From assembly GCA_964036195.1 (NCBI GenBank), contig OZ038458.1, positions 22,581,832-22,645,831 on the forward strand: 64,000 bases of DNA, read 5' to 3'. The notes beneath the pieces were generated by a model. It worked only from the letters and a program-made list of their open reading frames with translations. It was not told the origin of the DNA and searched no databases. Positions 1 through 64,000 of the stretch are shown here, piece by piece (position 1 is the stretch's first letter; every line of letters begins with the position of its first letter). The translations under genes and the position numbers were made by a program. Source of the DNA: Sphaerolaimus hirsutus. Taxonomy: Eukaryota > Nematoda > Chromadorea > Monhysterida > Sphaerolaimidae.

Positions 1-727
1 ACTGTAATGAGTAATTATAAATCTTTGTCAAGTGTGATGACAGACAGCTTTCCCTGGTGAACTCAAGTGCGTTCAAAGCTGATTTCTGAGGACCCAATTT
101 AAGTTTATCTGTGTTAGTAAACTAGTGTGCGCAGCGCCATTGTGCGCGTATACTCGGCGGACATAAAACTCTACAATGTTGGTGGACTTAATTCCCAATA
201 CTTATGTCTCACGTTCAAGTTTGGACAGATGATTTTCGCTCAGTTCATGGTCGATATTACTTTTGTGCGACCGTGTGATGTGAGAACAAAACGTTGTTGC
301 ATTTTTGGCTCAACGACACAGTTTGAAATTAAACCGGGATGTTAGATACATACACGAAAAGTGCTAAAATAACACGTATGTATCCTAACCCACAGGCAGA
401 TAGAGATGTACAGATAAAGTTGTGTAAACGAAAAAATAATCATTGCGAAACAAGTGAAATCACGCTCGTTTTAACGCAACATGAACTCTTCAAACATTAT
501 TAACGTAGGATATATCAATTGTTACTCAATTTCTGGGTCTATTGCGAAGATTTCATTAATTTCGTTTCCCTCATATTGTGAAATAATTTGTGCAGCTACG
601 TTTGGCAAAGTGCCCAATCGGTTAACGCTACAGTCGTTGCGTATTCTTTCAGAACATTGTATGCCATCATGTCCGCCGAGTTTACGTGCGTTTGCTCAGT
701 CGCACAAGTCACAGCCGCTGAATGCAA
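1..727. other. No recognisable gene
   Basis: I see no family, splice pattern or complete repeat here. A 72-codon open frame on the plus strand (127-345) has no recognisable motif, and it overlaps a fragment of the TATACTCGG repeat near 150. The tail from about 590 grades into GGAAAACGG-type repeat. Confidence 0.4.
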
Positions 728-1160
728 AGGTTCGACATCGGTGTCGACAAATTTTTTTACAGAAAACGGAAATGGAAACGGAAAATGTTTTGCACTTGCT
801 GGAAAACGATAATGGAAACGGAAAATTTTATGAACTTGCTTGAAAACAGATTTATGTTGGCATTTGGCTGAAAACTGAAGAGGAAATTTTTTTGAACTTG
901 ACGGAAAACAGAAAAATGAAAGGCCAGAAAACGGAAAACGGAATAACGAAATTTGCACGGAAACAGAAAAAATTGCTGAAATTCTGATGGAAAATGGAAA
1001 AAAATTGCTAAAATTTGCTGGAAACAGAAAAAATTGCTGAAATATTGATGAAAAATTGAAAAAATTCACATAATTGAAAACCATGTTAAAACCATGTGAA
1101 AACCATGCATGTTTACCAGTTTGGCTGAAATGGAAAACAGAAAGTTAAGCTGGGAAAAGG
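728..1160. repeat. Degenerate GGAAAACGG-rich repeat
   Basis: Short degenerate units of the form GGAAAACGGAAAATTT recur throughout. The reverse-complement composition (TTTTCCGGC units) makes up the bounded element at 47091-47686, so this is probably a decayed copy of that family. No clean ends were found. Confidence 0.55.
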
Positions 1161-1640
1161 GAAAATGAGGCGGAAAAACATAGGGGGGTTATACATTCAT
1201 GGGGACTTTGTTTTGTCAGACTTTTTTGAGAGGGGACTATTCGAAGGGGGAATTATTCAAGGGTGAATTATTATTTCGTTAAAAATTTTAAGCATGTTTC
1301 TATAAACTGATTTTATGAAATACCGGTATGCTTTATTTACTAAATAACGTGCAATTTTTGTTCAAATAGGATGCAACAACTTAAACATATACCTGAAGAG
1401 GGGGGATTATTTGTTCTGGAATATGGAATTATTTTTCCTCACTCGTCTAAGAGGCGGGAATTATTCGAGTATGTACAGTATATGTTTTTGTCGAATTTTG
1501 CTAAGTCTGAGTATGTGGAATTTCGAAAAATTTCATGGAATTTTATAAATTGGCGAAAAAAACCCTTTAACAAGCCCCCTTGAATAACCCCCCCCCCTTG
1601 AATAAGCCACATTTAATTAGCCCCCAGAAAAATTAGGTGG
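1161..1640. repeat. Remnants of CCCCC/GGGGG AATAA-type element
   Basis: Stretches such as GGGGGAATTATTCAAGGG and CCCCCCCTTGAATAA match the internal sequence of the TA-flanked element complete at 43130-43500. The open frame at 1371-1583 is repeat sequence. Confidence 0.5.
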
Positions 1641-1689
1641 CTAAAAATAAACGCCCTGTGGGAGTATTTGGAGGAAACACGGTAGTTGT

Positions 1690-1941
1690 TATACTCCGGT
1701 TACTTTACACCTTGCACACGTGGTTCCCGCTGGAAGTGTGCCAACGATGGTAAACTCGTGCGGGTTTCATAAAGAGATGACAAAATTGATTGGTGTGATA
1801 ATGTTATTCATTAGCATATTCACACCGATGTATTTTTCATATTTTCACGGAAACAGCATGTGTTTACCTAGAATCATTGGCACGCTTCCAACAGGAGACA
1901 TAACTCAGTGTGAGGGCAGAGTATCATGTTCGCCGAGTATA
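1690..1941. mobile_element. TATACTCGG-ended MITE copy
   Basis: The ends are TATACTCCGG and CGCCGAGTATA, with the interior typical of the family (a CTGGAAGTGTGCCAACGATG stretch and a GAGGGCAGAGTATCATG stretch). Related copies lie near 14868, 15346, 35344 and 42108. No coding capacity. Confidence 0.65.
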
Positions 1942-2129
1942 GTAGAAGTACGCCAGTTGCGGAACACAGGCGAGTAGGCGGCAAGGTGCGGCGACGCCAG
2001 CCGCGGCCAGTGCGCCTGCAGCCATGGAAACAGCCAGTGGCTCTGCTCTGCGCGTATCCATGGCGTACTGCACACACGCGGACATACCTAAATGTAGCAC
2101 TTTGCGCTGATGCATGTGCATTGCGTGTG

Positions 2130-2630
2130 CTTTAGGTATTTACATCTGTTTTTCCATGCACTGACTGTTTTTCCGAGCAACTCTAATTAGCAAGTTGATT
2201 ATGAACAAAATTTCGAACATTTAGTTAAGCAGGCATATGGGATCTAAAATTGGCCGCGCACATTTTTCACCATTTGCCAAAAATTGCAGTGCACAATGTA
2301 CAACGAGCAATGTGCATTGTGCTGTGCATTGTGCAGTATAAACCAGCAATTTTAGACCCGCAGTTTAGACCCCAAATTTTTGGCAGATAACTACAAAACA
2401 AGATACAAAAATTACAAAAATACTAATAAATACATTCTGCAAAAATAATTTAGCAAGTAGCCATTACTTTTCCTATAGCGCACACTTTGTAAAGGTGTGT
2501 GTGAATAAGTATGATGTTCAAGTATAGCCGCGTGTCTGCTGAAATGCATATAGCGAGTACCGAGTCCACCGAGTATACTTGCATGTTTATGATAATTTTC
2601 TAGTTGCTGTTTCGCTCAGGCGAGGCAGGT
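2130..2630. other. No gene seen; small inverted repeat
   Basis: AT-rich, with a short palindromic patch of GTGCACAATGT-type words around 2280-2340. It lies just upstream of a hAT-type element and of the DHHC gene. No promoter motif can be named. Confidence 0.35.
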
Positions 2631-2631
2631 G

Positions 2632-3023
2632 TAGGGTTCAAACGGGATCCCGATCCCGATCCCGGATCCCGTGAAATTCCGGGATTTAGCAGTCCCGATC
2701 CCGATCCCGAAACTTTTCAAATCCCGATCCCGATCCCGAGAAACTCCAAAGTCCGGGATCCCGATTCCGGAAAAATTAGTGGAAATTATCAAAAGTGAAA
2801 AACGACGTTTTTGCATGCAAAAATGTGAACGCAAACCCCCAGCCCAGCGTTCATTTTATGCCACGTTTCTGGCATCCAACAGTGTTTTTAGACCTTTATG
2901 AACAACTGTGGATGCCAAAACATTGGCCAAAATCTCTATCCCAAGACCCCAATCCCGATCCCGAAAAAATGCCAATCCCGATCCCGATCCCGACCCCGAA
3001 AGGTCAATCCCGTTTGAACACTA
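2632..3023. mobile_element. hAT-type MITE with CCCGAT repeats
   Basis: Terminal inverted repeats read TAGGGTTCAAACGGG and CCCGTTTGAACACTA. An 8-bp target duplication GGCAGGTG flanks both sides (2624-2631 and 3024-3031), which is the hAT signature. The interior is largely ATCCCG/CCCGAT hexamers; the frames across it are low complexity. Fragments recur at 26952-26999 and 46672-46835. Confidence 0.85.
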
Positions 3024-3277
3024 GGCAGGTGCAGGTGCCAGCGCACCTCAAGCCGCCCGCAGAAACATTCTGGAATAGTCGCCAACAAAATCTTGTTTAT
3101 CTCTTGTGTTTAATTTTTCTAGACCCTCTCAAAATTTCTCACTTGACAGCATTTTACGAACCTCTAATTAATTTTCAAATAAAGTAACTTACTAGCACAC
3201 ATAAATAAACACGCGCGCAGTGCCACGCAGAAAATGGGACCAAATCGATAGCTATTTTTCTGAAATCTGCGTCAAAA

Positions 3278-6200
3278 ATGTCTGGGAGAGTGCGCGAAAA
3301 TTCTCGGAAAAACGGGTTTTCTTGGCCGCCGCACCCGCTGCAGCTGGCCTCGCTGCTGGTGGCAGTCCCAAGCCCTGTAAAGTGTAAAGTAAAGTGTCAA
3401 ATGTAAAGTGTCAATTGTCATGCAAATTTCAGTAATAAAATCTTTTCTTTTTTGTTTTGATTGACACTTTACTTTGCATTTGACTTTACATTTGACACTT
3501 TACTTTACACTTTACAGGGCTTGGGACTGCCCCCTGGTGAAGGTGTACCTGTTCGCTGTGGCCTTGGGCGTGCACACTTCCGGTGCCAGTCCCACACCCT
3601 GTACTAGACCCTGCAAAATGGAACATTTCTGGAAAATGTCAAAAGACATGTTTTCTATTTGCCAGTGTACGATAGAAAACATCACTTTTGACATTTTTTA
3701 CAACTTTTTTAAACGACAAAAAACTTTTTTTACATGACTTTTGACACCTTGCGTGAAACTTTACTTACAGGTTCTTTTTCACGATTATGATATTTTACAG
3801 GTACCTTTACATGACTATGACATTTTACAGGTACCTTTACATGACTATGACATTTTACAGGGAAATGGACATTTTACAGGGTTTTTATAGGGTCTGGGAG
3901 TGCACCCTGGCTTCAATCATGCAACCGACGCTTATGTGTCGCTACCCATTCGCTACGTACTTTTCGTCGTGAGTTGTGCATTTTTTGGGTGTTTTATAGT
4001 TTAGTAAAATATAAATAGTTTTGTTAGAATGCTTAAGCGATTATCGGTGAATTTTTTGTGAGGAAATAAAATCGTGGTACATGGTCCGGCTGAAAAGTCC
4101 CCGGGCAGTGCTCGCCATTCACGCTAGGGGTAAGCTACGGTTATAAAATTTTAACACGTTAATATATCAAGTGTTTTGAGTTATCACCCAAAATTTCACC
4201 CCTCTAGCTCTACTCACTGCGGAACTGTGGGGGTTACAATTTCGGTCATTTTGTACTGGTGTACAAATGGTGCTCTAGCTCAACGCTGCTTTAAGTTGTG
4301 ATCATGAAACTTTGGCTAGTGTAAGCCACCAGTGTTGGCAATGAGCTGATTGTATTCAACACTTTCATCAACATCATTGCTATTAAGGTAAAATTAATAT
4401 GTAGATCAGGGTGATGTGCAAGAAACGTGGGAACTGTGATGGATGTTTTTGGTGATCATCTGAGATCATGTTGTATTGCAGTGATTTTAATGTTGTTTTG
4501 AAATGTGCAGTAAATTATTATGTCCATTAAATTTCATTTGTGTTTCATTACTAATCTGTAGTGGACACATTACCTGTGTTCAACAGCAGTGTGCATGAAA
4601 GACGCCTCCTGTATTAACCTGTATTGACCAACCGTAGAGGCAGAATGATGAATTTGGTAGTGAGAGTAGTGACAGTAATGGCAATATGGACTAGGCTTAT
4701 GATATCATAGCTAATGTTGGTTAGTGCTGGCACATTGCCATCACTGGTGGCTTACTCTAGCTAAAGTTTCATGATCACAACTTAAAGCAGCGTTGAGCTA
4801 GAGCACCATTTGTACATCAGTACAAAATGACCGAAATTGTAATCCCCACAGTTCCGCAGTGGGTGGAGCTAGAGGGGTGAAATTTTGGGTGAAAACTCAA
4901 AACACCTGATATATTAACGTGTTAAAATTATATAACGGTAGCTTACCCCTAGCGCGAATGGCGAGCACTGCCCGGGGACTTTTCAGCCCGACCATGTAGA
5001 ATCATTGATCAGGGATTATTGGAGTTAATTTATAACTCGTAACGCATTGACTAACCGTCTTACCGACTTAAATTTTGAAAAACAGAATTTGAGGTAAATA
5101 TTATGGAGGGGGTATCATGCGGAGTATTAGGGCAGAGTTGTTAAAAGTACTGAACTTTTTTGAAAGTAAACGTAAAGTATTTTTTACTCACAGGTGAGTA
5201 CAGAAAACGTAAAATATTTTTTTAACTTTTACTCATGATTAAACGTGAGTAAATTACTTTTGTCCCAGAAAACGTAAAGTGAATATTTTTGAGACATTTT
5301 GCTCCAATTTTTCACTTAAAATCACTAATTTTCGAACTTTTCACTATCAAATTCACTAGTTAATGTGTTTTTGATTATTTTTATGCTACCTATTTTGGAT
5401 ATTTTGTCCCTCTTTTTAGCTCTTCTCTCCCTTTGTTTCGTTTATGCCTCGAAATACCCGTTTATGCCTCGAAAATAAAAAACCTGTTTGAAATACGTTT
5501 TCTGTACTCGCTTACTTTCAAAATGTACGCAAGTAAGTGAGTACCGGTATTTTTTTCGGGAGGGAATGTAAACGTATTTACGCACTACTATAGTATCCGT
5601 ATTTATCGAGTAAACGTAAATACGTTATAACAACTATGTATTAGGGGATGACATTTATTGTTACATCTAGCTATTTGCTGTAACATGAACATATTTGATG
5701 GAAGGGCGTCACAATGGGTCAAAGTACAACATAATGGACAAAAGTTCCATGTTGTACCCGCGTGAACGCGGCGGTGTACTGGTAGCGCTTGGGGCAGGTG
5801 TACGGCGTGGCGTGCGCGAGCGTGGTGTGCGCCACGGCGGCGGTGACGGGCATCGACCCGGCCGACGACAGCGTGCGCCACTCGATCAGGGCCACCGTGC
5901 GGCCCGCCTTCGACCGCGCCAAGCACAAACACGTCATCTCCGCCACGCACTACTGCAACATCTGCGAGCACACTGTGTCCGTCTGGTTGCAGCTCTTATT
6001 TGGTTGCTATTTTATTTTATTCACGCACCCATCTTTTAGGGTGTCCCAATTTTCCTGATAGATTTGTAGGGAAGTGGGCTATGCCCATTGAAATTTCATC
6101 GTGCAGCCACACTTCACTGATATCAGGGCAGTTTTGTGGCTTGTGTAAACAGCCCTGTCTCATAACTGTCAATTTACGTATTTAATTAACATAACTTTTG

Positions 6201-7090
6201 GCGTTTTGGGATGCAAAATTTTTTTTAGGTATACCGTATTACCTCGAATTATCCCCCCCCCCCCCTTGAATTAACCCCCCCTCGAATTAACCCCCCCTCA
6301 AAATGGGCTGGGGAAATAATAAACCCCCCCCTCGAAATACCCCCCCTCCGGAATGATGTACATCATGTATGCAATGTACATGATGTATTTAGGTATTACT
6401 ACTTATTCGCATCGCAGCTACTCTTATACGCTCATTTGTGTACAGATGTACATCTATAGCCCCAATATAACCTATATTCTCACATTGATTACCGTTTTTG
6501 AGTAAGAAATAGCGTATTCTTTACTACAAAGTCCACGAAATTTTCTGGCGAAATAATAAAACCCCTCCTCGAATAACCCCCCCCCCCCCCTCGAATTAAC
6601 CCCCCCTCAAATTTTGCTGGCGAAATAATAAACCCCCATGGGGGTATTTCGAGGTAATACGGTATATTTTTTTGTCTTGGATGGAAGTGACAATAATGTT
6701 TTAAGCAGAGAACATCATTTAAGTTTTGGATACCAACGTATGTTATTTTCAGTGAAATTTTATTATAATATATCACTCACACAAGACTAAAATTTAACCT
6801 CTCTGGAAAATCATGAAAAAATATAAATATAAAAAATCTGATATTTTCAAAACATAAATCTTAGATTTGTTCAATGCCAATTATACTAAAGACCAATTAC
6901 TTTGACACAGTAGGCAAAATTCGCAGCGACGAAACGTCGAAGCATTGCCGGCAGTGCAACAAGTGCGTGGTCCACTTCGACCACCACTGCAAATGGCTGA
7001 ACAACTGCGTGGGCAGGAGGAACTACAGCTGCTTCGTGGCGTACGTGGTGCTGACGAGCGCGGCGGCGGCCGTGTGCGCCTGCGTCGCCG
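3278..7090 (+). CDS. ZDHHC1: DHHC palmitoyltransferase, ZDHHC1/11-like, 5' part
   Basis: Integral-membrane protein S-acyltransferase that attaches palmitate to cysteines of target proteins on the cytosolic face of endomembranes. Exon 1 starts at ATG 3278 and ends 3968 before GTGAGT; it is interrupted by two fold-back elements (3360-3533 and 3584-3906). Its residues include [11 protein letters not shown], the N-terminal motif of this subfamily. Exon 2 (5798-5976) has IDPADDSVR and CNICEHTV. Exon 3 (6927-7090, before GTCAGT) has [10 protein letters not shown], then [17 protein letters not shown] with the catalytic DHHC cysteine. The exon 2-3 join, donor GT at 5977 and acceptor AG at 6925-6926, keeps the family spacing between CEHTV and KHC. 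Exon 2 start is less sure: its acceptor lacks a pyrimidine tract. Transmembrane helices 1-2 are in exons 1-2 and part of helix 3 in exon 3. The C-terminal exons were not found. Family assignment is firm; ZDHHC1 versus ZDHHC11 is not. Confidence 0.88.
3360..3533. mobile_element. CTGG fold-back MITE inside ZDHHC exon 1 (copy A)
   Basis: This is a 174-bp hairpin-forming element. The left end TGGCAGTCCCAAGCCCTG mirrors the right end CAGGGCTTGGGACTGCC, with long complementary arms of GTAAAGTGTAAAG-type words. CTGG is duplicated at 3356-3359 and 3534-3537. It splits the leucine-rich first helix; taking out element plus one CTGG rejoins CTG-CTG-GTG-AAG in frame. Confidence 0.85.
3584..3906. mobile_element. 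CTGG-type fold-back MITE inside ZDHHC exon 1 (copy B)
   Basis: Left end TGCCAGTCCCACACCCTGTA, right end roughly its complement (AGGGTCTGGGAGTGCAC). It is flanked by CCGG (3580-3583) and CTGG (3907-3910), a 4-bp duplication with one difference. The interior holds ACATGACTATGACATTTTAC-like direct repeats at 3787-3860. Removal joins VHTSG to FNHATDAY, which runs on to a GTGAGT donor. Confidence 0.72.
4080..4996. mobile_element. Mariner-like non-autonomous element with long inverted repeats
   Basis: It begins CATGGTCCGGCTGAAAAG and ends with the complement, flanked by TA on both sides. GGCTGAAAAGTCCCCGG resembles irritans-group mariner termini (known family feature). The inverted arms run about 250 bp. 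There is no transposase frame. It sits in intron 1 of the DHHC gene; a second copy is at 17335-18250. Confidence 0.82.
5133..5637. mobile_element. AGTTGTTAAA-ended MITE
   Basis: The ends CAGAGTTGTTAAAA and TTATAACAACTATG are inverted. The interior is AAACGTAAA-rich, with a GTACTCACTTACTT-type core. It ends about 160 bp before the DHHC exon 2 acceptor. A full relative is at 56696-57304, with partial ones near 7275-7420, 8815-8972, 18470-18615 and 19110-19290. Confidence 0.7.
6234..6662. mobile_element. TA-flanked CCGTATT element with C/G tracts
   Basis: CCGTATTACCTCGAATTA at the left and GAGGTAATACGG at the right form inverted termini between TA dinucleotides. Long C runs alternate with CTCGAAATA words. 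It lies within intron 2 of the DHHC gene (5977-6926) and has no coding content. Confidence 0.75.
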
Positions 7091-7149
7091 GTCAGTCCTC
7101 TCCTCGCTCGTCTCCACTCGGCCCTATGCACTCGGCATATGCCTTGGAA

Positions 7150-7275
7150 AGCGCCTCGACTTTGGCGCCATGACGCTTTTCCGACACCGCGCAAGCGCCA
7201 ATAGCGCCACAGCAAAATGGCGCAAAGCGCCAGCAGAAGCGCCATGGCGCTTTTTGCTGTGGTGCTAGCGCCAAC
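7150..7275. repeat. GGCGCC-rich repeat block
   Basis: Tandem and palindromic GCGCCA/TGGCGC words centre on the palindrome AGCGCCATGGCGCT. It lies just downstream of the last DHHC exon found. Translated frames are low-complexity artefacts. Confidence 0.7.
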
Positions 7276-8177
7276 AGAGTTGGTCAAATACTGGTATTTT
7301 TGGAAAACGGAAACGTAAACGTAAATACCTTTTCCAAAATGAAAGTATAAATACTAAAACGTAAGGTAATTTTAAAATACCTGGGAAAGCGTAAAATAAA
7401 ACGTAAACGTAAAAAAATTATTACCGTGTTTCATCTAATAGAAGGGCGCCCTTCATTTTTTCACTGACTTTCTATTATGGAGACACCGTCTTTTGGAAGC
7501 TGCCCTTCTATTTTTTCGCCGGTTTTTCAATCAATTTTCACGTTCTGTCAACGTTTTCCCAAGTGTTATGTCACAAAAAATTTATACTATGGCGATTCAT
7601 CGAGTTGATAAACTCGACGGACATTATAGAAGTCAATGGTCTAAGGAATTTTCGTCTGCGTATATTCATAGTTGGCACACGTCCAAGTTACCGTTTGCGA
7701 GAATGTTACCAAATATGAAAAACGCATGATTTCCGTCACCGTCAACGAAAATGACTGCGGAATGCGATTAAGCGACCGCAATTGGTTGCTGATGGCTGCC
7801 CACACATGAGTTGACGCATATGTTGACTTAATTACATTCCGCGGTCATTATCGTTGACGCGAATGGAAATCATGCGTCTTTTACTTCGTTCGTATAAAAC
7901 GCAACAGTAACTTGGACGCAGCGGTAAGTTCATACGTAATTTTTTGAATGAATTTTTCGGGACTGCGACGGTAAGATCTTACCTAAGACCTAACAATCCG
8001 ACGTTCTATAACGAGTTGTCTATCAAATTCACACCGTTCTCGCATAAAAAGTCGGATTGAATCAAATGTATCATGCCGAATGGAATCCGTCCATTCAAGT
8101 TCAAATTAAAAACACACGTCATTGGTAACGAAGGGCCGAATCACTGATTCGTTTCATGTCCGCCGAGTTTACATTTA
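7276..8177. other. Mixed repeat fragments; inverted repeat at 7725-7882
   Basis: This holds an AAACGTAAA-rich fragment (7276-7420), then an AATAGAAGGGC-type fragment (7430-7520) of the CCGTATTTC superfamily. A fold-back at about 7725-7882 pairs CATGATTTCCGTCACCGTCA with its near complement around GACTGCGGAATG. A plus-strand open stretch ending at 7729 shows no recognised domain; I infer transposon remnant. Confidence 0.4.
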
Positions 8178-8537
8178 CCGTATTTCCTCGAAATACCCCC
8201 CGGGGGTGATTGTTTCATAGTGGTCCCGAGAGGGGGGGGGTCAAACGAGGGGGGGGGTATTTCGAGGGGGGGGGGTTATTATTTCACAAGAAATTTTTTG
8301 AAAACCAAGTACGAAATTGTCGTCTGAAACGTACGCAGACGTCGAAAAATGCAACAAAAACCGCCATTTATAAGGTTCTGTAGACTAATATTAGTATGTA
8401 GATGGTATGTACACTGTTCTAACGTGACACCGACATTGTTTTAACGTGTGTTCTGCAGTACACTGAACACAAACTACAGTTATTGTCATGTACGTTCCCT
8501 TTACACTCAATTTGGGGGGTATTTCGAGGAAATACGG
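8178..8537. mobile_element. TA-flanked CCGTATTTCC element with G tracts
   Basis: Ends CCGTATTTCCTCGAAATA and GGAAATACGG, flanked by TA. The interior has GGGGGGGTATTTCGAGG repeats and a roughly 200-bp unique core. No open frame. Confidence 0.75.
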
Positions 8538-8972
8538 TAATCAAATAGCTCAAAATCAATCCACGGAAGCCACTAAATAACAGCATCCGCTGACTTTTTT
8601 AATAAGCATTTGGCACAATTCAAGTTTGGGAAGTAATACATAATACTCTGCACGGAGGTGGGGTCTAACTATAGAATAATTTGAATATTGAATATACCTA
8701 TTTTGAAAATACGGCTTCTGTGGAGGAAAAGTGTGCGCTGGCGCACAAATTTTTTAAAGTTGTCGGAAATTTATGACGGAAATTACATTTTGCCAAAAAA
8801 AATTGGGTCTCACAACGTTTTTTACGTTTTATCTGGTACCCGGGTATTTCGGCCAGGAAAACGTAACAAAACGTAACGGTATTTTATGAAAACGTAAACG
8901 TAAACGTAAGTATAAATACCCGAATAACCGGGTATTTCGGTAAACGTAAATACGTTTTTGCAACTCTGACTG

Positions 8973-9300
8973 AGCGCCAAGCGCCAAGCGCCAGCGCTAG
9001 GCATTTTGTTCCTGGCGCCGGGCAAATATAGCGCCAAAAGCGCCATGGCGCTTTTCGTGGGCATGGCGCCACAGTAGTGATGGAATGGCGCCATGGCGCT
9101 GGCGCCATTTAAGGGTGCCAAATGGCGCCGCGCCATGGCGCCATTGGCGCTTGGCGCCCTTTTTCTGTGGGGCCCTTGGCGCCTGGCGCCATCTTTCTGA
9201 AAGGCGCCATGGCGCCCTTGGCGCTTGGCGCCCTTTCTCCGTGGCGCCATTGGCGCCTGGCGCCCTGCCCTAAGAAGGGCGCCAAAATGGCGCCAGCATG
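8973..9300. repeat. GGCGCC-rich repeat block
   Basis: A dense array of GGCGCC, GCGCCATGGCGC and TTGGCGCTTGGCGCC words. Several overlapping open frames on both strands are produced by this composition and are not genes. Confidence 0.75.
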
Positions 9301-9625
9301 GTTTCAAGGTGAGTGCTGCGTGAATGAATAAAAACGCAAAAAAAACGGGTCTGTGAATGATCAAAATTCAATGGAAAATAGACAAAGTGGTGTGAGTGGA
9401 TGTATTTATATGTTTCATCCAATTTTTATAAGATGCGCGTAACGGATCAGAAGCTAAGCATGATAGACCGGTGAACTTGCAAACTCGTAAATCAACGGAT
9501 TGAAATTATCGGAATTCAGTTGTCGTCCGCTTCAAGAAAACATATACCTATTGGAAAATCTATTTGATGTGCATTCATTGTTTTGTCGAATCAGAATTTT
9601 CAAAGTGTTTGAATTGAATATCACG

Positions 9626-9846
9626 TGTAGTGATGGAAAAGCGCCATGGCGCTGGCGCCAAAGCAAAAAGCGCCATGGCGCTTTTGGCGCTTGGCGCTAA
9701 AACGCTCTGGCGCCGTTGGCGCTTGGCGCCGGGATCTGATAAAGCGCCATGGCGCTTTTGGCGCTTGGCGCCATTTTATGGTTGTGCTATTGGCGCCTGA
9801 CGCCGGCATTTTAAATGGCGCCAAAAAAGCGCCAACCATGACTATA
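9626..9846. mobile_element. GGCGCC element with TAGTGATGGAAAA end
   Basis: It begins near TAGTGATGGAAAAGCGCCAT and ends near GCGCCAACCATGACTATAAA. The copy at about 44801-45030 has the same order and ends. I infer a MITE family related to the minimal element at 43189-43257. Confidence 0.65.
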
Positions 9847-9849
9847 AAA

Positions 9850-10360
9850 ATTGTTATAATACCGTGAAAATCGACAGTCCAGTTGACCAATTTCGAGAAC
9901 AACTGTATAAGTATTGATCAATATAAGGATTTTGGGGCCATTTATATAAATTACATATTGATGAGGCAACATTTGAGGGACAAATGGATATAGGGACATA
10001 GAATAATAGCAGACATTTTAAAAACATGTTTACTTTTTACTCAAGAGGTCCTCATATTTGAGTGTGGGGCAAATATTTTCTTGTTTTGCCAAAAAAATGT
10101 GCTAGCATTATACCCACCAATTATGCTAGCATTATTCATTCATTTAAAGCCTCAACTGATAAACATTGATAACTTAAAGTTTATTTTAAAACAAGGGCAT
10201 TTTATATCTTCTAATGGCCTCAAATAATGTCCCTTCTTGAATAGTTCCCCCTCAAAAAATCAAACGAAGTCATAATTCCCTGGCACGATTAATACAAACT
10301 TGGGCAACCAGGGCAATTAGCGAAATGAACATTTACTCTGGGTATATGTATTTTTCGAGT
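9850..10360. other. No gene seen
   Basis: AT-rich sequence with a fragment of the AATAATCCCCC element at 10210-10260. It ends at an assembly gap. Confidence 0.35.
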
Positions 10361-10560
10361 NNNNNNNNNNNNNNNNNNNNNNNNNNNNNNNNNNNNNNNN
10401 NNNNNNNNNNNNNNNNNNNNNNNNNNNNNNNNNNNNNNNNNNNNNNNNNNNNNNNNNNNNNNNNNNNNNNNNNNNNNNNNNNNNNNNNNNNNNNNNNNNN
10501 NNNNNNNNNNNNNNNNNNNNNNNNNNNNNNNNNNNNNNNNNNNNNNNNNNNNNNNNNNNN
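10361..10560. other. Assembly gap of 200 N
   Basis: Exactly 200 undetermined bases. The round size suggests a placeholder rather than a measured distance, so spacing across it is unreliable. Confidence 0.95.
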
Positions 10561-10589
10561 AAAAACAGTTTATTTTCTAACGGTCCATT

Positions 10590-10960
10590 CTCAGGGGGGT
10601 CGCCAGGGGGTTCACCTTTCTGTGTAAAGTAGTGGGGGGTGTCGTGTACACCCCCTCAAAATTTCGATCAATTCCCCCCAACAGTTTTAGTTTGGCAGCC
10701 CGTTATATTAAACAAACACGGGGTGCCAAACCTCGCGTGCACAGCGATTTTTTCAAAAAAAGATTCACGTTTACGGCGACCCACATTCAGGTGGGTCGCC
10801 GACCTCCCCCAGCCCGTATATAGTAGTGGGGGGGGGTTTCAAGTATATGGCCTCAAAATTTCGAATAAATCTACAGTACTACAGTACAACTCTACAGTAC
10901 AACTACAACACTACAGTTGGAGATATGGCGTCCGGCACTGACTCAACTTTTGAGTGCCAA
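10590..10960. repeat. Two diverged copies of a G-tract unit
   Basis: AGTAGTGGGGGG followed by CCTCAAAATTTCGA appears at about 10629-10670 and again at 10823-10866. Each lies next to GGTCGCC words and a GTGCCAAACCT stretch. This looks like a duplicated repeat unit of unknown class. Confidence 0.45.
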
Positions 10961-11314
10961 ACCTGGCGTGTCCGCTGTTTATAAATTGAACCCCATTTAT
11001 ACAATATATTGATAATGTATTTTATATTCATAATATTCTGATGCAAAAATAACTCCTCCACTCGAATAAGTCCCCCACAAAAAATTCTGACAAAAAATCA
11101 CTCCCCCGGTGAGTTTTTCAAGGATTTACGGTATGTTTCGTCATTGTATGAACTGTCTGTGACGTAACACTTTGAAAAACCTTGGTAGAACTTGAAAAAG
11201 ATTGGCTCAAATATTGACGAAAAAATAGAACGGCGTCTCCAGATGGAAGGTAAAAAGTTGATGAAAAAATAGAAGGGCACCCTTCTATTAGAAGAATATG
11301 TAAAAAGATTTATA

Positions 11315-11533
11315 ATGGAAAATTATCATTTTTCAAATTTATACATTCGCTGTGACTGCTTACGCTGTGTTTTGGACACAATCAAGGTATTGACTGATAT
11401 AACGTCCAAAAAAAATTTGAGACATGTGTATGACCATCCACCGCGGTATGAATTCCCGTCAAACTGTAATCTCAGCTATACAGCTATATTTCTTCGAAGA
11501 GAGGATGTCAAACCAATGAAGACCACCCGATAA
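11315..11533 (+). CDS. Possible 72-residue open frame, unassigned
   Basis: The frame has mixed composition, cysteines near the start (RCDCLRCVLDT) and a basic tail. I recognise no domain, and no flanking splice sites or partner exon. It lies between a repeat fragment and the tRNA gene and could be chance. Confidence 0.18.
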   Translation: MENYHFSNLYIRCDCLRCVLDTIKVLTDITSKKNLRHVYDHPPRYEFPSNCNLSYTAIFLRREDVKPMKTTR

Positions 11534-11539
11534 CTTTTT

Positions 11540-11552
11540 CACAAAAAAAGCA
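11540..11552 (-). terminator. Pol III T-run terminator of tRNA-Ser
   Basis: On the transcribed strand the tRNA is followed within five bases by CTTTTTTTG, the normal RNA polymerase III stop. Confidence 0.75.
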
Positions 11553-11554
11553 TT

Positions 11555-11636
11555 CGCAGCGGGCAGGATTCGAACCTGCGCGGGGAAACCCCAATGGATT
11601 TCTAGTCCATCGCCTTAACCGCTCGGCCACCGCTGC
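11555..11636 (-). tRNA. tRNA-Ser (anticodon AGA)
   Basis: On the minus strand, acceptor GCAGCGG pairs with CCGCTGC, with discriminator G. The gene has TGGCCGAGCGG (box A region), the anticodon loop CTAGAAA giving AGA, a long variable arm GGGGTTTCCCCG, and GGTTCGAATCC (box B). The variable arm and GAGCGG D-loop are typical of class II serine tRNAs. A T7 run just past the 3' end (11543-11549) can stop RNA polymerase III. It has no intron and looks functional. Confidence 0.96.
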
Positions 11637-11639
11637 TCA

Positions 11640-12211
11640 CATTTGTATAGACTTTTACAGTTGTCATTTTGGTGAAATGTCATCGAAATTGTCATTTGAA
11701 TTTGTCGTGAACTAGAATTTTGTGTATTCTGTTGGGTTCAGTTTCGTGTATCCGCGCGCTGTCAGAGAAATCGAGTGAATTGTCGGACAAAATTTACCAT
11801 ATTTCTTATAATATAAGATCGCTTCTAACTTTTTTACGAGCTCGAGCCGTCTGCATCAGAATCCAAAAGTGCATAATCCAAACACTTTTATAACATGATC
11901 CCAACAAAAATGAGGCAAAATGTAAACCTTTCATGTGCAACCAACTGCAGCATAATCTAAACAAAATCAGGCAGAATCCAAACAAAAACCAAGCAAAATT
12001 CTAACAAAAATCTAGTAAAATCCGAGAGCCTTTCAACCAATAAATTTGCATGGAAAAAAGTTTTTACGTTTTTTTGGATTTTGAAAAAAAAGTGAAAAAG
12101 ACTTTTTTCCATGCATTTGTTTTTGACATTAAACAGCCACCAAAAAAGCAGCGATGCATGGAATGTGCTAAAAATCAATGTGCTGCACAAAGACAACTCA
12201 GTTGAGGACAT
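11640..12211. other. No gene seen
   Basis: AT-rich. It contains AATCCAAACAAAA-type words (11870-12010) and a short hairpin of AAAAAGTTTTTACG and its complement near 12055-12110. Confidence 0.35.
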
Positions 12212-14356
12212 GGTATACCCAACGATGGAAAAAACACAGAAATTGAACACAGAAACTCATTGAGTTTCTGTGTTTTTGTTTTACACAGAAACACGGAAAC
12301 TCACAAATTTTGAAAAACTCAAAACTAAAATGAGTTTTTTTGGAGAACACAGAAACACAGAAACACGGAAACACAGAAAAGTTTTTTGAGTTTTGAGTTT
12401 TTTTCGGCGAAGTGGTTGAACACATTTTCAGAATGCACATGAATTCAGTTAAACTAAACAAAATAAGATATGCATGTATAGCATGTAAATATGTACATAA
12501 TGTATACATATTTTATGATGGAACAAAAAATAAATTAAAGATGGCATGCACATCTCCTGGTGGACATGTTTAAATATAGTTGTACACTACCGTGCATAAT
12601 AGTGCGGAATGTGGTACCATGCATTGTTCTGGTGACACTCCAGCACAGAAAAGCATGGCTGCCAAGTAAATATGCATTCGTTTGATGCACATGAGTGCTG
12701 ACAACACGCATACCAAAAATTAATTTTCTATTTTACTCATGAGCCATTCTAGAACAAACAATTTGTACACATCTCACTTTGTTCATCGTGCATAATAGTC
12801 CGGAAAATGCCATTAAATCTACTCTGAGTTGAAAAATTTTCGTTAAAAAGCTAATGGTGAGATGGAGAGGATGATTCGCAACATAAATGCCAGAAAATAT
12901 CACCCTTTTTACCTCCAGGTAATGCTTTATAAGAAAAATGTTCACAATTGAGTACCATCACCTGGTAGCAATTGCTACCAAATAGATGAATGGGGCACTA
13001 TTATTTGCTCATAAGCAGGTTTTTAATGAACATAATACGTTGACCAGAATGTATATCTTATCTATAAAATGATGTAAGGGGGCTAATAAGTTATTTGAAC
13101 TATAAATAAGCACCCACACAAAACTGCACTCACATGGCACTGGCACTACAACACAAAAACTGACATACCAACCATGTACAACCACACGTAGCTGAGATTG
13201 GACTGGCACACAACTTAGGGCATTCATGAGGGTACTTGACCATATAACTCACAAAGTACATATGAGTCTAGTTAAATCATGTTCTTAAGCCAAATGAATA
13301 TGTAGAAATTTTCTACATTTTCAGGAACAAATTTGATGAATCTCATCATCAAAATTTTTGGCCTAAGAACAAATATTTTCTGTTCATCAAGGTATACTGT
13401 AGGTACTGTATCTAGGTACCCCCAAGTGTCTTCTAAATGATAAACAATTCAAAACACAAATGCACAGTTTGAAGATGTCCAGCTTGCATATTACTGGCCC
13501 ATACCATGGGAAACAAGCATTGTCACATTCATTTGGTTTTATCTTTTAAGATGAGATATAACGTAAATATGGGAATGTTTACTGAAATTTTATATTGTGA
13601 ATCATCCCCTCCATCTCACCATTAGCTTTTCAACGAAAAATGTTCAACTCAGAGTAGATTGTATGGCATTTTCCGGACTATTATGCACGAAGAACAAAGT
13701 GAGATGTGTACAAATTGTTTGTTCTAGAATGGCTCATGAGTAAGATAGAATATTAATTTTTGGTATGCGTGTTGTCAGCACTCATGTGCATCAAACGAAT
13801 GCATATTTACTCGGCAGCCATGCTTTTCTGCATTGGAGTGTCACCAGAACAATGCATGGTACCACATTCCGCACTATTATGCACGGTAGTGTAGTTCAAA
13901 TCAATTCCGTAGTCTTCCATACAGTGCACATTCATTGAAGAATTTTGGAGAAGTGCGTAAATTGTCGTTTGTGAGCATTTTGTTGATGCTGGTGTTGCGA
14001 TGTGGGTGGATGTCCTCATTGAGGACATTTTTATGGACTTTTTCGACACTTGAAGGAATACACATACGTTATGTGGGGTTAAAACATGTGCAAAACCAAT
14101 ATTTTATAAGAAAACCACTTCAAAATGCTGTAAATCAGAATTTTTTGGGGAAAAACTCAAGTTTTTTTGACAAAAACTCGAGTTTTTTAGAAAAAAAACT
14201 CAAAAAACTCGAGTTTTAACAAAAAACACAGAAATAAAAACAGAGTTACTCAAGTTTTTTTCGAAAAACCCCCTCAAAACACAGGTATTCATTTTTGAAA
14301 AACTCAAAACACAGAAAGTGTTTTTTTTGGAGAACTTACCCATCGTTGGGTATACC
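12212..14356. mobile_element. Outer inverted-repeat element of a nested pair
   Basis: GGTATACCCAACGATGG at 12212-12228 is matched by its exact complement at 14340-14356. Next to both ends lie GAAACACAGAAACTC-type direct repeats (12230-12400 and 14150-14330) in mirrored orientation. A complete second element sits inside (12585-13891), so this one inserted first. Confidence 0.7.
12585..13891. mobile_element. Tc1-like inverted-repeat element, non-autonomous
   Basis: It begins CACTACCGTGCATAATAGTG and ends with the complement, flanked by TA (12583-12584 and 13892-13893). The arms are about 290 bp each and nearly identical. The interior of about 700 bp has no transposase frame. TA duplication plus these termini point to the Tc1/mariner superfamily. 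Confidence 0.8.
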
Positions 14357-14359
14357 TGG

Positions 14360-14579
14360 TGCCAGAAGCGAAAAATGAGAAGTGGAATGGCAAAGGTAAA
14401 GTGAATTGGCAAAAGCAAAGTAAAATGGCAAGTGAATTGGCAAAAGCGAAGTAAAAAAATAAAAAGTGATTTCCCTTCGCTTTTGCCAATTTCCTTCTCA
14501 ATTCACTTGCCGTTTGATTTCGCCTTTGCGCTTTTACTTCGCCTTTGCCATTTCACTTCTCATTTTGCGGAACTGGCTC
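14360..14579. mobile_element. CTGG-site MITE, GAAGTGAATTGGCAAA subtype
   Basis: It sits between CTGG (14356-14359) and CTGG (14580-14583). The left TGCCAGAAGCG and right CGGAACTGGCTC ends are inverted. The arms hold AAAATGGCAAGTGAATTGGC words and their complement. This copy abuts the outer element's right terminus. Confidence 0.7.
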
Positions 14580-14867
14580 CTGGTCACAGGTCACAACTCA
14601 CAAGCACCCCTCCATTGGTGCATACTAGGGGGGGGGGGGTTGTCCCCAAACTACACCAACCGTATTTCTTCTAACAGAATGTTATACCTCCAATAGAACG
14701 GCAGGTTTAGACATGTTTCTGCGCTGACGAAAAGAATACAATGGCAGCGTCCAATAGAATGGCACATAGAATAGAACGGCAGGTAGAGATCATGGTGGAA
14801 GCGGCGTGGGAAATGAGCCGGGCGCCCACCTGCGCATTGCACCACTGCCCCACTTTGAACCACTTAT

Positions 14868-15115
14868 ACTCGGCGTACATGATACTCTGCCCTCGCAGTC
14901 ATTTATGTCTCGTGTTGGAAGCGTGCCAATGATTGTTAAGTCATGCGATTTCCGTAAAAAGATGAAAAAAATTCATCGATGTGAATATGTTAATGAATTA
15001 CATGATAACAACAATCAATTTTGTCATCTTTTTATGAAACTCGCACGCACTAACCATCGTTGGCACACTTCCAGCGGGAACCACGCGTGCAGGGTGTAAA
15101 GTAACCGGAGTATAT
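14868..15115. mobile_element. TATACTCGG-ended MITE copy
   Basis: It starts TATACTCGGCGTACATGATA and ends GTAAAGTAACCGGAGTATA, with the GTTGGAAGCGTGCCAATGAT interior typical of the family. A partial copy follows at about 15346-15580. Confidence 0.68.
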
Positions 15116-15639
15116 ACTCGGCGGACAGGATGAACTTGCCAGATAACCGCTCAGGTTATGTACTTGTGTACCGTCAAATATTTTGTATTGTGTACTGTTT
15201 TACGTGATTACTAGGTTACCGGTAGCGTTCCTTTTAAAATCCAACTGTTTATATTGTCGCACCGTCTTTTCGTCTCGTTTTCTTTATATTAGTATGCCCG
15301 TGACTTGTAAAGCCAGCCGTGGTATGTGTGTTAAATAAATAAATAAATGATACTCTGCCCTCGCACTAATTTATGTCTTGTGTTGGAAGCGTGCCAATGA
15401 TGATAAAGAATGGATTTCTGTATCTAAAACGATGAAAGAAATCATCATTGTGAATAAGTAAACGTATAGCGTTATAACAGAGATGACTTTTTCAACTTTG
15501 TATGAAAATCGCATGCGTAAAAAATCGTTGGCACACTTCCAGCGGGAACCACGCGTGCTGGCTGTAAAGTGACTGGAGTATAAGCCAGCGGCAACGAAAC
15601 TGTTTTTGGTGTTGGCTGTTGGGATCCAAGCGCTACACG

Positions 15640-16138
15640 AAGGACCCAGGGGTATCTTGAAGTTTGACCTTCCCGGGGGTTGGGTAGATAGGAAAAATCG
15701 CCCGTCGGAAAATCGCTGAAATTTTTGGGGAGAGGGGCGGCCGTTCGGAGAGCGGCGTTAAGGCTTTTATAGTAGGTTGCGGGGGTTGCTATAAGTAGGC
15801 TTTTCAGGGTGTAAAAAAAGAAGGTAAAATCGCAAAAACGGGGGAATATATAAAATTGGTATTGCTATATATAGCCCAAAATAGGAGAAAATAGGCAAAT
15901 TAACTAATGATTTTGGTCTAAAAAGTATGAAAGTCAGCGATTTTTAGCAACTCATTGGGTAACAATTTCTCCAAGATCTCTCCAGATGGCTGGCCGATTT
16001 GGGGACGGGTTTCAGGAGACAGTAGCCACAAAAATTTCTTTCGGGCAAGATAGATAAATAACCGAGCGGCCTCTGGGATGGATAGATATGTAGCTGGGCG
16101 ATTTGGGGGTAACCTCCACAAAGCGACGTTGGAGACGC
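15640..16138. repeat. CAGGGGTATCTTG / CTATCTATCC repeat
   Basis: It opens with CCAGGGGTATCTTGAAGTTTG and contains GGGATGGATAGATATGTAGCTG-like words. The same pieces occur at 19500-19850 and 24929-25442. A CTGG element interrupts its right end. Open frames here are repeat-derived. Confidence 0.5.
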
Positions 16139-16142
16139 CTGG

Positions 16143-16364
16143 GGCCAGTTCCGCAAATAAATGAGAAGTGAGAAGGGAAATGGCAAAGGCGAAGTAAAAG
16201 CGCAAAGGCCAAGTGAAACGGCTAATGACTTGGCAAAAACGTAACAAAAATAAAAAGTAATTTCTTTTTGCTTTCGCCATTTCACTTGCCAATTCACTTG
16301 CCATTTCACTTTTACTTCGCCTTTGCCATTTCACTTCTCAATTCTCATTTTGCGGAACTGGCAC
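16143..16364. mobile_element. CTGG-site MITE, TTCCGCAAATA subtype
   Basis: CTGG is duplicated at 16139-16142 and 16365-16368. The ends GGCCAGTTCCGC and GCGGAACTGGCAC are inverted. The arms carry AAGTGAGAAGGGAAATGGCA and its complement. Confidence 0.75.
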
Positions 16365-16368
16365 CTGG

Positions 16369-17334
16369 ACAGACCTGATCACCGATGAGCGCGCTCAAAG
16401 TGGGCTCAAACAAAAATTTGGCAAGAAGTCGACAAGTCCACTTAGTTTTGGGCTAAAAGTCGACAAGTCCATCCTCCGCATCCTTTTTTATTGGAAAAAA
16501 CGCAAGAAATGTGATAAGTCCGCAGTGGACGCCATGAGGCAGCTCCAACACCGTCGGGAACATTAACGTTCTCGGGTTCAAGAAGTCGACAAGTCCCTTT
16601 CCCTCCGCAAAACGTACACAAACGTTGAAAAATGCAACAAAAACTGCCATTTATAACATTCTATGGACTTATATATGTACGTAGACAGTATATAACCGGT
16701 TCTAACATAACAGTCAGTGTTCTGTTTCCCCAACCACAAACCGCATTCCGTTCTCTATACAGTAAATTGGGGGGAGAGGTTTATAGGTTCATAGTGCCCA
16801 TTTTGAGGAGGGGAGATTTCGAGGAAATACGGTACTGAAAATCACATTCTACGAACTTGTTAACTTTTAGACTTAAACGCCTCAATCCAAAAACTCACAC
16901 TCAAAACTTCAAAAACAGAAACAGACCATTGCAAGCAGGAAACGCAAACTCGATTGTCCACAATTACATGCCACGCATTTTGTTGGATGCCAGCACCTGC
17001 ATGCTGCAACACTCATGCACTTGGGAAGTAATAATAAATTATGACAAAAGTTTGAATGGATACTGTCAAATATAATATGAAAGGCTCACTTTTCATACAG
17101 CAATAGGTTATGGAAAAAACGTTTTTTTTAAACCCCACCTTTAAAACAGTTTTTATAAATGTCACCCAAAAATTACAAAAGCAGAGAAAGTACTAAAAAT
17201 AGCTCAAAATAGTCAGTGAGACACATTGCCACCTACAAAATCACTAGTGTTCCATCTATAAAAAAAGTATGAAATTAGCGATTTTGAGCGAAAATTGTTG
17301 TATAGTTTCTCTCAAAAAGCGCTCCAGATAGGTA
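16369..17334. other. No gene seen; repeat fragments
   Basis: Contains AAGTCGACAAGTCC direct repeats (16420-16590) and a decayed CCGTATTTC-type right end near 16800-16832. The rest is AT-rich with no supported exon. Confidence 0.35.
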
Positions 17335-18250
17335 CATGGTCCGGCTGAAAAGTCCCCGGGCAGCGCTCGCCATTCGCGCTAGGGGTAAGCTACAGTCATA
17401 AAATTTTGACAGGTTAAGATATCAGGTGTTTTGAGTTTTCACCCAAAATTTCACCGCTCTAGCTCCACCCACTGCGGAACTGTGGGGGTTACAATTTCGG
17501 TCATTTTGTACTGATGTACAAAGGATGCTCTACCTCGATGATGCTTTAAGTTGTGATCATGAAACTTTGGCTAGTGTAAGCCACCAGTGTTGGCAATGTG
17601 CCAGCACTAACCAACATTAGCTATGATATCATAAGCCTAGTTCATAATGGCATTACTGCCACTTCTCTCACTACCAAATTCATCATTCTGCCTCTCCTTC
17701 TCAAGTGGTAAATACAGGATGCATTTTGCATGCACACTGCTGTTGAACACAGGTAATGTGTCCACTACACATTAGTAATGAAACATAGGGAAATTTTAAA
17801 CACATAACTCACTTACTGCACATTTCAAAACAACATTAAAATCACTGCATTACAACATGATCTCAAATGATCAGCGAAAAAATCCATCACAGTTTCCACG
17901 TTTCTTACACATCACCCTGATCTGCATATTAATTTTACCTTAATAGCAATGATGTTGATAAAAGTGTTGAATATTATCAGCACATTACCAACACTGGTGG
18001 CTTACACTAGCCAAAGTTTCACGATCACAACTTAAAGCAGCATTGAGCTAGATAGAGCACCATTTGTACATCAGTACAAAATAACCGAAATTGTAACCCC
18101 CACAGTTCCGCAGTGGGTGGAGCTAGAGGGGTGAAATTTTGGGTGGTAACTCAAAACACATGATATCTCCACCTGTCAAAATTTTATGACCGTAGCTTAC
18201 CCCTAGCGCGAATGGCGAGCACTGCCCGGGGACTTTTCAGCCGAACCATG
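17335..18250. mobile_element. Mariner-like MITE, second copy
   Basis: TA-flanked (17333-17334 and 18251-18252). Termini and about 250-bp arms are nearly identical to the copy at 4080-4996, but the central part is largely inverted relative to the ends. It lies 46 bp upstream of the ABC-transporter exon. Confidence 0.82.
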
Positions 18251-18296
18251 TATATATAGAGTAAACGTAAATACGTTTGACAACTATGGATCGCAG

Positions 18297-18397
18297 GTAC
18301 AACATCCAGTACGGGCACTTGAACGCCAGCAACGCGGAGGTGCAGCAGGCGGCGCACAGTGCAGAAATGCACCACAGCATACTTCGGCTTTCCGCTG
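18297..18397 (+). CDS. ABC transporter exon, ABCB6/7-like half transporter
   Basis: The acceptor CGCAG precedes 18297 and a GT (GTTAAC) follows 18397, giving 101 nt. The translation has YNIQYGHLNAS, then AEVQQAAHSAEMHHSILRL. This matches the stretch between the Q-loop and the LSGGE signature of the nucleotide-binding domain in ABCB6/ABCB7/ATM1-type half transporters (N-I-x-Y-G, then E-V with A-A and I-H). The Walker A and signature exons were not found, so it is either one exon of a gene with long introns or a stranded fragment. An AGTTGTTAAA-type terminus ends directly upstream. Confidence 0.7.
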
Positions 18398-18469
18398 GTT
18401 AACCTCCTTTGTTAATTTTGTCCTTAGCGATGGACATTGCTCACTTGTGGATGACATTGCTGTTAAACT

Positions 18470-18615
18470 CAGAGTTGTTAAAATACCAGTATTTTTGCAA
18501 AGCGTAAGCGTAAGCGTAAATACACTTTCCAAATTTTCAGTATGGATACTTAAAGCGTACGGTACTTTTAAAATACCTGGGAAAGCGTAAATAAAAGCGT
18601 AAGCGTAAAAAATTT
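18470..18615. repeat. AGTTGTTAAAATACC-type fragment
   Basis: CAGAGTTGTTAAAATACCAG followed by AAAGCGTAAGCG words matches the AGTTGTTAAA-ended family. The right terminus is absent. Confidence 0.55.
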
Positions 18616-18733
18616 TAAGAGACGTTTTCTCAGTGAATTCTTTCCAAATCAAGCTCTCAGCGACATTTTTCGGATGTCCACTTAGTAGTCTGCCCTCATA
18701 TGTTGTTTGGCAATTCATCGGCAGCGACACTTA

Positions 18734-18834
18734 CCGTATTTCTTCTAATAGAAGAGCACCGTTCAATTTTGTTCCGTCAACTTTATTTGCCTGCCGTTCT
18801 ATGGGAGGCTGCCGTTCTATTAGAAGAAACACGG
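18734..18834. mobile_element. Short TA-flanked CCGTATTTCTTC element
   Basis: A 101-bp element with ends CCGTATTTCTTCTAATAGAA and TTCTATTAGAAGAAACACGG between TA dinucleotides. It is the shortest clean copy of the AATAGAAG flavour of the CCGTATTTC superfamily. Confidence 0.75.
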
Positions 18835-19109
18835 TAAGTCATCTTTTTATCTTCCAACTTGGAGTTAGTACTGTCGACGGCGACAACATTGTTGTCGGAA
18901 TCCATTTTTGGCCTAAAATTTCTTATCTGAAGCCACGATTTTGCTCGACGACACAGTATTAGCAAGACATTCATACTGCGACACAATTTGTAAATGTGCC
19001 ACTATTTCCAGCACATTACTGCACGCACGCAGTAATTTTTTTGTACGCAGTTTCGTTTACTCTTTTTTTGTGGTTTTATGCTTTTTCAAAAGTGTAGGTA
19101 AAACTGAAC

Positions 19110-19290
19110 AGTGAAAAGCTAAAACTGAACCGAAACTAAAACTGTGAAAAGCTTTTTTACGCTTTTAGTACCCGGGTATTTTGGCCGGGACAGCGTAAAT
19201 AAGCGTACGGGTATTTTATGAAAGCGTTAGCGTAAGTATAAATACCCATTTACCCGGGTATTTCGGGTAAGCGTAAATCTCTACCTACAG
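19110..19290. repeat. GCGTAAAT-rich repeat fragment
   Basis: Contains TACCCGGGTATTT twice and AAAGCGTAAGC words, like 8815-8972. This is a partial AGTTGTTAAA-family copy. Confidence 0.5.
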
Positions 19291-19369
19291 GGCTTGGGAT
19301 TGCCCCCTGCCCCTGGTGACATACTTTCACACAACCAAACATTGACCATTAATACTGATGTTAGAAGCA

Positions 19370-19855
19370 CCAGAAGTTTGGCGCCAAACGTCTGGCATTT
19401 TGTTCCCGGCGCCCTGCAAAAATAGCGCCAAGCGTGCACAATGGCCAAATGCCAATTGCGCCATGGGAAAATGGCACCAAGTACCATGGCCCTTGTACAT
19501 CACTAGGTCAAGGGGTATCTTGAATTTTGACCCTCTGAGTGGTTGGATAGATGGCTGAGCGGCCTTAGGGATAGATAGACAGCTGGAAACAAATTTTGGG
19601 GGTTGGGGGGGTGTAGTGGTTCGGGTTTGATTTGGGGGGGGGGGGTTAGGGGGTAGTAGCCCAAAATTTTGCCTCCAGGATAGATTGCTGAGCGGCCTCC
19701 GGGAAAGATAGATAGCTGGGCTGTTTGGGGGGGGGGGTAACCCATTCCCCATTCGATCTGAGTGGCCTCCGGGATAGATCGATAGCTGGGCGGTTTGGGG
19801 GGGGGGGGGTAACCCCCTCCCCATTCGAGACCCCCGAGTCCCTGACTAGGTCAGT
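19370..19855. repeat. GGCGCC block and CTATCTATCC repeat
   Basis: GCGCC words (19378-19490) run into AGGGGTATCTTGAATTTTGA and three repeats of GAGCGGCCTCCGGGATAGAT with G tracts. Proline-rich open frames on the minus strand are translations of this repeat. Confidence 0.6.
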
Positions 19856-19859
19856 TACA

Positions 19860-20585
19860 ATAAACAAACTGATATTTGGCAGGTTTTCCAAATGACAAAA
19901 ACCCCGCGCGGAAATGATAAGCTGAAAAATAAACGACTAAAAAGCCATGGAAATAAAACACTGCAGCTGATATATAGTCTTCTCAATCCAAATAGTCACA
20001 AACTGTGTAAAATGGCAGATAGTATTTGTCGTGCCCGATAAAATCTAAATAAGGTTGGGGTTGAGTACAAAAAGTATTTTACATTTTAAAAAAGTTCAGT
20101 AATTTTTACAACTCCTGGCAAATACCTAAGCCAAAATCCTGGAGACCCCTGGCAACATGAGAACACTCGGTCTGTCCTTATTAACATATTTTTCATACCA
20201 TACATATTCCAAAGATAGACATAAATACCTAGATACAGTGTGCTTTAATTGTTGTGGCCCGCGTAAAACAAAACAGTTGGCAAGCAAAATTTGTTAAGAA
20301 GACAGATCCGTTTTACTACAATGAGTTGAAAACTAGTTAACACAAATGTGTTTAAAACAGTGATCAGATTATAAAAATGTTTTGATTGTTAACTACAGTG
20401 GCGCAGCCATTACAACAGGCAATGCATGCGTTTAATTCCCCCCCCCCCCCCCCCCTTCAAGTATAAAACTATTCCACGAGGTTCATTTAGATATTTATGT
20501 AGAAATTGAACGGCGATGATACAATGCCAGACAATAGAAGAAATAACGCGCATAGAATATCAATCAAAAAACTTTTCACGCATGA
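19860..20585. other. No gene seen
   Basis: AT-rich, with a 19-base C run at about 20438-20456. No exon or repeat boundary is supported. Confidence 0.35.
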
Positions 20586-20593
20586 ATCATGTG

Positions 20594-21412
20594 CAGGGTT
20601 GGCAAAATCTCAGAAAAAAAATAAAAATAAAATGGAATATTCAAGAATAAAATAAAATAAAATAAAATGGAAAATTTCAGAATAAAAATAAAAATTGTAT
20701 AAAAATTCCAATTTTTGTAAAATTGTATAAAAATTCATATTTTTGTAAAATTGTATCAAAATTCATCTTTTTTGTAAAATTTTATCTCATTGCTTGAGTT
20801 TGTACCTGTTTATTCACGGATCTGGGGGCAGTCCCAATCATTGTAAACTGTCAAATGTCATGTAAAATGTCATGCAAAGTGTCAATTGTCATGACAAATG
20901 TGAAGTAAAGTGTAAATTGTCATGACATGTACAAATTAAAGTATCAATTGTCAAGCAAATTGTGTCCAAATCTTATGTTTTATTTCTAAATCTTATGTTT
21001 TGTATCCAAATTATGTTGTTGTTGAATCCAAATCTTATGTGAACATTTGGATACAAAAACATAAGATTTGGATACAAAACATACTATGGATACAAAAACA
21101 CAAAATTTGGATACACAATTCACACTTTGCATGACATACATACTGCTTGCAACTTTTGAAAAGTAAGGGAAAAATTTGTCACAGGTTTTTCATGTATAGG
21201 TCAATTATAACATTATTCTGGTCTTGCATGCATGATTCTGATTTTTGTAAAATTTTTGCACAATTTTTGTAAAATGTGTCATTTTATTTTATTAATGACT
21301 TTTGGGAATAAAATAAAATAAAATGAAACAAGCATAAAATAAAAATAAATAAAAAATTTTATACAATTTTTATACAATTTTACTAAAATGAATTTTTATA
21401 AAACCAACCCTG
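20594..21412. mobile_element. hAT-type MITE, AATAAAATAAAATGG family
   Basis: Ends CAGGGTTGG and CCAACCCTG, with an exact 8-bp target duplication ATCATGTG at 20586-20593 and 21413-21420. The interior is AATAAAATAAAATGG and ATTGTATAAAAATTC repeats plus an embedded GGGGGCAGTCCCAATC-type sequence of the CTGG family. A second copy is at 60148-61189. Confidence 0.88.
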
Positions 21413-21420
21413 ATCATGTG

Positions 21421-22373
21421 TACAAATTGTTCATTTACATGATTAGAGTTCATTTTATATTATGCAAATGTGGCTAAATGTAAAATTGAAAAAAAACGAA
21501 CTGTGCAGAACACACGGTAAAGCATTTATCGCCTCAATTTTGTGTGTAAAAATGCAGTGCAGAAATGCATACTTGAGATTGAGAACATACGCCGCCATAT
21601 AAAAATTATAGCAGTTATAGTTTCATCGGCACTAGCCTTCCGAAAAATGAGCGTTTTTCGGAAAAAAATAATTTCATGTTCTCTCAGAAAATCGCTCTAA
21701 AAATTAAATTCAATCTCTTTCAAAAACCGCGGAGATAAAAAATGAGAGATTTATCACGAACGATAAATCTCTCCAGAAGAACCCTACGAATATATGATAC
21801 AAGATTTTTTATATTTTCCTATATTTTTTAAAATAAAAAATCACCCGCTATTTTTGAAACGCTAATCGGGCCCAATCTTGCAACTGTATAAACGACAGGA
21901 AAATATATAAGACAAGTGATGAGTGACAAGTAATTTTTATTTTGCGAATTTACTTGTCACTTTGGTTTGCCAGTAAGACATTTACTTGGCACCAGGTAAC
22001 CAGCAATTAATCGAATGTAAATATTTTAAAGGAATGTCTGAAAGCATGGTAAAAATGCTTCACCAAACACGAGGTATTGCGAGATGCAAATGATAGACCA
22101 ACAATAGGATAAAAAACAAGGACACATCATTTTTGAATCAAAATTTAAAAAAAAGTTGAGGAAAACCATTCACAAAAAAGCCTGCAATATGAACCAACAT
22201 AAAATTTTTTTCTCTGAACTCAGCGGTTCAAACGATATCACTTTCAGATACTTCATCTGAAACTCATTTTTAAAAATACATAAAATTATCGATTTTTGAT
22301 GCCAGTTATTGTTTGAACCCCACGTTTCCCTTAAATGCCTAACAAATCGATTTCTGAACAAATCACCCACAAT
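21421..22373. other. No gene seen; 3' flank of zinc-finger gene
   Basis: AT-rich DNA downstream of the minus-strand stop codon at 22374-22376. There is a short TTACTTGTCAC hairpin at about 21915-21965. The open frame at 22170-22370 is not supported by homology. Confidence 0.35.
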
Positions 22374-25300
22374 TCAAGTTTTAACAACACTTTTTGACTC
22401 CTTCAAGTGCACGCATGCAATGTGCCTACTCATTTGATCCCGGGACTCAAATGCGATACCGCAGTATGAGCATTCAAAGGGGCATTTATCCAGGTGTTTG
22501 TTTCTCACATGATATAGTCTAGTGTAGCCATGCTTAAACACCCTGGTGCCAATCCCAAGCCCTGTAAAGTGTAAAGTAAAGTGTCAAATGTAAAGTCAAA
22601 TACAAAGTAAAGTGTCAATTGTCATGCAAAGATCAGTAATAAAATCTTTTCTTTTTTGTTTTGATTGACACTTGACTTTGCATTTGACTTTACATTTGAC
22701 ACTTTACTTTACACGTTACAGGGCTTGGGACTGCCCCCTGGGACAATACAGACATAGGAATGTCTCTTTGGCGCTATGCAGCCTTGTATGGTGGGCCCAA
22801 TCTTTTTCAGTTTCAAAGAAATATCTGCAGATGCGACATTTGTAGATCTGTCCCGGTGATTTTGCTCTTTTGTCTGCATTTTGATTGATTGCCTGAAATT
22901 GTTGTCGTTTTGTAAACATTTTTCTAGTGAAATTTTGGCCCAGGTAGATCAAAGTGAGGAGAAATAAAATTTGGGTAAAAAACTACACAGGGCTCTGCGC
23001 TACACACTATTGAAAACTAGCAGAATTCTCTATGGACCTTTGGTCCGGTTTTGAAGTATTTTACACTTTCATATACCTATGCTAACTAGGGATGGCCGGG
23101 TTCCTCGAGGGTCCTTCTAAATCTTTTATTTAAAAAAAATTTAACCATCGAAGCAAAACAACACTAACAAAACAAAATTACATGCTCACCTTGGTAGATG
23201 TTGAATAATTTTTTGCTGGAGCGCAGTGCAGAGATACCTCGCTATTGGCCGGGCGGGGAGAAACCTTTAAAAACCGGAGAAACAAGCATACTGTATTTGC
23301 TTGAATTAGTTATTGTTATTGAACTGTATTAGTTACCCTTGAATAATGCCCCCACAACAATTTCCTCTGTAAGACGAGTGAGGATAAAAATAATCCCCCC
23401 TTAATAGATTTTATCAATTTGTTGTGCCCAATTTTAACAAAAATGGCTTTTTTGATTTAATAAAGCATATTTTGTGAAATGAGTTGGTAGAATCATGCTT
23501 GAAAATTTTGACGAAATAATAATTACAAACCTTGAATACTTCGCCCCCGCCGATACGAATTGGTGGGACAAAATTAGCAGAATTTAAACAGGAAATCGGC
23601 CGTTTAACAATATGCTTTCAAAATCATATTCATAACCCCAATGACAAACCTTCATTGTACTCTCCAAAACCGTTCCCTGATTTTCCACCTTTTCGTCCGC
23701 AGAAGCCACGTCCAAAGTCTCGGTCCAAAAGTTCACAAATTCTTGGCTCGAGTCCAATTTCATTTGCTTGTTTGTCTGCGCCGTGTGCCATCGCATGTGA
23801 TATTCCAGACTGGAAGACTTTGCAAATGCTTTACAACATTCTGGGCAACTGAAGGTTTGCTTTGGTGCATCGGGATCTTCATTTGGGTTTATTTTTTCCT
23901 GTGAAAAAATTAGGAGCGTGAGCGACTAGGGTTGGCCGATGTTTTTTTAAACGTTTTTTTTAAACATGACGTCTGAAATGTTTTTTTTTTAAAAAAACAT
24001 CAACCGAAATTTTTAGTACTAAGCACTATGTATTTTGAAAATTTTTTGCGCGCAAGCGCGCAATTTCATACACAAATTGACATTGGTGGATGTTTTCATT
24101 GGTTTTGTGGCATTTTTAGTATCAAAGTATCCATTTCTATGTGCTACCATGGGTTAATAAGCTGTCATATGTTGCTGTAGTATATAATATTGAGGTAATG
24201 TGCTTCCATGTACCTCCACAGTGTGTAACTTCACTCCCAACGTAACAACCTCCTTTTATAACCTTGTTTGATCACTATTCCGTGCCAAACTTTACCTGAA
24301 GTCGCAAAACATTCGACTATAAGGCGATATACAAACGTGTCGACAAAAAATGGATATTTTTGACACAAATCACCACTTATAATGCTATCCCATGGCTCCA
24401 CAGCCATTATATGGTCATATATAACATCACAGAGTGTTGCCACTGTCTGGTATACCTATATATGTTGACACGAGGTCATATCTAGGAGCTCAAAAAAAAC
24501 GTTTTTTATTTTAAAAAAAACTTTTTTTTAATAAAAAAACATCGAGAGAAAAAAACGTTTTTTTTCCAACCCTATGAGCGACAGTATATTCTATCGAAAC
24601 GCAGAAGAACATAGAACAAAACATATTTAGAACGGCAGCTAGAAATTACGTTAGGAATGTGCCAAAATACCTAAATATGAAAATCGATGGTGACATTCAA
24701 CATTCAAATATATATTTCATTTCTAATTGATGCTCAGATTGCAAATATTGCTCACGCTTCATTAAAAAAGGATATGTTCAAATGAGCAATGTGTGAAAAA
24801 TGGTGAAAATAGAACGACAGTCTGTAATAGAACGGCAGGCAAAAATAGAATTCTATTTCAGATCGAAAAATAGAAGAAATACAATTCACGCGAATTGACC
24901 CTTCCAATGTTTTCCATCTAATTGCTCACCCAGGGGTCTCGAATGGGGGGTTTGGGGGGGGATTACCCCCCCCCCAAACCGCCCAGCTATCTATCTATCC
25001 CGGAGGCGGCTCAGCTATCTATCTATACCGGAGGCAAAAATTTTGGGCTACTACCCCCTAAACCCCCCCCCCAATCGCTCAGCTATCTGTAGATACCTAT
25101 CTTATCTATCTGGAGCGATTTTTGAGAAACTACACCCCAATCTTCGCTCAAAATCGCTATTTTTCATACCTTTTTATAGATTTTCACTTTCAAAATCATA
25201 GTTCTGGTTCCTATTTGCCTATTTTCAGCTATTTTTAGTACTAAATGCTCTTGTGTACCATTTTGAGCTATTTTACACCTACTTTTAGCGATTTTCTCTA

Positions 25301-27633
25301 TTTTCTTCCTTCTATGTCCCGAAAGAGCCTATATATGGAACCACCACAACCCCGCCCAGAAAAATTTTCAGCTATCTATCCCTCCGGAGGAGCGATTTGC
25401 TATCTATCCAACCACTCAGAGGGTCCAAATTCAAGATACCCCTGTGCTCACCGAAGTTAAATCCAGCGGCTCGGGCTTTGGAATTACTTGGCATGATTCC
25501 AATTTAATTTTCCGATTTTTCTGCGCCGTGTGCCATCGCATGTGACGATCTAAACTGGAAGACTTTTCAAATGCCTTAGAACATTCAGAGCAAATGAAAG
25601 CTTGTTTTTGCGCATCGGGGTACTGATTGAGGCCGATGTTTTCCTGCAAAAAAGTTCCATGTGGGGTCTCCAATGGGGGATGACCCATGTTGATGCAAAG
25701 TTCTAAGTAACATCCCCTGAACACCCCCTACCAAATCGTCTAGCTAAATATTATCATTTATTTTCTCATCATATCACTTTAACACCCAACTCTTATACAT
25801 TCCAGCCATATATGTATTTTGAGATGTTTTTCACCTAGTTCTACCTAGGGATGGACAGTGTTTTTTTAACCGTTTTTCAAAACGTTTTTTTTATTATAAA
25901 AAACAGAGGCATCGAAACTAGGATTGGAAAAACACGTTTTTTTCAACTCCATGTTTGTTATTATAAAAAAAGTTGTTTTTTTTCAAAGTTCCCAGATATG
26001 GCCATGTGTCAACATACAGGGTGCGGCAATTTAGACGGACCCCATAAAGTTTTGAATAACTTGTCACTGGGTAGTCGGATAAACGTCAAATTTTAGGTCA
26101 ACGTTGACAACTAAATAGGAAAGGAGCCCTGAAAATATGGCTGCGATAGCTCCACTCGTTCTCAAGTTATTCATGGAAACGTGTAATTGTCACTTTTCCT
26201 CCACCTAGCTTTACGACCAACTACGCAAGCGCCCGCCGATTTCCTTATAGGCAAGGACGTAGCCAGGGGGGGGGGCGGGGGGGCGGCCGCCCCCCCCCTT
26301 CCCGGGCCGGACCAAAAAATGTGCCAGAAATGGCACTTCCAGAAGACGATTTTGTCGAGAGTTTGAAAAAATGTTGCGCGCAAGCGCGCATTTTCCCTTC
26401 ACAGCATATATTTTCGGCTGACCGGTCTCCGCGGCTTCAAAGTCAGTGAAAATGGACCCAATTCCTGTCCATGTCGCTCTATATGCCACTTTCATGGCAC
26501 TTCCAGAAGGCGATTTTGTCGCAGTTTGTAAAAATTTTGCGCGCAAGCGCGCATTTTACCGTCATACTACATATATTTACAGTTGACCAGTAGCCGCGGC
26601 CTCAAAGCCAGTAAAAAACCTAAAATTCCTGTCCCTGTCGCTGTATATGCCTGTAAGATACAGACATATACAGCTGTTTTGGCGCCAATGCCAACGCCAG
26701 TGGCGCCATGGCGTGGCGCCTACGAATGGCGCCAGCGCCATGGCGCCATTCCCGTACTGCAGAGGCAAAATTTTAGGGGGGGGGGGGGCGCCGCCCCCCC
26801 CGTTCGCCGGGCTCCGTATACAATCCGCCCCCCCCCCGCTCGAAAATCCTGGCTACGTCCCTGCTTATAGGCATAGCGAATTGGTGGTGGGCGTGCACGC
26901 ATTTAGGCATACAGCTGCGACTAGAAAATCAGAAAAAACCCTGAAAAAAAAACAATCCGATCCCGATCCCGGTCCCGATAGGTCAATCCCGTTTGAACGA
27001 TATCACAAGGTGGTGGAAAAGTGACAATTACGCGTTCGCATGAATAACTTGTGAACGAGTGGAGCTATCGCAGCCATATTTTCAGGGATCCTTTCCTATT
27101 TAGTTGTTAATGTTGACCTAAAATTTGACGTTAATCCGACTCAAACTATCTGGGAGCTTAAAAAACCGTTTTAAATTTAACAAAAACGTTTTTTTTAAAC
27201 AGGGTCGTTAAAAAACGGTTTTTGGCCATCCCTAGTTCCACCTATTTTCCCCTTTTTTTGTTTACATACTCTACAAAGACACTGAGCATCAGCTATTATG
27301 GATGGAAAACACAATTTTTTCAACGACCTCGCATTTTGAAAGAGCGCTTTTTGCTGGGACCATTGCGCTTTTTAAAAAGCAGCTTTTAAAAAACGCCATC
27401 CAAAAAAAGTGCTGGCTATCCGCTAATATTATCACAATCAAACGATCCCAATAAAAATCACCGACCTTTCTTTTTACCTTCACATCTTTCTGAACTACGG
27501 GGTCCCTCTGAAATGTGCTCAGAGCTTTGTTCACACATTTTTCATCCAATTGTGGAAATGAAACGTCCGATATCACTGGTTCATCCGAGACAAAAACCAC
27601 ACTGAATGGACGTTTGACTTTTTGACGTTTCGC
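22374..27633 (-). CDS. C2H2 zinc-finger protein, four 3' exons
   Basis: Probable nuclear DNA-binding protein. Exons on the minus strand, all phase 0: 27633-27478 (52 codons, basic start AKRQKVKRP, donor GTAAAA); 25643-25452 (64 codons, finger CSECSKAFEKSSSLDRHMRWH, donor GTGAGC); 23898-23650 (83 codons, finger CPECCKAFAKSSSLEYHMRWH, donor GTTTGT); and 22892 to stop TGA at 22376-22374. The last exon holds three fingers: CRICRYFFETEKDWAHHTRLH, one starting CLYC, and CSYCGIAFESRDQMSRHIAC followed by VH. A 189-bp element lies inside the middle finger; without it and one CCCTGG copy the finger has C-x2-C-x12-H-x4-H spacing. Exons two and three look like a tandem exon duplication. The N-terminal exon is not identified; 28222-28338 is a candidate with incompatible phase unless another exon intervenes. 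Confidence 0.85.
22547..22735. mobile_element. CTGG fold-back MITE inside a zinc-finger exon
   Basis: A 189-bp element of the same family as 3360-3533. The ends TGCCAATCCCAAGCCCTG and CAGGGCTTGGGACTGCC are inverted, with arms of TAAAGTGTCAAATGTAAAG words. CCCTGG flanks both sides (22541-22546, 22736-22741). It separates the CLYC half of a zinc finger from its HxxxxH half; reading through meets a stop within 10 codons. Confidence 0.88.
23927..24574. mobile_element. hAT-type MITE in zinc-finger gene intron
   Basis: Ends TAGGGTTGG and CCAACCCTA, with an exact 8-bp target duplication TGAGCGAC at 23919-23926 and 24575-24582. The inner ends are poly(T)/poly(A)-rich AAACGTTTTTTT sequence. Confidence 0.87.
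24598..24925. repeat. AATAGAACGGCAG-type fragment
   Basis: GAACGGCAG and AATAGAACG words match the interior of the CCGTATTTCTTC elements at 36461-36901 and 54338-54809. No intact ends. Confidence 0.45.
24929..25442. mobile_element. CAGGGGTCTCG-ended element beside a splice donor
   Basis: It starts CAGGGGTCTCGAATGGGG and ends TTCAAGATACCCCTG, with CTATCTATCCCGGAGG words and C tracts inside. Its right end lies only about nine bases into the intron after the zinc-finger exon ending at 25452, leaving that exon's GTGAGC donor intact. Confidence 0.6.
25846..27234. mobile_element. Composite hAT-type element with nested insertions
   Basis: Ends TAGGGATGG and CCATCCCTA, with near-identical 8-bp flanks GTTCTACC (25838-25845) and GTTCCACC (27235-27242). 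Inside are inverted arms of AGGAAAGGAGCCCTGAAAAT type (about 26085-26205 and 27005-27145), and within those another hAT-type element (26252-26863). All lie in the first intron found of the zinc-finger gene. Confidence 0.78.
26252..26863. mobile_element. hAT-type MITE ending CAAGGACGTAGCC
   Basis: Ends CAAGGACGTAGCC and GGCTACGTCCCTG, with an exact 8-bp duplication CTTATAGG (26244-26251 and 26864-26871). Next to the ends are long G/C tracts. The interior contains two diverged copies of a TTGCGCGCAAGCGCGCATTT stretch and a GGCGCC block at 26680-26755, a third nesting level. Confidence 0.82.
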
Positions 27634-27979
27634 CTGCAAAATTTTGCTTATGTTCTTAAATATTTACTGATTCGAATGAATTTTGTGTGTAATGCATTTT
27701 CCCTCGGCCCAATTACAACTTGGGGGCCAAAAATTTTGAAATTTACATAACAATTTGTTATTTACGTTATCTCGAAAATCTCAAAAAGAAGCTTATTATT
27801 TTCCATCCATGTTGATAGATTTTTGCCAAAAATACGGATTTTTGACTGTTTTGCTGTGAAAACTCATTTGTGTCTGTCGCGGGCAGAAATTGGCCAAGTT
27901 CAATTAGAACGTAGGCGCACTATAGCGCAATCCCGCGTGTCAAGCGTTTTACATGAGTATACGTTGCAATGAACCAGGC

Positions 27980-28165
27980 CACTGGTGCCACACTCAGGCC
28001 CTGCAAAATGACATGTAAAACGTCATGCAACGTTTCTAAAGTCATGTAAAATAGCCCGGAAAAAGTTACTTTATTTTTACCGGTAATTTGACATTTTCCA
28101 TAACTTTTGACGCCTTACATCACTTCCCACCGTTTACAGGTCCTTTCACATGATCCAGTAACCCA
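27980..28165. repeat. Probable CTGG-type element, diverged
   Basis: CACTGGTGCCACACTCAGGC at the left and TTTACAGGTCC near the right resemble CTGG-family termini. ATGACATGTAAAACGTC-type words lie between them. A clean duplication was not found. Confidence 0.4.
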
Positions 28166-28221
28166 AAATGCAGCAAGCAGGGAGAAAAACCCTACAAGAC
28201 AGACCTTGCGTTGGCTTTTAC

Positions 28222-28338
28222 CCCCGCGCAGATGCCTGTAGTGTTGTAGGGCGTGCCGTAGGGCGCAGTGCAGCTCCAACAGCAGCTGGTCGGCTTCGCA
28301 GTGTCCGCAGTGCACGCACGCGTGCGGCTGGGCGCGCC
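28222..28338 (-). CDS. Probable exon, Cys/His-rich, unassigned
   Basis: The acceptor CACCGCAG and donor GTAAAAG bound 117 GC-rich nt, phase 1 at both ends. The translation includes ACVHCGHCEADQLLLELHC and ALRHALQHYRHLRG: paired cysteines, then a leucine/histidine-rich helix. It could be an upstream exon of the zinc-finger gene on the same strand, but the phase does not join directly to 27633. No family recognised. Confidence 0.45.
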
Positions 28339-28799
28339 CTGCGGTGTAGGGCTGTAGGGTTACAATGTTTTTATGACCTTTTTAAAGTTTTTTTTACATT
28401 AAAAACCCAGGCCATCCCTAGTTGGGTAGGGTTGTAGGGTGAATGTGGCGTTGGGGCAGAGAAAGTTATTGGTTTTGGGGGAGGTTTTTGGGTTGCGTGA
28501 GGAATGAAATGCCCTGGCAAGTGAGAATGATACAGATATAATACAGTGAAAATTTTAAACTTTTATCTTAAAAATGTTGTTAATTTGGAATCAGTGACAG
28601 AAAAAATTAAACCGGACCAAGAAGCATCCAAAATTTCCGTCGACCGTGCAGATATTTCTGCGAAATTCTCCAAGCACAAGATTTTGACTAAGTAAAAAAA
28701 CTCAAAACATAATACAAAAAGCACGAATAAATCAAAACAATCAAACAAACAGCCAAAAAGCTCTAATTAAAGTATAAAATTGGAGAAAACAAACCATCC

Positions 28800-28985
28800 A
28801 TGTTTTACGGCGCCACTCGAAAAAGGACAAAGGAAAGCCTCGACAGCCGCAAAATTGCCCAAATGAGAATTTATTTTACAATAAGCACGGATGTTTTTGA
28901 ATTTCTCAATCGGCCACGCACGCTAAAAGTGACCATCAATCTATGCACAGGTCTAGCAAATCTGGTCACTTTTTATTGCACGTAG
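28800..28985 (+). CDS. Possible open frame, unassigned
   Basis: About 61 residues with mixed composition (for example DSRKIAQMRIYFTISTDVFE). No motif recognised and no clear splice sites. Listed because codon composition looks less repetitive than in the surroundings. Confidence 0.2.
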   Translation: MFYGATRKRTKESLDSRKIAQMRIYFTISTDVFEFLNRPRTLKVTINLCTGLANLVTFYCT

Positions 28986-29070
28986 AAATTAGTGGATTGG
29001 ATGGAAAAGTCCCCATATGTACCATTGGCAAAGTGCCAAAACAGCCGTTTGGATACTACGATTTGTACAG
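28986..29070 (+). CDS. Possible short exon, unassigned
   Basis: The acceptor TTGCACGTAG and donor CAG|GTACAT bound 85 nt. The frame reads EISGLDGKVPICTIGKVPKQ then PFGYYDLYR. It looks protein-like, but I do not recognise a family and find no partner exon. Confidence 0.33.
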
Positions 29071-29279
29071 GTACATCACACACATGTGTCAACTAGTGCG
29101 CGGGCCGCCATTATCCACCACTTCCGCTGGCTTAATCGCGTTCCGCGGCCATTATCGGTCAGAAATCCTGCGTCTTTCACTCTCGTTCGTAAAAAATTCG
29201 ATTGTCTCCAACAGTATCCAATACAAACGTAGGTGGACTTGTGCGGATCGAGTCACGTATTCATGACTTGTTCTTTAGT

Positions 29280-30610
29280 CCAAACTAGCTGAGCGATTTG
29301 ACCCACGTCTAAGTTCGAGGGGTTTTTCCCCAATTTTTTGCTCAAAATGTCTCATATGTGCTCCATTTTGCTAATTTTGACGCACACTCTATCATGATGT
29401 CATCGTCAAAAACAATCTATTCAAGTAATTTTTTTCACCGCGTGATAACGTCTATTCTATTAACGTCGTAAAAAAATCTATTCAACGTTTAAATATCTCT
29501 TTGCCATCGTTACTTGTCACTTGGGATAGCATTTGAAATAGGTATTTGAATTGATAACTTGTGGGAATTTGGAAGTTAACATATTTAATATCAGAAGCAT
29601 GGGTCATTCATGCACCCTGTAAAATGACACAAATTTGTCAAATGTCATGTAAAATACAAAGTGTAGTAAATTTTTTCATGAGGGTTTTTGTAGGCGCTTG
29701 ACATTCACAGACGCTTGACAAATTTTGCCTCACAATTTACATTCTACCTGAAATTTTACCGCTGCGACACTTGCCGCTGGGAATACTGCATTCCATGTGT
29801 AGTAGAAAGTTTATTTAACAGTCAATCAACTGCTACACGTGTAATTAATTGTACAGTATTTTACTTGAATAATTCCCCCAGGGTTCAACTTTTCGAGGGG
29901 GGATTATGATTATTTCATCAAAAAATTTAAAGCATGTTTCATCGACGCATTCCACAAAGTATTCTTTATTAACATGATAACATGCCATTTTTGTACAAAT
30001 CTTGTTTGACATATTGATCATATGCCTTAGGGTGTAGGGGGGGGGACTATTAAAGGGGGGAATTTTTCTTTCCTCACTGGTCTCACAGGCGGAATTTTTC
30101 AAGAGGGTAAACTACCCAATTCAAGCAAATACAGTCTTTTACATACACATTTCACAATAACCATCCTAAGTAAATATACTCCAAGTGGCATTGCCCACTC
30201 ATGATTTTTTAAAATCTGCAAATACCCTGCCATTCCCCTCCAGAAATTCACATGCAAACTTCCTGAAATCGGGTGGAGGGATTGACGTCACAAAAAGCAC
30301 ATGCAAAAGTAGGTAAGTAGGTATTTATGTAAGCAACAGTGCTTAACAGAGCACACATTTCTCCATTTGATGGCTTCATTCAAGTTGGAGCTTTGAACCC
30401 TCCCTCAAGTCATAAAATGACCATTTGCTGAAACTTTGAGTTGGAGATGTTTTTGTGGGTGGAAAATGACTTTATTATGATATGTAGGTGAATTTAAATT
30501 GTGACATCATTGTGACATACAATAAGATTATTTACACATAGTACAGTACACATACGATATTAACTACCTATAATGTTATTCAAGTTTGCCATTTTACATA
30601 GCATTTTACA
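29280..30610. other. No gene seen; fragment of AATAATCCCCC element
   Basis: A partial TA-superfamily element lies at about 29865-30125 (TTGAATAATTCCCCC to GGGTAAACTACCC). The remainder is AT-rich without supported exons. Confidence 0.4.
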
Positions 30611-30612
30611 TA

Positions 30613-31941
30613 CCGTATTAACTCGGAATACCCCCATGGGGGTTTATTATTTCGCCAGCAAAATTTGAGGGGGGGTTAATTCAAGGGGGGGGGTTATTAT
30701 TTCGTCAGAAATTTTCGTACATATTGTACTAAAGATTAAGCATTTTCGTACCCAAAACAGGTAATAAATGCGTTCAAACAGGACATATTAGGAACTTAGG
30801 AAGTATCAATGTGCATCGCTACACAAACTAGTCTCTATGTGTAATTGCGATTAGCATTGAAAAAATCTCTGAGAGATTTATATTTAAAAAATCTGATAAA
30901 ATCTCAGAAAATATAAGATTTTCTGAGATTTATATTTATTCCATGATTTTCGAGAGAGATTTAATTATATTTTCTTCTGATTGAGAAAATCTCTCGAGAA
31001 AATCTCTCTGTATTTCCCCATTTTCACCTTCAAATTCACTAGTTAATGTGCTTTTTTAACAAATTTTCATGCTTTCAATGCTTATATACCCATTTTTGGC
31101 TAATTTCCCTGTATTTGTAGTTTTTCCACCCCTGTTTATGTTCTATGGCATGTAAGAGCCAATAAAAAGTTATCTGAAATACATTTTCTGTACTCAAGTA
31201 GTTTCAAGAAGTATACATAAAGAGAGCACTGGTACTTTTTCAGAGAAAATTTAGATGTATTTACTTAGTACTCAAGTATGTGTTTTTGAGTAAATGTAAA
31301 TATGTTTTAACCTCTGAACCATACTGAACCCCTGCAGTCCCATGAAGACCCAGTGCTCAAGTACGGGGCTGTACAAAGCACCCGGTCTTCATTGGCACTG
31401 GATGTTGCTATTTGTGCACTGGGTTGCAGCCGTTATATCAACTAAAGAGTTGACAGCATGCTTTGGAGTGTGCTATCAGTAGATAATATGCTTTTATCAT
31501 ATGAAAATGTGAATGAAAAGGTTAAACAACACATAATGTGCTTAATCACTACTCTCAATGGTTTCAACACCTTGAAATTTCAATCAAATCATACTTTAAG
31601 TTGAGAGATTTTATGAGATTTTTTTGAAATGCAAGAGATTTTTTCAGAGATATAATTATATTTTCGAAAATGACCCAAGAGATTTAATTATATTTTTTTC
31701 TTGGGAGATTTTCTGAGATAATATTTAATTATATTTTCTAAAAATCAGTCGCTTTTTTCAATGCTAATTGCGATGCACTTTGGTCGCAATAAATACATCA
31801 TGTACATTGCATACATGATGTACTTAATTCCACGAAGGGTATTTCGAGGGGGGGGTATTTTTTCCCCAGCCCAGTTTGAGGGGGGTTTATTCGAGGGGGG
31901 GGGGGGTTAATTCAAGGGGGGGTTAATTCGAGGTAATACAG
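30613..31941. mobile_element. CCGTATTA element split by a hAT insertion
   Basis: CCGTATTAACTCGGAATA at the left and GAGGTAATACAG at the right, between TA dinucleotides. The hAT-type element 30852-31766 has inserted in the middle. The G/C-tract arms are intact on both sides. Confidence 0.7.
30852..31766. mobile_element. hAT-type MITE ending TAGCATTGAAAA
   Basis: Ends TAGCATTGAAAAAA and TTTTTTCAATGCTA, with an exact 8-bp duplication ATTGCGAT (30844-30851, 31767-31774). The subterminal sequence is AGAGATTTAATTATATTTTC repeats. A 2.5-kb relative in inverse orientation is at 49616-52106. Confidence 0.88.
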
Positions 31942-31944
31942 TAA

Positions 31945-32816
31945 CTTTTGACACTTCGCACAAACCAGAGTTTTATGCACATATTGAAGAAAGATTCTGC
32001 ACATAATACCATTTGGAAAAACAATCAATGAAGTCAAACCAAGCAGAAGAGCTGTGTCTGGGTTGATTCATTGAATGCAAATGCAACACAAATACAGTGT
32101 GCAAAGATGCACTGCAATGTGCACAACCAACATAAACAGACAGATGTGCATGTAGTGTGATAGATTCATGCTTGTAAATTTTGATGAAATAATAATTCCC
32201 CACCTGATTAATTCCCCCATTTAATAGTCCCCCCTCAACACGTCTGAGATGAAAATAGAAGTGGAATTGGAATTGTGTTAGTAAATAATGAAATTTGAAA
32301 TTTGACATTTTACATGGCATTTTACATGACTTTTAACACTTAAAGTGACAAATGCCTTGCAAAGTGTCAAAATTCATGTAAAGTAGCCTGTAAAATGTCA
32401 AATGTCATGCAAAGAGTCGTAAAGTCATGTAAAATACCATGTTAAACGTCAAATTACAATTTACTATATTTACTCAAATAATTCCCTGAGGAGATTATTT
32501 TTCATCACACCTTTTTGAGGGGTAACTATTTAAATGGTGGAATTATTCAAGTGGGGGAATTATCAATTCATCAAAATTTTCACCGAATCAAACCACACAC
32601 AGCTCTTCTGCTTGCGGTCTGACTTCAACGGTTCGTTCAAGTGGGGGAATTATATTTTCCTCACTCGTTTAACAGGGGGACATATTTAAGTGGGGGTAAT
32701 TATTAATGTAAAAAGGGTATGTTTTACTATTCATGTGACATGCTGCATGGAATTTTACATGACTTTAACCTTTGCATGACATTTGACATTTCCCACGGTC
32801 AGGGAGCTGCCCCTGG
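31945..32816. repeat. Fragments of AATAATCCCCC and TGTAAAATGTC repeats
   Basis: AATAATTCCCC words at 32180-32230 and 32470-32700 surround ATGTAAAATGTCAAATG words. Two stretches resembling AAGCAGAAGAGCTGTGT lie in opposite orientation near 32045 and 32600, suggesting a decayed inverted-repeat element. The minus-strand frame at 31973-32320 falls in this repeat. Confidence 0.45.
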
Positions 32817-33001
32817 GGGCAGTCCCAAGCCCTGTAAAGGGTAAAGTAAAGTGTCAAATGTAAAGTCAAATGCAAAGTAAAGTGTCAATCAAAACAAAAA
32901 AGGAAATATTTTATTACTGTCTTTGCATAACAATTGACATTTGACTTTGCATTTGACTTTACATTTGACACTTTACACTTTACAGGGCTTGGGACTGCCA
33001 C
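32817..33001. mobile_element. CTGG fold-back MITE
   Basis: Ends GGGCAGTCCCAAGCCCTG and CAGGGCTTGGGACTGCC, flanked by CTGG (32813-32816 and 33002-33005). It is 185 bp with the same hairpin arms as the three exon-interrupting copies. Its left neighbour ends in another CTGG-type terminus. Whether the right flank is exonic is unclear. Confidence 0.82.
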
Positions 33002-33065
33002 CTGGTCGCCGTGTTTCAATAATTTTGTCCAAACTGACAGCTGAGATCGCTTATGCGCCAATGCA

Positions 33066-33271
33066 GTTTTATCCCCCGAGGCCATAAACCATCGCGCAAT
33101 CGTTCGCCTTCGAAAAGTCGCGGCTTATTTCAGAGCCCGAAACTCGAAACCTGTCAACACGCTATTAAAGTTAAGCGGTTCCAGAACTGGAGAAATTTCC
33201 TTGAAAATCAGGAAGTGTTACTTTTGATTGAAACGAATGTTGATTTTGTTTCAGCCGTGGCATATTTGTAA
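33066..33271 (+). CDS. Possible exon, two competing frames
   Basis: After the acceptor-like AATGCAG, two plus-strand frames stay open for about 50 and 65 codons over moderately GC-rich unique sequence. One reads HRAIVRLRKVAAYFRARNSK, the other includes QNWRNFLENQEVLLLIETNV. Which is real cannot be decided here. Confidence 0.28.
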
Positions 33272-33324
33272 TTATTTACGACTATTATTCTCCAATGTTA
33301 TCAGGTTTGCAGCGAGTAAACTTA

Positions 33325-33568
33325 CCGTATTTCCTCGAAATACCCCCCCCCCCTCAAAATGGGCACTATGAATTTGTGGTCCGGGAAATGCGTAACAACG
33401 TTCAAAACACTTACTGTGTTACGTTAGAACATCGTTTATACCATCTACATCCTTATATAAGGCTGTAAAAACTTATAAATGGTGGTTATTGTTGCATTTT
33501 TCACGTTTTTCTCTTCAAATTTTCACTCTAAAAAAATAAACCCCCGGGGGTAATTCGAGGAAATACGG
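33325..33568. mobile_element. TA-flanked CCGTATTTCC element
   Basis: Ends CCGTATTTCCTCGAAATA and GAGGAAATACGG between TA dinucleotides. It is 244 bp and closely similar to 34244-34484 and 38550-38806. Confidence 0.8.
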
Positions 33569-33650
33569 TAAATTAAAATGTAGTTAGGTAGGTAGATTGA
33601 TTTCACCAAAACCTATGTAATTTTGATTGTGTTGTGAAAACCTTACAGTG

Positions 33651-33775
33651 TCGAGTTTAATTCATCCAATTTTCACTAAAATCGTGTGCACGGTGGGTCA
33701 TTCCATATGCAAGAGCTTAGATGGACTCAGTCGATTAGAATATTTGGAAGTTTTGAGTAGCTGCCGCTACAGTAC
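33651..33775 (+). CDS. Possible exon, unassigned
   Basis: After the acceptor AAAACCTTACAG, the frame reads SLIHPIFTKIVCTVGHSICK then SLDGLSRLEYLEVLSSCRY, which looks like helical protein sequence. No GT donor lies at the end, where a CCGTATTTC-type repeat fragment begins. No family recognised. Confidence 0.33.
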
Positions 33776-34081
33776 TTCCACGAAATACCCCCCTGGGGGC
33801 TTATATGCGTATATACCTGCAAAAAGTAGTCTATGTGTAGCTGCGATGAAAATTGGCAGAAATTGATACATCATTGTATACATGATGTACATTATTCCAG
33901 ACGGGGAACTTCTCAATTCACTTCTCACTTCCCATTTCACTTCTCCACTTGCGGAACTGGCACCTGGCCGTATTTTAGTTCAATTTTGAGTACTCAATTT
34001 TGAGTTTACTGGTTTTACGTGCACAGTGAAATTATCTGCTTTTCGTCGACTGATGACTACCGTACCATGAAAATATCGTAG

Positions 34082-34195
34082 CTTCCAGAATATGCATCCA
34101 CTTCGAGGGGTCAATTTTACCGGACAATTTTGTCCGAGGTCAAGAGCAATACCATCTGCAAGTGATAGACATTTCTGTCAGTGGAGCTATTTAAG
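34082..34195 (+). CDS. Possible coding fragment
   Basis: One frame reads SRICIHFEGSILPDNFVRG and runs to a TAA at 34193-34195. The pattern F-x-G-x-x-L-P is loosely like retroelement gag/ORF1 proteins, but this is only an impression. No start or partner exon. Confidence 0.2.
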
Positions 34196-34243
34196 GGGAG
34201 GTTTTATTTTCACATCGCTTATTGAGCGTTTTTATAGTGGGTA

Positions 34244-34484
34244 CCGTATTTCCTCGAATTACCCCCCGGGGGTTTATTTTTTCAGAGTGAAAATTTTGAG
34301 AGAAAAACGTGAAAAATGCAACAATAACCACCATTTAAAAGTTTTTACAGCATTATATGAAGATGTAGATGGTACAAACGATGTTCTAACGTAACACAGA
34401 AAGTGTTTTGAACGTCCGTTATGCATTTCCCGGACCACAAATTCATAGTGCCCATTTTGAGGGGGGTATTTCGAGGAAATACGG
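34244..34484. mobile_element. TA-flanked CCGTATTTCC element
   Basis: A 241-bp copy with ends CCGTATTTCCTCGAATTA and GAGGAAATACGG. The internal AAGATGTAGATGGTA stretch and CCGGACCACAAATTCATAGT are shared with the copies at 33325 and 38550. Confidence 0.8.
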
Positions 34485-34489
34485 TATAC

Positions 34490-35340
34490 GAAATTCCAGA
34501 ATATACGGTAGAAGTAAATGTTATCAAGTGCAACCGTTCACAAAACTATCGTTCGCAATTTCTGGACCACCCTGTAACAAATCGGACCTCAGTTAAGCCG
34601 AAATCTCCGTGCCAATTTGTCCATTCCTTTCGGCTTTACGTCATTGCGAATTCGGAAATTGAATGAACGCGAATTTATTGGCGGGGATTTCCGCCCGAAA
34701 TGCCCCCAAAGTGTTTGTTATGGGAAATGTGAAATTCATTCAATCCACGCCCACTCATGGCACTTTCTACGTACCCACCAGTAGTGAAATTTAATTTGCC
34801 CGACCAGAGTTGTCGGGTAACCCGACTTTTTCTTCAAAAATTACCCTGTGGAGTTACTTTTATCAGACTTTTTGAGGGTGGGACTATTCGAAGGGGGCGA
34901 TTATTCGAAGGGGGAGATCATTCAAGGGGAGGAATTTTTATTTCGTAAAATTTTTAAACCATGTTTGTATTAACTAATTTCATAAAATATGATTTATTAA
35001 CACAATAACATCCCATTTTTGTTCAATTTAGACAAAACAAATTATTCATATGCCTTAAGGGGAGGATGATTTAAGGTAATTTTTTCCTTATTCGCCTTAT
35101 CGTGGGAATTTTTCAAGGGGAAATTCATGCAAATATTATATTTCATGCAAATACTGGTCAGAATGAGTGCAAAATATTTAGTAAATTCAGGAACCAGCCT
35201 TGAACGCATTTGAGTTTACTGGACTGAGTCATTTTTCTCTCCTTCAATTGTAGTTGACGAACAAGAATTCCAGCAAATTCAAATGCTATATAAAAGTGAT
35301 TTATGAGTTTACCCAATTTTTAGTTCTCTGGCACTAAACT
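34490..35340. other. No gene seen; AATAATCCCC fragment
   Basis: A fragment of the AATAATCCCCC element occupies about 34850-35125. The sequence before it contains GTCGGGTAACCCGAC, also echoed at 42825-42865. No supported exon. Confidence 0.35.
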
Positions 35341-35343
35341 AGG

Positions 35344-35592
35344 TATACTCGGCGTACATGATACTCTGCCCTCGCACTGATTTATGTTTCATGTTGGAAG
35401 CGTGCCAATCATTATTAGAATGGCGATTTCCATAAAAACACTAAATAAATTAATCGATGTGAATATGTTAATAAATAACATTATAACAACAATCAATTTT
35501 TTCATCTTTTTATGAAACTCGCACATGTTAACCATCGTTGGCACACTTCCAGCGGGAACCACACATGCAGGGTGTAAAGTAACCGAAGTATA
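35344..35592. mobile_element. TATACTCGG-ended MITE, complete copy
   Basis: Starts TATACTCGGCGTACATGATA and ends AAGTAACCGAAGTATA. The inverted termini and 249-bp length match the copies at 14868-15115 and 42108-42358. Confidence 0.75.
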
Positions 35593-35616
35593 GGTAGATC
35601 GGGCGGGGGTGCACTG

Positions 35617-35819
35617 TTACGCACATCTGCCCGTTACGCACATTTGCCCGTTTTTTTCACTTGACACTTTTTTGAGTGATTTTCAGATATGAGTGAAATG
35701 AAAAACGCTGCGCAATGACATTAGTGAACTTTTTTCACTTCACTCATATCTGAAAATCACTTGAAAAAGTGTCAAGTGAAAAAAACGGGCAAATGTGCGT
35801 AACGGGCAGATGTGCGTAT
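35617..35819. repeat. Near-perfect 200-bp palindrome
   Basis: TTACGCACATCTGCCCGTTA and the following ACGCACATTTGCCCG are mirrored at the right end by CGGGCAAATGTGCGTAACGG. The arms of about 90 bp run into TTTTTTCACTTGACACTTTT and complement. Probably a fold-back element; no target duplication was identified. Confidence 0.8.
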
Positions 35820-36282
35820 CAGGCCTGCCCCGATCGGGCATCCGACAGAATTTCGGGCTAATTAAATTTCACCAGCCAATAATAATGTAAAATCCGATCG
35901 CCAGGGGAAATGGCGTAAAGCGCCATTGAAATGGAGTTGCGACCTAAATTACTGCGATACGGATAGATTTGTGTAAAATGGGAACTTAGCTATTTAGTTT
36001 GTGAGTTCACTTTGCAAGCGTTACTGAGAACAAATATTCTCAGAACGTAAATTACTAATAGGTTAAAAATAATTTTTGTTATAGGTAGATTTTTGTGTCG
36101 GACTTGGGACACGTTTGCATACTGATCGGTCAGAGGTTATTGTATAATTTTTTATGTGTTTTTCCACTAAATACCAAAACTCCTCTCAACTGGATTGGGG
36201 TGGGATACACAGATGTCTGGCCGCATCAAAAAATTTGCAATTAAACAAAAAGACATCCTGCTCAAATCACTGACACCTTTAC

Positions 36283-36332
36283 CGCATGCGCTCAAACACG
36301 ATGCCGGGGTAGTCGCACATATCCATGATGTA
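36283..36332 (-). CDS. Possible 50-nt exon, unassigned
   Basis: On the minus strand, TTCGAG precedes the exon and GTAAAGG follows. The frame reads YIMDMCDYPGIVFERMR, which is protein-like with a strong donor. The acceptor lacks a good pyrimidine tract. No family recognised. Confidence 0.35.
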
Positions 36333-36460
36333 CTCGAACATGCGTGTTCAAAAGAAGATTATTTACAATAAAAAAGTTTAACATTGAATTTTGACATATT
36401 TAAGATAAAAAAGACAGTGTAATGCACACGCCTCACCCCCCCCCCCGCCTAATGAACATA

Positions 36461-36901
36461 CCGTGTTTCTTCTAATAGAAGACCGCCGTTCTATTTTTCG
36501 TCAACTTTTTACCTGTCGTTCTATTGGAGGCTGTCATTCTATTTTTTACCATTCTACCTTTTGCTTTTTCACACATATTTCATTTAAACATAGTATTTAC
36601 CTATTCTTAATGAAACATGAGCAGCAGCATATCAGAGAATCAAACACAAACGAGTTTGAAAACAACCCCCCGAATTATAGATTTGAATACCTAGGATGTT
36701 CTCAACCACCCATTTTTCAAATATTTTTGCATTTTGGCACTCTTCCAACATAATATCTACCTACCGTGCTATTGAAGGGAAGGTGCTGTTCTTTTGGGGG
36801 CTGTCATTCTATTTTGTCGTGGATGAAAATTGTCAGAACCTGCCGTCCTATTGGAGGTGCCCTTCTATCGGAGGTATGCCATTCTATTAGAAGAAATACG
36901 G
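36461..36901. mobile_element. TA-flanked CCGTGTTTCTTC element
   Basis: Ends CCGTGTTTCTTCTAATAGAA and TTAGAAGAAATACGG between TA dinucleotides, with GCCGTTCTATT repeats inside. Same family as 54338-54809. Confidence 0.76.
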
Positions 36902-37501
36902 TACCAATGCCATCATATTCCAGTGCTAGTTAAAATCGGACCCCATATCTACAGTAGCTAAATGAACGCGCTTTTTTGCAGCCCGTGTCAGATTTTATAA
37001 TGTGATTTGGGCAGACGATAATGCATGGATTGGCTGAAACACTGGTTGCCTCCGAAATGAATCCATGTGCTCACATGTATTCATGCACAGAATCTGTTTT
37101 TGCGCAGTACTGGTGCACCTGAAGTAGTAGTCACTTTGGCGCCAAAGCCATGGCGCTTTTTCCTTGGCGCGGTGCCAATTAAAACACCCAAGCCAAAACT
37201 CTGTAAGTCCATTTTGTATGGACATTAATTGGAATCACCTCCTGCAGGCGCCGTTTGCGCAGATAGACAAAAAAATAAATGCTAAGTGGCAAATCATGCT
37301 ACAAGTCAACTTTAAGTGGCAAGATATTTTTCGACATTTACCTGTCAATAAATTATACATTTGTCAACTTATGACTTATGTTATTATCAGTTAAACCACA
37401 TTTATATTCATTAGCGCACAAAATTGCCTGCCGACCTTTCTAAAATATGTCTCGATGCTCGCCGCCAGTTTTACTACTTTTCCGCCGCTACTATGTATTT
37501 A

Positions 37502-37949
37502 TTATGCTGCGATTACAGCTCGGGCGTAAAATTGACTGGGCGTAAAATCGATTTTGGGTGTAAAATAAATTACAGGTGAATGGATAGAGATATTGCGTTG
37601 TAATTTCAGTCAAAGAAAGCGCACATGCAGATGTTGCTTGTGTCCAAAGCTCATCAGTTTATTTTAATTGTACTAGAAGTTATGAATTTTGGTGCAAATT
37701 TTCTTAATTTTACACCCTAATTTTATGCAACTTACAGCGCATAATTGAAAAAATTGTGCTAAAATTCATAACTCCCAGTACGATTAAAATAAACTCATGA
37801 GCTTTGGACACAAGAAACGTCTGCATCTAAGCTTTCTTTGACTGAGATAACAATGTCGTATCTTTATCCATTCATCTGTAATTAATTTTACGCCCAAAAT
37901 CAATTTTACGCCCGGTCAATTTTACGCCCGAGCTGTAATCGCAGCATAA
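37502..37949. repeat. Long inverted repeat (fold-back), 448 bp
   Basis: TTATGCTGCGATTACAGCTC at the left is mirrored exactly by GAGCTGTAATCGCAGCATAA at the right. The arms include GGGCGTAAAATTGAC words and extend to a short centre near 37725. No coding content. Confidence 0.85.
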
Positions 37950-38549
37950 GTTAAATTTAAGAATTTAAGCTGAAATAAAGACTTTTGGGTGTAAGCATTT
38001 ATAATTTTATGGATGTTCAAATTTTGTAGAATTAAAATTTGTCAAGTCAAAATAAATTCGTCAAGTCAAGGTGTTCACTGTGAGTGTTTACATATATATT
38101 TCTATTCGAGGTGCCTAAATTTCTTGTTTCCCCCCCAATTTTTTAGCTGAGAAAACAGCAAAAGAATTGACCCAACGCAAAGAAAAGATTTCCCATGGGT
38201 AAATTCAAAAGCAAGAGTCGATTTTCCTTCTTATATAAAAAATATTTAGGAATGTAAATATATTTATAACATAAAAACAGAACAGTGTTGTACCAGCATT
38301 GAATCTCCAGTGAATTCGAAGGAGACAAAAGCACTTGCCGTAAATAGTGCATAATTTGTCAGATTTATTCCATGGAAATGTATCATTCTTCGATTGATAT
38401 TGTTTCTATTTATATTTTTCTCATATTGCCGTATTTTGTGAAATACGACCGATTTTGCGAATGCGACCGATAAGAAACTAGGTATGGTTTTACAAAATTA
38501 CACTGCTTCGAATACACCTTGAAATAATAGCTATTGGTCGTACCGTATA

Positions 38550-38806
38550 CCGTATTTCCTCGAATTACCCCCCGGGGGTTTATTTTTGCAGAGTGAAAAT
38601 TTTGAGAGAAAAACGTGAAAAATGCAACAATAACCACCATTTAAAAGATTTTACAGCCTTATATAAGGATGTAGATGGTATAAACGATGTTCTAACGTAA
38701 CACAGTAAGTGTTTTGAACATCTGTTATGCATTTCCCGGACCACAAATTCATAGTGCCCATTTTGAGGGGGGGGGTATTTCGAGGGGTGATTTTAAGGAA
38801 ATACGG
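38550..38806. mobile_element. TA-flanked CCGTATTTCC element
   Basis: A 257-bp copy closely matching 34244-34484, followed at once by a fragment of another family member (38810-38950). Confidence 0.8.
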
Positions 38807-39251
38807 TATCCTCGAATAAGTGCCCGGGGATTTATTTTTTCGTCAGATTTTTTTGCCATAATTAATGTCATCAAATTCTATGCTAGTAACAGGGGGAAGT
38901 TTTTCAAAGATGGGGTTTTTCGAGGGGGCTTAATCGAGGATATACGGTATTTATATTTCCGTAAGAGTGATTTTTCGAATAACGAAACATGATGCCACAT
39001 GTAATCCACTTAGAACTGTTTGGCATTCCGCATGATAACATCGAAATTGAGATGCAGAATTCAATTGAATGTTAAACACATTCAAAAATGGAAATCAACC
39101 AGGAACCAGGAATATCTGCTCTGGCTATTCTGTACAAAATCGTGGGAAACGCATCCACATGAGTTTTTCATTGAGCGATTTATCACTGAAACAACACCAG
39201 TGCATGGCAAAACATATAGCAATACACTGTTCAGTGGCACACGTTCAGTCT

Positions 39252-39465
39252 CTAGTAGTGATGTAAAAAGCGCCAGACTTTTGGCGCCAAGCGCCAAAAG
39301 CGCCATGGCGCTTTTCCGGAACTAGCGCCAAGCGCCAATGGCGCCACAGCAAAATGGCGCCAAGCGCCAAAAGCGCCATGGCGCTTTTCTGGACCTTAGC
39401 GCCAAGCGCCAAAGGCGCCAGGGGGCCATGGCGCCAAGCGCCAATGGCGCCAGCGCCAAAATGAT
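39252..39465. repeat. GGCGCC-rich block with TAGTGATG end
   Basis: Begins TAGTAGTGATGTAAAAAGCG, then GCGCCAAGCGCCAAAAGCGC arrays. Open frames on both strands are compositional. Confidence 0.7.
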
Positions 39466-39755
39466 ATTGCCTTTAATGATACAGGTGAGACAAAGTACTA
39501 TTTTGTTCACTTTCAATAACTTGTATTGCCTCCAAAAATACAAAAATGGTCAAAAGATGGAAATCAATAAGTTTTCTTGCTCAACACACAAGTGTAACTA
39601 ATACTGGTTCAAATAGATAGCAAATTGCCTCTCTGAAGTGGTAGAAGCTGAAAGACTGTCTGGGGTTGGGGGTTGCAGCGTTTCAATCTATTGGATATTT
39701 AAAGATTTAAAGTGCAAACTGTGAGATAACAGGGTAAAAATAGCTAAATTACATA

Positions 39756-40166
39756 CTGTATTTCCTCGAAATACCCCCCCCCCCGGGGGGTGATTGTTTC
39801 AGAGTGAGACTTTTGAGGGGGGTTAAACGAGGGGGGTTTTTTCGAGGGGGGCTTATTATTTCGCCAGAAATTTTTTGAAATTCCAGTACTAAATTGTCGT
39901 ACGCAGACGTAGAAAAATACAACAAAAACCGCTATATATAAGAGTCTATTGACTTATTTAAGTGTGTAACACTGTTCTAACGTAACAATTCATTGTTTGA
40001 AACGTGTGTTTTGCATTGCCTGAATCACAAACTGAAGTTTTGTCATGTATGTTCTCTGTACACTCAATTTGGGGGGGGGGGAGTATTTCTAGGGGATGGG
40101 TAATTATTTCAAAGTGTCCAGTTTGAGGGGGGGGGTATTTCGAGGGGGGATTTCGAAATAATACAG
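39756..40166. mobile_element. TA-flanked CTGTATTTCC element
   Basis: Ends CTGTATTTCCTCGAAATA and GAAATAATACAG with TA flanks. The core shares TTCTAACGTAACAATTCATT with 53639-53946. Confidence 0.72.
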
Positions 40167-40254
40167 TATCTGAGTAAAATATCTATGTAAAATAATTACA
40201 TACATTGCCAAAAATTGCTGAAAATAGGCAATAAGGCACGTGAACACCGCGGCG

Positions 40255-40490
40255 CAATTATCATTCTCTGGCGCTTTTTTGGCGCTTTTAAAAATGGTAG
40301 CGCCAAGCGCCAATGGCGCCACTGGAAAGTAGCGCCAAGCGCCAAAAGCGCCATGGCGCTTTTCGGAAACACGGCGCCAAGCGCCAATGGCGCCACAGCA
40401 TTTTAGCGCCAAGCGCCAAAAGCGCCATGGCGCTTTTTGCTTTGGCGCTAGCGCCAGGCGCCAGCGCCATGGCGCTTTCACATCACTAGT
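40255..40490. mobile_element. GGCGCC element, reverse orientation
   Basis: It opens with TCTGGCGCTTTTTTGGCGC and ends GGCGCTTTCACATCACTA, the reverse order of 9626-9846. It contains several AGCGCCATGGCGCTTTT palindromes. Confidence 0.68.
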
Positions 40491-40657
40491 CTCTAGGCTA
40501 TACTAATGCAATAATAGTATGCTCACAGGCAAATAGCCTCCTAAAAGGGCCCCCACCCAATTTGTGCCAAAATACAACGTAACTACTATATGATTCGAAA
40601 TAATTCTAACTAAAACTGTCAACTATACACATTTCCCCATTCAGAAAAGCATTAAAA

Positions 40658-42641
40658 ATGGCAAGTCCACTGGCTATTCAATGCACAGCCACCATTATTA
40701 TTCTATATTTGGCACAGTGCCAAAGTAACAGCATTAATAATAAGGAACCAGTAGAGATGTCAATGCACCATAGTCACAGTGGATTTCACCCGATTTACAG
40801 GTATTTATATTTAACAAGTAGACTACCGTTTATCCTCGAAGGGGTTTGTTATTCCGCCAGCAACTTTTGAGGGGGTTAAATCAAGGAAATATAAATTCGT
40901 TAGAAATTTACGTGAAGGTTCATAGTAAAGGATAGGTGTTTTACATACCCAAAACTGGCAGTAAATGCGACAAAACAGGATGGTATACTTGGTTGGGCAG
41001 AGATATGTATACATCTACGCAAACTATTTACCGTATTACCTCGAAATACCCCCATGGGGGTTTATTATTTCGCCAGCAAAATTTGAGGGGGGGTTAATTC
41101 GAGGGGGGGTTTATTCGAGGGGGGGTTTTATTATTTCGTCAGAAATTTTCGTAAGGATCGTAGTAAATAGTAGGCATTTGCGTACCCAAAATAGGCAATA
41201 AATGTGTCCAAACAGGATATATTTGGACATAAAAACGTAGATAGCTACACAAACTACTCTATGTGTAGCTGCAATGCAAATTAACAGTAATATACATCAT
41301 GTACATTGCGTACATGACGTATTTATTATGTACATGACGTACATCATTCCGAAGGGGGGGGGGGGTATTTCGAGGGGGGGGGTTTATTATTTCCCCAGCC
41401 AGTTTTGAGGGGGGGTTAATTCGAGGGGGGGGGGGTTAATTCAAGGGGGGGATAATTCGAGGTAATACGGTATGTGCAAAAAAGCTGCGATGCAAATTGG
41501 CACCACCACCAATAAATGCTAATTTGCATCATGCACGTAAATCATTCAAGACGGGTGTATTTCGAGGGGGCCAATTCGAGGAAATACGGTAACCGATTTG
41601 TAGGTACCGTATCGATTTTCTTTACTCGAATTAATAAGCCCAGATCTTCATTTAGCATGAAAATCCTATTTACTTTCATACCCTTACAACATAGTCACTG
41701 CAAAACTTCACAGAAAATTGCCGCCGCTGCCGCGCGACATGTTGGACAGCTTGCAGCGGCGGAGAAGGGCCGAACTTTTGGCAGCCAGGAACAAAATGCA
41801 CGATTATGTTCAAATGCCCATAGGTGTGTTTTCGATTTGGATCAAAAAGTGATGTAAAAAGCGTCCGAATTTTCGGGAACATGGCGCCGCACAGAAGCAG
41901 CTCCAGGCGCCAAAAGCATATTGCCAACGGGGCCAGTAGAGTTTAGTAAGGCATATTCAAAATAATGAGTGTTTAGGTGACAACATGGCATCATATAACC
42001 AATTAGGTAGCTACTGTGGTTCTATTCAAAATGCAGAGTGTTTTAAAAGCACCAGGGCGTTGACTCGCAGCGTTGGCGCCAAAGCAAAAGCCGTATGGCG
42101 CTGATTGATATACTCCGATTACTTTACACCCTGCACGCGTGGTTCCCGCTGGAAGTGTGCCAACGATGGTTAAAGCGTCCGAGTTTCATAAAAAGATGAC
42201 AAAATTGATTGTTGTTATAATGTTATCCATTAACGTATTCACATCGATGAATTTTTTTCATATTTTTACGGAAATCGCATGATTGAATAATCATTGGCAC
42301 GCATCCAACATGAGACATAAATCAGTGCGAGGGCAGAGTATCACGTACGCCGATTATACCAGGCCAGACGCCAACGGCGCCAGACACACACTGTTGGCGC
42401 CGATAATTATAGCGCCAGCCAATGCTTTCGGGGGCACACAGTATCCAACCGCCAAAGGCCAAAGCTTTCTGCAGCAGCGTTATCAATGCACGTAAAATTG
42501 AACTAAATATAACTCAAATGCTCAGGCAAAAAATTCGACCGGTACATGCGCTGGCGCCGAGCCAACTTGGGCGCCGACTACACGAATATGGGATTCGGCA
42601 AGCGCGGCCCCAACGATTATACCGGCATGGCGTTCGGTTGA
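40658..42641 (+). CDS. Secreted precursor with three amidated-peptide candidates
   Basis: Predicted 122-residue neuropeptide-type precursor in three exons: 40658-40800 (donor CAG|GTATTT), 41714-41823 (acceptor TTCACAG, donor GTGTGT) and 42526-42641 (acceptor CTCAG, stop TGA). Phases 2 and 1 join exactly. Exon 1 encodes a signal peptide (hydrophobic ATIIILYLAQ, ending near CQS). After an RRRR site come three segments, each with C-terminal Gly: HDYVQMPIG then KK; ANLGADYTNMGFG then KR; and GPNDYTGMAFG then stop. Prohormone convertases cut at basic pairs and C-terminal Gly becomes an amide (established biology). The shared motif D-Y-[VT]-x-M-x-[IF]-amide in all three argues that these are real products. 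An internal RR could also cut FDRYMRW off. I do not recognise the family. Introns carry a CCGTATT element (41031-41470) and a TATACTCGG MITE (42108-42358). Exon 3's acceptor lacks a strong pyrimidine tract. Confidence 0.75.
41031..41470. mobile_element. CCGTATTACC element in precursor-gene intron 1
   Basis: Ends CCGTATTACCTCGAAATA and GAGGTAATACGG with TA flanks, plus G-tract arms. A partial family member follows at 41550-41590, still inside the intron. Confidence 0.75.
42108..42358. mobile_element. TATACTC-ended MITE in precursor-gene intron 2
   Basis: Starts TATACTCCGATTACTTTACA and ends GTACGCCGATTATA. It lies between the exons ending at 41823 and starting at 42526. GGCGCC words flank it on both sides. 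Confidence 0.7.
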
Positions 42642-42696
42642 GAGAAAACTATTTTTAAAAACTTTTTCAAATGTGAAAGTCTTTGGTTCTTGAGGG

Positions 42697-42897
42697 TTGT
42701 TCTCTTGCCCACGCGAGATTGAATTGTGTGCGAATTATTTGATCGTGGATTTAAAATATAAAAAACACGTGGATCAGTGCGATATGGCCCCCGAAACTGG
42801 TGTGGATTTTAATCAGCCCTACCCGGTTTTCCGGGCAACCCGATTCGTTTTCGGGCAACCCGACGTAAATACACGATGCACGGTTTTTTATACCTAG
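42697..42897 (+). CDS. Possible downstream open frame, unassigned
   Basis: The frame reads CPREIELCANYLIVDLKYK with a later PVFRATRFVFGQP. The latter overlaps GGGCAACCCGA repeats seen elsewhere (34800-34825), so the tail is repeat. It could be 3' untranslated sequence of the precursor gene. Confidence 0.18.
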   Translation: MFSCPREIELCANYLIVDLKYKKHVDQCDMAPETGVDFNQPYPVFRATRFVFGQPDVNTRCTVFYT

Positions 42898-43129
42898 TGA
42901 TGATTGACAGAAAGGATAATTGTCCAATTGGTTGGGCTAATTAAATTTCATCAAATGAGTGAAGAGTTGATAGTGGATGTAAACAGCAGTGATTTTAAGA
43001 ACTTTGTAAAATTGATAATCTCTTTTTATATGGGCAAAATGGACAATTATGAGCAAATCCAATAAAACTATTGTCTACTACCACACCTAAAATTACATTA
43101 TTTAGCTTATCAGCTTATTATTTTAAATA

Positions 43130-43500
43130 CTGTATATACTCAAATAATTTTCCCTCTCTTAGACGGGCGAGGATAAAATAATCCCCCCTAGTGATGGAAA
43201 AAGCGCCAGACTTTTGGCGCCAAGCGCCAAAAGCGCCATGGCGCTTTTCCATCACTAATCCTCCCTGTAGACATATGATAAAGTGTTTGCATCCAATTTG
43301 AACAAAAATTGCACATGTTTTAGTAAATAAAGCATATTTCATGAAACCAGAAACATGCTTAAAATTTTTGACAAAATAATAATTCCCCCCTTGAAAAATT
43401 CCCCCCTCGAACAGCCCCCACGAATAGTCCCCCCTCAAAAAAGTACGAGTTCTGTCTGACGAGAAAATAATTCCCCGGGGGATTATTCGAGTATATATGG
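43130..43500. mobile_element. TA-flanked element, AATAATCCCCC flavour
   Basis: Ends CTGTATATACTCAAATAA and CGAGTATATATGG between TA dinucleotides. It contains the minimal TAGTGATGG element at 43189-43257 as a nested insertion. Fragments of this family are frequent in the window. Confidence 0.72.
43189..43257. mobile_element. Minimal 69-bp hAT-type GGCGCC element
   Basis: TAGTGATGGAAAAAGCGCC and GCGCTTTTCCATCACTA are inverted termini with barely 30 bp between them. The flanks are 8-bp near-duplicates ATCCCCCC and ATCCTCCC. This small copy shows that the window's GGCGCC blocks belong to a transposon family with hAT-like target sites. Confidence 0.78.
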
Positions 43501-43504
43501 TATA

Positions 43505-44445
43505 TATAAATGTGCTCAAAAATCTATCCTACTCGCTGGAGTGATCTCATTGAATGTTATGAATAAATATATTATCTGAAAAGAAAAATATCCAGATACT
43601 GAATTGTGGTTTGATTCATTTGTTTTCTGCTATTGTCAAATTGTGCTGTGCTGTCTTCCATATGAAAATGACTGCAAAAAAATGGATTTGGAATTGGGAT
43701 ATTTAACATCTAACAAAGGTTAATTTTGTAAGCTTGAAAACTTTTTAGTTGACTCATGCGCGCGCAAATACCTACCTGCAATAATTTCGTTATTAAAACT
43801 GAAATCTATACACATTTTTCACCAAAGTAAATAATCCGCCTCACACACCATATCTTTCATTTTTCATATTTTATTATCTCATTTCTCCACAACAGTCAAA
43901 GCACAAAGAGAATTAAAAGATCACAAAACTCAAAATCATAAACCCCTTCCAAAAAAAAAGTAAAAAGTCACTCCAAACTTTGTTCAAAGCAACACACATA
44001 AGTCCATCCTGGAGCATCCTCCAACCAAGAATTCAGTGCTGATGATTGTGCTGCTTCCACGCTGATCAGTTCACAAGCCATTTTACCATTTATGGGACCA
44101 AAATTGACTGAACGGCACCTGGGGGGGGTATTTGAGGGTCATTTTGGGAAAAATGGTGATTTGTTGAGGTTGAAAATTTGTTCACAAAAATTTTGAGGGC
44201 GGGAAGAGCTCTCAGTGTACAAATATTTACAAGTTTCATCATGTTTTCACTAAGTTTCACTATTTACAATGTCTATAACAAGGACTATAACACTAATTTT
44301 TTTCTTAAATGTGAAAACATAATGTGGTGGATGTCAAATCCTTCTTTACTCGATTTTTTTTCTGGATTTGGCGCTTGCGCACTTTTGGAACAGAACTCTT
44401 CAAGTAATCTTGAGCAGGCACTAATAGGTATCACCGGGTCTGTGC
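43505..44445. other. No gene seen
   Basis: AT-rich, with a short G tract near 44121-44130. The open frame at 44178-44459 has no recognised motif and its end runs into an inverted-repeat terminus. Confidence 0.35.
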
Positions 44446-44447
44446 CA

Positions 44448-44788
44448 TCCCACATCTAAACCCATCCCACATCCTGGCCAAGAAATTGAATGCCTGTCAT
44501 GTTTGATGCATATTCTTTGCATTTTTGGTGGATAATGGATGCAAAAAATGTTGATGATGAAAATGTGCTACATTAAGAGCCACTTTCAGTGACTCGGTGA
44601 TTTCGCAGGTCAAAGTTGTACTCAATAACACTGACTGCACTCAATAGTTGTCAACTGTCATGTTTTAACACATGTGGTGTCAAATTGCCTTCAAACACTC
44701 TAACATGTTATATTAGATTGATTAAATACAGTCTATTTGAGAGATAAAGTGATTTAGATGTAGGATGGGTTTAGATGTGGGATGAGCC
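44448..44788. mobile_element. Inverted-repeat element ending CATCCCACATC
   Basis: CATCCCACATCTAAACCCAT at the left is mirrored by ATGGGTTTAGATGTGGGATG at the right. About 340 bp, no open frame. Target duplication not clear. Confidence 0.65.
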
Positions 44789-44800
44789 TACGTCGTAACT

Positions 44801-45030
44801 AGTGATGGAAAAGCGCCATGGCGCTGGCGCTTGGCGCTAGCGCCAAAACAAAAAGCGCCATGGCGCTTTTGGCGCTTGGCGCTAAAACGCTCTGGCGCCA
44901 TTGGCGCTTGGCGCTGTCATCTGAGAAAGCGCCATGGCGCTTTTGGCGCTTGGCGCCATTTTCTGGTGGCGATATTGGTGCCTGGCGCCGGCATTTTAAA
45001 TAGCGCCAAAAAAGCGCCAACCATGATTAT
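44801..45030. mobile_element. GGCGCC element with TAGTGATGGAAAA end
   Basis: Same order as 9626-9846: TAGTGATGGAAAAGCGCCAT at the left and GCGCCAACCATGATTATAAA at the right. Open frames are compositional. Confidence 0.7.
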
Positions 45031-45524
45031 AAAATTCTTATGATTCAGTGAAAATGGACAAGCCAGTTGATAAATTTTGCGATTAACTGAATAAATATTG
45101 ATAAATATAAGGGTGTAATGGGACATTTATATTAATTAAGTTTTGATTAGGTAATATTTGGGGCAAATGAATATACCGTATTTCCTCGATATACCACCAG
45201 GGGTTTATTTTTTCCGAGTGCAAATTTTGATGGGGGTATTTCGAGCGAGGGGTTTATTATTTCGCCAGGAATTTTCGTAATGTATCATGTAAAGAATAAG
45301 TATTTACATACTCATAACTGGTAATAAACATGACTAAATGGGATGTAATATTTAGGACCTATCATCGTATGGCTGTTTGGCTGAAAAATAGGTGTATCCC
45401 TTGGGATTTTAATGATGTAGTGGTTGATTGAACTTTAATGGCAAAAGTTAAATTGACTACTGCGACATCAGCGGTATGTCACAATTACGAATTGATTAAT
45501 CTACAAACAAATTGCAGAAGGAAA

Positions 45525-45665
45525 GTGTTTGGCGCTGGCGCTATTGGCGCTTGGCGCCATCACTCTCTGGCGCCATTGGCGCTTGGCGCTGAGGTTCAGA
45601 AAAGCGCCATGGCGCTTTTTTAGACCATGGCGCCAAGCGCCAATAGCGCCAGCGCCAAAAAAATT
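45525..45665. repeat. GGCGCC-rich block
   Basis: TTTGGCGCTGGCGCTATTGG through CAATAGCGCCAGCGCCAAAA is roughly a single large palindrome of GGCGC words. Confidence 0.65.
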
Positions 45666-46449
45666 TGCTGCATAAAGTGCAGCGATGCAAATGCAGTGCT
45701 ATCTATTTGTTTGTCAACTGGTTCCCATACCAATTCAAAGCTTGCTTGACAAGTAACACTATCCAGTATTGTATACACATATACAATATTTCCTCCAAAT
45801 ATCCCCCTTCAATTAACCCCCCCCCCCCTCGAAATACACCCCGTCTTGAATAATGTAGATCATGTATCCAATGAACATGATACATTTATAGCTGCGAATT
45901 TACATCGCAGCTATACATGGCATTGTTTATGGAACGAACTATGGTAATATGAACAAAATATATCCTGTTTGGTTATCTTATGACGTTTTGGGTGCAAAAA
46001 AACTATACTTTACTACGACCCTTCATAAAAATTCCCCCCGAACAAGCACCCCTCGAAACTCCCCTCAAAATTTGCACCCTGAAAAAATAAACCCCCTGGC
46101 TGTATTTCGAGGAAATATGGAAGGTACTTCATGCCGGTACTTCATACCACAGCAACAATACAACTTCATTTGCAATATAATGCAACACTATGCATTTGAA
46201 CGCTCGTCATCAAGCCTTGAATGGGGATGAAAACCAGTTGAGATAAAATGTCGTTGAAAACTAGTGCGTGTAGGCCCATTTTATGGTTAAAGTTTTGAAT
46301 ATTCTTGCAATTGCATGGACATGGTTTACAAAATAAGCAGATAGAGGGTTTGTTCTTCCTGTAACACACTTACAGTAACACATTTACTTATGTAACTCAT
46401 GCAGGCAAGGTCTTTTTACATAAGAAAAATGATTATTTTTTGTACTACT

Positions 46450-46671
46450 TGGCACTTTTTTGGCGCTTTATAAAACACTAGCGCCAAGCGCCAATGGCGC
46501 CACGACATCATAGCGCCAAGCGCTAAAAGCGCCATGGCGCTTTTCGGTAGCACAGCGCCAAACGCCAATGGCGCCACAGCAAAAAGGCGCCAAGCGCCAA
46601 AAGCGCCATGGCGCTTTTTGCTTTGGCGCTAGCGCCAAGCGCCAGCGCCATGGCGCTTTTACATCACTATC
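46450..46671. mobile_element. GGCGCC element, reverse orientation
   Basis: Opens with CACTTTTTTGGCGCTTTATA and ends GGCGCTTTTACATCACTA. It abuts a CCCGAT-repeat fragment (46672-46835). Confidence 0.68.
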
Positions 46672-46835
46672 CCGATCCCAAAAAATGCCAATCCCGATCC
46701 CGATCCCGAAATCTCAAAATACCAATCCCGATCCCGATCCCGATCCTGAAACCCCAATCCCGATCCCGATCCCGAAATCTCAAAAAGTGAATCCCGATCC
46801 CGATCCCGAAAAGTCAATCCCGTTTGAACCCTAGT
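46672..46835. repeat. CCCGAT-repeat hAT fragment
   Basis: ATCCCGATCCCG hexamers end with CCCGTTTGAACCCTA, the right terminus of the element complete at 2632-3023. The left end was replaced by the GGCGCC element. Confidence 0.7.
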
Positions 46836-47090
46836 AAGGGATACGTCAAGTGATAGGTGAACTCACATGTGGCAACCATTTTTCACTTGTCAAGTGACAC
46901 TAGTTTACCTGCCGTAACCAAACCGACCGCTACATTTATCAGTCACTTTCCACATTTCTTGTCACTTATCCATGCGCAATTTATACCTGAGTGTCAGGCG
47001 TTGCAATTTATCATGAATTTCATATTTTTATGCATTTCAATTTTCAATGAGCAATTCCTTTAAATTGGTGGAAATGCATGCATGCACGAT

Positions 47091-47686
47091 TAGGGTGTCA
47101 AATTTCCATTTCCCGCAGGCAAATTTTTTCTGTTTTCCGGCTGCTGAAATTTTTTTCACCGTTTTCCGGCCACTTTTTTCCCATTTCGTTTTTCCGGCTC
47201 ATTTTCTGTATTCCGGTTAAATTTTCAGTGTTTCCGCCTTTTTCCTGTTTTCTGCCTCAATTTCCAGTTTTTCTGCCTGTTTTCCGTTTTCCGCCTCAAT
47301 TTTCCATTTTTCTGCCTCATTTTACTTTTTTCTGGCTCAACTTTCTGTTTTCTGTTCCAGCCAAACTGATAAACATTCATGCGGATTGTCAATTATATAA
47401 TTTTTTTCTGTTTCCAGCAAAATTTCTGCAAATTTTTTCCAATTTCAGCTAAATTTCAGCAAATTTTATCTGTTTTCCGGCAAAATTTCAGCAAATTTTT
47501 CCATTTCCATGCAAATTTCAATTTTCTGTTTCCATCTTTCTGGCCCCTTTCTCCGTTTTCCGGCCGCTGAAATTTTTTTTTCCATTTCTGTTTCCGTTTT
47601 CCGCCCGTTTTTCCCGTTTTTTGTTCCGTTTTCCGGCCGCTGAAATTTTTTTTCCGTTTCCGTAAAAAAGTTGTTTTGACACCCTA
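47091..47686. mobile_element. hAT-type MITE, TTTTCCGGC family
   Basis: Ends TAGGGTGTCAAA and TTTTGACACCCTA, with an exact 8-bp duplication TGCACGAT (47083-47090, 47687-47694). The interior is degenerate TTTTCCGGCTGAAATTTTTT repeat, the complement of 728-1160. Confidence 0.87.
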
Positions 47687-47739
47687 TGCACGATTCAATT
47701 CAATATACATAGTTAGGTACAACGCTGACTACTAGGCAG

Positions 47740-47960
47740 GATGCAGACAAAAAGCATTTCTAGCCAAACTTCAAAAGCGGCACACGTTAAAAGGGTAGAG
47801 TGGTGGAAAAGCGAGAAGGGACACAAACACGCATAAATATAAGGACACAACGGGACCAGGAAAAGAATCTGGACTCGGTCATAAAACCCGTTCATCCAGT
47901 TCCAGTCCAATGGAAAATTGGGAGTTAGTAGCGACCAGGAGACACCACACAGGCCCTGTA
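47740..47960 (-). CDS. Possible open frame, hydrophobic, unassigned
   Basis: The minus-strand frame includes LDWNWMNGFYDRVQILFLV then PLCPYIYACLCPF, which is hydrophobic. A CCTGTAAAATAGC-type repeat bounds it upstream. No splice sites or homology are supported. Confidence 0.22.
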
Positions 47961-48143
47961 AAATAGCATGTAAAATGTCTCGACTTGTGACATGAGGCCA
48001 AAAAGGAGCCAAAAGACTCAGCTTGGCTCGACCAAAAAATATGGCTGTGACTTGAGAATCGAGGTTTTTAGTACCTGACTTCACTTGAATTTTTGGCTGA
48101 TTAAAGCATAAATCACTGTCATATAAAGCAAGTGATAAGACCT

Positions 48144-48345
48144 AGGGCCAGTTCCGCAAGTGGAAAAGTGAGAAGTAAAATGGGGAAAGCGAAGTGAAAT
48201 GGCAAAAGCGAAGTGAAATGGCAAAAAGCGAAGTGAATTGAGAAGTAGAAATTGGAAGTGGCAAAAGTGATAAAAATTACTTGTCATTTCACTTTGCTTT
48301 TGCCATTTTACTTCTCACTTCTACACTTGCGGAAATGACACATGG
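48144..48345. repeat. CTGG-type MITE, diverged
   Basis: Inverted ends GGCCAGTTCCGCAAGTGG and CCACTTGCGGAAATG-like. Arms hold GAAGTGAAATGGCAAAAGC words. The outer flanks are not clean. Confidence 0.55.
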
Positions 48346-48620
48346 TGCCAGACACTGAAAAAGAACCTGTAAAGTGTAAAAGACCCTGTAAAATGTCATG
48401 TGTCATGTAAAAGACCCTGTAGAATGTCATGTGTCATGTAAAAGACAATGTAAAGTGTCAAATGTCATGTGAAAGACCCTGTAAAGTGTCATGTGTATCC
48501 AAATCTTACTTTATCATATTTACATCTTATGTTTATGTATCCAACTCTTACTTTCTGACATGAGATTTAGATACAAAACATAAGATTAGGAAACGATAAA
48601 ATGATATTTGGATATACATG
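48346..48620. repeat. TGTCATGTAAAAGACCCTG direct repeats
   Basis: AAGACCCTGTAAAATGTCATG-like units recur four to five times, followed by ATCCAAATCTTAC words also found in the hAT copies at 20594 and 60148. Confidence 0.55.
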
Positions 48621-48625
48621 CCAGG

Positions 48626-48981
48626 TGCCAGTTCCGCAAGTGGAAAAGTTAAGAGTTAAAAGTTAAATGTTGAGTAAAATGACAAATGGCAAGTTAAGAG
48701 TTAAAAGTTAAGAGTTGAGTACAATGACAAATGGCAAGTTAAGGGTAAAGTTAAATGATAAATGATGAGTTAAGAGACAAGAGTTAAGTTAAATGACGAA
48801 TGATTAGTTAAGAGATAAGAGTAAAGTTTGGATAAGATTTGGATACACTTGCTTGACTCTTAACTTTACTTTTATCTCTTAACTAAGCATTTGTCATTTA
48901 ACTTTACTCTTAACTTGCCATTTGTCATTTTACTCAACTCTTAACTTTTAACTCTTAACTTATCCACTTGCGGAACTGGCG
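48626..48981. mobile_element. CTGG-type MITE, AAGAGTTAAAAGTTAA subtype
   Basis: Flanked by CCAGG (48621-48625) and CCTGG (48982-48986). The ends TGCCAGTTCCGCAAGTGG and CCACTTGCGGAACTGGC are inverted. The arms are repeated AAGTTAAGAGTTAAAAG words and their complement. Confidence 0.72.
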
Positions 48982-49038
48982 CCTGGTCGCCGGCACTCTC
49001 CAATAAGAATACCTACTAGCAGAGAGGATCTACACTAG

Positions 49039-49058
49039 GACACACACACACACACACG
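49039..49058. repeat. (CA)n microsatellite
   Basis: About ten CA units in a row, just downstream (minus strand) of the exon at 49082-49303. Confidence 0.8.
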
Positions 49059-49081
49059 CAGCGCGCTAGTCCACCGCTCAC

Positions 49082-49303
49082 CCTTTGGCACGGTGCCAGA
49101 CTTGAGCAGCATGGGGTTGTCCTGCTGGCCGGGCCTGGCCGCGGGCACGATGTTCTCCAGGCGGCAGTGCGCCGGCACGCGGTCGCACTGCCACTCACCC
49201 AGGATGGCCGGCTGCGACTGGTCCCTGGACGGGTCCCTCGACTCGCTGGGCACCGGCCGCAGCACCGCCTTGCTCGTCTGCGTCGACGTGTCCTCACCGA
49301 TCG
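49082..49303 (-). CDS. Exon of unrecognised protein, phase 1-1
   Basis: A G/C tract gives a pyrimidine-rich acceptor (CCCTCCCAG) on the minus strand; the donor is GTGAGC. It is 222 GC-rich nt, phase 1 both ends. Residues include GEDTSTQTSKAVLRPVPSES, then GEWQCDRVPAHCRLENIVPA and DNPMLLKSGTVPKG. Two cysteines and the symmetric phase suggest an extracellular module, but I recognise no family. An internal CTGGGTGAGT could be an alternative donor. The cysteine-rich exon 3 kb upstream on the same strand may belong to the same gene. Confidence 0.6.
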
Positions 49304-49615
49304 CTGGGAGGGGGGGGGGGGGGGTTTGTGCTCAAGCTGTCAAGTGACGTGACAAGTGACAAATTTATAGATGAAAGTTGATGAAAAGTGTCACTTTGTT
49401 TACTTAAATACCAACTTTTCTAGTCAGTTCCCCACTTGCAGATATGGCGCCAGACTTCTTTCCGCGAAAAACTCGCATAGATCGAGTAATTTTCCATGTA
49501 CTTCATCACTTTTATACTATTTCACACTGTGTCTAGGTGGAAAAATAATAAATTTAATTATACGAATAAGTTTCTTCACAAATTGAATTGCCACCGGACA
49601 TATAAACATCACAGT

Positions 49616-52106
49616 TAGCATTAAAAAAACGACCGATTTTGAGAAAATATAATTAAACATTATCTCAGAAAATCTCTCAAGAAAAAAATATAATTAAATC
49701 TCTTGGGTCATTTTCGAAAATATAATTAAATCTCTGAGAAAATCTCTTGCAGTTCAAAAAAATTTCATAAAATCTCTCAACTTAAAGTATGATTTAATTG
49801 ATATTTCAAGGTGTTTGAACCATTGAGAGTAGATATTAAGCACATTATGGGTTGTAAAACCTTTTCATTCACAATGACATATGATAACAGCATATTGTCT
49901 ACTGACAGCACACTCTGTACTACCATCTAGTATCTGAATAATGAACAAAAATATGATTTAGGTACATTTGTCCTCATAGAAGACTACATTGCTTTCATGT
50001 GTGACGATCCCCACAGAATTTATCAGACAACCTTTTCACCAAAATTTGGTAACTATATTTCCAAAGCATGCTGTCAACTCTTTAGTTGTTAAAATAGCTA
50101 GAACCCAGTGCACAAATTTACCCAGTGCCAATGTAGACCTCCGGTACAGCCCGGTACTTTTGAGTACTGGGTCTTCATGGGACTGCAGGGGTTCAGTATG
50201 GTTCAGGAGGGTTTCAAACATATTTACATTTACACAAAAATACATATACTTAAGAACCAAGTAAATACATATAAATTTCCTCTGAAAAAGTACCAGTATT
50301 CTCTTTTGTGTATAATAGTTTGTGTCTTTTGTTTGAAGGACTTTAACTCTAATGTGTCTTTTGTTTGAAAGTACTTTAGTACAGAAATTGTATTTCAGAT
50401 AAACTTTTTTATTGGCTCTTTCATGCCATAGAACAAAAAAAGGGGAGGAAAAACTACAAATAGGGGGGAAAATAGCCAAAAATGGGTATATAAGAAAATA
50501 TATACCATAGTATGTCAAATTATCGCCCCCCTTGGATTAACCCCACCCCTCAAATTAACCCCCCTAAAATTTTGCTGGTGAAATCATATACCCCATGGGG
50601 GTATTTCGAAATAATATGGTAAACTGGTGGACAATATAAATGGAAAATTCACAAAATAACATTTTAAAAATCACACAAGCAAGCCATCAGGCTGTCACTT
50701 AGTGCAAGGGTGCCCCAAAGTATATACTATATATAACCAAAGTGGCACTCCCTCAGGCCACCCTTGTTGCTGAAAATATTTTTTTTCCACTTTTTTTCTG
50801 GTAAATATAAATGGAAAATCCATACAAATTTTTGTTCAGGCCAGAATTTGATTTATTTATAAAATGGGTTGGGGATGGTTTAGGCCACTGATTTTTTGGG
50901 ACATATGAGATGGTAAATTCCTGCAACTATTCCACCCCCTCACAACCGACGCAATCCCTACACCAAAATTTTGCTGAAGATCAAACCTGAAATATTTTTT
51001 TTAACAAAACATATATTGTAACTAATGTGTCTTACACAGCCCCAGGCTTATGATACAGCACATGGTGGCCAGGACTGGCTTCCTAAGTGTCATGAGCAAC
51101 ATGTGGCTGGTCCTGCACCACATTGTTGCAAGAAGATTGCATTTATGGCCATCAGTGGAAATACCACTGTTCAAAGACAGCGTTTCAGTAAAAGCGTGAC
51201 CGGCCTCTGCAGCATCTGCATGCAAATCATTAAATGCTAGTGCCCATTGAATTCAGGCAACAATTATCTGTTAAACACATACCAGGGGACAACTGGAAAT
51301 GTGTCCTGTATTTTGTGTAAATGGGCCAAACAGATGAAGAGGTCATTCCCAGAAAATGTAAATTTGTGGTTTTTGCAATCACAATCAAAATGTTTGCACT
51401 TATAAAGTTCTTAATATGTTTGAATGTCATGAAGTGGCTGATATCTGCAATTTAGGATGGATTTTTGTGAGGCAGCAGCAGTGTGGGGACAGCAGCGGGT
51501 AAAAATCACCCTGCAACCTATGTGCGGCTCTGAGCGAGCCATTAGTGATTTTTTTCCATCAAAAAACTGCCAGCACAAGCATATCCAATGCTTGTGTTGG
51601 CAGCATGCCAAAAATGGCAGCGCGCTTTCCCGCAGCAATATTCTGTGTGGGATTCCAAAATTTTCCAATTATATTAGCCAGAAAAAAATCGGAAAATATA
51701 TATAGAAGGCTGTTACGGCTAACCAGGGGGTGCTGGGGGGTGCCATTTGGGGACAATGTAAAGAAATGTTGGCCCCACATTCACACAAAATTTTAGCTAG
51801 ATTGGGCTGATCATTTGCACATGAGAATATTTCAAAAATTGATGTAGTCAGTTTTCCATTTAAATTATCCACCAGTTTAGTTAAAAATAGATGAAAATTG
51901 GCAAAAAAGCACATTAACTAGTGAATTTGAGGTGAAAATGGGCAAATATAGAGAGATTTTCTCGAGAGATTTTCCCCAATCAGAAGAAAATATAATTAAC
52001 TCTCTCCAGAAAATCGTGGAAAAAATATAAATCTCAGAAAATCTTATTTTTTCAGAGATTTTCAGAGATTTTTAAAAAATAAATCTCCCAGATTTTTTCA
52101 ATGCTA
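49616..52106. mobile_element. 2.5-kb hAT-type element ending TAGCATT
   Basis: Ends TAGCATTAAAAAAA and TTTTTTCAATGCTA, with an exact 8-bp duplication ATCACAGT (49608-49615, 52107-52114). It is the inverted relative of 30852-31766 but carries about 1.4 kb of extra sequence (roughly 50495-51890). That includes a CCGTATT-type insert near 50515-50622 and a 71-codon plus-strand frame at 51025-51240 with several Cys/His. No intact transposase was found. Confidence 0.8.
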
Positions 52107-52229
52107 ATCACAGTTCATGGCAAATGAAAGTACCCCAAAAATGCAAAAAATAGACCCACCAGAAAAAAACTGAAAAATAGATCCACCGAAAACCCATCGC
52201 CAAAATTCAAAAACACCCCCCAACCCAAC

Positions 52230-52412
52230 CTTCACACACTCCGCCATTTGGCTTGTATCCAATGGTACAAACGCATATGCCACACCGAGCCGACGAGCTC
52301 ACAGGAAGACAGGCCGCGCGGCTAGGGCAGTCCTCTTGCCCTACGCACATGTTGTAGCACGTGGGAGGGTCGAACAAGGGCATCGTGCCCCCGTGCAGCG
52401 TTGGAAGTAGGG
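52230..52412 (-). CDS. Cysteine-rich EGF/EB-like exon, phase 1-1
   Basis: The acceptor ACGTAG and donor GTTGGG bound 183 nt with phase 1 at both ends, the usual phase of extracellular modules. The eight cysteines include CYNMCVGQEDCPSRAACLP, then CGICVCTIGYKPNGGVCEG, whose C-x-C-x2-G-Y-x-x-x-G-x-C ending is typical of EGF/EB-type domains. Probably a secreted or membrane-protein ectodomain. Neighbouring exons not identified except possibly 49082-49303. Confidence 0.62.
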
Positions 52413-52439
52413 CTACGTTTTGTGCGAGGGGGTTTTTCA

Positions 52440-53636
52440 AGGGAGAAGGTTTTTGGTTGTGTTGTTTCTAATTCAGTTGAAAATTTGGTGCCTTGCCAAA
52501 ACTGCTATGGCGATTTTTTGATTATGGCGCCGCATTTTCTCGCTATGGGGCTATCGGCTAGCACCAATTGTGTTGAGTGTTAAACTAACCGATGAATAAT
52601 AAAATGCAAATACAATTAGACTTTAATAACAGCATGATTAGTGTGTCGAAAAATAAAACAACACGAATTGGTAGAAATTTTAAATTCCGAATATGGCAGT
52701 AAATATTTGAAAATCACAAGAAAATCACAAATATCGATCGCATCGTATCGTAAGTGCGTAATATTTTTTAAAAAAGCAAGTGATTATAAATTATTTTGTG
52801 TGCATAGGTAGTTTTGAAATAGGGAATCAATTTTTCACCAAATTTGGCAGTGGTATCTCTGAAAGTTAGCACTATTTTTTGTTGAACAAATTCACAATGT
52901 GCCCTCAAATACGTCAATAATTGTTAATTTATCAGCAAATTTGATCAATTTCAGATTGACAGTCGATCGACGTCGCACGAAACAATCATTTGATAAACAC
53001 AAAACAAATAAACAGACAGTGCAAAAATAGTGAAATTGACATCAATCTGGATTCTTCCAGGATGTTTTAACTGAATGTTTTTAAACAAAAAAAATAATAA
53101 AGTACAAAATATGGTCTGAGCATTTGTGAACGTCAAGTTCATTTGAGATTAAAACCTGTTGTGCTAAAATTTGCAAAATAAGTATAGGTATGTATTTTTA
53201 CAAACATAACAAAGAAATCAATCGCAACCTCTATAAAAAGCTAGTAACACACATGAAAATATTTACATAAACAGCTACAAAAACCCAAAAACGTGTTTAT
53301 ATGTCGGTGCCAAATAACAAGTTAACATTGTATTGCCTCAAGCCATAAAACATCACTAAACAGAAACTAACCAGTAATAAATATACATGTGTAAAAAACG
53401 AAAAGACAAAATTGCCTGGTGAATAATGAAAAGACCTACATGCAAAAATTAATTGTTACAATATACCTACAATTACTTAATTGTCTGCCAATGAAACACC
53501 TCAATGGGCCCACACACTAGTTAGCATCGCAAATTCGTGTCAACTGAATGTCAACTTCAAAAAACAACAATTTTTTTGAAGCACTTAACAGAAACAATGG
53601 AAATAAAGTGTCACGGTGAAAAATTGGGTAATTAGG
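52440..53636. other. No gene seen
   Basis: About 1.2 kb of AT-rich DNA without recognisable repeats or exons. It is the probable upstream intron of the cysteine-rich exon. Confidence 0.4.
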
Positions 53637-53638
53637 TA

Positions 53639-53946
53639 CCGTATTCCCTCGAAATACCCCCCGGGGGGTGATTGTTTCAGAGTGAGAATTTACTTTAGAG
53701 TGAGAAAAGAGTCTATTTACTTATATAAGTATGTAACACTTTTCTAACGTAACAATTCATTGTTTTAACGTGTGTTTTGCATTGCCAGAATCACAAACCG
53801 CAGTTTTGTCATGTACGTTCTCTGTACACTCAATTTGGGGGGGGGGGTATTTCGAGGGGGGGCTAATAAATTCATAGTGGTCATTTTGAGGGGGGGGGTC
53901 TTTCGAGACGGGGGTATGTTGAGGGGGGTATTTCGAGGAAATACGG
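53639..53946. mobile_element. TA-flanked CCGTATTCCC element
   Basis: Ends CCGTATTCCCTCGAAATA and GAGGAAATACGG between TA dinucleotides, with G-tract arms. The core matches 39756-40166 and 55705-56144. Confidence 0.78.
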
Positions 53947-54337
53947 TATATAGGTAGATAAATATATTCTACATATGACACAGGAAAGTTGAAATCACAT
54001 AATTAACCAAAATTTAGTTAAATATAGTCGAGACGAATTTTGATATCAACTAGTGTCTGTGGGCCCAATGATAAGTCAAATTATAAATAGGTAATTAACC
54101 ATATGGTGCCAAAAATTATGAAACCATATTATAAAAACTAATGGATACGAGAGTACCTAGTGTTAAGTGTGTATAAAAAGGAGAAGTATATTAAGTAGTA
54201 AATAAATACAGACATATTTAGATGCCCATGCTTGCTGGCAATCGAAATATCAAAAAGTTAACACAACACATGTAAATGGCATTCATCATTGACTGAAAAA
54301 CACAAATTAAATGTGTAAACAACACACAACACACATA

Positions 54338-54809
54338 CCGTATTTCTTATAATAGAAGAGTGCTGTTCTACCTTTTTTGCTAACTTTTTTACCCGCCATT
54401 CTATCGGAGACTGCCGTTCTATTTTTTTACAAAAATTCTTCAAATTTTTTTCATTCGAACACACTTTTTTTATGAAACATGAGCAACATTCTAATACCAG
54501 AACCAGAGTATCAATTCAAACAAAACCAAATGTGAAAACAACAACTGAATCATTATGTTTGAACACCTTGAATGTTCTCACCGCCCATTTTTCAAATATT
54601 TCTGTGTTTTGGCACTCTTCCAATGTAATCTCTCCCTACCGTTCTATTGAAGGCTTCCGTTCTATTGATGGTGCCGTTCTATAGGAGGCAGCCGTTTGAT
54701 TTTTTCACGTGTGAAAAAAGCGCCAAAAACTTGCATTCTATTTGAGGTGCCGTTCTATTGCACTCCAATAATTGGAGGTAGGTATGCCATTCTATAAGAA
54801 TAAATACGG
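54338..54809. mobile_element. TA-flanked CCGTATTTCTTA element
   Basis: Ends CCGTATTTCTTATAATAGAA and TATAAGAATAAATACGG, with GCCGTTCTATT repeats. Same family as 36461-36901. Confidence 0.75.
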
Positions 54810-54896
54810 TATTGTATATGTTGACTCAACAAAAAACAACAGTGTAAAGTCATTTGAGTGAATGAAATAGTGGTGGAAAAAGCACCAGAAATTATG

Positions 54897-55117
54897 ATAA
54901 ATATACTCGGCAGACATGATACTCTACAAATAGATATGATTTATATCTTCGGCTGGCAGACGGCCAACCGAAAACTTATGAACCGACTCCCCACAAAAAG
55001 TTTATACACGAGGAATCCCTTGTTCAGTCAGCCGCAGTTCTCTGTGGACTGCGGCTATGACGTCAGGATGGAGTGGTTCCTCCGGAAAAATGTAGGGTGT
55101 AGTGTCGCCCGAGTATA
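54897..55117. mobile_element. TATACTCGG-ended element, second subtype
   Basis: Starts TATACTCGGCAGACATGATA and ends GTCGCCCGAGTATAC. The interior differs from the 35344 subtype and includes GACGTCAGGATGGAGTGGTT, also seen near 57965 and 56168. It abuts the next element. Confidence 0.58.
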
Positions 55118-55120
55118 CTA

Positions 55121-55549
55121 CCGTATTTCTCCTAATAGAAGGGCAGGTCTCCAATAGAAAAGCGGTATAGAAGGTACACTTTTTGGACTTATTTTGGGCC
55201 ACACAATAAATAGAAGGGCGGTCTCCAAAAGAAGGTACACAAACTGCTGGAATTTTGCCAAATGAATGAAAAAATAGAAAATATCGGTGGACTTTGTGCT
55301 TTGGTGGCTTTGGTTAATTGATTTGGTATTTTTTTAACATCAAATGTTGAATGAACTCTATAAATAATCATTCCAAAGACTGTCTGTGCAGTAACAATTT
55401 TAAAAACCTTGGCAGAACGCTAAAAAGTTTCTTAAAAATGGTGAAAAATAGAAGGGCAGTCTCCAATAGAAGGGCATTTCCGATAGAAGGGCGGGTAAAA
55501 ACGTTGACGAAAAAAATAGAAGGGCGCCCTTCTATAAGGAGAAATAGGG
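55121..55549. mobile_element. TA-flanked CCGTATTTCTCC element
   Basis: Ends CCGTATTTCTCCTAATAGAA and TAAGGAGAAATAGGG between TA dinucleotides, with AATAGAAGGGCGG repeats. Confidence 0.72.
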
Positions 55550-55704
55550 TAATATGATATTCTCAATAATCACGTGAGAATAAAAGTGGTAATTTGCATA
55601 CTCGGCCGACAACAATCAAAAAAAATAAAAAAACGGAGTCATGTACATTGTACAAGCGACAAAAGTTTTTTCCTGGAACATACGTTTCTTCTTCTTCACA
55701 ATTA

Positions 55705-56144
55705 CCGTATTACCTCGAAATACCCCCAGGGGGTTTATTATTTCGCCAGCAAAATTTGAGGGGGGGGGATAATTCGAGGGGGGGGGGGGGTTTATTCGAG
55801 GGGGGGGGGGTCTATTATTTCGCCAGAAATTTTCGGAAATTCCCCATACTCGGACGTAGAAAAATCAAACAATTACGTAGATGTATATGTATTTATAGGT
55901 ATAGCTAACTGTATATGCACATATACCCTACCCTAACATCACTCAATCATCAGTTTTAACGTGTGTTCTGCATTGTACAGATCACAAACTACGGTATTTG
56001 TCATGTACGTTAACTTTACACTCGATGTTAGGGGGGGTATTTCGAGGGGGGGGGGGTTATTATTTCCTCAGCCGAATTTTAGGGGGGGGGGGGTATTTCG
56101 AGGGGGGGGGTTAATTCAAGGGGGGATAATTCGAGGTAATACGG
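55705..56144. mobile_element. TA-flanked CCGTATTACC element
   Basis: Ends CCGTATTACCTCGAAATA and GAGGTAATACGG, with several G runs of 9 to 13 bases. Confidence 0.78.
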
Positions 56145-56695
56145 TATGATTTTTTTAAACGATGACTTCATGATGGAGTGTTTCCTTCAGATGTGGACCG
56201 CTGAGTATAAGGGAAATTGCAAATAAGTTACAAGTCAAGTGACAGGTATCTTCAGTGACATTTTTTTGTCAACTACTCCATCATCGACCAATTTTTCATC
56301 ATTTAACACTTGTCTTGTCACTTGAAGAATTAGCACCTGGCTCTAGATACCTATTTCCTCGAAATACCCCCACCTGAAATGAGTGTAAAGATACTTTTTT
56401 TGCCAAAAACTGCAGTTGTCATCTGTGTAATTCAGAACACGCGTTAAAAAAAATGACCGAGTTACATAAGAATGGGGCTTATACCATCTACATACTTATA
56501 AATTTAAGATCAAAAATTAAAAAATTCCCATCACACTGATCTCACTATCTTGCAAATCAAATTTTAATAAATACATGTCAGTTATTTTGACATTTGTCTA
56601 CATGTGCATATGTTACAAGCAACGCATAAGTACTGGGAGTTCAAAGACATTCAAGAAAAATAATAGACACCCTAAAAATACCCTCCTCAAATTAC

Positions 56696-57304
56696 CAGAG
56701 TTGTTAGAATTACTGAACTTTTTTTAAAGTATATGTAAATGTAAAGTATTTTTTTTTACTCACCACAAAGTATAGAAAACGTAAAATACTTTTTTTTACT
56801 CATACGTACGCGTAACTGTGGGTACTTTTTTGTGAGTGTTGAAACGACTACTTTTCTTCATAGAATGTGTAAAAGTGGGCACTTTTTCATAAGTGTACAG
56901 CACAACGTATGTTTTTTTCTATAAGCAGATGACAGATTATATAGTTTTCAAGGTCTCTTTTTTCTAGGAGATAAAAATTATCGTTCTCCGGACTCGTTTA
57001 CCACATCCATTGTCTCCACAACCATTTCGTTTTGGTTGCGAAATTTGAAATTTTTAAAGGCACTACCCCCGCATATCTAAAATATTCAATGGAACCACTC
57101 CTGTAAATACATAGCAGTGTAGTTACTTTATAAATATGTCCCACATTGAATTTTCATAAATACATTTTCCGTACGCGTACGCTTTGAAAGTGTACGCGTA
57201 CAAGTGCGTACGGTATTTTTTTGAAAAGTATATGTAAATGTATTTACCGCGTACTCGCGTACGCGTATTTTTCGAGTAAACGTACGTACCTTTTAACAAC
57301 TCTG
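56696..57304. mobile_element. AGTTGTTAGA-ended MITE, complete copy
   Basis: Ends CAGAGTTGTTAGAATTACTG and TTTTAACAACTCTG are inverted. The interior has GTACGCGTACG palindromic words and TAAAGTATTTTTTT. Relative of 5133-5637. Confidence 0.72.
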
Positions 57305-57498
57305 CAAATTATTTACATCTCTCAAAATAACCCCCTTGGGGTATTTCGAGAAAATACTGTAAAATTTTATGTGCTGTTCAACAATAAACAATGACTGGCC
57401 TTGTTTTTCCATTCCACTTTCAATGCCATTTCCAACACTATAATGGAGCATGCACAAAATTCCATCTCTAGTCATGAAACATTTGATTTTGTTTAATG

Positions 57499-59714
57499 TC
57501 AAGCAGACTGTTTCACTTGTACCAATAACATGACATATGTTATCACCAATGATGCAAGCTGTATTTTTTCAAAATTGAGTGGTACTAGACAAGGTTTTTT
57601 TTAAAAACTTTATAGAAATACTAAACTGTAAAAATGCTCATTCTTGTAATTGTAAACATGTTCAGGCAAGTGATGCCACAATCAACATAATGAAATCTTG
57701 TCAGGTAGCCATTTACTGCATTCTCAACCTGATTAAACACAAAAACAATGTAAATACATTTTATAAAAAATACAAGTTTTATGTATACTCAGTGGACCGC
57801 AAAGTATGCACAAAAATTAATGTGATAATTGTGGTTGTGGAGGATACTTTTAATGTATGCATTTTCACAAAAAGAAAGATATTAAAAAAATGGTGGAGTT
57901 GAGTACAATTTCGTGCCTGAAATAATCTTTTTCTTTTTTGGAACAATTTTTCTTTTTTAACGATGACGTCATGATGGAGTGGTTCCTTCAGAAACATTCA
58001 TAAGATGCGGTCCGCGGAGTGTAAGAGAAACATGATTCCAGATAAGCCTTGAATTTGTATAATCTTCCCTAGAATTATTCCCCCTTCAAGCACATGATCA
58101 ATTTGTTACGTTCAATTTGAACAAAATGGCACGTTCTTGTGTTAATAAATTTTATGGAATGAGTTGATAGAAACAAACTTTTGACAAAATAATATTTTAT
58201 ACCCTTGAAAGTCTGACAAAAAATAATGTCACAGTGTAATTATTCAAGCAAATAGTTTATTATGAAGAGTCTGGTGTAGCTCCAGTCATTGTCAATTTTT
58301 GGTAGACTTTCTAGGGGAATTATTAAATTAGTGATTGTTTAAGTGCCTTTGCATTGTAAACAGACCTCAGCATTGACCACATTTCCCTGGTTGAAAGTAA
58401 TTGCCAAATGCTGGGGGAAATCATTGATCTGGAAAAGAATACATTTTTAACAAAAAAAGAAATCTGTGAAAACTAGAGTGGCTAACAAATTTAAAGCCTT
58501 TCACCCACCTTTTCATTGACCATACCAGTGACCATAATCAGCGGAATATATGCACAGTAAATCACTACAAACTGAATGCTGACATTATCATTTTGGTAAG
58601 CTAGGAAATAAAAGACATTTATTACAAACATCAATGTATCAAGACTAAAAATTATGAAGAAATAAGTGCTTGAAAAGTCATTAAGATATTGACATGCTTG
58701 TGACAATTGCACATGACTTGAGCAGAACATTTTCACTGTACCTATCAATGAATTTTCATCACAGACAACTTTGACATGCTTTTCAAATTTACAACAATGT
58801 GTTTTCAGAATGTGATACAGTATTCCAACAGCAGCATACATATACAGGGTGAAAGCCAGAGAAATAGTATCAGTTAAAAAAATTGATAATTTGCCAAGTC
58901 TATTGAAAATGGACATATATGTACTCATTCCATTTTCAGTTATGTTGCCAGTGTTGGTCAACTTGTCAAAGTCCACAACAGACAAATAGAACACAATAGA
59001 AATTATTCCTAACACAAATAAAATGTAAAGTATGGAAGTGCATAAAAGCTTCTTGTAACTTTGAAAATGGAAATGTGGTTCTAAGAGGATACTTTTTATC
59101 ATGTTCAAAAATTTAGCATAACCATCATAGCACACTGTTGTCTTATAAATTACAAACATGAAAAACATGAGACGTCGAAAATGAATAAATTCAAAAAAAA
59201 TTCCCATCACACTGATCTCACTATCTGTCAAATCAATATTTCTTGGATCAAGACTCATCCCATTTTCAATATTCACAAAAATAGCCTGAAATTGATTATA
59301 TAGTAGCCCAATTAAAATAATCGTGATGGCCGACATTCTCAGCATGAAAATAGGAAAATATTTCATGTTTGTGCCATCCTGCCCACTGATTGAAACCATA
59401 CCAAGGCATTTCAGTAGAGTTTCGGGCACACAGGTGACATAGTCCACCAAGTTACTTCCAGGGGGCAGTCCCAAGCCCTGTAAAGTGTAAAGTAAAGTGT
59501 CAAATGTAAAGTCAAATGCAAAGTAAAGTGTCAATCAAAACAAAAAAGAAAAGATTTTATTACTGAACTTTGCATGACAATTGACAGGTCACTTTGCATT
59601 TGACTTTACATTTGACACTTTACTTTACACTTTACAGGGCTTGGAACTGCCACCAGTTGCGGCAATCGACTTGACTCTCGCATTCATTTTTTGATTTATT
59701 AGATTCTGTGACAT
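57499..59714 (-). CDS. Gustatory-receptor-like 7TM protein (7tm_7)
   Basis: Multi-pass membrane chemoreceptor of the arthropod GR superfamily. Minus-strand exon 1: ATG at 59714, coding to 59653, then a fold-back element, then 59457-58509 (337 codons in all, donor GTGGGT). The second M (MNAR) is an alternative start. Exon 2 is 58428-58366 (acceptor TTCTTTTCCAG, donor GTCTGT). Exon 3 starts at 58310 (acceptor TTCCCCTAG) with KVYQKLTMTGA, like the conserved helix-7 lead-in. The last exon, 57558-57499, reads LASLVITYVMLLVQVKQSA, matching the T-Y-x5-Q-F-like GR terminus (V for F). Between them exon 3's donor is unclear, and repeats fill 57580-58270. Several hydrophobic helices are visible (FPIFMLRMSAITIILIGLLY; SILYILFVLGIISIVFYLSV). 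About 390 residues, the usual GR size. Confidence 0.8.
57570..58275. repeat. Repeat insertions between receptor exons
   Basis: A TATACTCAGTGGACC-type element (about 57783-58022) and an AATAATCCCCC-type fragment (about 58045-58260) lie between the receptor's third and last exons. Plus-strand open frame 57579-57902 is not supported as a gene. Confidence 0.45.
59462..59652. mobile_element. CTGG fold-back MITE inside receptor exon 1
   Basis: A 191-bp hairpin element flanked by CCAG (59458-59461, 59653-59656; CTGG on the coding strand). The ends GGGGCAGTCCCAAGCCCTG and CAGGGCTTGGAACTGCCA are inverted. It splits the receptor after codon ACT (residue 20); removing it rejoins ACT-GGA-AGT-AAC in frame. 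An in-element ATG at 59532-59534 would otherwise start a protein lacking the true N-terminus. Confidence 0.87.
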
Positions 59715-59872
59715 TTGATTAGCACAATACCTACATTTTTGCCAGGCAGCATGATAGGTAGATTATATTATTGTATATTCTCAATCAAGCCCCCCCCCCA
59801 GTCGATAAACTCCCCCCATAAGCTGACTGAGTAAAAAATTAGCCCCCCTCGGGTGGGAAAGATATCCATCTA

Positions 59873-61304
59873 CCGTATTTCATCGAAATACCCCCTTGAA
59901 TTAACCCCTCCTCGAAATGCCCCCAGGTGTTTTTGGGCTGGGGAAAAAATAAATCCCCTCGAAATACCCCCGTCTGGAAGAAGGTACATTATGTATACGA
60001 TATACATGATGTATAAATTGAAACCAATTTGCATCGCTGGTACAGACTGGTTAGTGTAGCGATACACGTTGATACGTCCAAGTATAACGTCGTTCGCTCC
60101 ATTTATTACCAGTTTGGGATGTCAAATTGATCATTCTTTACTACGATCATGGTTGGCAAAATCTCAGAAAAAATTCAAAATAAAATAAAATGGAAAATTC
60201 AAGAATAAAATAAAATAAAATGGAAAAATTCAAAATAAAAATAAAAATTGTATAGAAATTCGAATTTTTGTAAAATTGTATAAAAATTGTGTTTTTGTAA
60301 AATTGTACAAAAATTCATATTCTTTATAAAACAGTTAATCTTCTTGCTTGAGCTTCTACCTGTTTATTCACGGAACTGGGGGCAGTCTCAAACTTTGTAA
60401 AGTGTCAAATGTCATGTAAAATGTCATGCAAAGTGTCAATCATGATGATGAATGTAAAGTAAAGTTTCAATTGTCATGACAAATATAAATTAAAGTGTCA
60501 ATTGTCAATCAAATTGTATCCAAATCTTATCTTGTGTGTCAAAATATTATGTTCTGTATCCAAATCTTGTTGTTTTATAATCCAAATCTTATGTGAACTT
60601 TTGGATACAAAAAAAAATATTTGAATACAAAACATAAGCTTTGGATACAAAAAATAATATTTGAATACAAAACATAAGCTTTGGATACAAAAACATAAGA
60701 TTTACACAATTTACACGTTGTATGACATTTGTCATAACAATTGCCACTTTACTTGACATTTGACATGACACTTAGCATTTTGCATGACAATTCACACTAC
60801 TTTACATTTGTCAGGACAACTGACACTTTACATTTTACATTTGACAAATGCACCAAGCACACTCCAGTAGTCCTTCTACTGGAAATGTACACCATTGTTA
60901 TCAATAATTAGTTTACACTTGCAGTTAGCTAACAATACCTACTGCATGCAGCTTTTGTAAAGTAATGGAAACATTTGGCACATGTGAAGGTACAATTATA
61001 ACATTTTTCTCGCCTTGCATGTATGATTCCGATTTTTTGTAAAATTTTTGTAAAATAGTGTCATTTTATTTTATTAACAACTTTTGGGAATACAATAAAA
61101 GGAAACAAGAATAAAATAAAAATAAAATACAATTTGTATACAATTTTAATACAATTTGTATACAAATAATTTTTATAAAACCAACCCTGACTACGATCCG
61201 TCTCGAAAATTACTGGCGAAATAATAAACCCCCCTCGAAATACCCCCCTCAAAATTTCCACTCTGAAAAAATAAACCCCCTGGGGGTATTACGAGGAAAT
61301 ACGG
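59873..61304. mobile_element. CCGTATTTC element split by a hAT insertion
   Basis: Left end CCGTATTTCATCGAAATA and right end GAGGAAATACGG are TA-flanked. The two halves are separated by the hAT-type element at 60148-61189. Confidence 0.76.
60148..61189. mobile_element. hAT-type MITE, AATAAAATAAAATGG family, second copy
   Basis: Ends CATGGTTGG and CCAACCCTG, with an exact 8-bp duplication ACTACGAT (60140-60147, 61190-61197). The interior repeats the 20594-21412 copy, including the embedded CTGGGGGCAGTC-type sequence at about 60377 and inverted ATCCAAATCTTATG words. Confidence 0.88.
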
Positions 61305-61419
61305 TAGGTAGATTTACAAAACGATTTATGCACCATGCAATCGTAAAAAGCATGCATTCTTTTGAAGCTGATGTTCGCTAGCATTGCTTTCATCGCATGA
61401 ATTTTGGAATTTGTTACAG

Positions 61420-61469
61420 GTTACCCCCCACAGCCACAGCCCTCTGTGGCGCCGTTCTATCACTTATGA
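61420..61469 (+). CDS. Possible terminal exon, proline-rich
   Basis: The acceptor TTTGTTACAG is followed by a frame reading YPPQPQPSVAPFYHL and TGA at 61467-61469; AATAAA lies at 61496-61501. A short proline-rich C-terminus followed closely by a polyadenylation signal is plausible, but a competing open frame runs on into the gap. No partner exon. Confidence 0.28.
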
Positions 61470-61624
61470 GGATGCACGAAAAAATGTTTCGTGCTAATAA
61501 AATCTCATGCCGAATGTCACTGCGTGACGAAAGTTCCATTAAGTGGCACATATCGAACGGATTTTACCATCGGAAACTGATGTGTCCAATATGGATGTTT
61601 GCACAAGCATACATTTTTATCGTC

Positions 61625-61824
61625 NNNNNNNNNNNNNNNNNNNNNNNNNNNNNNNNNNNNNNNNNNNNNNNNNNNNNNNNNNNNNNNNNNNNNNNNNNNN
61701 NNNNNNNNNNNNNNNNNNNNNNNNNNNNNNNNNNNNNNNNNNNNNNNNNNNNNNNNNNNNNNNNNNNNNNNNNNNNNNNNNNNNNNNNNNNNNNNNNNNN
61801 NNNNNNNNNNNNNNNNNNNNNNNN
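61625..61824. other. Assembly gap of 200 N
   Basis: Exactly 200 undetermined bases, directly abutting one arm of the palindrome at 61825-62312. Confidence 0.95.
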
Positions 61825-62058
61825 CAATAAAAAATGGCTAAAGCCAACAAAAAGTGGACGCTGCAGCCAAATATCTGTATGCTTTTGAATGCACAAAAGT
61901 GATATATCATATACCATGCCATTTTCTAATTGAGCTATCAAAAGATGTATATCAAGGGAAATGTATACAAATCTAATAATATAGGCTATCAACACAGCAA
62001 ACTGCATCACAAGAAACAGTTTCACCAAACTTTTGCATGGCAGTGTGAGCTGTGTCAA
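61825..62058 (-). pseudogene. Receptor-like fragment in left palindrome arm
   Basis: The minus-strand frame reads LVKLFLVMQFAVLIAYIIRF, then QLENGMVYDISLL and WLQRPLFVGFSHFLL. It resembles the helix and I-E-N-G-M stretch of the receptor at 57499-59714 (VNIENGMSLD). It runs into the gap, so it may be a real exon, a fragment or an assembly duplicate of the plus-strand arm. Confidence 0.45.
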
Positions 62059-62312
62059 AGTGCTGCAAACATTAAAGATACGAAAAGCTCACGCTGCCAT
62101 GCAAAATTTTGGTGAAACTGTTTCTTGTGATGCAGTTTGCTGTGTTGATAGCCTATATTATTAGATTTGTATACATTTCCCTTGATATACATCTTTTGAT
62201 AGCTCAATTAGAAAATGGCATGGTATATGATATATCACTTTTGTGCATTCAAAAGCATACAGATGTTTGGCTGCAGCGTCCACTTTTTGTTGGCTTTAGC
62301 CATTTTTTATTG
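61825..62312. repeat. Large palindrome, arms of about 230 bp
   Basis: CAATAAAAAATGGCTAAAGC at the left edge is mirrored by GCTTTAGCCATTTTTTATTG at the right. The centre is near 62068, with about 40 bp of imperfect pairing. A few differences between arms (for example CATATC-type changes) argue against exact computer duplication. Confidence 0.85.
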
Positions 62313-62396
62313 GATGTACTTCTTTTCGGGGGCCACAGGCCCAAAAAATTTATAAGTTATTGCAAATCAAGCAAATGCCAAATTTGGCACTGAGAA
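62092..62396 (+). pseudogene. Receptor-like fragment in right palindrome arm
   Basis: The plus-strand frame is almost identical to the left arm (QKHTDVWLQRP instead of QKHTDIWLQRP) and continues past the arm to a TGA at 62394-62396. The tail after FLLD looks non-homologous. Probably a partial gustatory-receptor-type exon; no start or splice sites were established. Confidence 0.45.
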
Positions 62397-62499
62397 AGAC
62401 AATCTATAGTCAAGAAGAAGCCAAATACTAATATTCAAAATATTTTCAACTTGAATGTCACAAATTTCTGGTTTGTATTAGTATAATTACTTGATTTTT

Positions 62500-62830
62500 A
62501 TCTGAAATTGTTCACCTGAAAGTTGCCACTTGACATTTGAACTGACATTAAGAACTTGACATTTAGAACCTAAAAGTTATCACTTGACATTTCTGACTTG
62601 ACATTACCCACTTGACAATGACTTGACATGAACCACCTGCCATATTTTCACCTGATAGTTTTCACTTGACATTTATGACTTGACACCTGAAAATAATCAC
62701 CTGAAAATTATCAGTTGACACCAAAAACTTGACATTTGAATTGAACTATCACTTGACACCAAAAATGACTTTTACTTGTCATTTGACTGGAATTTCACTT
62801 GAATGTTGGTATCTCCACTTCATCTCCACT
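62500..62830. repeat. ACTTGACATT-rich direct repeats
   Basis: ACTTGACATTT and CACCTGAAA words recur in short intervals, and again at 63590-63720. Low-complexity repeat, no gene. Confidence 0.6.
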
Positions 62831-62939
62831 ATCACGATCTCCCTGTTAATAGTGCTTTTTTATGCTGTTTTTATCGAGTGGCACCATGGAGTCCAATATG
62901 GCACCATTTTTATGGAGTGGTGCCATAGACTCCAAAGTG

Positions 62940-63570
62940 GCGCCATCTTATGTATATTTTTATTTTTTATTTCAAAATAATTTTTCAAATTTTTTTATTT
63001 TATTTTTTAATTATTTTTTTTTCAAATTTTTTTCTTCAAATGTTTCATTCAAATTTATTCAAAGTTTTTTATAAATAATTTATAATTTTTTAAATTTTTC
63101 TTTTAAATTTAAAAAAAAGTAGAAATAAAAAAAATTAAAAAATATAAAAAATAAAAAAAACTTTAAAAAAACTTTAAAAAAATTTGTTTAATTTTAAAAA
63201 ATTGAAAAAAAATTGAAAAAACAATAAATAAAAAATAAATAAAAATTTAATAAAATTTTTGAAAAAATTGAACAAATTTGAAAAATTAGATGCTAGAATT
63301 AGATGCCTCAAATCAGAACTAGGTGCCTCAATTGCCTCAATTTTTTTAAACTTAAAAGAAATTTAATCAATTTTTTTTATTTGTAACAAAATAAAAAAAT
63401 AAAAAGAATAAATAAATAAATTTAAAAAAAAACTTAAAAAAATTTTAATTTAAAAAATGTATTTCTTTGAAAAAATTAAAAAAAATTTTTTAATTTAATA
63501 AAAAATTTAAAAAAATTGAACAAATTTGAAAAAATAGATGCTAGAACTAGATGCCTCAATTCGGAACGAA
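62940..63570. repeat. AT-only low-complexity tract
   Basis: Almost entirely A/T, with homopolymer runs broken by two copies of a TTAGATGCCTCAA-type word (about 63299 and 63536). No coding content. Confidence 0.7.
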
Positions 63571-63720
63571 ATAGGCGCCTCAATCGCCATTTCTGACTTT
63601 GTATTACCGCTTGTCATTTATGAGTTGACAGACAACTTGACATTTGACTTGATTTTTCACTTGACATTCGACTTGACATTAACCACTACAACTTTATGAC
63701 TGAAAGTAATCACTGACTCC

Positions 63721-64000
63721 AAGGTCACATGCTCAATATCACATCAAGCAGTACTTCAGGCATGTGTGCGCATTTTACACAAAACAAGCAAACTTGAATA
63801 ACTTTTGTAAATCTCAACCAAAATCGCCAAAAATTGGCTCATTTGAAAGCTCTAGTCATGGCACACATCAACAAATTTTTTTTATTGCCGCATTTGTATT
63901 CAAATTTTAAATTTATTGAGGTTTGAAAATTTCAAACAGATACCATCCCAAAGTGGGCGGAGCCTGTGAAAAAAATTCCCGAAAATAAGAAATGGCATCA
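63721..64000. other. No gene seen
   Basis: AT-rich end of the window without a recognisable feature. Confidence 0.35.

Follow-up and report, generated by a model that had tools for sequence, protein, structure and literature searches.

NuwaI-like hairpin MITEs in coding exons of three neighbouring nematode genes: recent insertions or elements removed from the transcript?

The window, the 64-kb stretch of Sphaerolaimus hirsutus DNA analysed here, contains a palindromic MITE in four full copies (A, C, D and E). Three of them interrupt coding exons, A in a DHHC acyltransferase gene, C in a C2H2 zinc-finger gene and E in a gene for a multi-pass membrane protein; each copy lies between duplicated target sequences, and A and E have diverged little. 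The explanation we put first, giving it a chance just short of even, is that young MITEs resembling NuwaI elements recently inserted into exons of these three genes, alongside an old-looking fold-back element, A2, in the DHHC exon.

Results

A family of palindromic MITEs

A sequence-only reading of this DNA had placed hairpin elements at four sites (A, A2, C and E), and all four are present, as their coordinates (Table 1) and folding energies confirm. Energies were far lower than those of dinucleotide shuffles for A, C and E (z of -17.2, -19.3 and -20.9) and reached a z of -8.2 for A2, and the inverted repeats of the four elements are predicted by folding to be able to pair in the mRNA. The assignment of the four to one family holds for A, C and E, whereas A2 represents a separate one. 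A further full copy, D, had been overlooked; pairwise identity within A, C, D and E is 88-95%.

Table 1. Elements and exons in the window, with positions counted from its first nucleotide
Feature	Positions	Strand	Remarks
DHHC acyltransferase coding exon 1	3278-3968	+	ATG 3278 to donor GTC/GTGAGT; interrupted by A and A2
Coding pieces of DHHC exon 1	3278-3358, 3537-3583, 3911-3968	+	frame read
Further DHHC exons	5798-5976 and 6927 on	+	frame read
MITE A including both CTG(G) copies	3356-3536	+	net insertion (element plus one target copy) 3359-3536, 178 bp
Fold-back element A2	3580-3910	+	flanks CCGG and CTGG; net insertion 3584-3910, 327 bp
Lone end, same family as A/C/D/E	19286-19309	-	one of the 8 related copies
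Longer element related to A/C/D/E	20822-21160 (far end approximate)	+	no gene recognised nearby
C2H2 zinc-finger exon	22376-22892	-	acceptor TTTCAG; runs to the stop adjoining 22376; interrupted by C
MITE C including both CTG(G) copies	22543-22740	+	net insertion 22546-22740, 195 bp
MITE D	32813-33004	-	full copy; CAG/GTGGCAG...CCCCCAG/GG on the minus strand, exact GT-AG geometry
Multi-pass membrane-protein exon	58518-59714	-	ATG 59714 to donor AAG/GTGGGT; E near the N terminus
MITE E including both target copies	59459-59656	-	sense-strand CTG(G); net insertion 59462-59656, 195 bp
Longer element related to A/C/D/E	60376-60870 (far end approximate)	+	no gene recognised nearby

The two arms of each copy agree in 26-29 of the 30 terminal columns; A has a 17-bp deletion in one arm relative to C, D and E, and its arms agree at 44 of 45 terminal positions. 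The copies share a loop orientation in which A, D and E begin with GTGGCAGT and C begins with GTGCCAAT, while the opposite end, read inwards, is GGGGCAGTCCC in all four alike. Relative to the host gene this orientation is sense in A and E and antisense in C. The same element is present in three genes, as is expected of introners. The two longer relatives are 85% identical across 296 bp and have similar A/T-rich surroundings. The flank of D gave no coding evidence (joined flank, one frame only, no Pfam match). Rfam and ARAGORN, run over the window, returned one tRNA and recognised no element of the set; pattern scans for relatives found 0 matches in viral and prokaryote genome contigs, neither collection being intended for animal genomes, and the family was not found in the literature searched, the coverage of which was partial.

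Target sites and resemblance to NuwaI

Identical CTG or CAG triplets stand exactly on both sides of A, C, D and E. Moreover, a G follows the right-hand target copy in 7 of 7 insertions examined (D and E, read on the minus strand, and five read on the plus strand, namely A, C, A2 and two insertions of a related family at 16139 and 48622), compared with 329 of the 1541 plus-strand CWG sites, so that a 4-bp CWGG duplication would fit as well as CWG. Concordantly, the CTGG flanks named in the sequence-only reading are a fair description of A, C and E; they do not describe A2 (CCGG and CTGG), and the missed copy D has CAGG. The insertion at 48622, with CAG on one side and CTG on the other, is not a clean duplication, and neither is A2 with CCG and CTG.

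NuwaI transposons insert at CWG, their TIRs usually begin with GGG, and their reported occurrences are limited to 16 animal genomes (PMC4482050). With this NuwaI group of PHIS (PIF/Harbinger-like) elements the family shares the CWG target, found duplicated at A, C, D and E, one TIR end GGGG and the occurrence in an animal genome. Unlike NuwaI, it has GTGG at the other end in A, D and E (GTGC in C), a G after the target in all seven insertions, and non-autonomous copies with no transposase seen. For the resemblance in target and in one TIR end, the family of A, C, D and E is called NuwaI-like here.

The fold-back element A2

No blastn match between A2 and A, C, D or E was found among the matches listed (E<=1e-4, at least 40 bp), which for A2 comprised 48348-48492 and 32341-32414. 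A2 is therefore placed in another family, its likeness to the others being confined to the look of the outer ends. It looks older than A, C and E, because only 22 of the 31 terminal columns of its arms are identical and a single base distinguishes its two target copies (CCGG and CTGG); fold-backs can arise with unequal arms, however, and A2 has no second copy by which to date it. If A2 were 5% old and the DHHC gene unconstrained, the probability of the DHHC frame still being open would be 0.036 in the neutral simulation described below.

The interrupted genes

As the sequence-only reading had it, the genes are broken as written, every exonic insertion by itself bringing a stop, and at A, A2, C and E the frame becomes continuous once the element is deleted together with one of its target copies. 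A and A2 are separated by 47 bp in DHHC exon 1; A by itself leaves 42 codons of the DHHC frame before the first stop and A2 by itself 93, and precise removal of both gives the exon MSGRV...RYVLFV. The joined DHHC protein matches Pfam DHHC PF01529 at 2e-20. The gene was followed as far as the exon from 6927 on; the acceptor of exon 2 has a splice score of -0.3, and a motif scan for later DHHC exons found none.

In the zinc-finger gene, a stop within C breaks the exon, and precise removal yields an uninterrupted one; the zf-C2H2 Pfam score rises from 24.7 bits as written to 36.5 joined. Tested alone with the exact junction, the interrupted finger matches zf-C2H2 from position 1 to 23 of 23, weakly (E 0.07-0.12, below the Pfam cut-offs), and with 1, 2 or 6 extra residues it gives no zinc-finger match in the same profile search.

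A stop within E likewise breaks the membrane-protein frame, which precise removal opens. The joined exon encodes 337 residues; the portion covered contains 6 hydrophobic segments. Its labelling as a gustatory receptor could not be confirmed, since no Pfam, NCBIfam or PDB match was obtained at E<=1 or 10, though absence of a match does not exclude the label. A single-sequence structure of this protein (mean pLDDT 42.5) was set aside.

Splice sites at and near the junctions

GT-AG is absent from the exact junction in all four exonic cases (A, A2, C and E), as the sequence-only reading had stated, although near in-frame GT-AG options exist for A, A2 and C. On the sense strand the borders are GT...TG in A, A2 and E and GG...AG in C, and on the minus strand D has GT...AG. 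In-frame GT-AG options that change at most 3 aa number 2 in A, 1 each in A2 and C and 0 in E, among them one at -2 aa in A and one at +3 aa in A2. The -2 aa product of A would have six residues between HPLQ and YL, the spacing of vertebrate ZDHHC1/11, a likeness to which we give no weight. Shuffled elements offer at least one option within 3 aa in 248 (A), 59 (A2), 232 (C) and 158 (E) of 400 cases, and in 130 (A), 52 (A2) and 192 (C) of 400 they score as well as the real ones; near-junction GT-AG options are thus neither rarer nor weaker in shuffled elements.

Under looser rules, with GC donors included, in-frame options number 17 in A, 12 in A2, 24 in C and 10 in E. The best for E pairs TTTACAG with a GC donor that lies in the exon (total 8.7, N terminus altered) and the best for A combines GTAAAG with TTTACAG (total 6.0, +21 aa); all splice scores here come from general matrices, not from ones made for this species. 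The TTTACAG acceptor is strong (score 5.7) and lies 19 nt before the border TG in A and E. In human genes, TG acceptors are reported only where an AG is found within 28 nt, and none of them as constitutive (PMC2374985); by the first of these findings, a GT-TG route is conceivable for A and E.

Age, open frames and abundance in exons

Frame restoration cannot separate excision from recent insertion, because it is expected wherever a transposon that duplicates its target has entered an intact exon. What would count is the age of an element set against the intactness of its host frame. The argument that restored frames show excision is tautological and was rejected, since such an insertion always yields the old frame; four of four restored frames are therefore expected under every explanation.

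Private substitutions number 1 in 175 positions in A, 6 in 192 in C, 5 in 186 in D and 2 in 192 in E, gaps being excluded and two columns being ambiguous; by this measure A and E look young, C less so. In a simulation of neutral decay, which assumes that private changes post-date insertion and 0.12 indels per substitution, the probability of an open frame surviving since insertion was 0.70 for DHHC (at the age of A), 0.26 for C2H2 and 0.27 for the membrane protein, with a joint product of about 0.05. This product is suggestive at most, and the comparison of age with open frames was rejected as too weak an argument. Of the elements, A2, with the value given above, makes the stronger case.

The known exons total 2415 bp and make up 3.8% of the window bases and 5.0% of its CWG sites. 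Half of the related copies, 4 of 8 (A, C, D, E, A2, the lone end and the elements at 20822 and 60376), fall within them; the binomial probability of 3.7e-4, or 0.005 and 0.021 with the coding share doubled and tripled, is not a clean test because the window was picked for this pattern. The same applies when A2 is left out (3 of 7; 0.0038, doubled 0.026, tripled 0.074). The view that an excess in exons shows tolerance was discarded: the binomial null is already one without selection against exonic copies, and the excess therefore points to insertion preference, luck or window choice. A detector of fold-backs found 27 regions, 3 of which overlap known exons, all of them copies of the A/C/D/E family; it missed A2.

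Discussion

The reading that we favour, though with slightly less than even confidence, is plain recent insertion. Harbinger-type transposition, a mode that we infer, would have brought NuwaI-like MITEs into CWG(G) sites, and the "restored" protein would simply be the exon as it stood before insertion. The likeliest outcome would be alleles that disrupt their genes or are polymorphic in them; RNA rescue would be partial at most, and an efficient one is probably lacking. The exact flanking target copies at A, C, D and E, the CWG target as in NuwaI, the few private substitutions in A and E, the stop from each exonic insertion alone, the exact junctions without GT-AG, the near options that shuffled elements match in number and strength, and open frames compatible with recent gene death (0.70, 0.26 and 0.27) all support this reading. 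Counting against it are the 4 of 8 copies in exons, though purifying selection should make exonic copies rarer, the old-looking A2 in an open DHHC frame (0.036 if 5% old), and C, which carries 6 private substitutions, yet its host exon is open. Two points favour tolerance, namely A2 in the open frame and the finger of C, which needs the exact junction. Such tolerance could come from an excision like SOS splicing, as the sequence-only reading proposed: the cell would recognise the paired arms of the transcript, excise the element and ligate the mRNA, so that exonic copies would be orientation-independent introns without splice sites; we regard this as unlikely, although it is the strongest of the competing explanations. 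Very stable hairpins (z of -17 to -21 for A, C and E, -8 for A2), exonic copies in either loop orientation (A and E sense, C antisense), exact junctions without GT-AG and an end-to-end match of the finger of C to zf-C2H2 only with the exact junction, weak as it is (E 0.07-0.12), would all fit it, and a review presents SOS splicing as a metazoan pathway (PMC13247085). However, in the predicted fold of C, 3 of the 6 private substitutions are unpaired, 2 form G-U pairs and 1 is paired in the loop, so that there is no sign of conserved pairing; moreover, the A2 hairpin is far less regular and the restored frame is uninformative. A routine clearing of exonic hairpin MITEs from the transcripts of this species, by way of paired arms and not splice sites, is, in our judgement, a little more doubtful still.

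Removal by the spliceosome, as for introners, would use the GT of the element end with AG or TG of the target, or GT-AG (GC-AG) sites some codons away. The start of the elements in loop orientation, GTGG, gives an exact GT-AG with a CAG target (D) and GT-TG with CTG (A, E and A2), TTTACAG precedes the TG by 19 nt in A and E, where human TG acceptors are reported to need a nearby AG (PMC2374985), and in-frame options exist for E (8.7), A (6.0, or at -2 aa) and A2 (+3 aa). Introners are also reported from copepods among animals (PMC9860276). Nevertheless, for C this route would call for a GG donor or for additional residues, with which the finger match is lost, shuffled elements offer comparable options (248, 59, 232 and 158 of 400), constitutive TG acceptors were not found in that human survey (PMC2374985), and the sole exact GT-AG copy, D, is without a coding flank; we therefore consider this route improbable. 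Removal at the DNA level, by programmed elimination or somatic excision with expression of the element-free copy, is by far the least probable. Outside animals, MITEs are a likely source of the excised IESs in the ciliate Blepharisma (PMC9942856), but nothing within the window points to such a process, and precise programmed excision of such a kind in an animal would be extraordinary. Plain recent insertion thus stands somewhat ahead of hairpin-guided RNA removal and of spliceosomal removal.

In SOS splicing, the element is removed from the mRNA and the ends are ligated by RTCB. The MITEs described here have in common with its substrates that they are DNA transposons with pairing inverted repeats in animal exons; they differ in being several natural copies in neighbouring genes. 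With introners (PMC9860276) and the hairpin introns of Amoebophrya (PMC7789003) they share repeated TIR elements, short direct repeats and location in coding sequence. The Amoebophrya introns are non-canonical, with non-GT-AG borders, and rest on RNA-seq (PMC7789003); unlike these and the SOS substrates, our elements are known from genomic DNA alone, and, unlike the former, they occur in an animal.

If the transcripts are not healed, the elements are the record of a recent MITE burst that damaged genes. If they are healed, this would be a natural case, in several genes, of hairpin-guided transposon removal from animal mRNA. Routine removal through paired arms would make the MITEs introns without splice sites, tolerated in either orientation and able to accumulate in coding exons. 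Healed transcripts would also show by what means a genome can tolerate exonic transposons, and might reveal the beginnings of introns that lack splice sites.

Further repeats and coding exons in the window

A G directly after the CWG target (CTG or CAG) also occurs in a second fold-back family. The inverted repeat at 61825-62312 lies next to an assembly gap of 200 N.

Fold-back elements, inverted repeat and C2H2 exons
Feature	Window position	Description
Second fold-back family	16139-16367	ends G(T/G)GCCAGTTCC, flanks CWG
Second fold-back family	48622-48985	ends and flanks as above
Inverted repeat	61825-62312	arms of 227 bp, 99% complementarity
C2H2 exon	23587-23925	upstream of the exon interrupted by MITE copy C
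C2H2 exon	25434-25727	as above

The two C2H2 exons are related to each other (57% identity across 63 aa). A stretch of 13 residues at 56520-56558 shares 92% identity with the membrane protein interrupted by MITE copy E (E-value 0.043) and is perhaps a decayed paralogue. Both strands of 49019-49349 carry long open frames, and a Pfam search with one minus-strand ORF of this region gave no match.

The minus strand of MITE copy D (32813-33004) has the exact CAG|GT...CAG|G geometry; this copy would constitute a GT-AG intron ready to use if its location were a coding exon.
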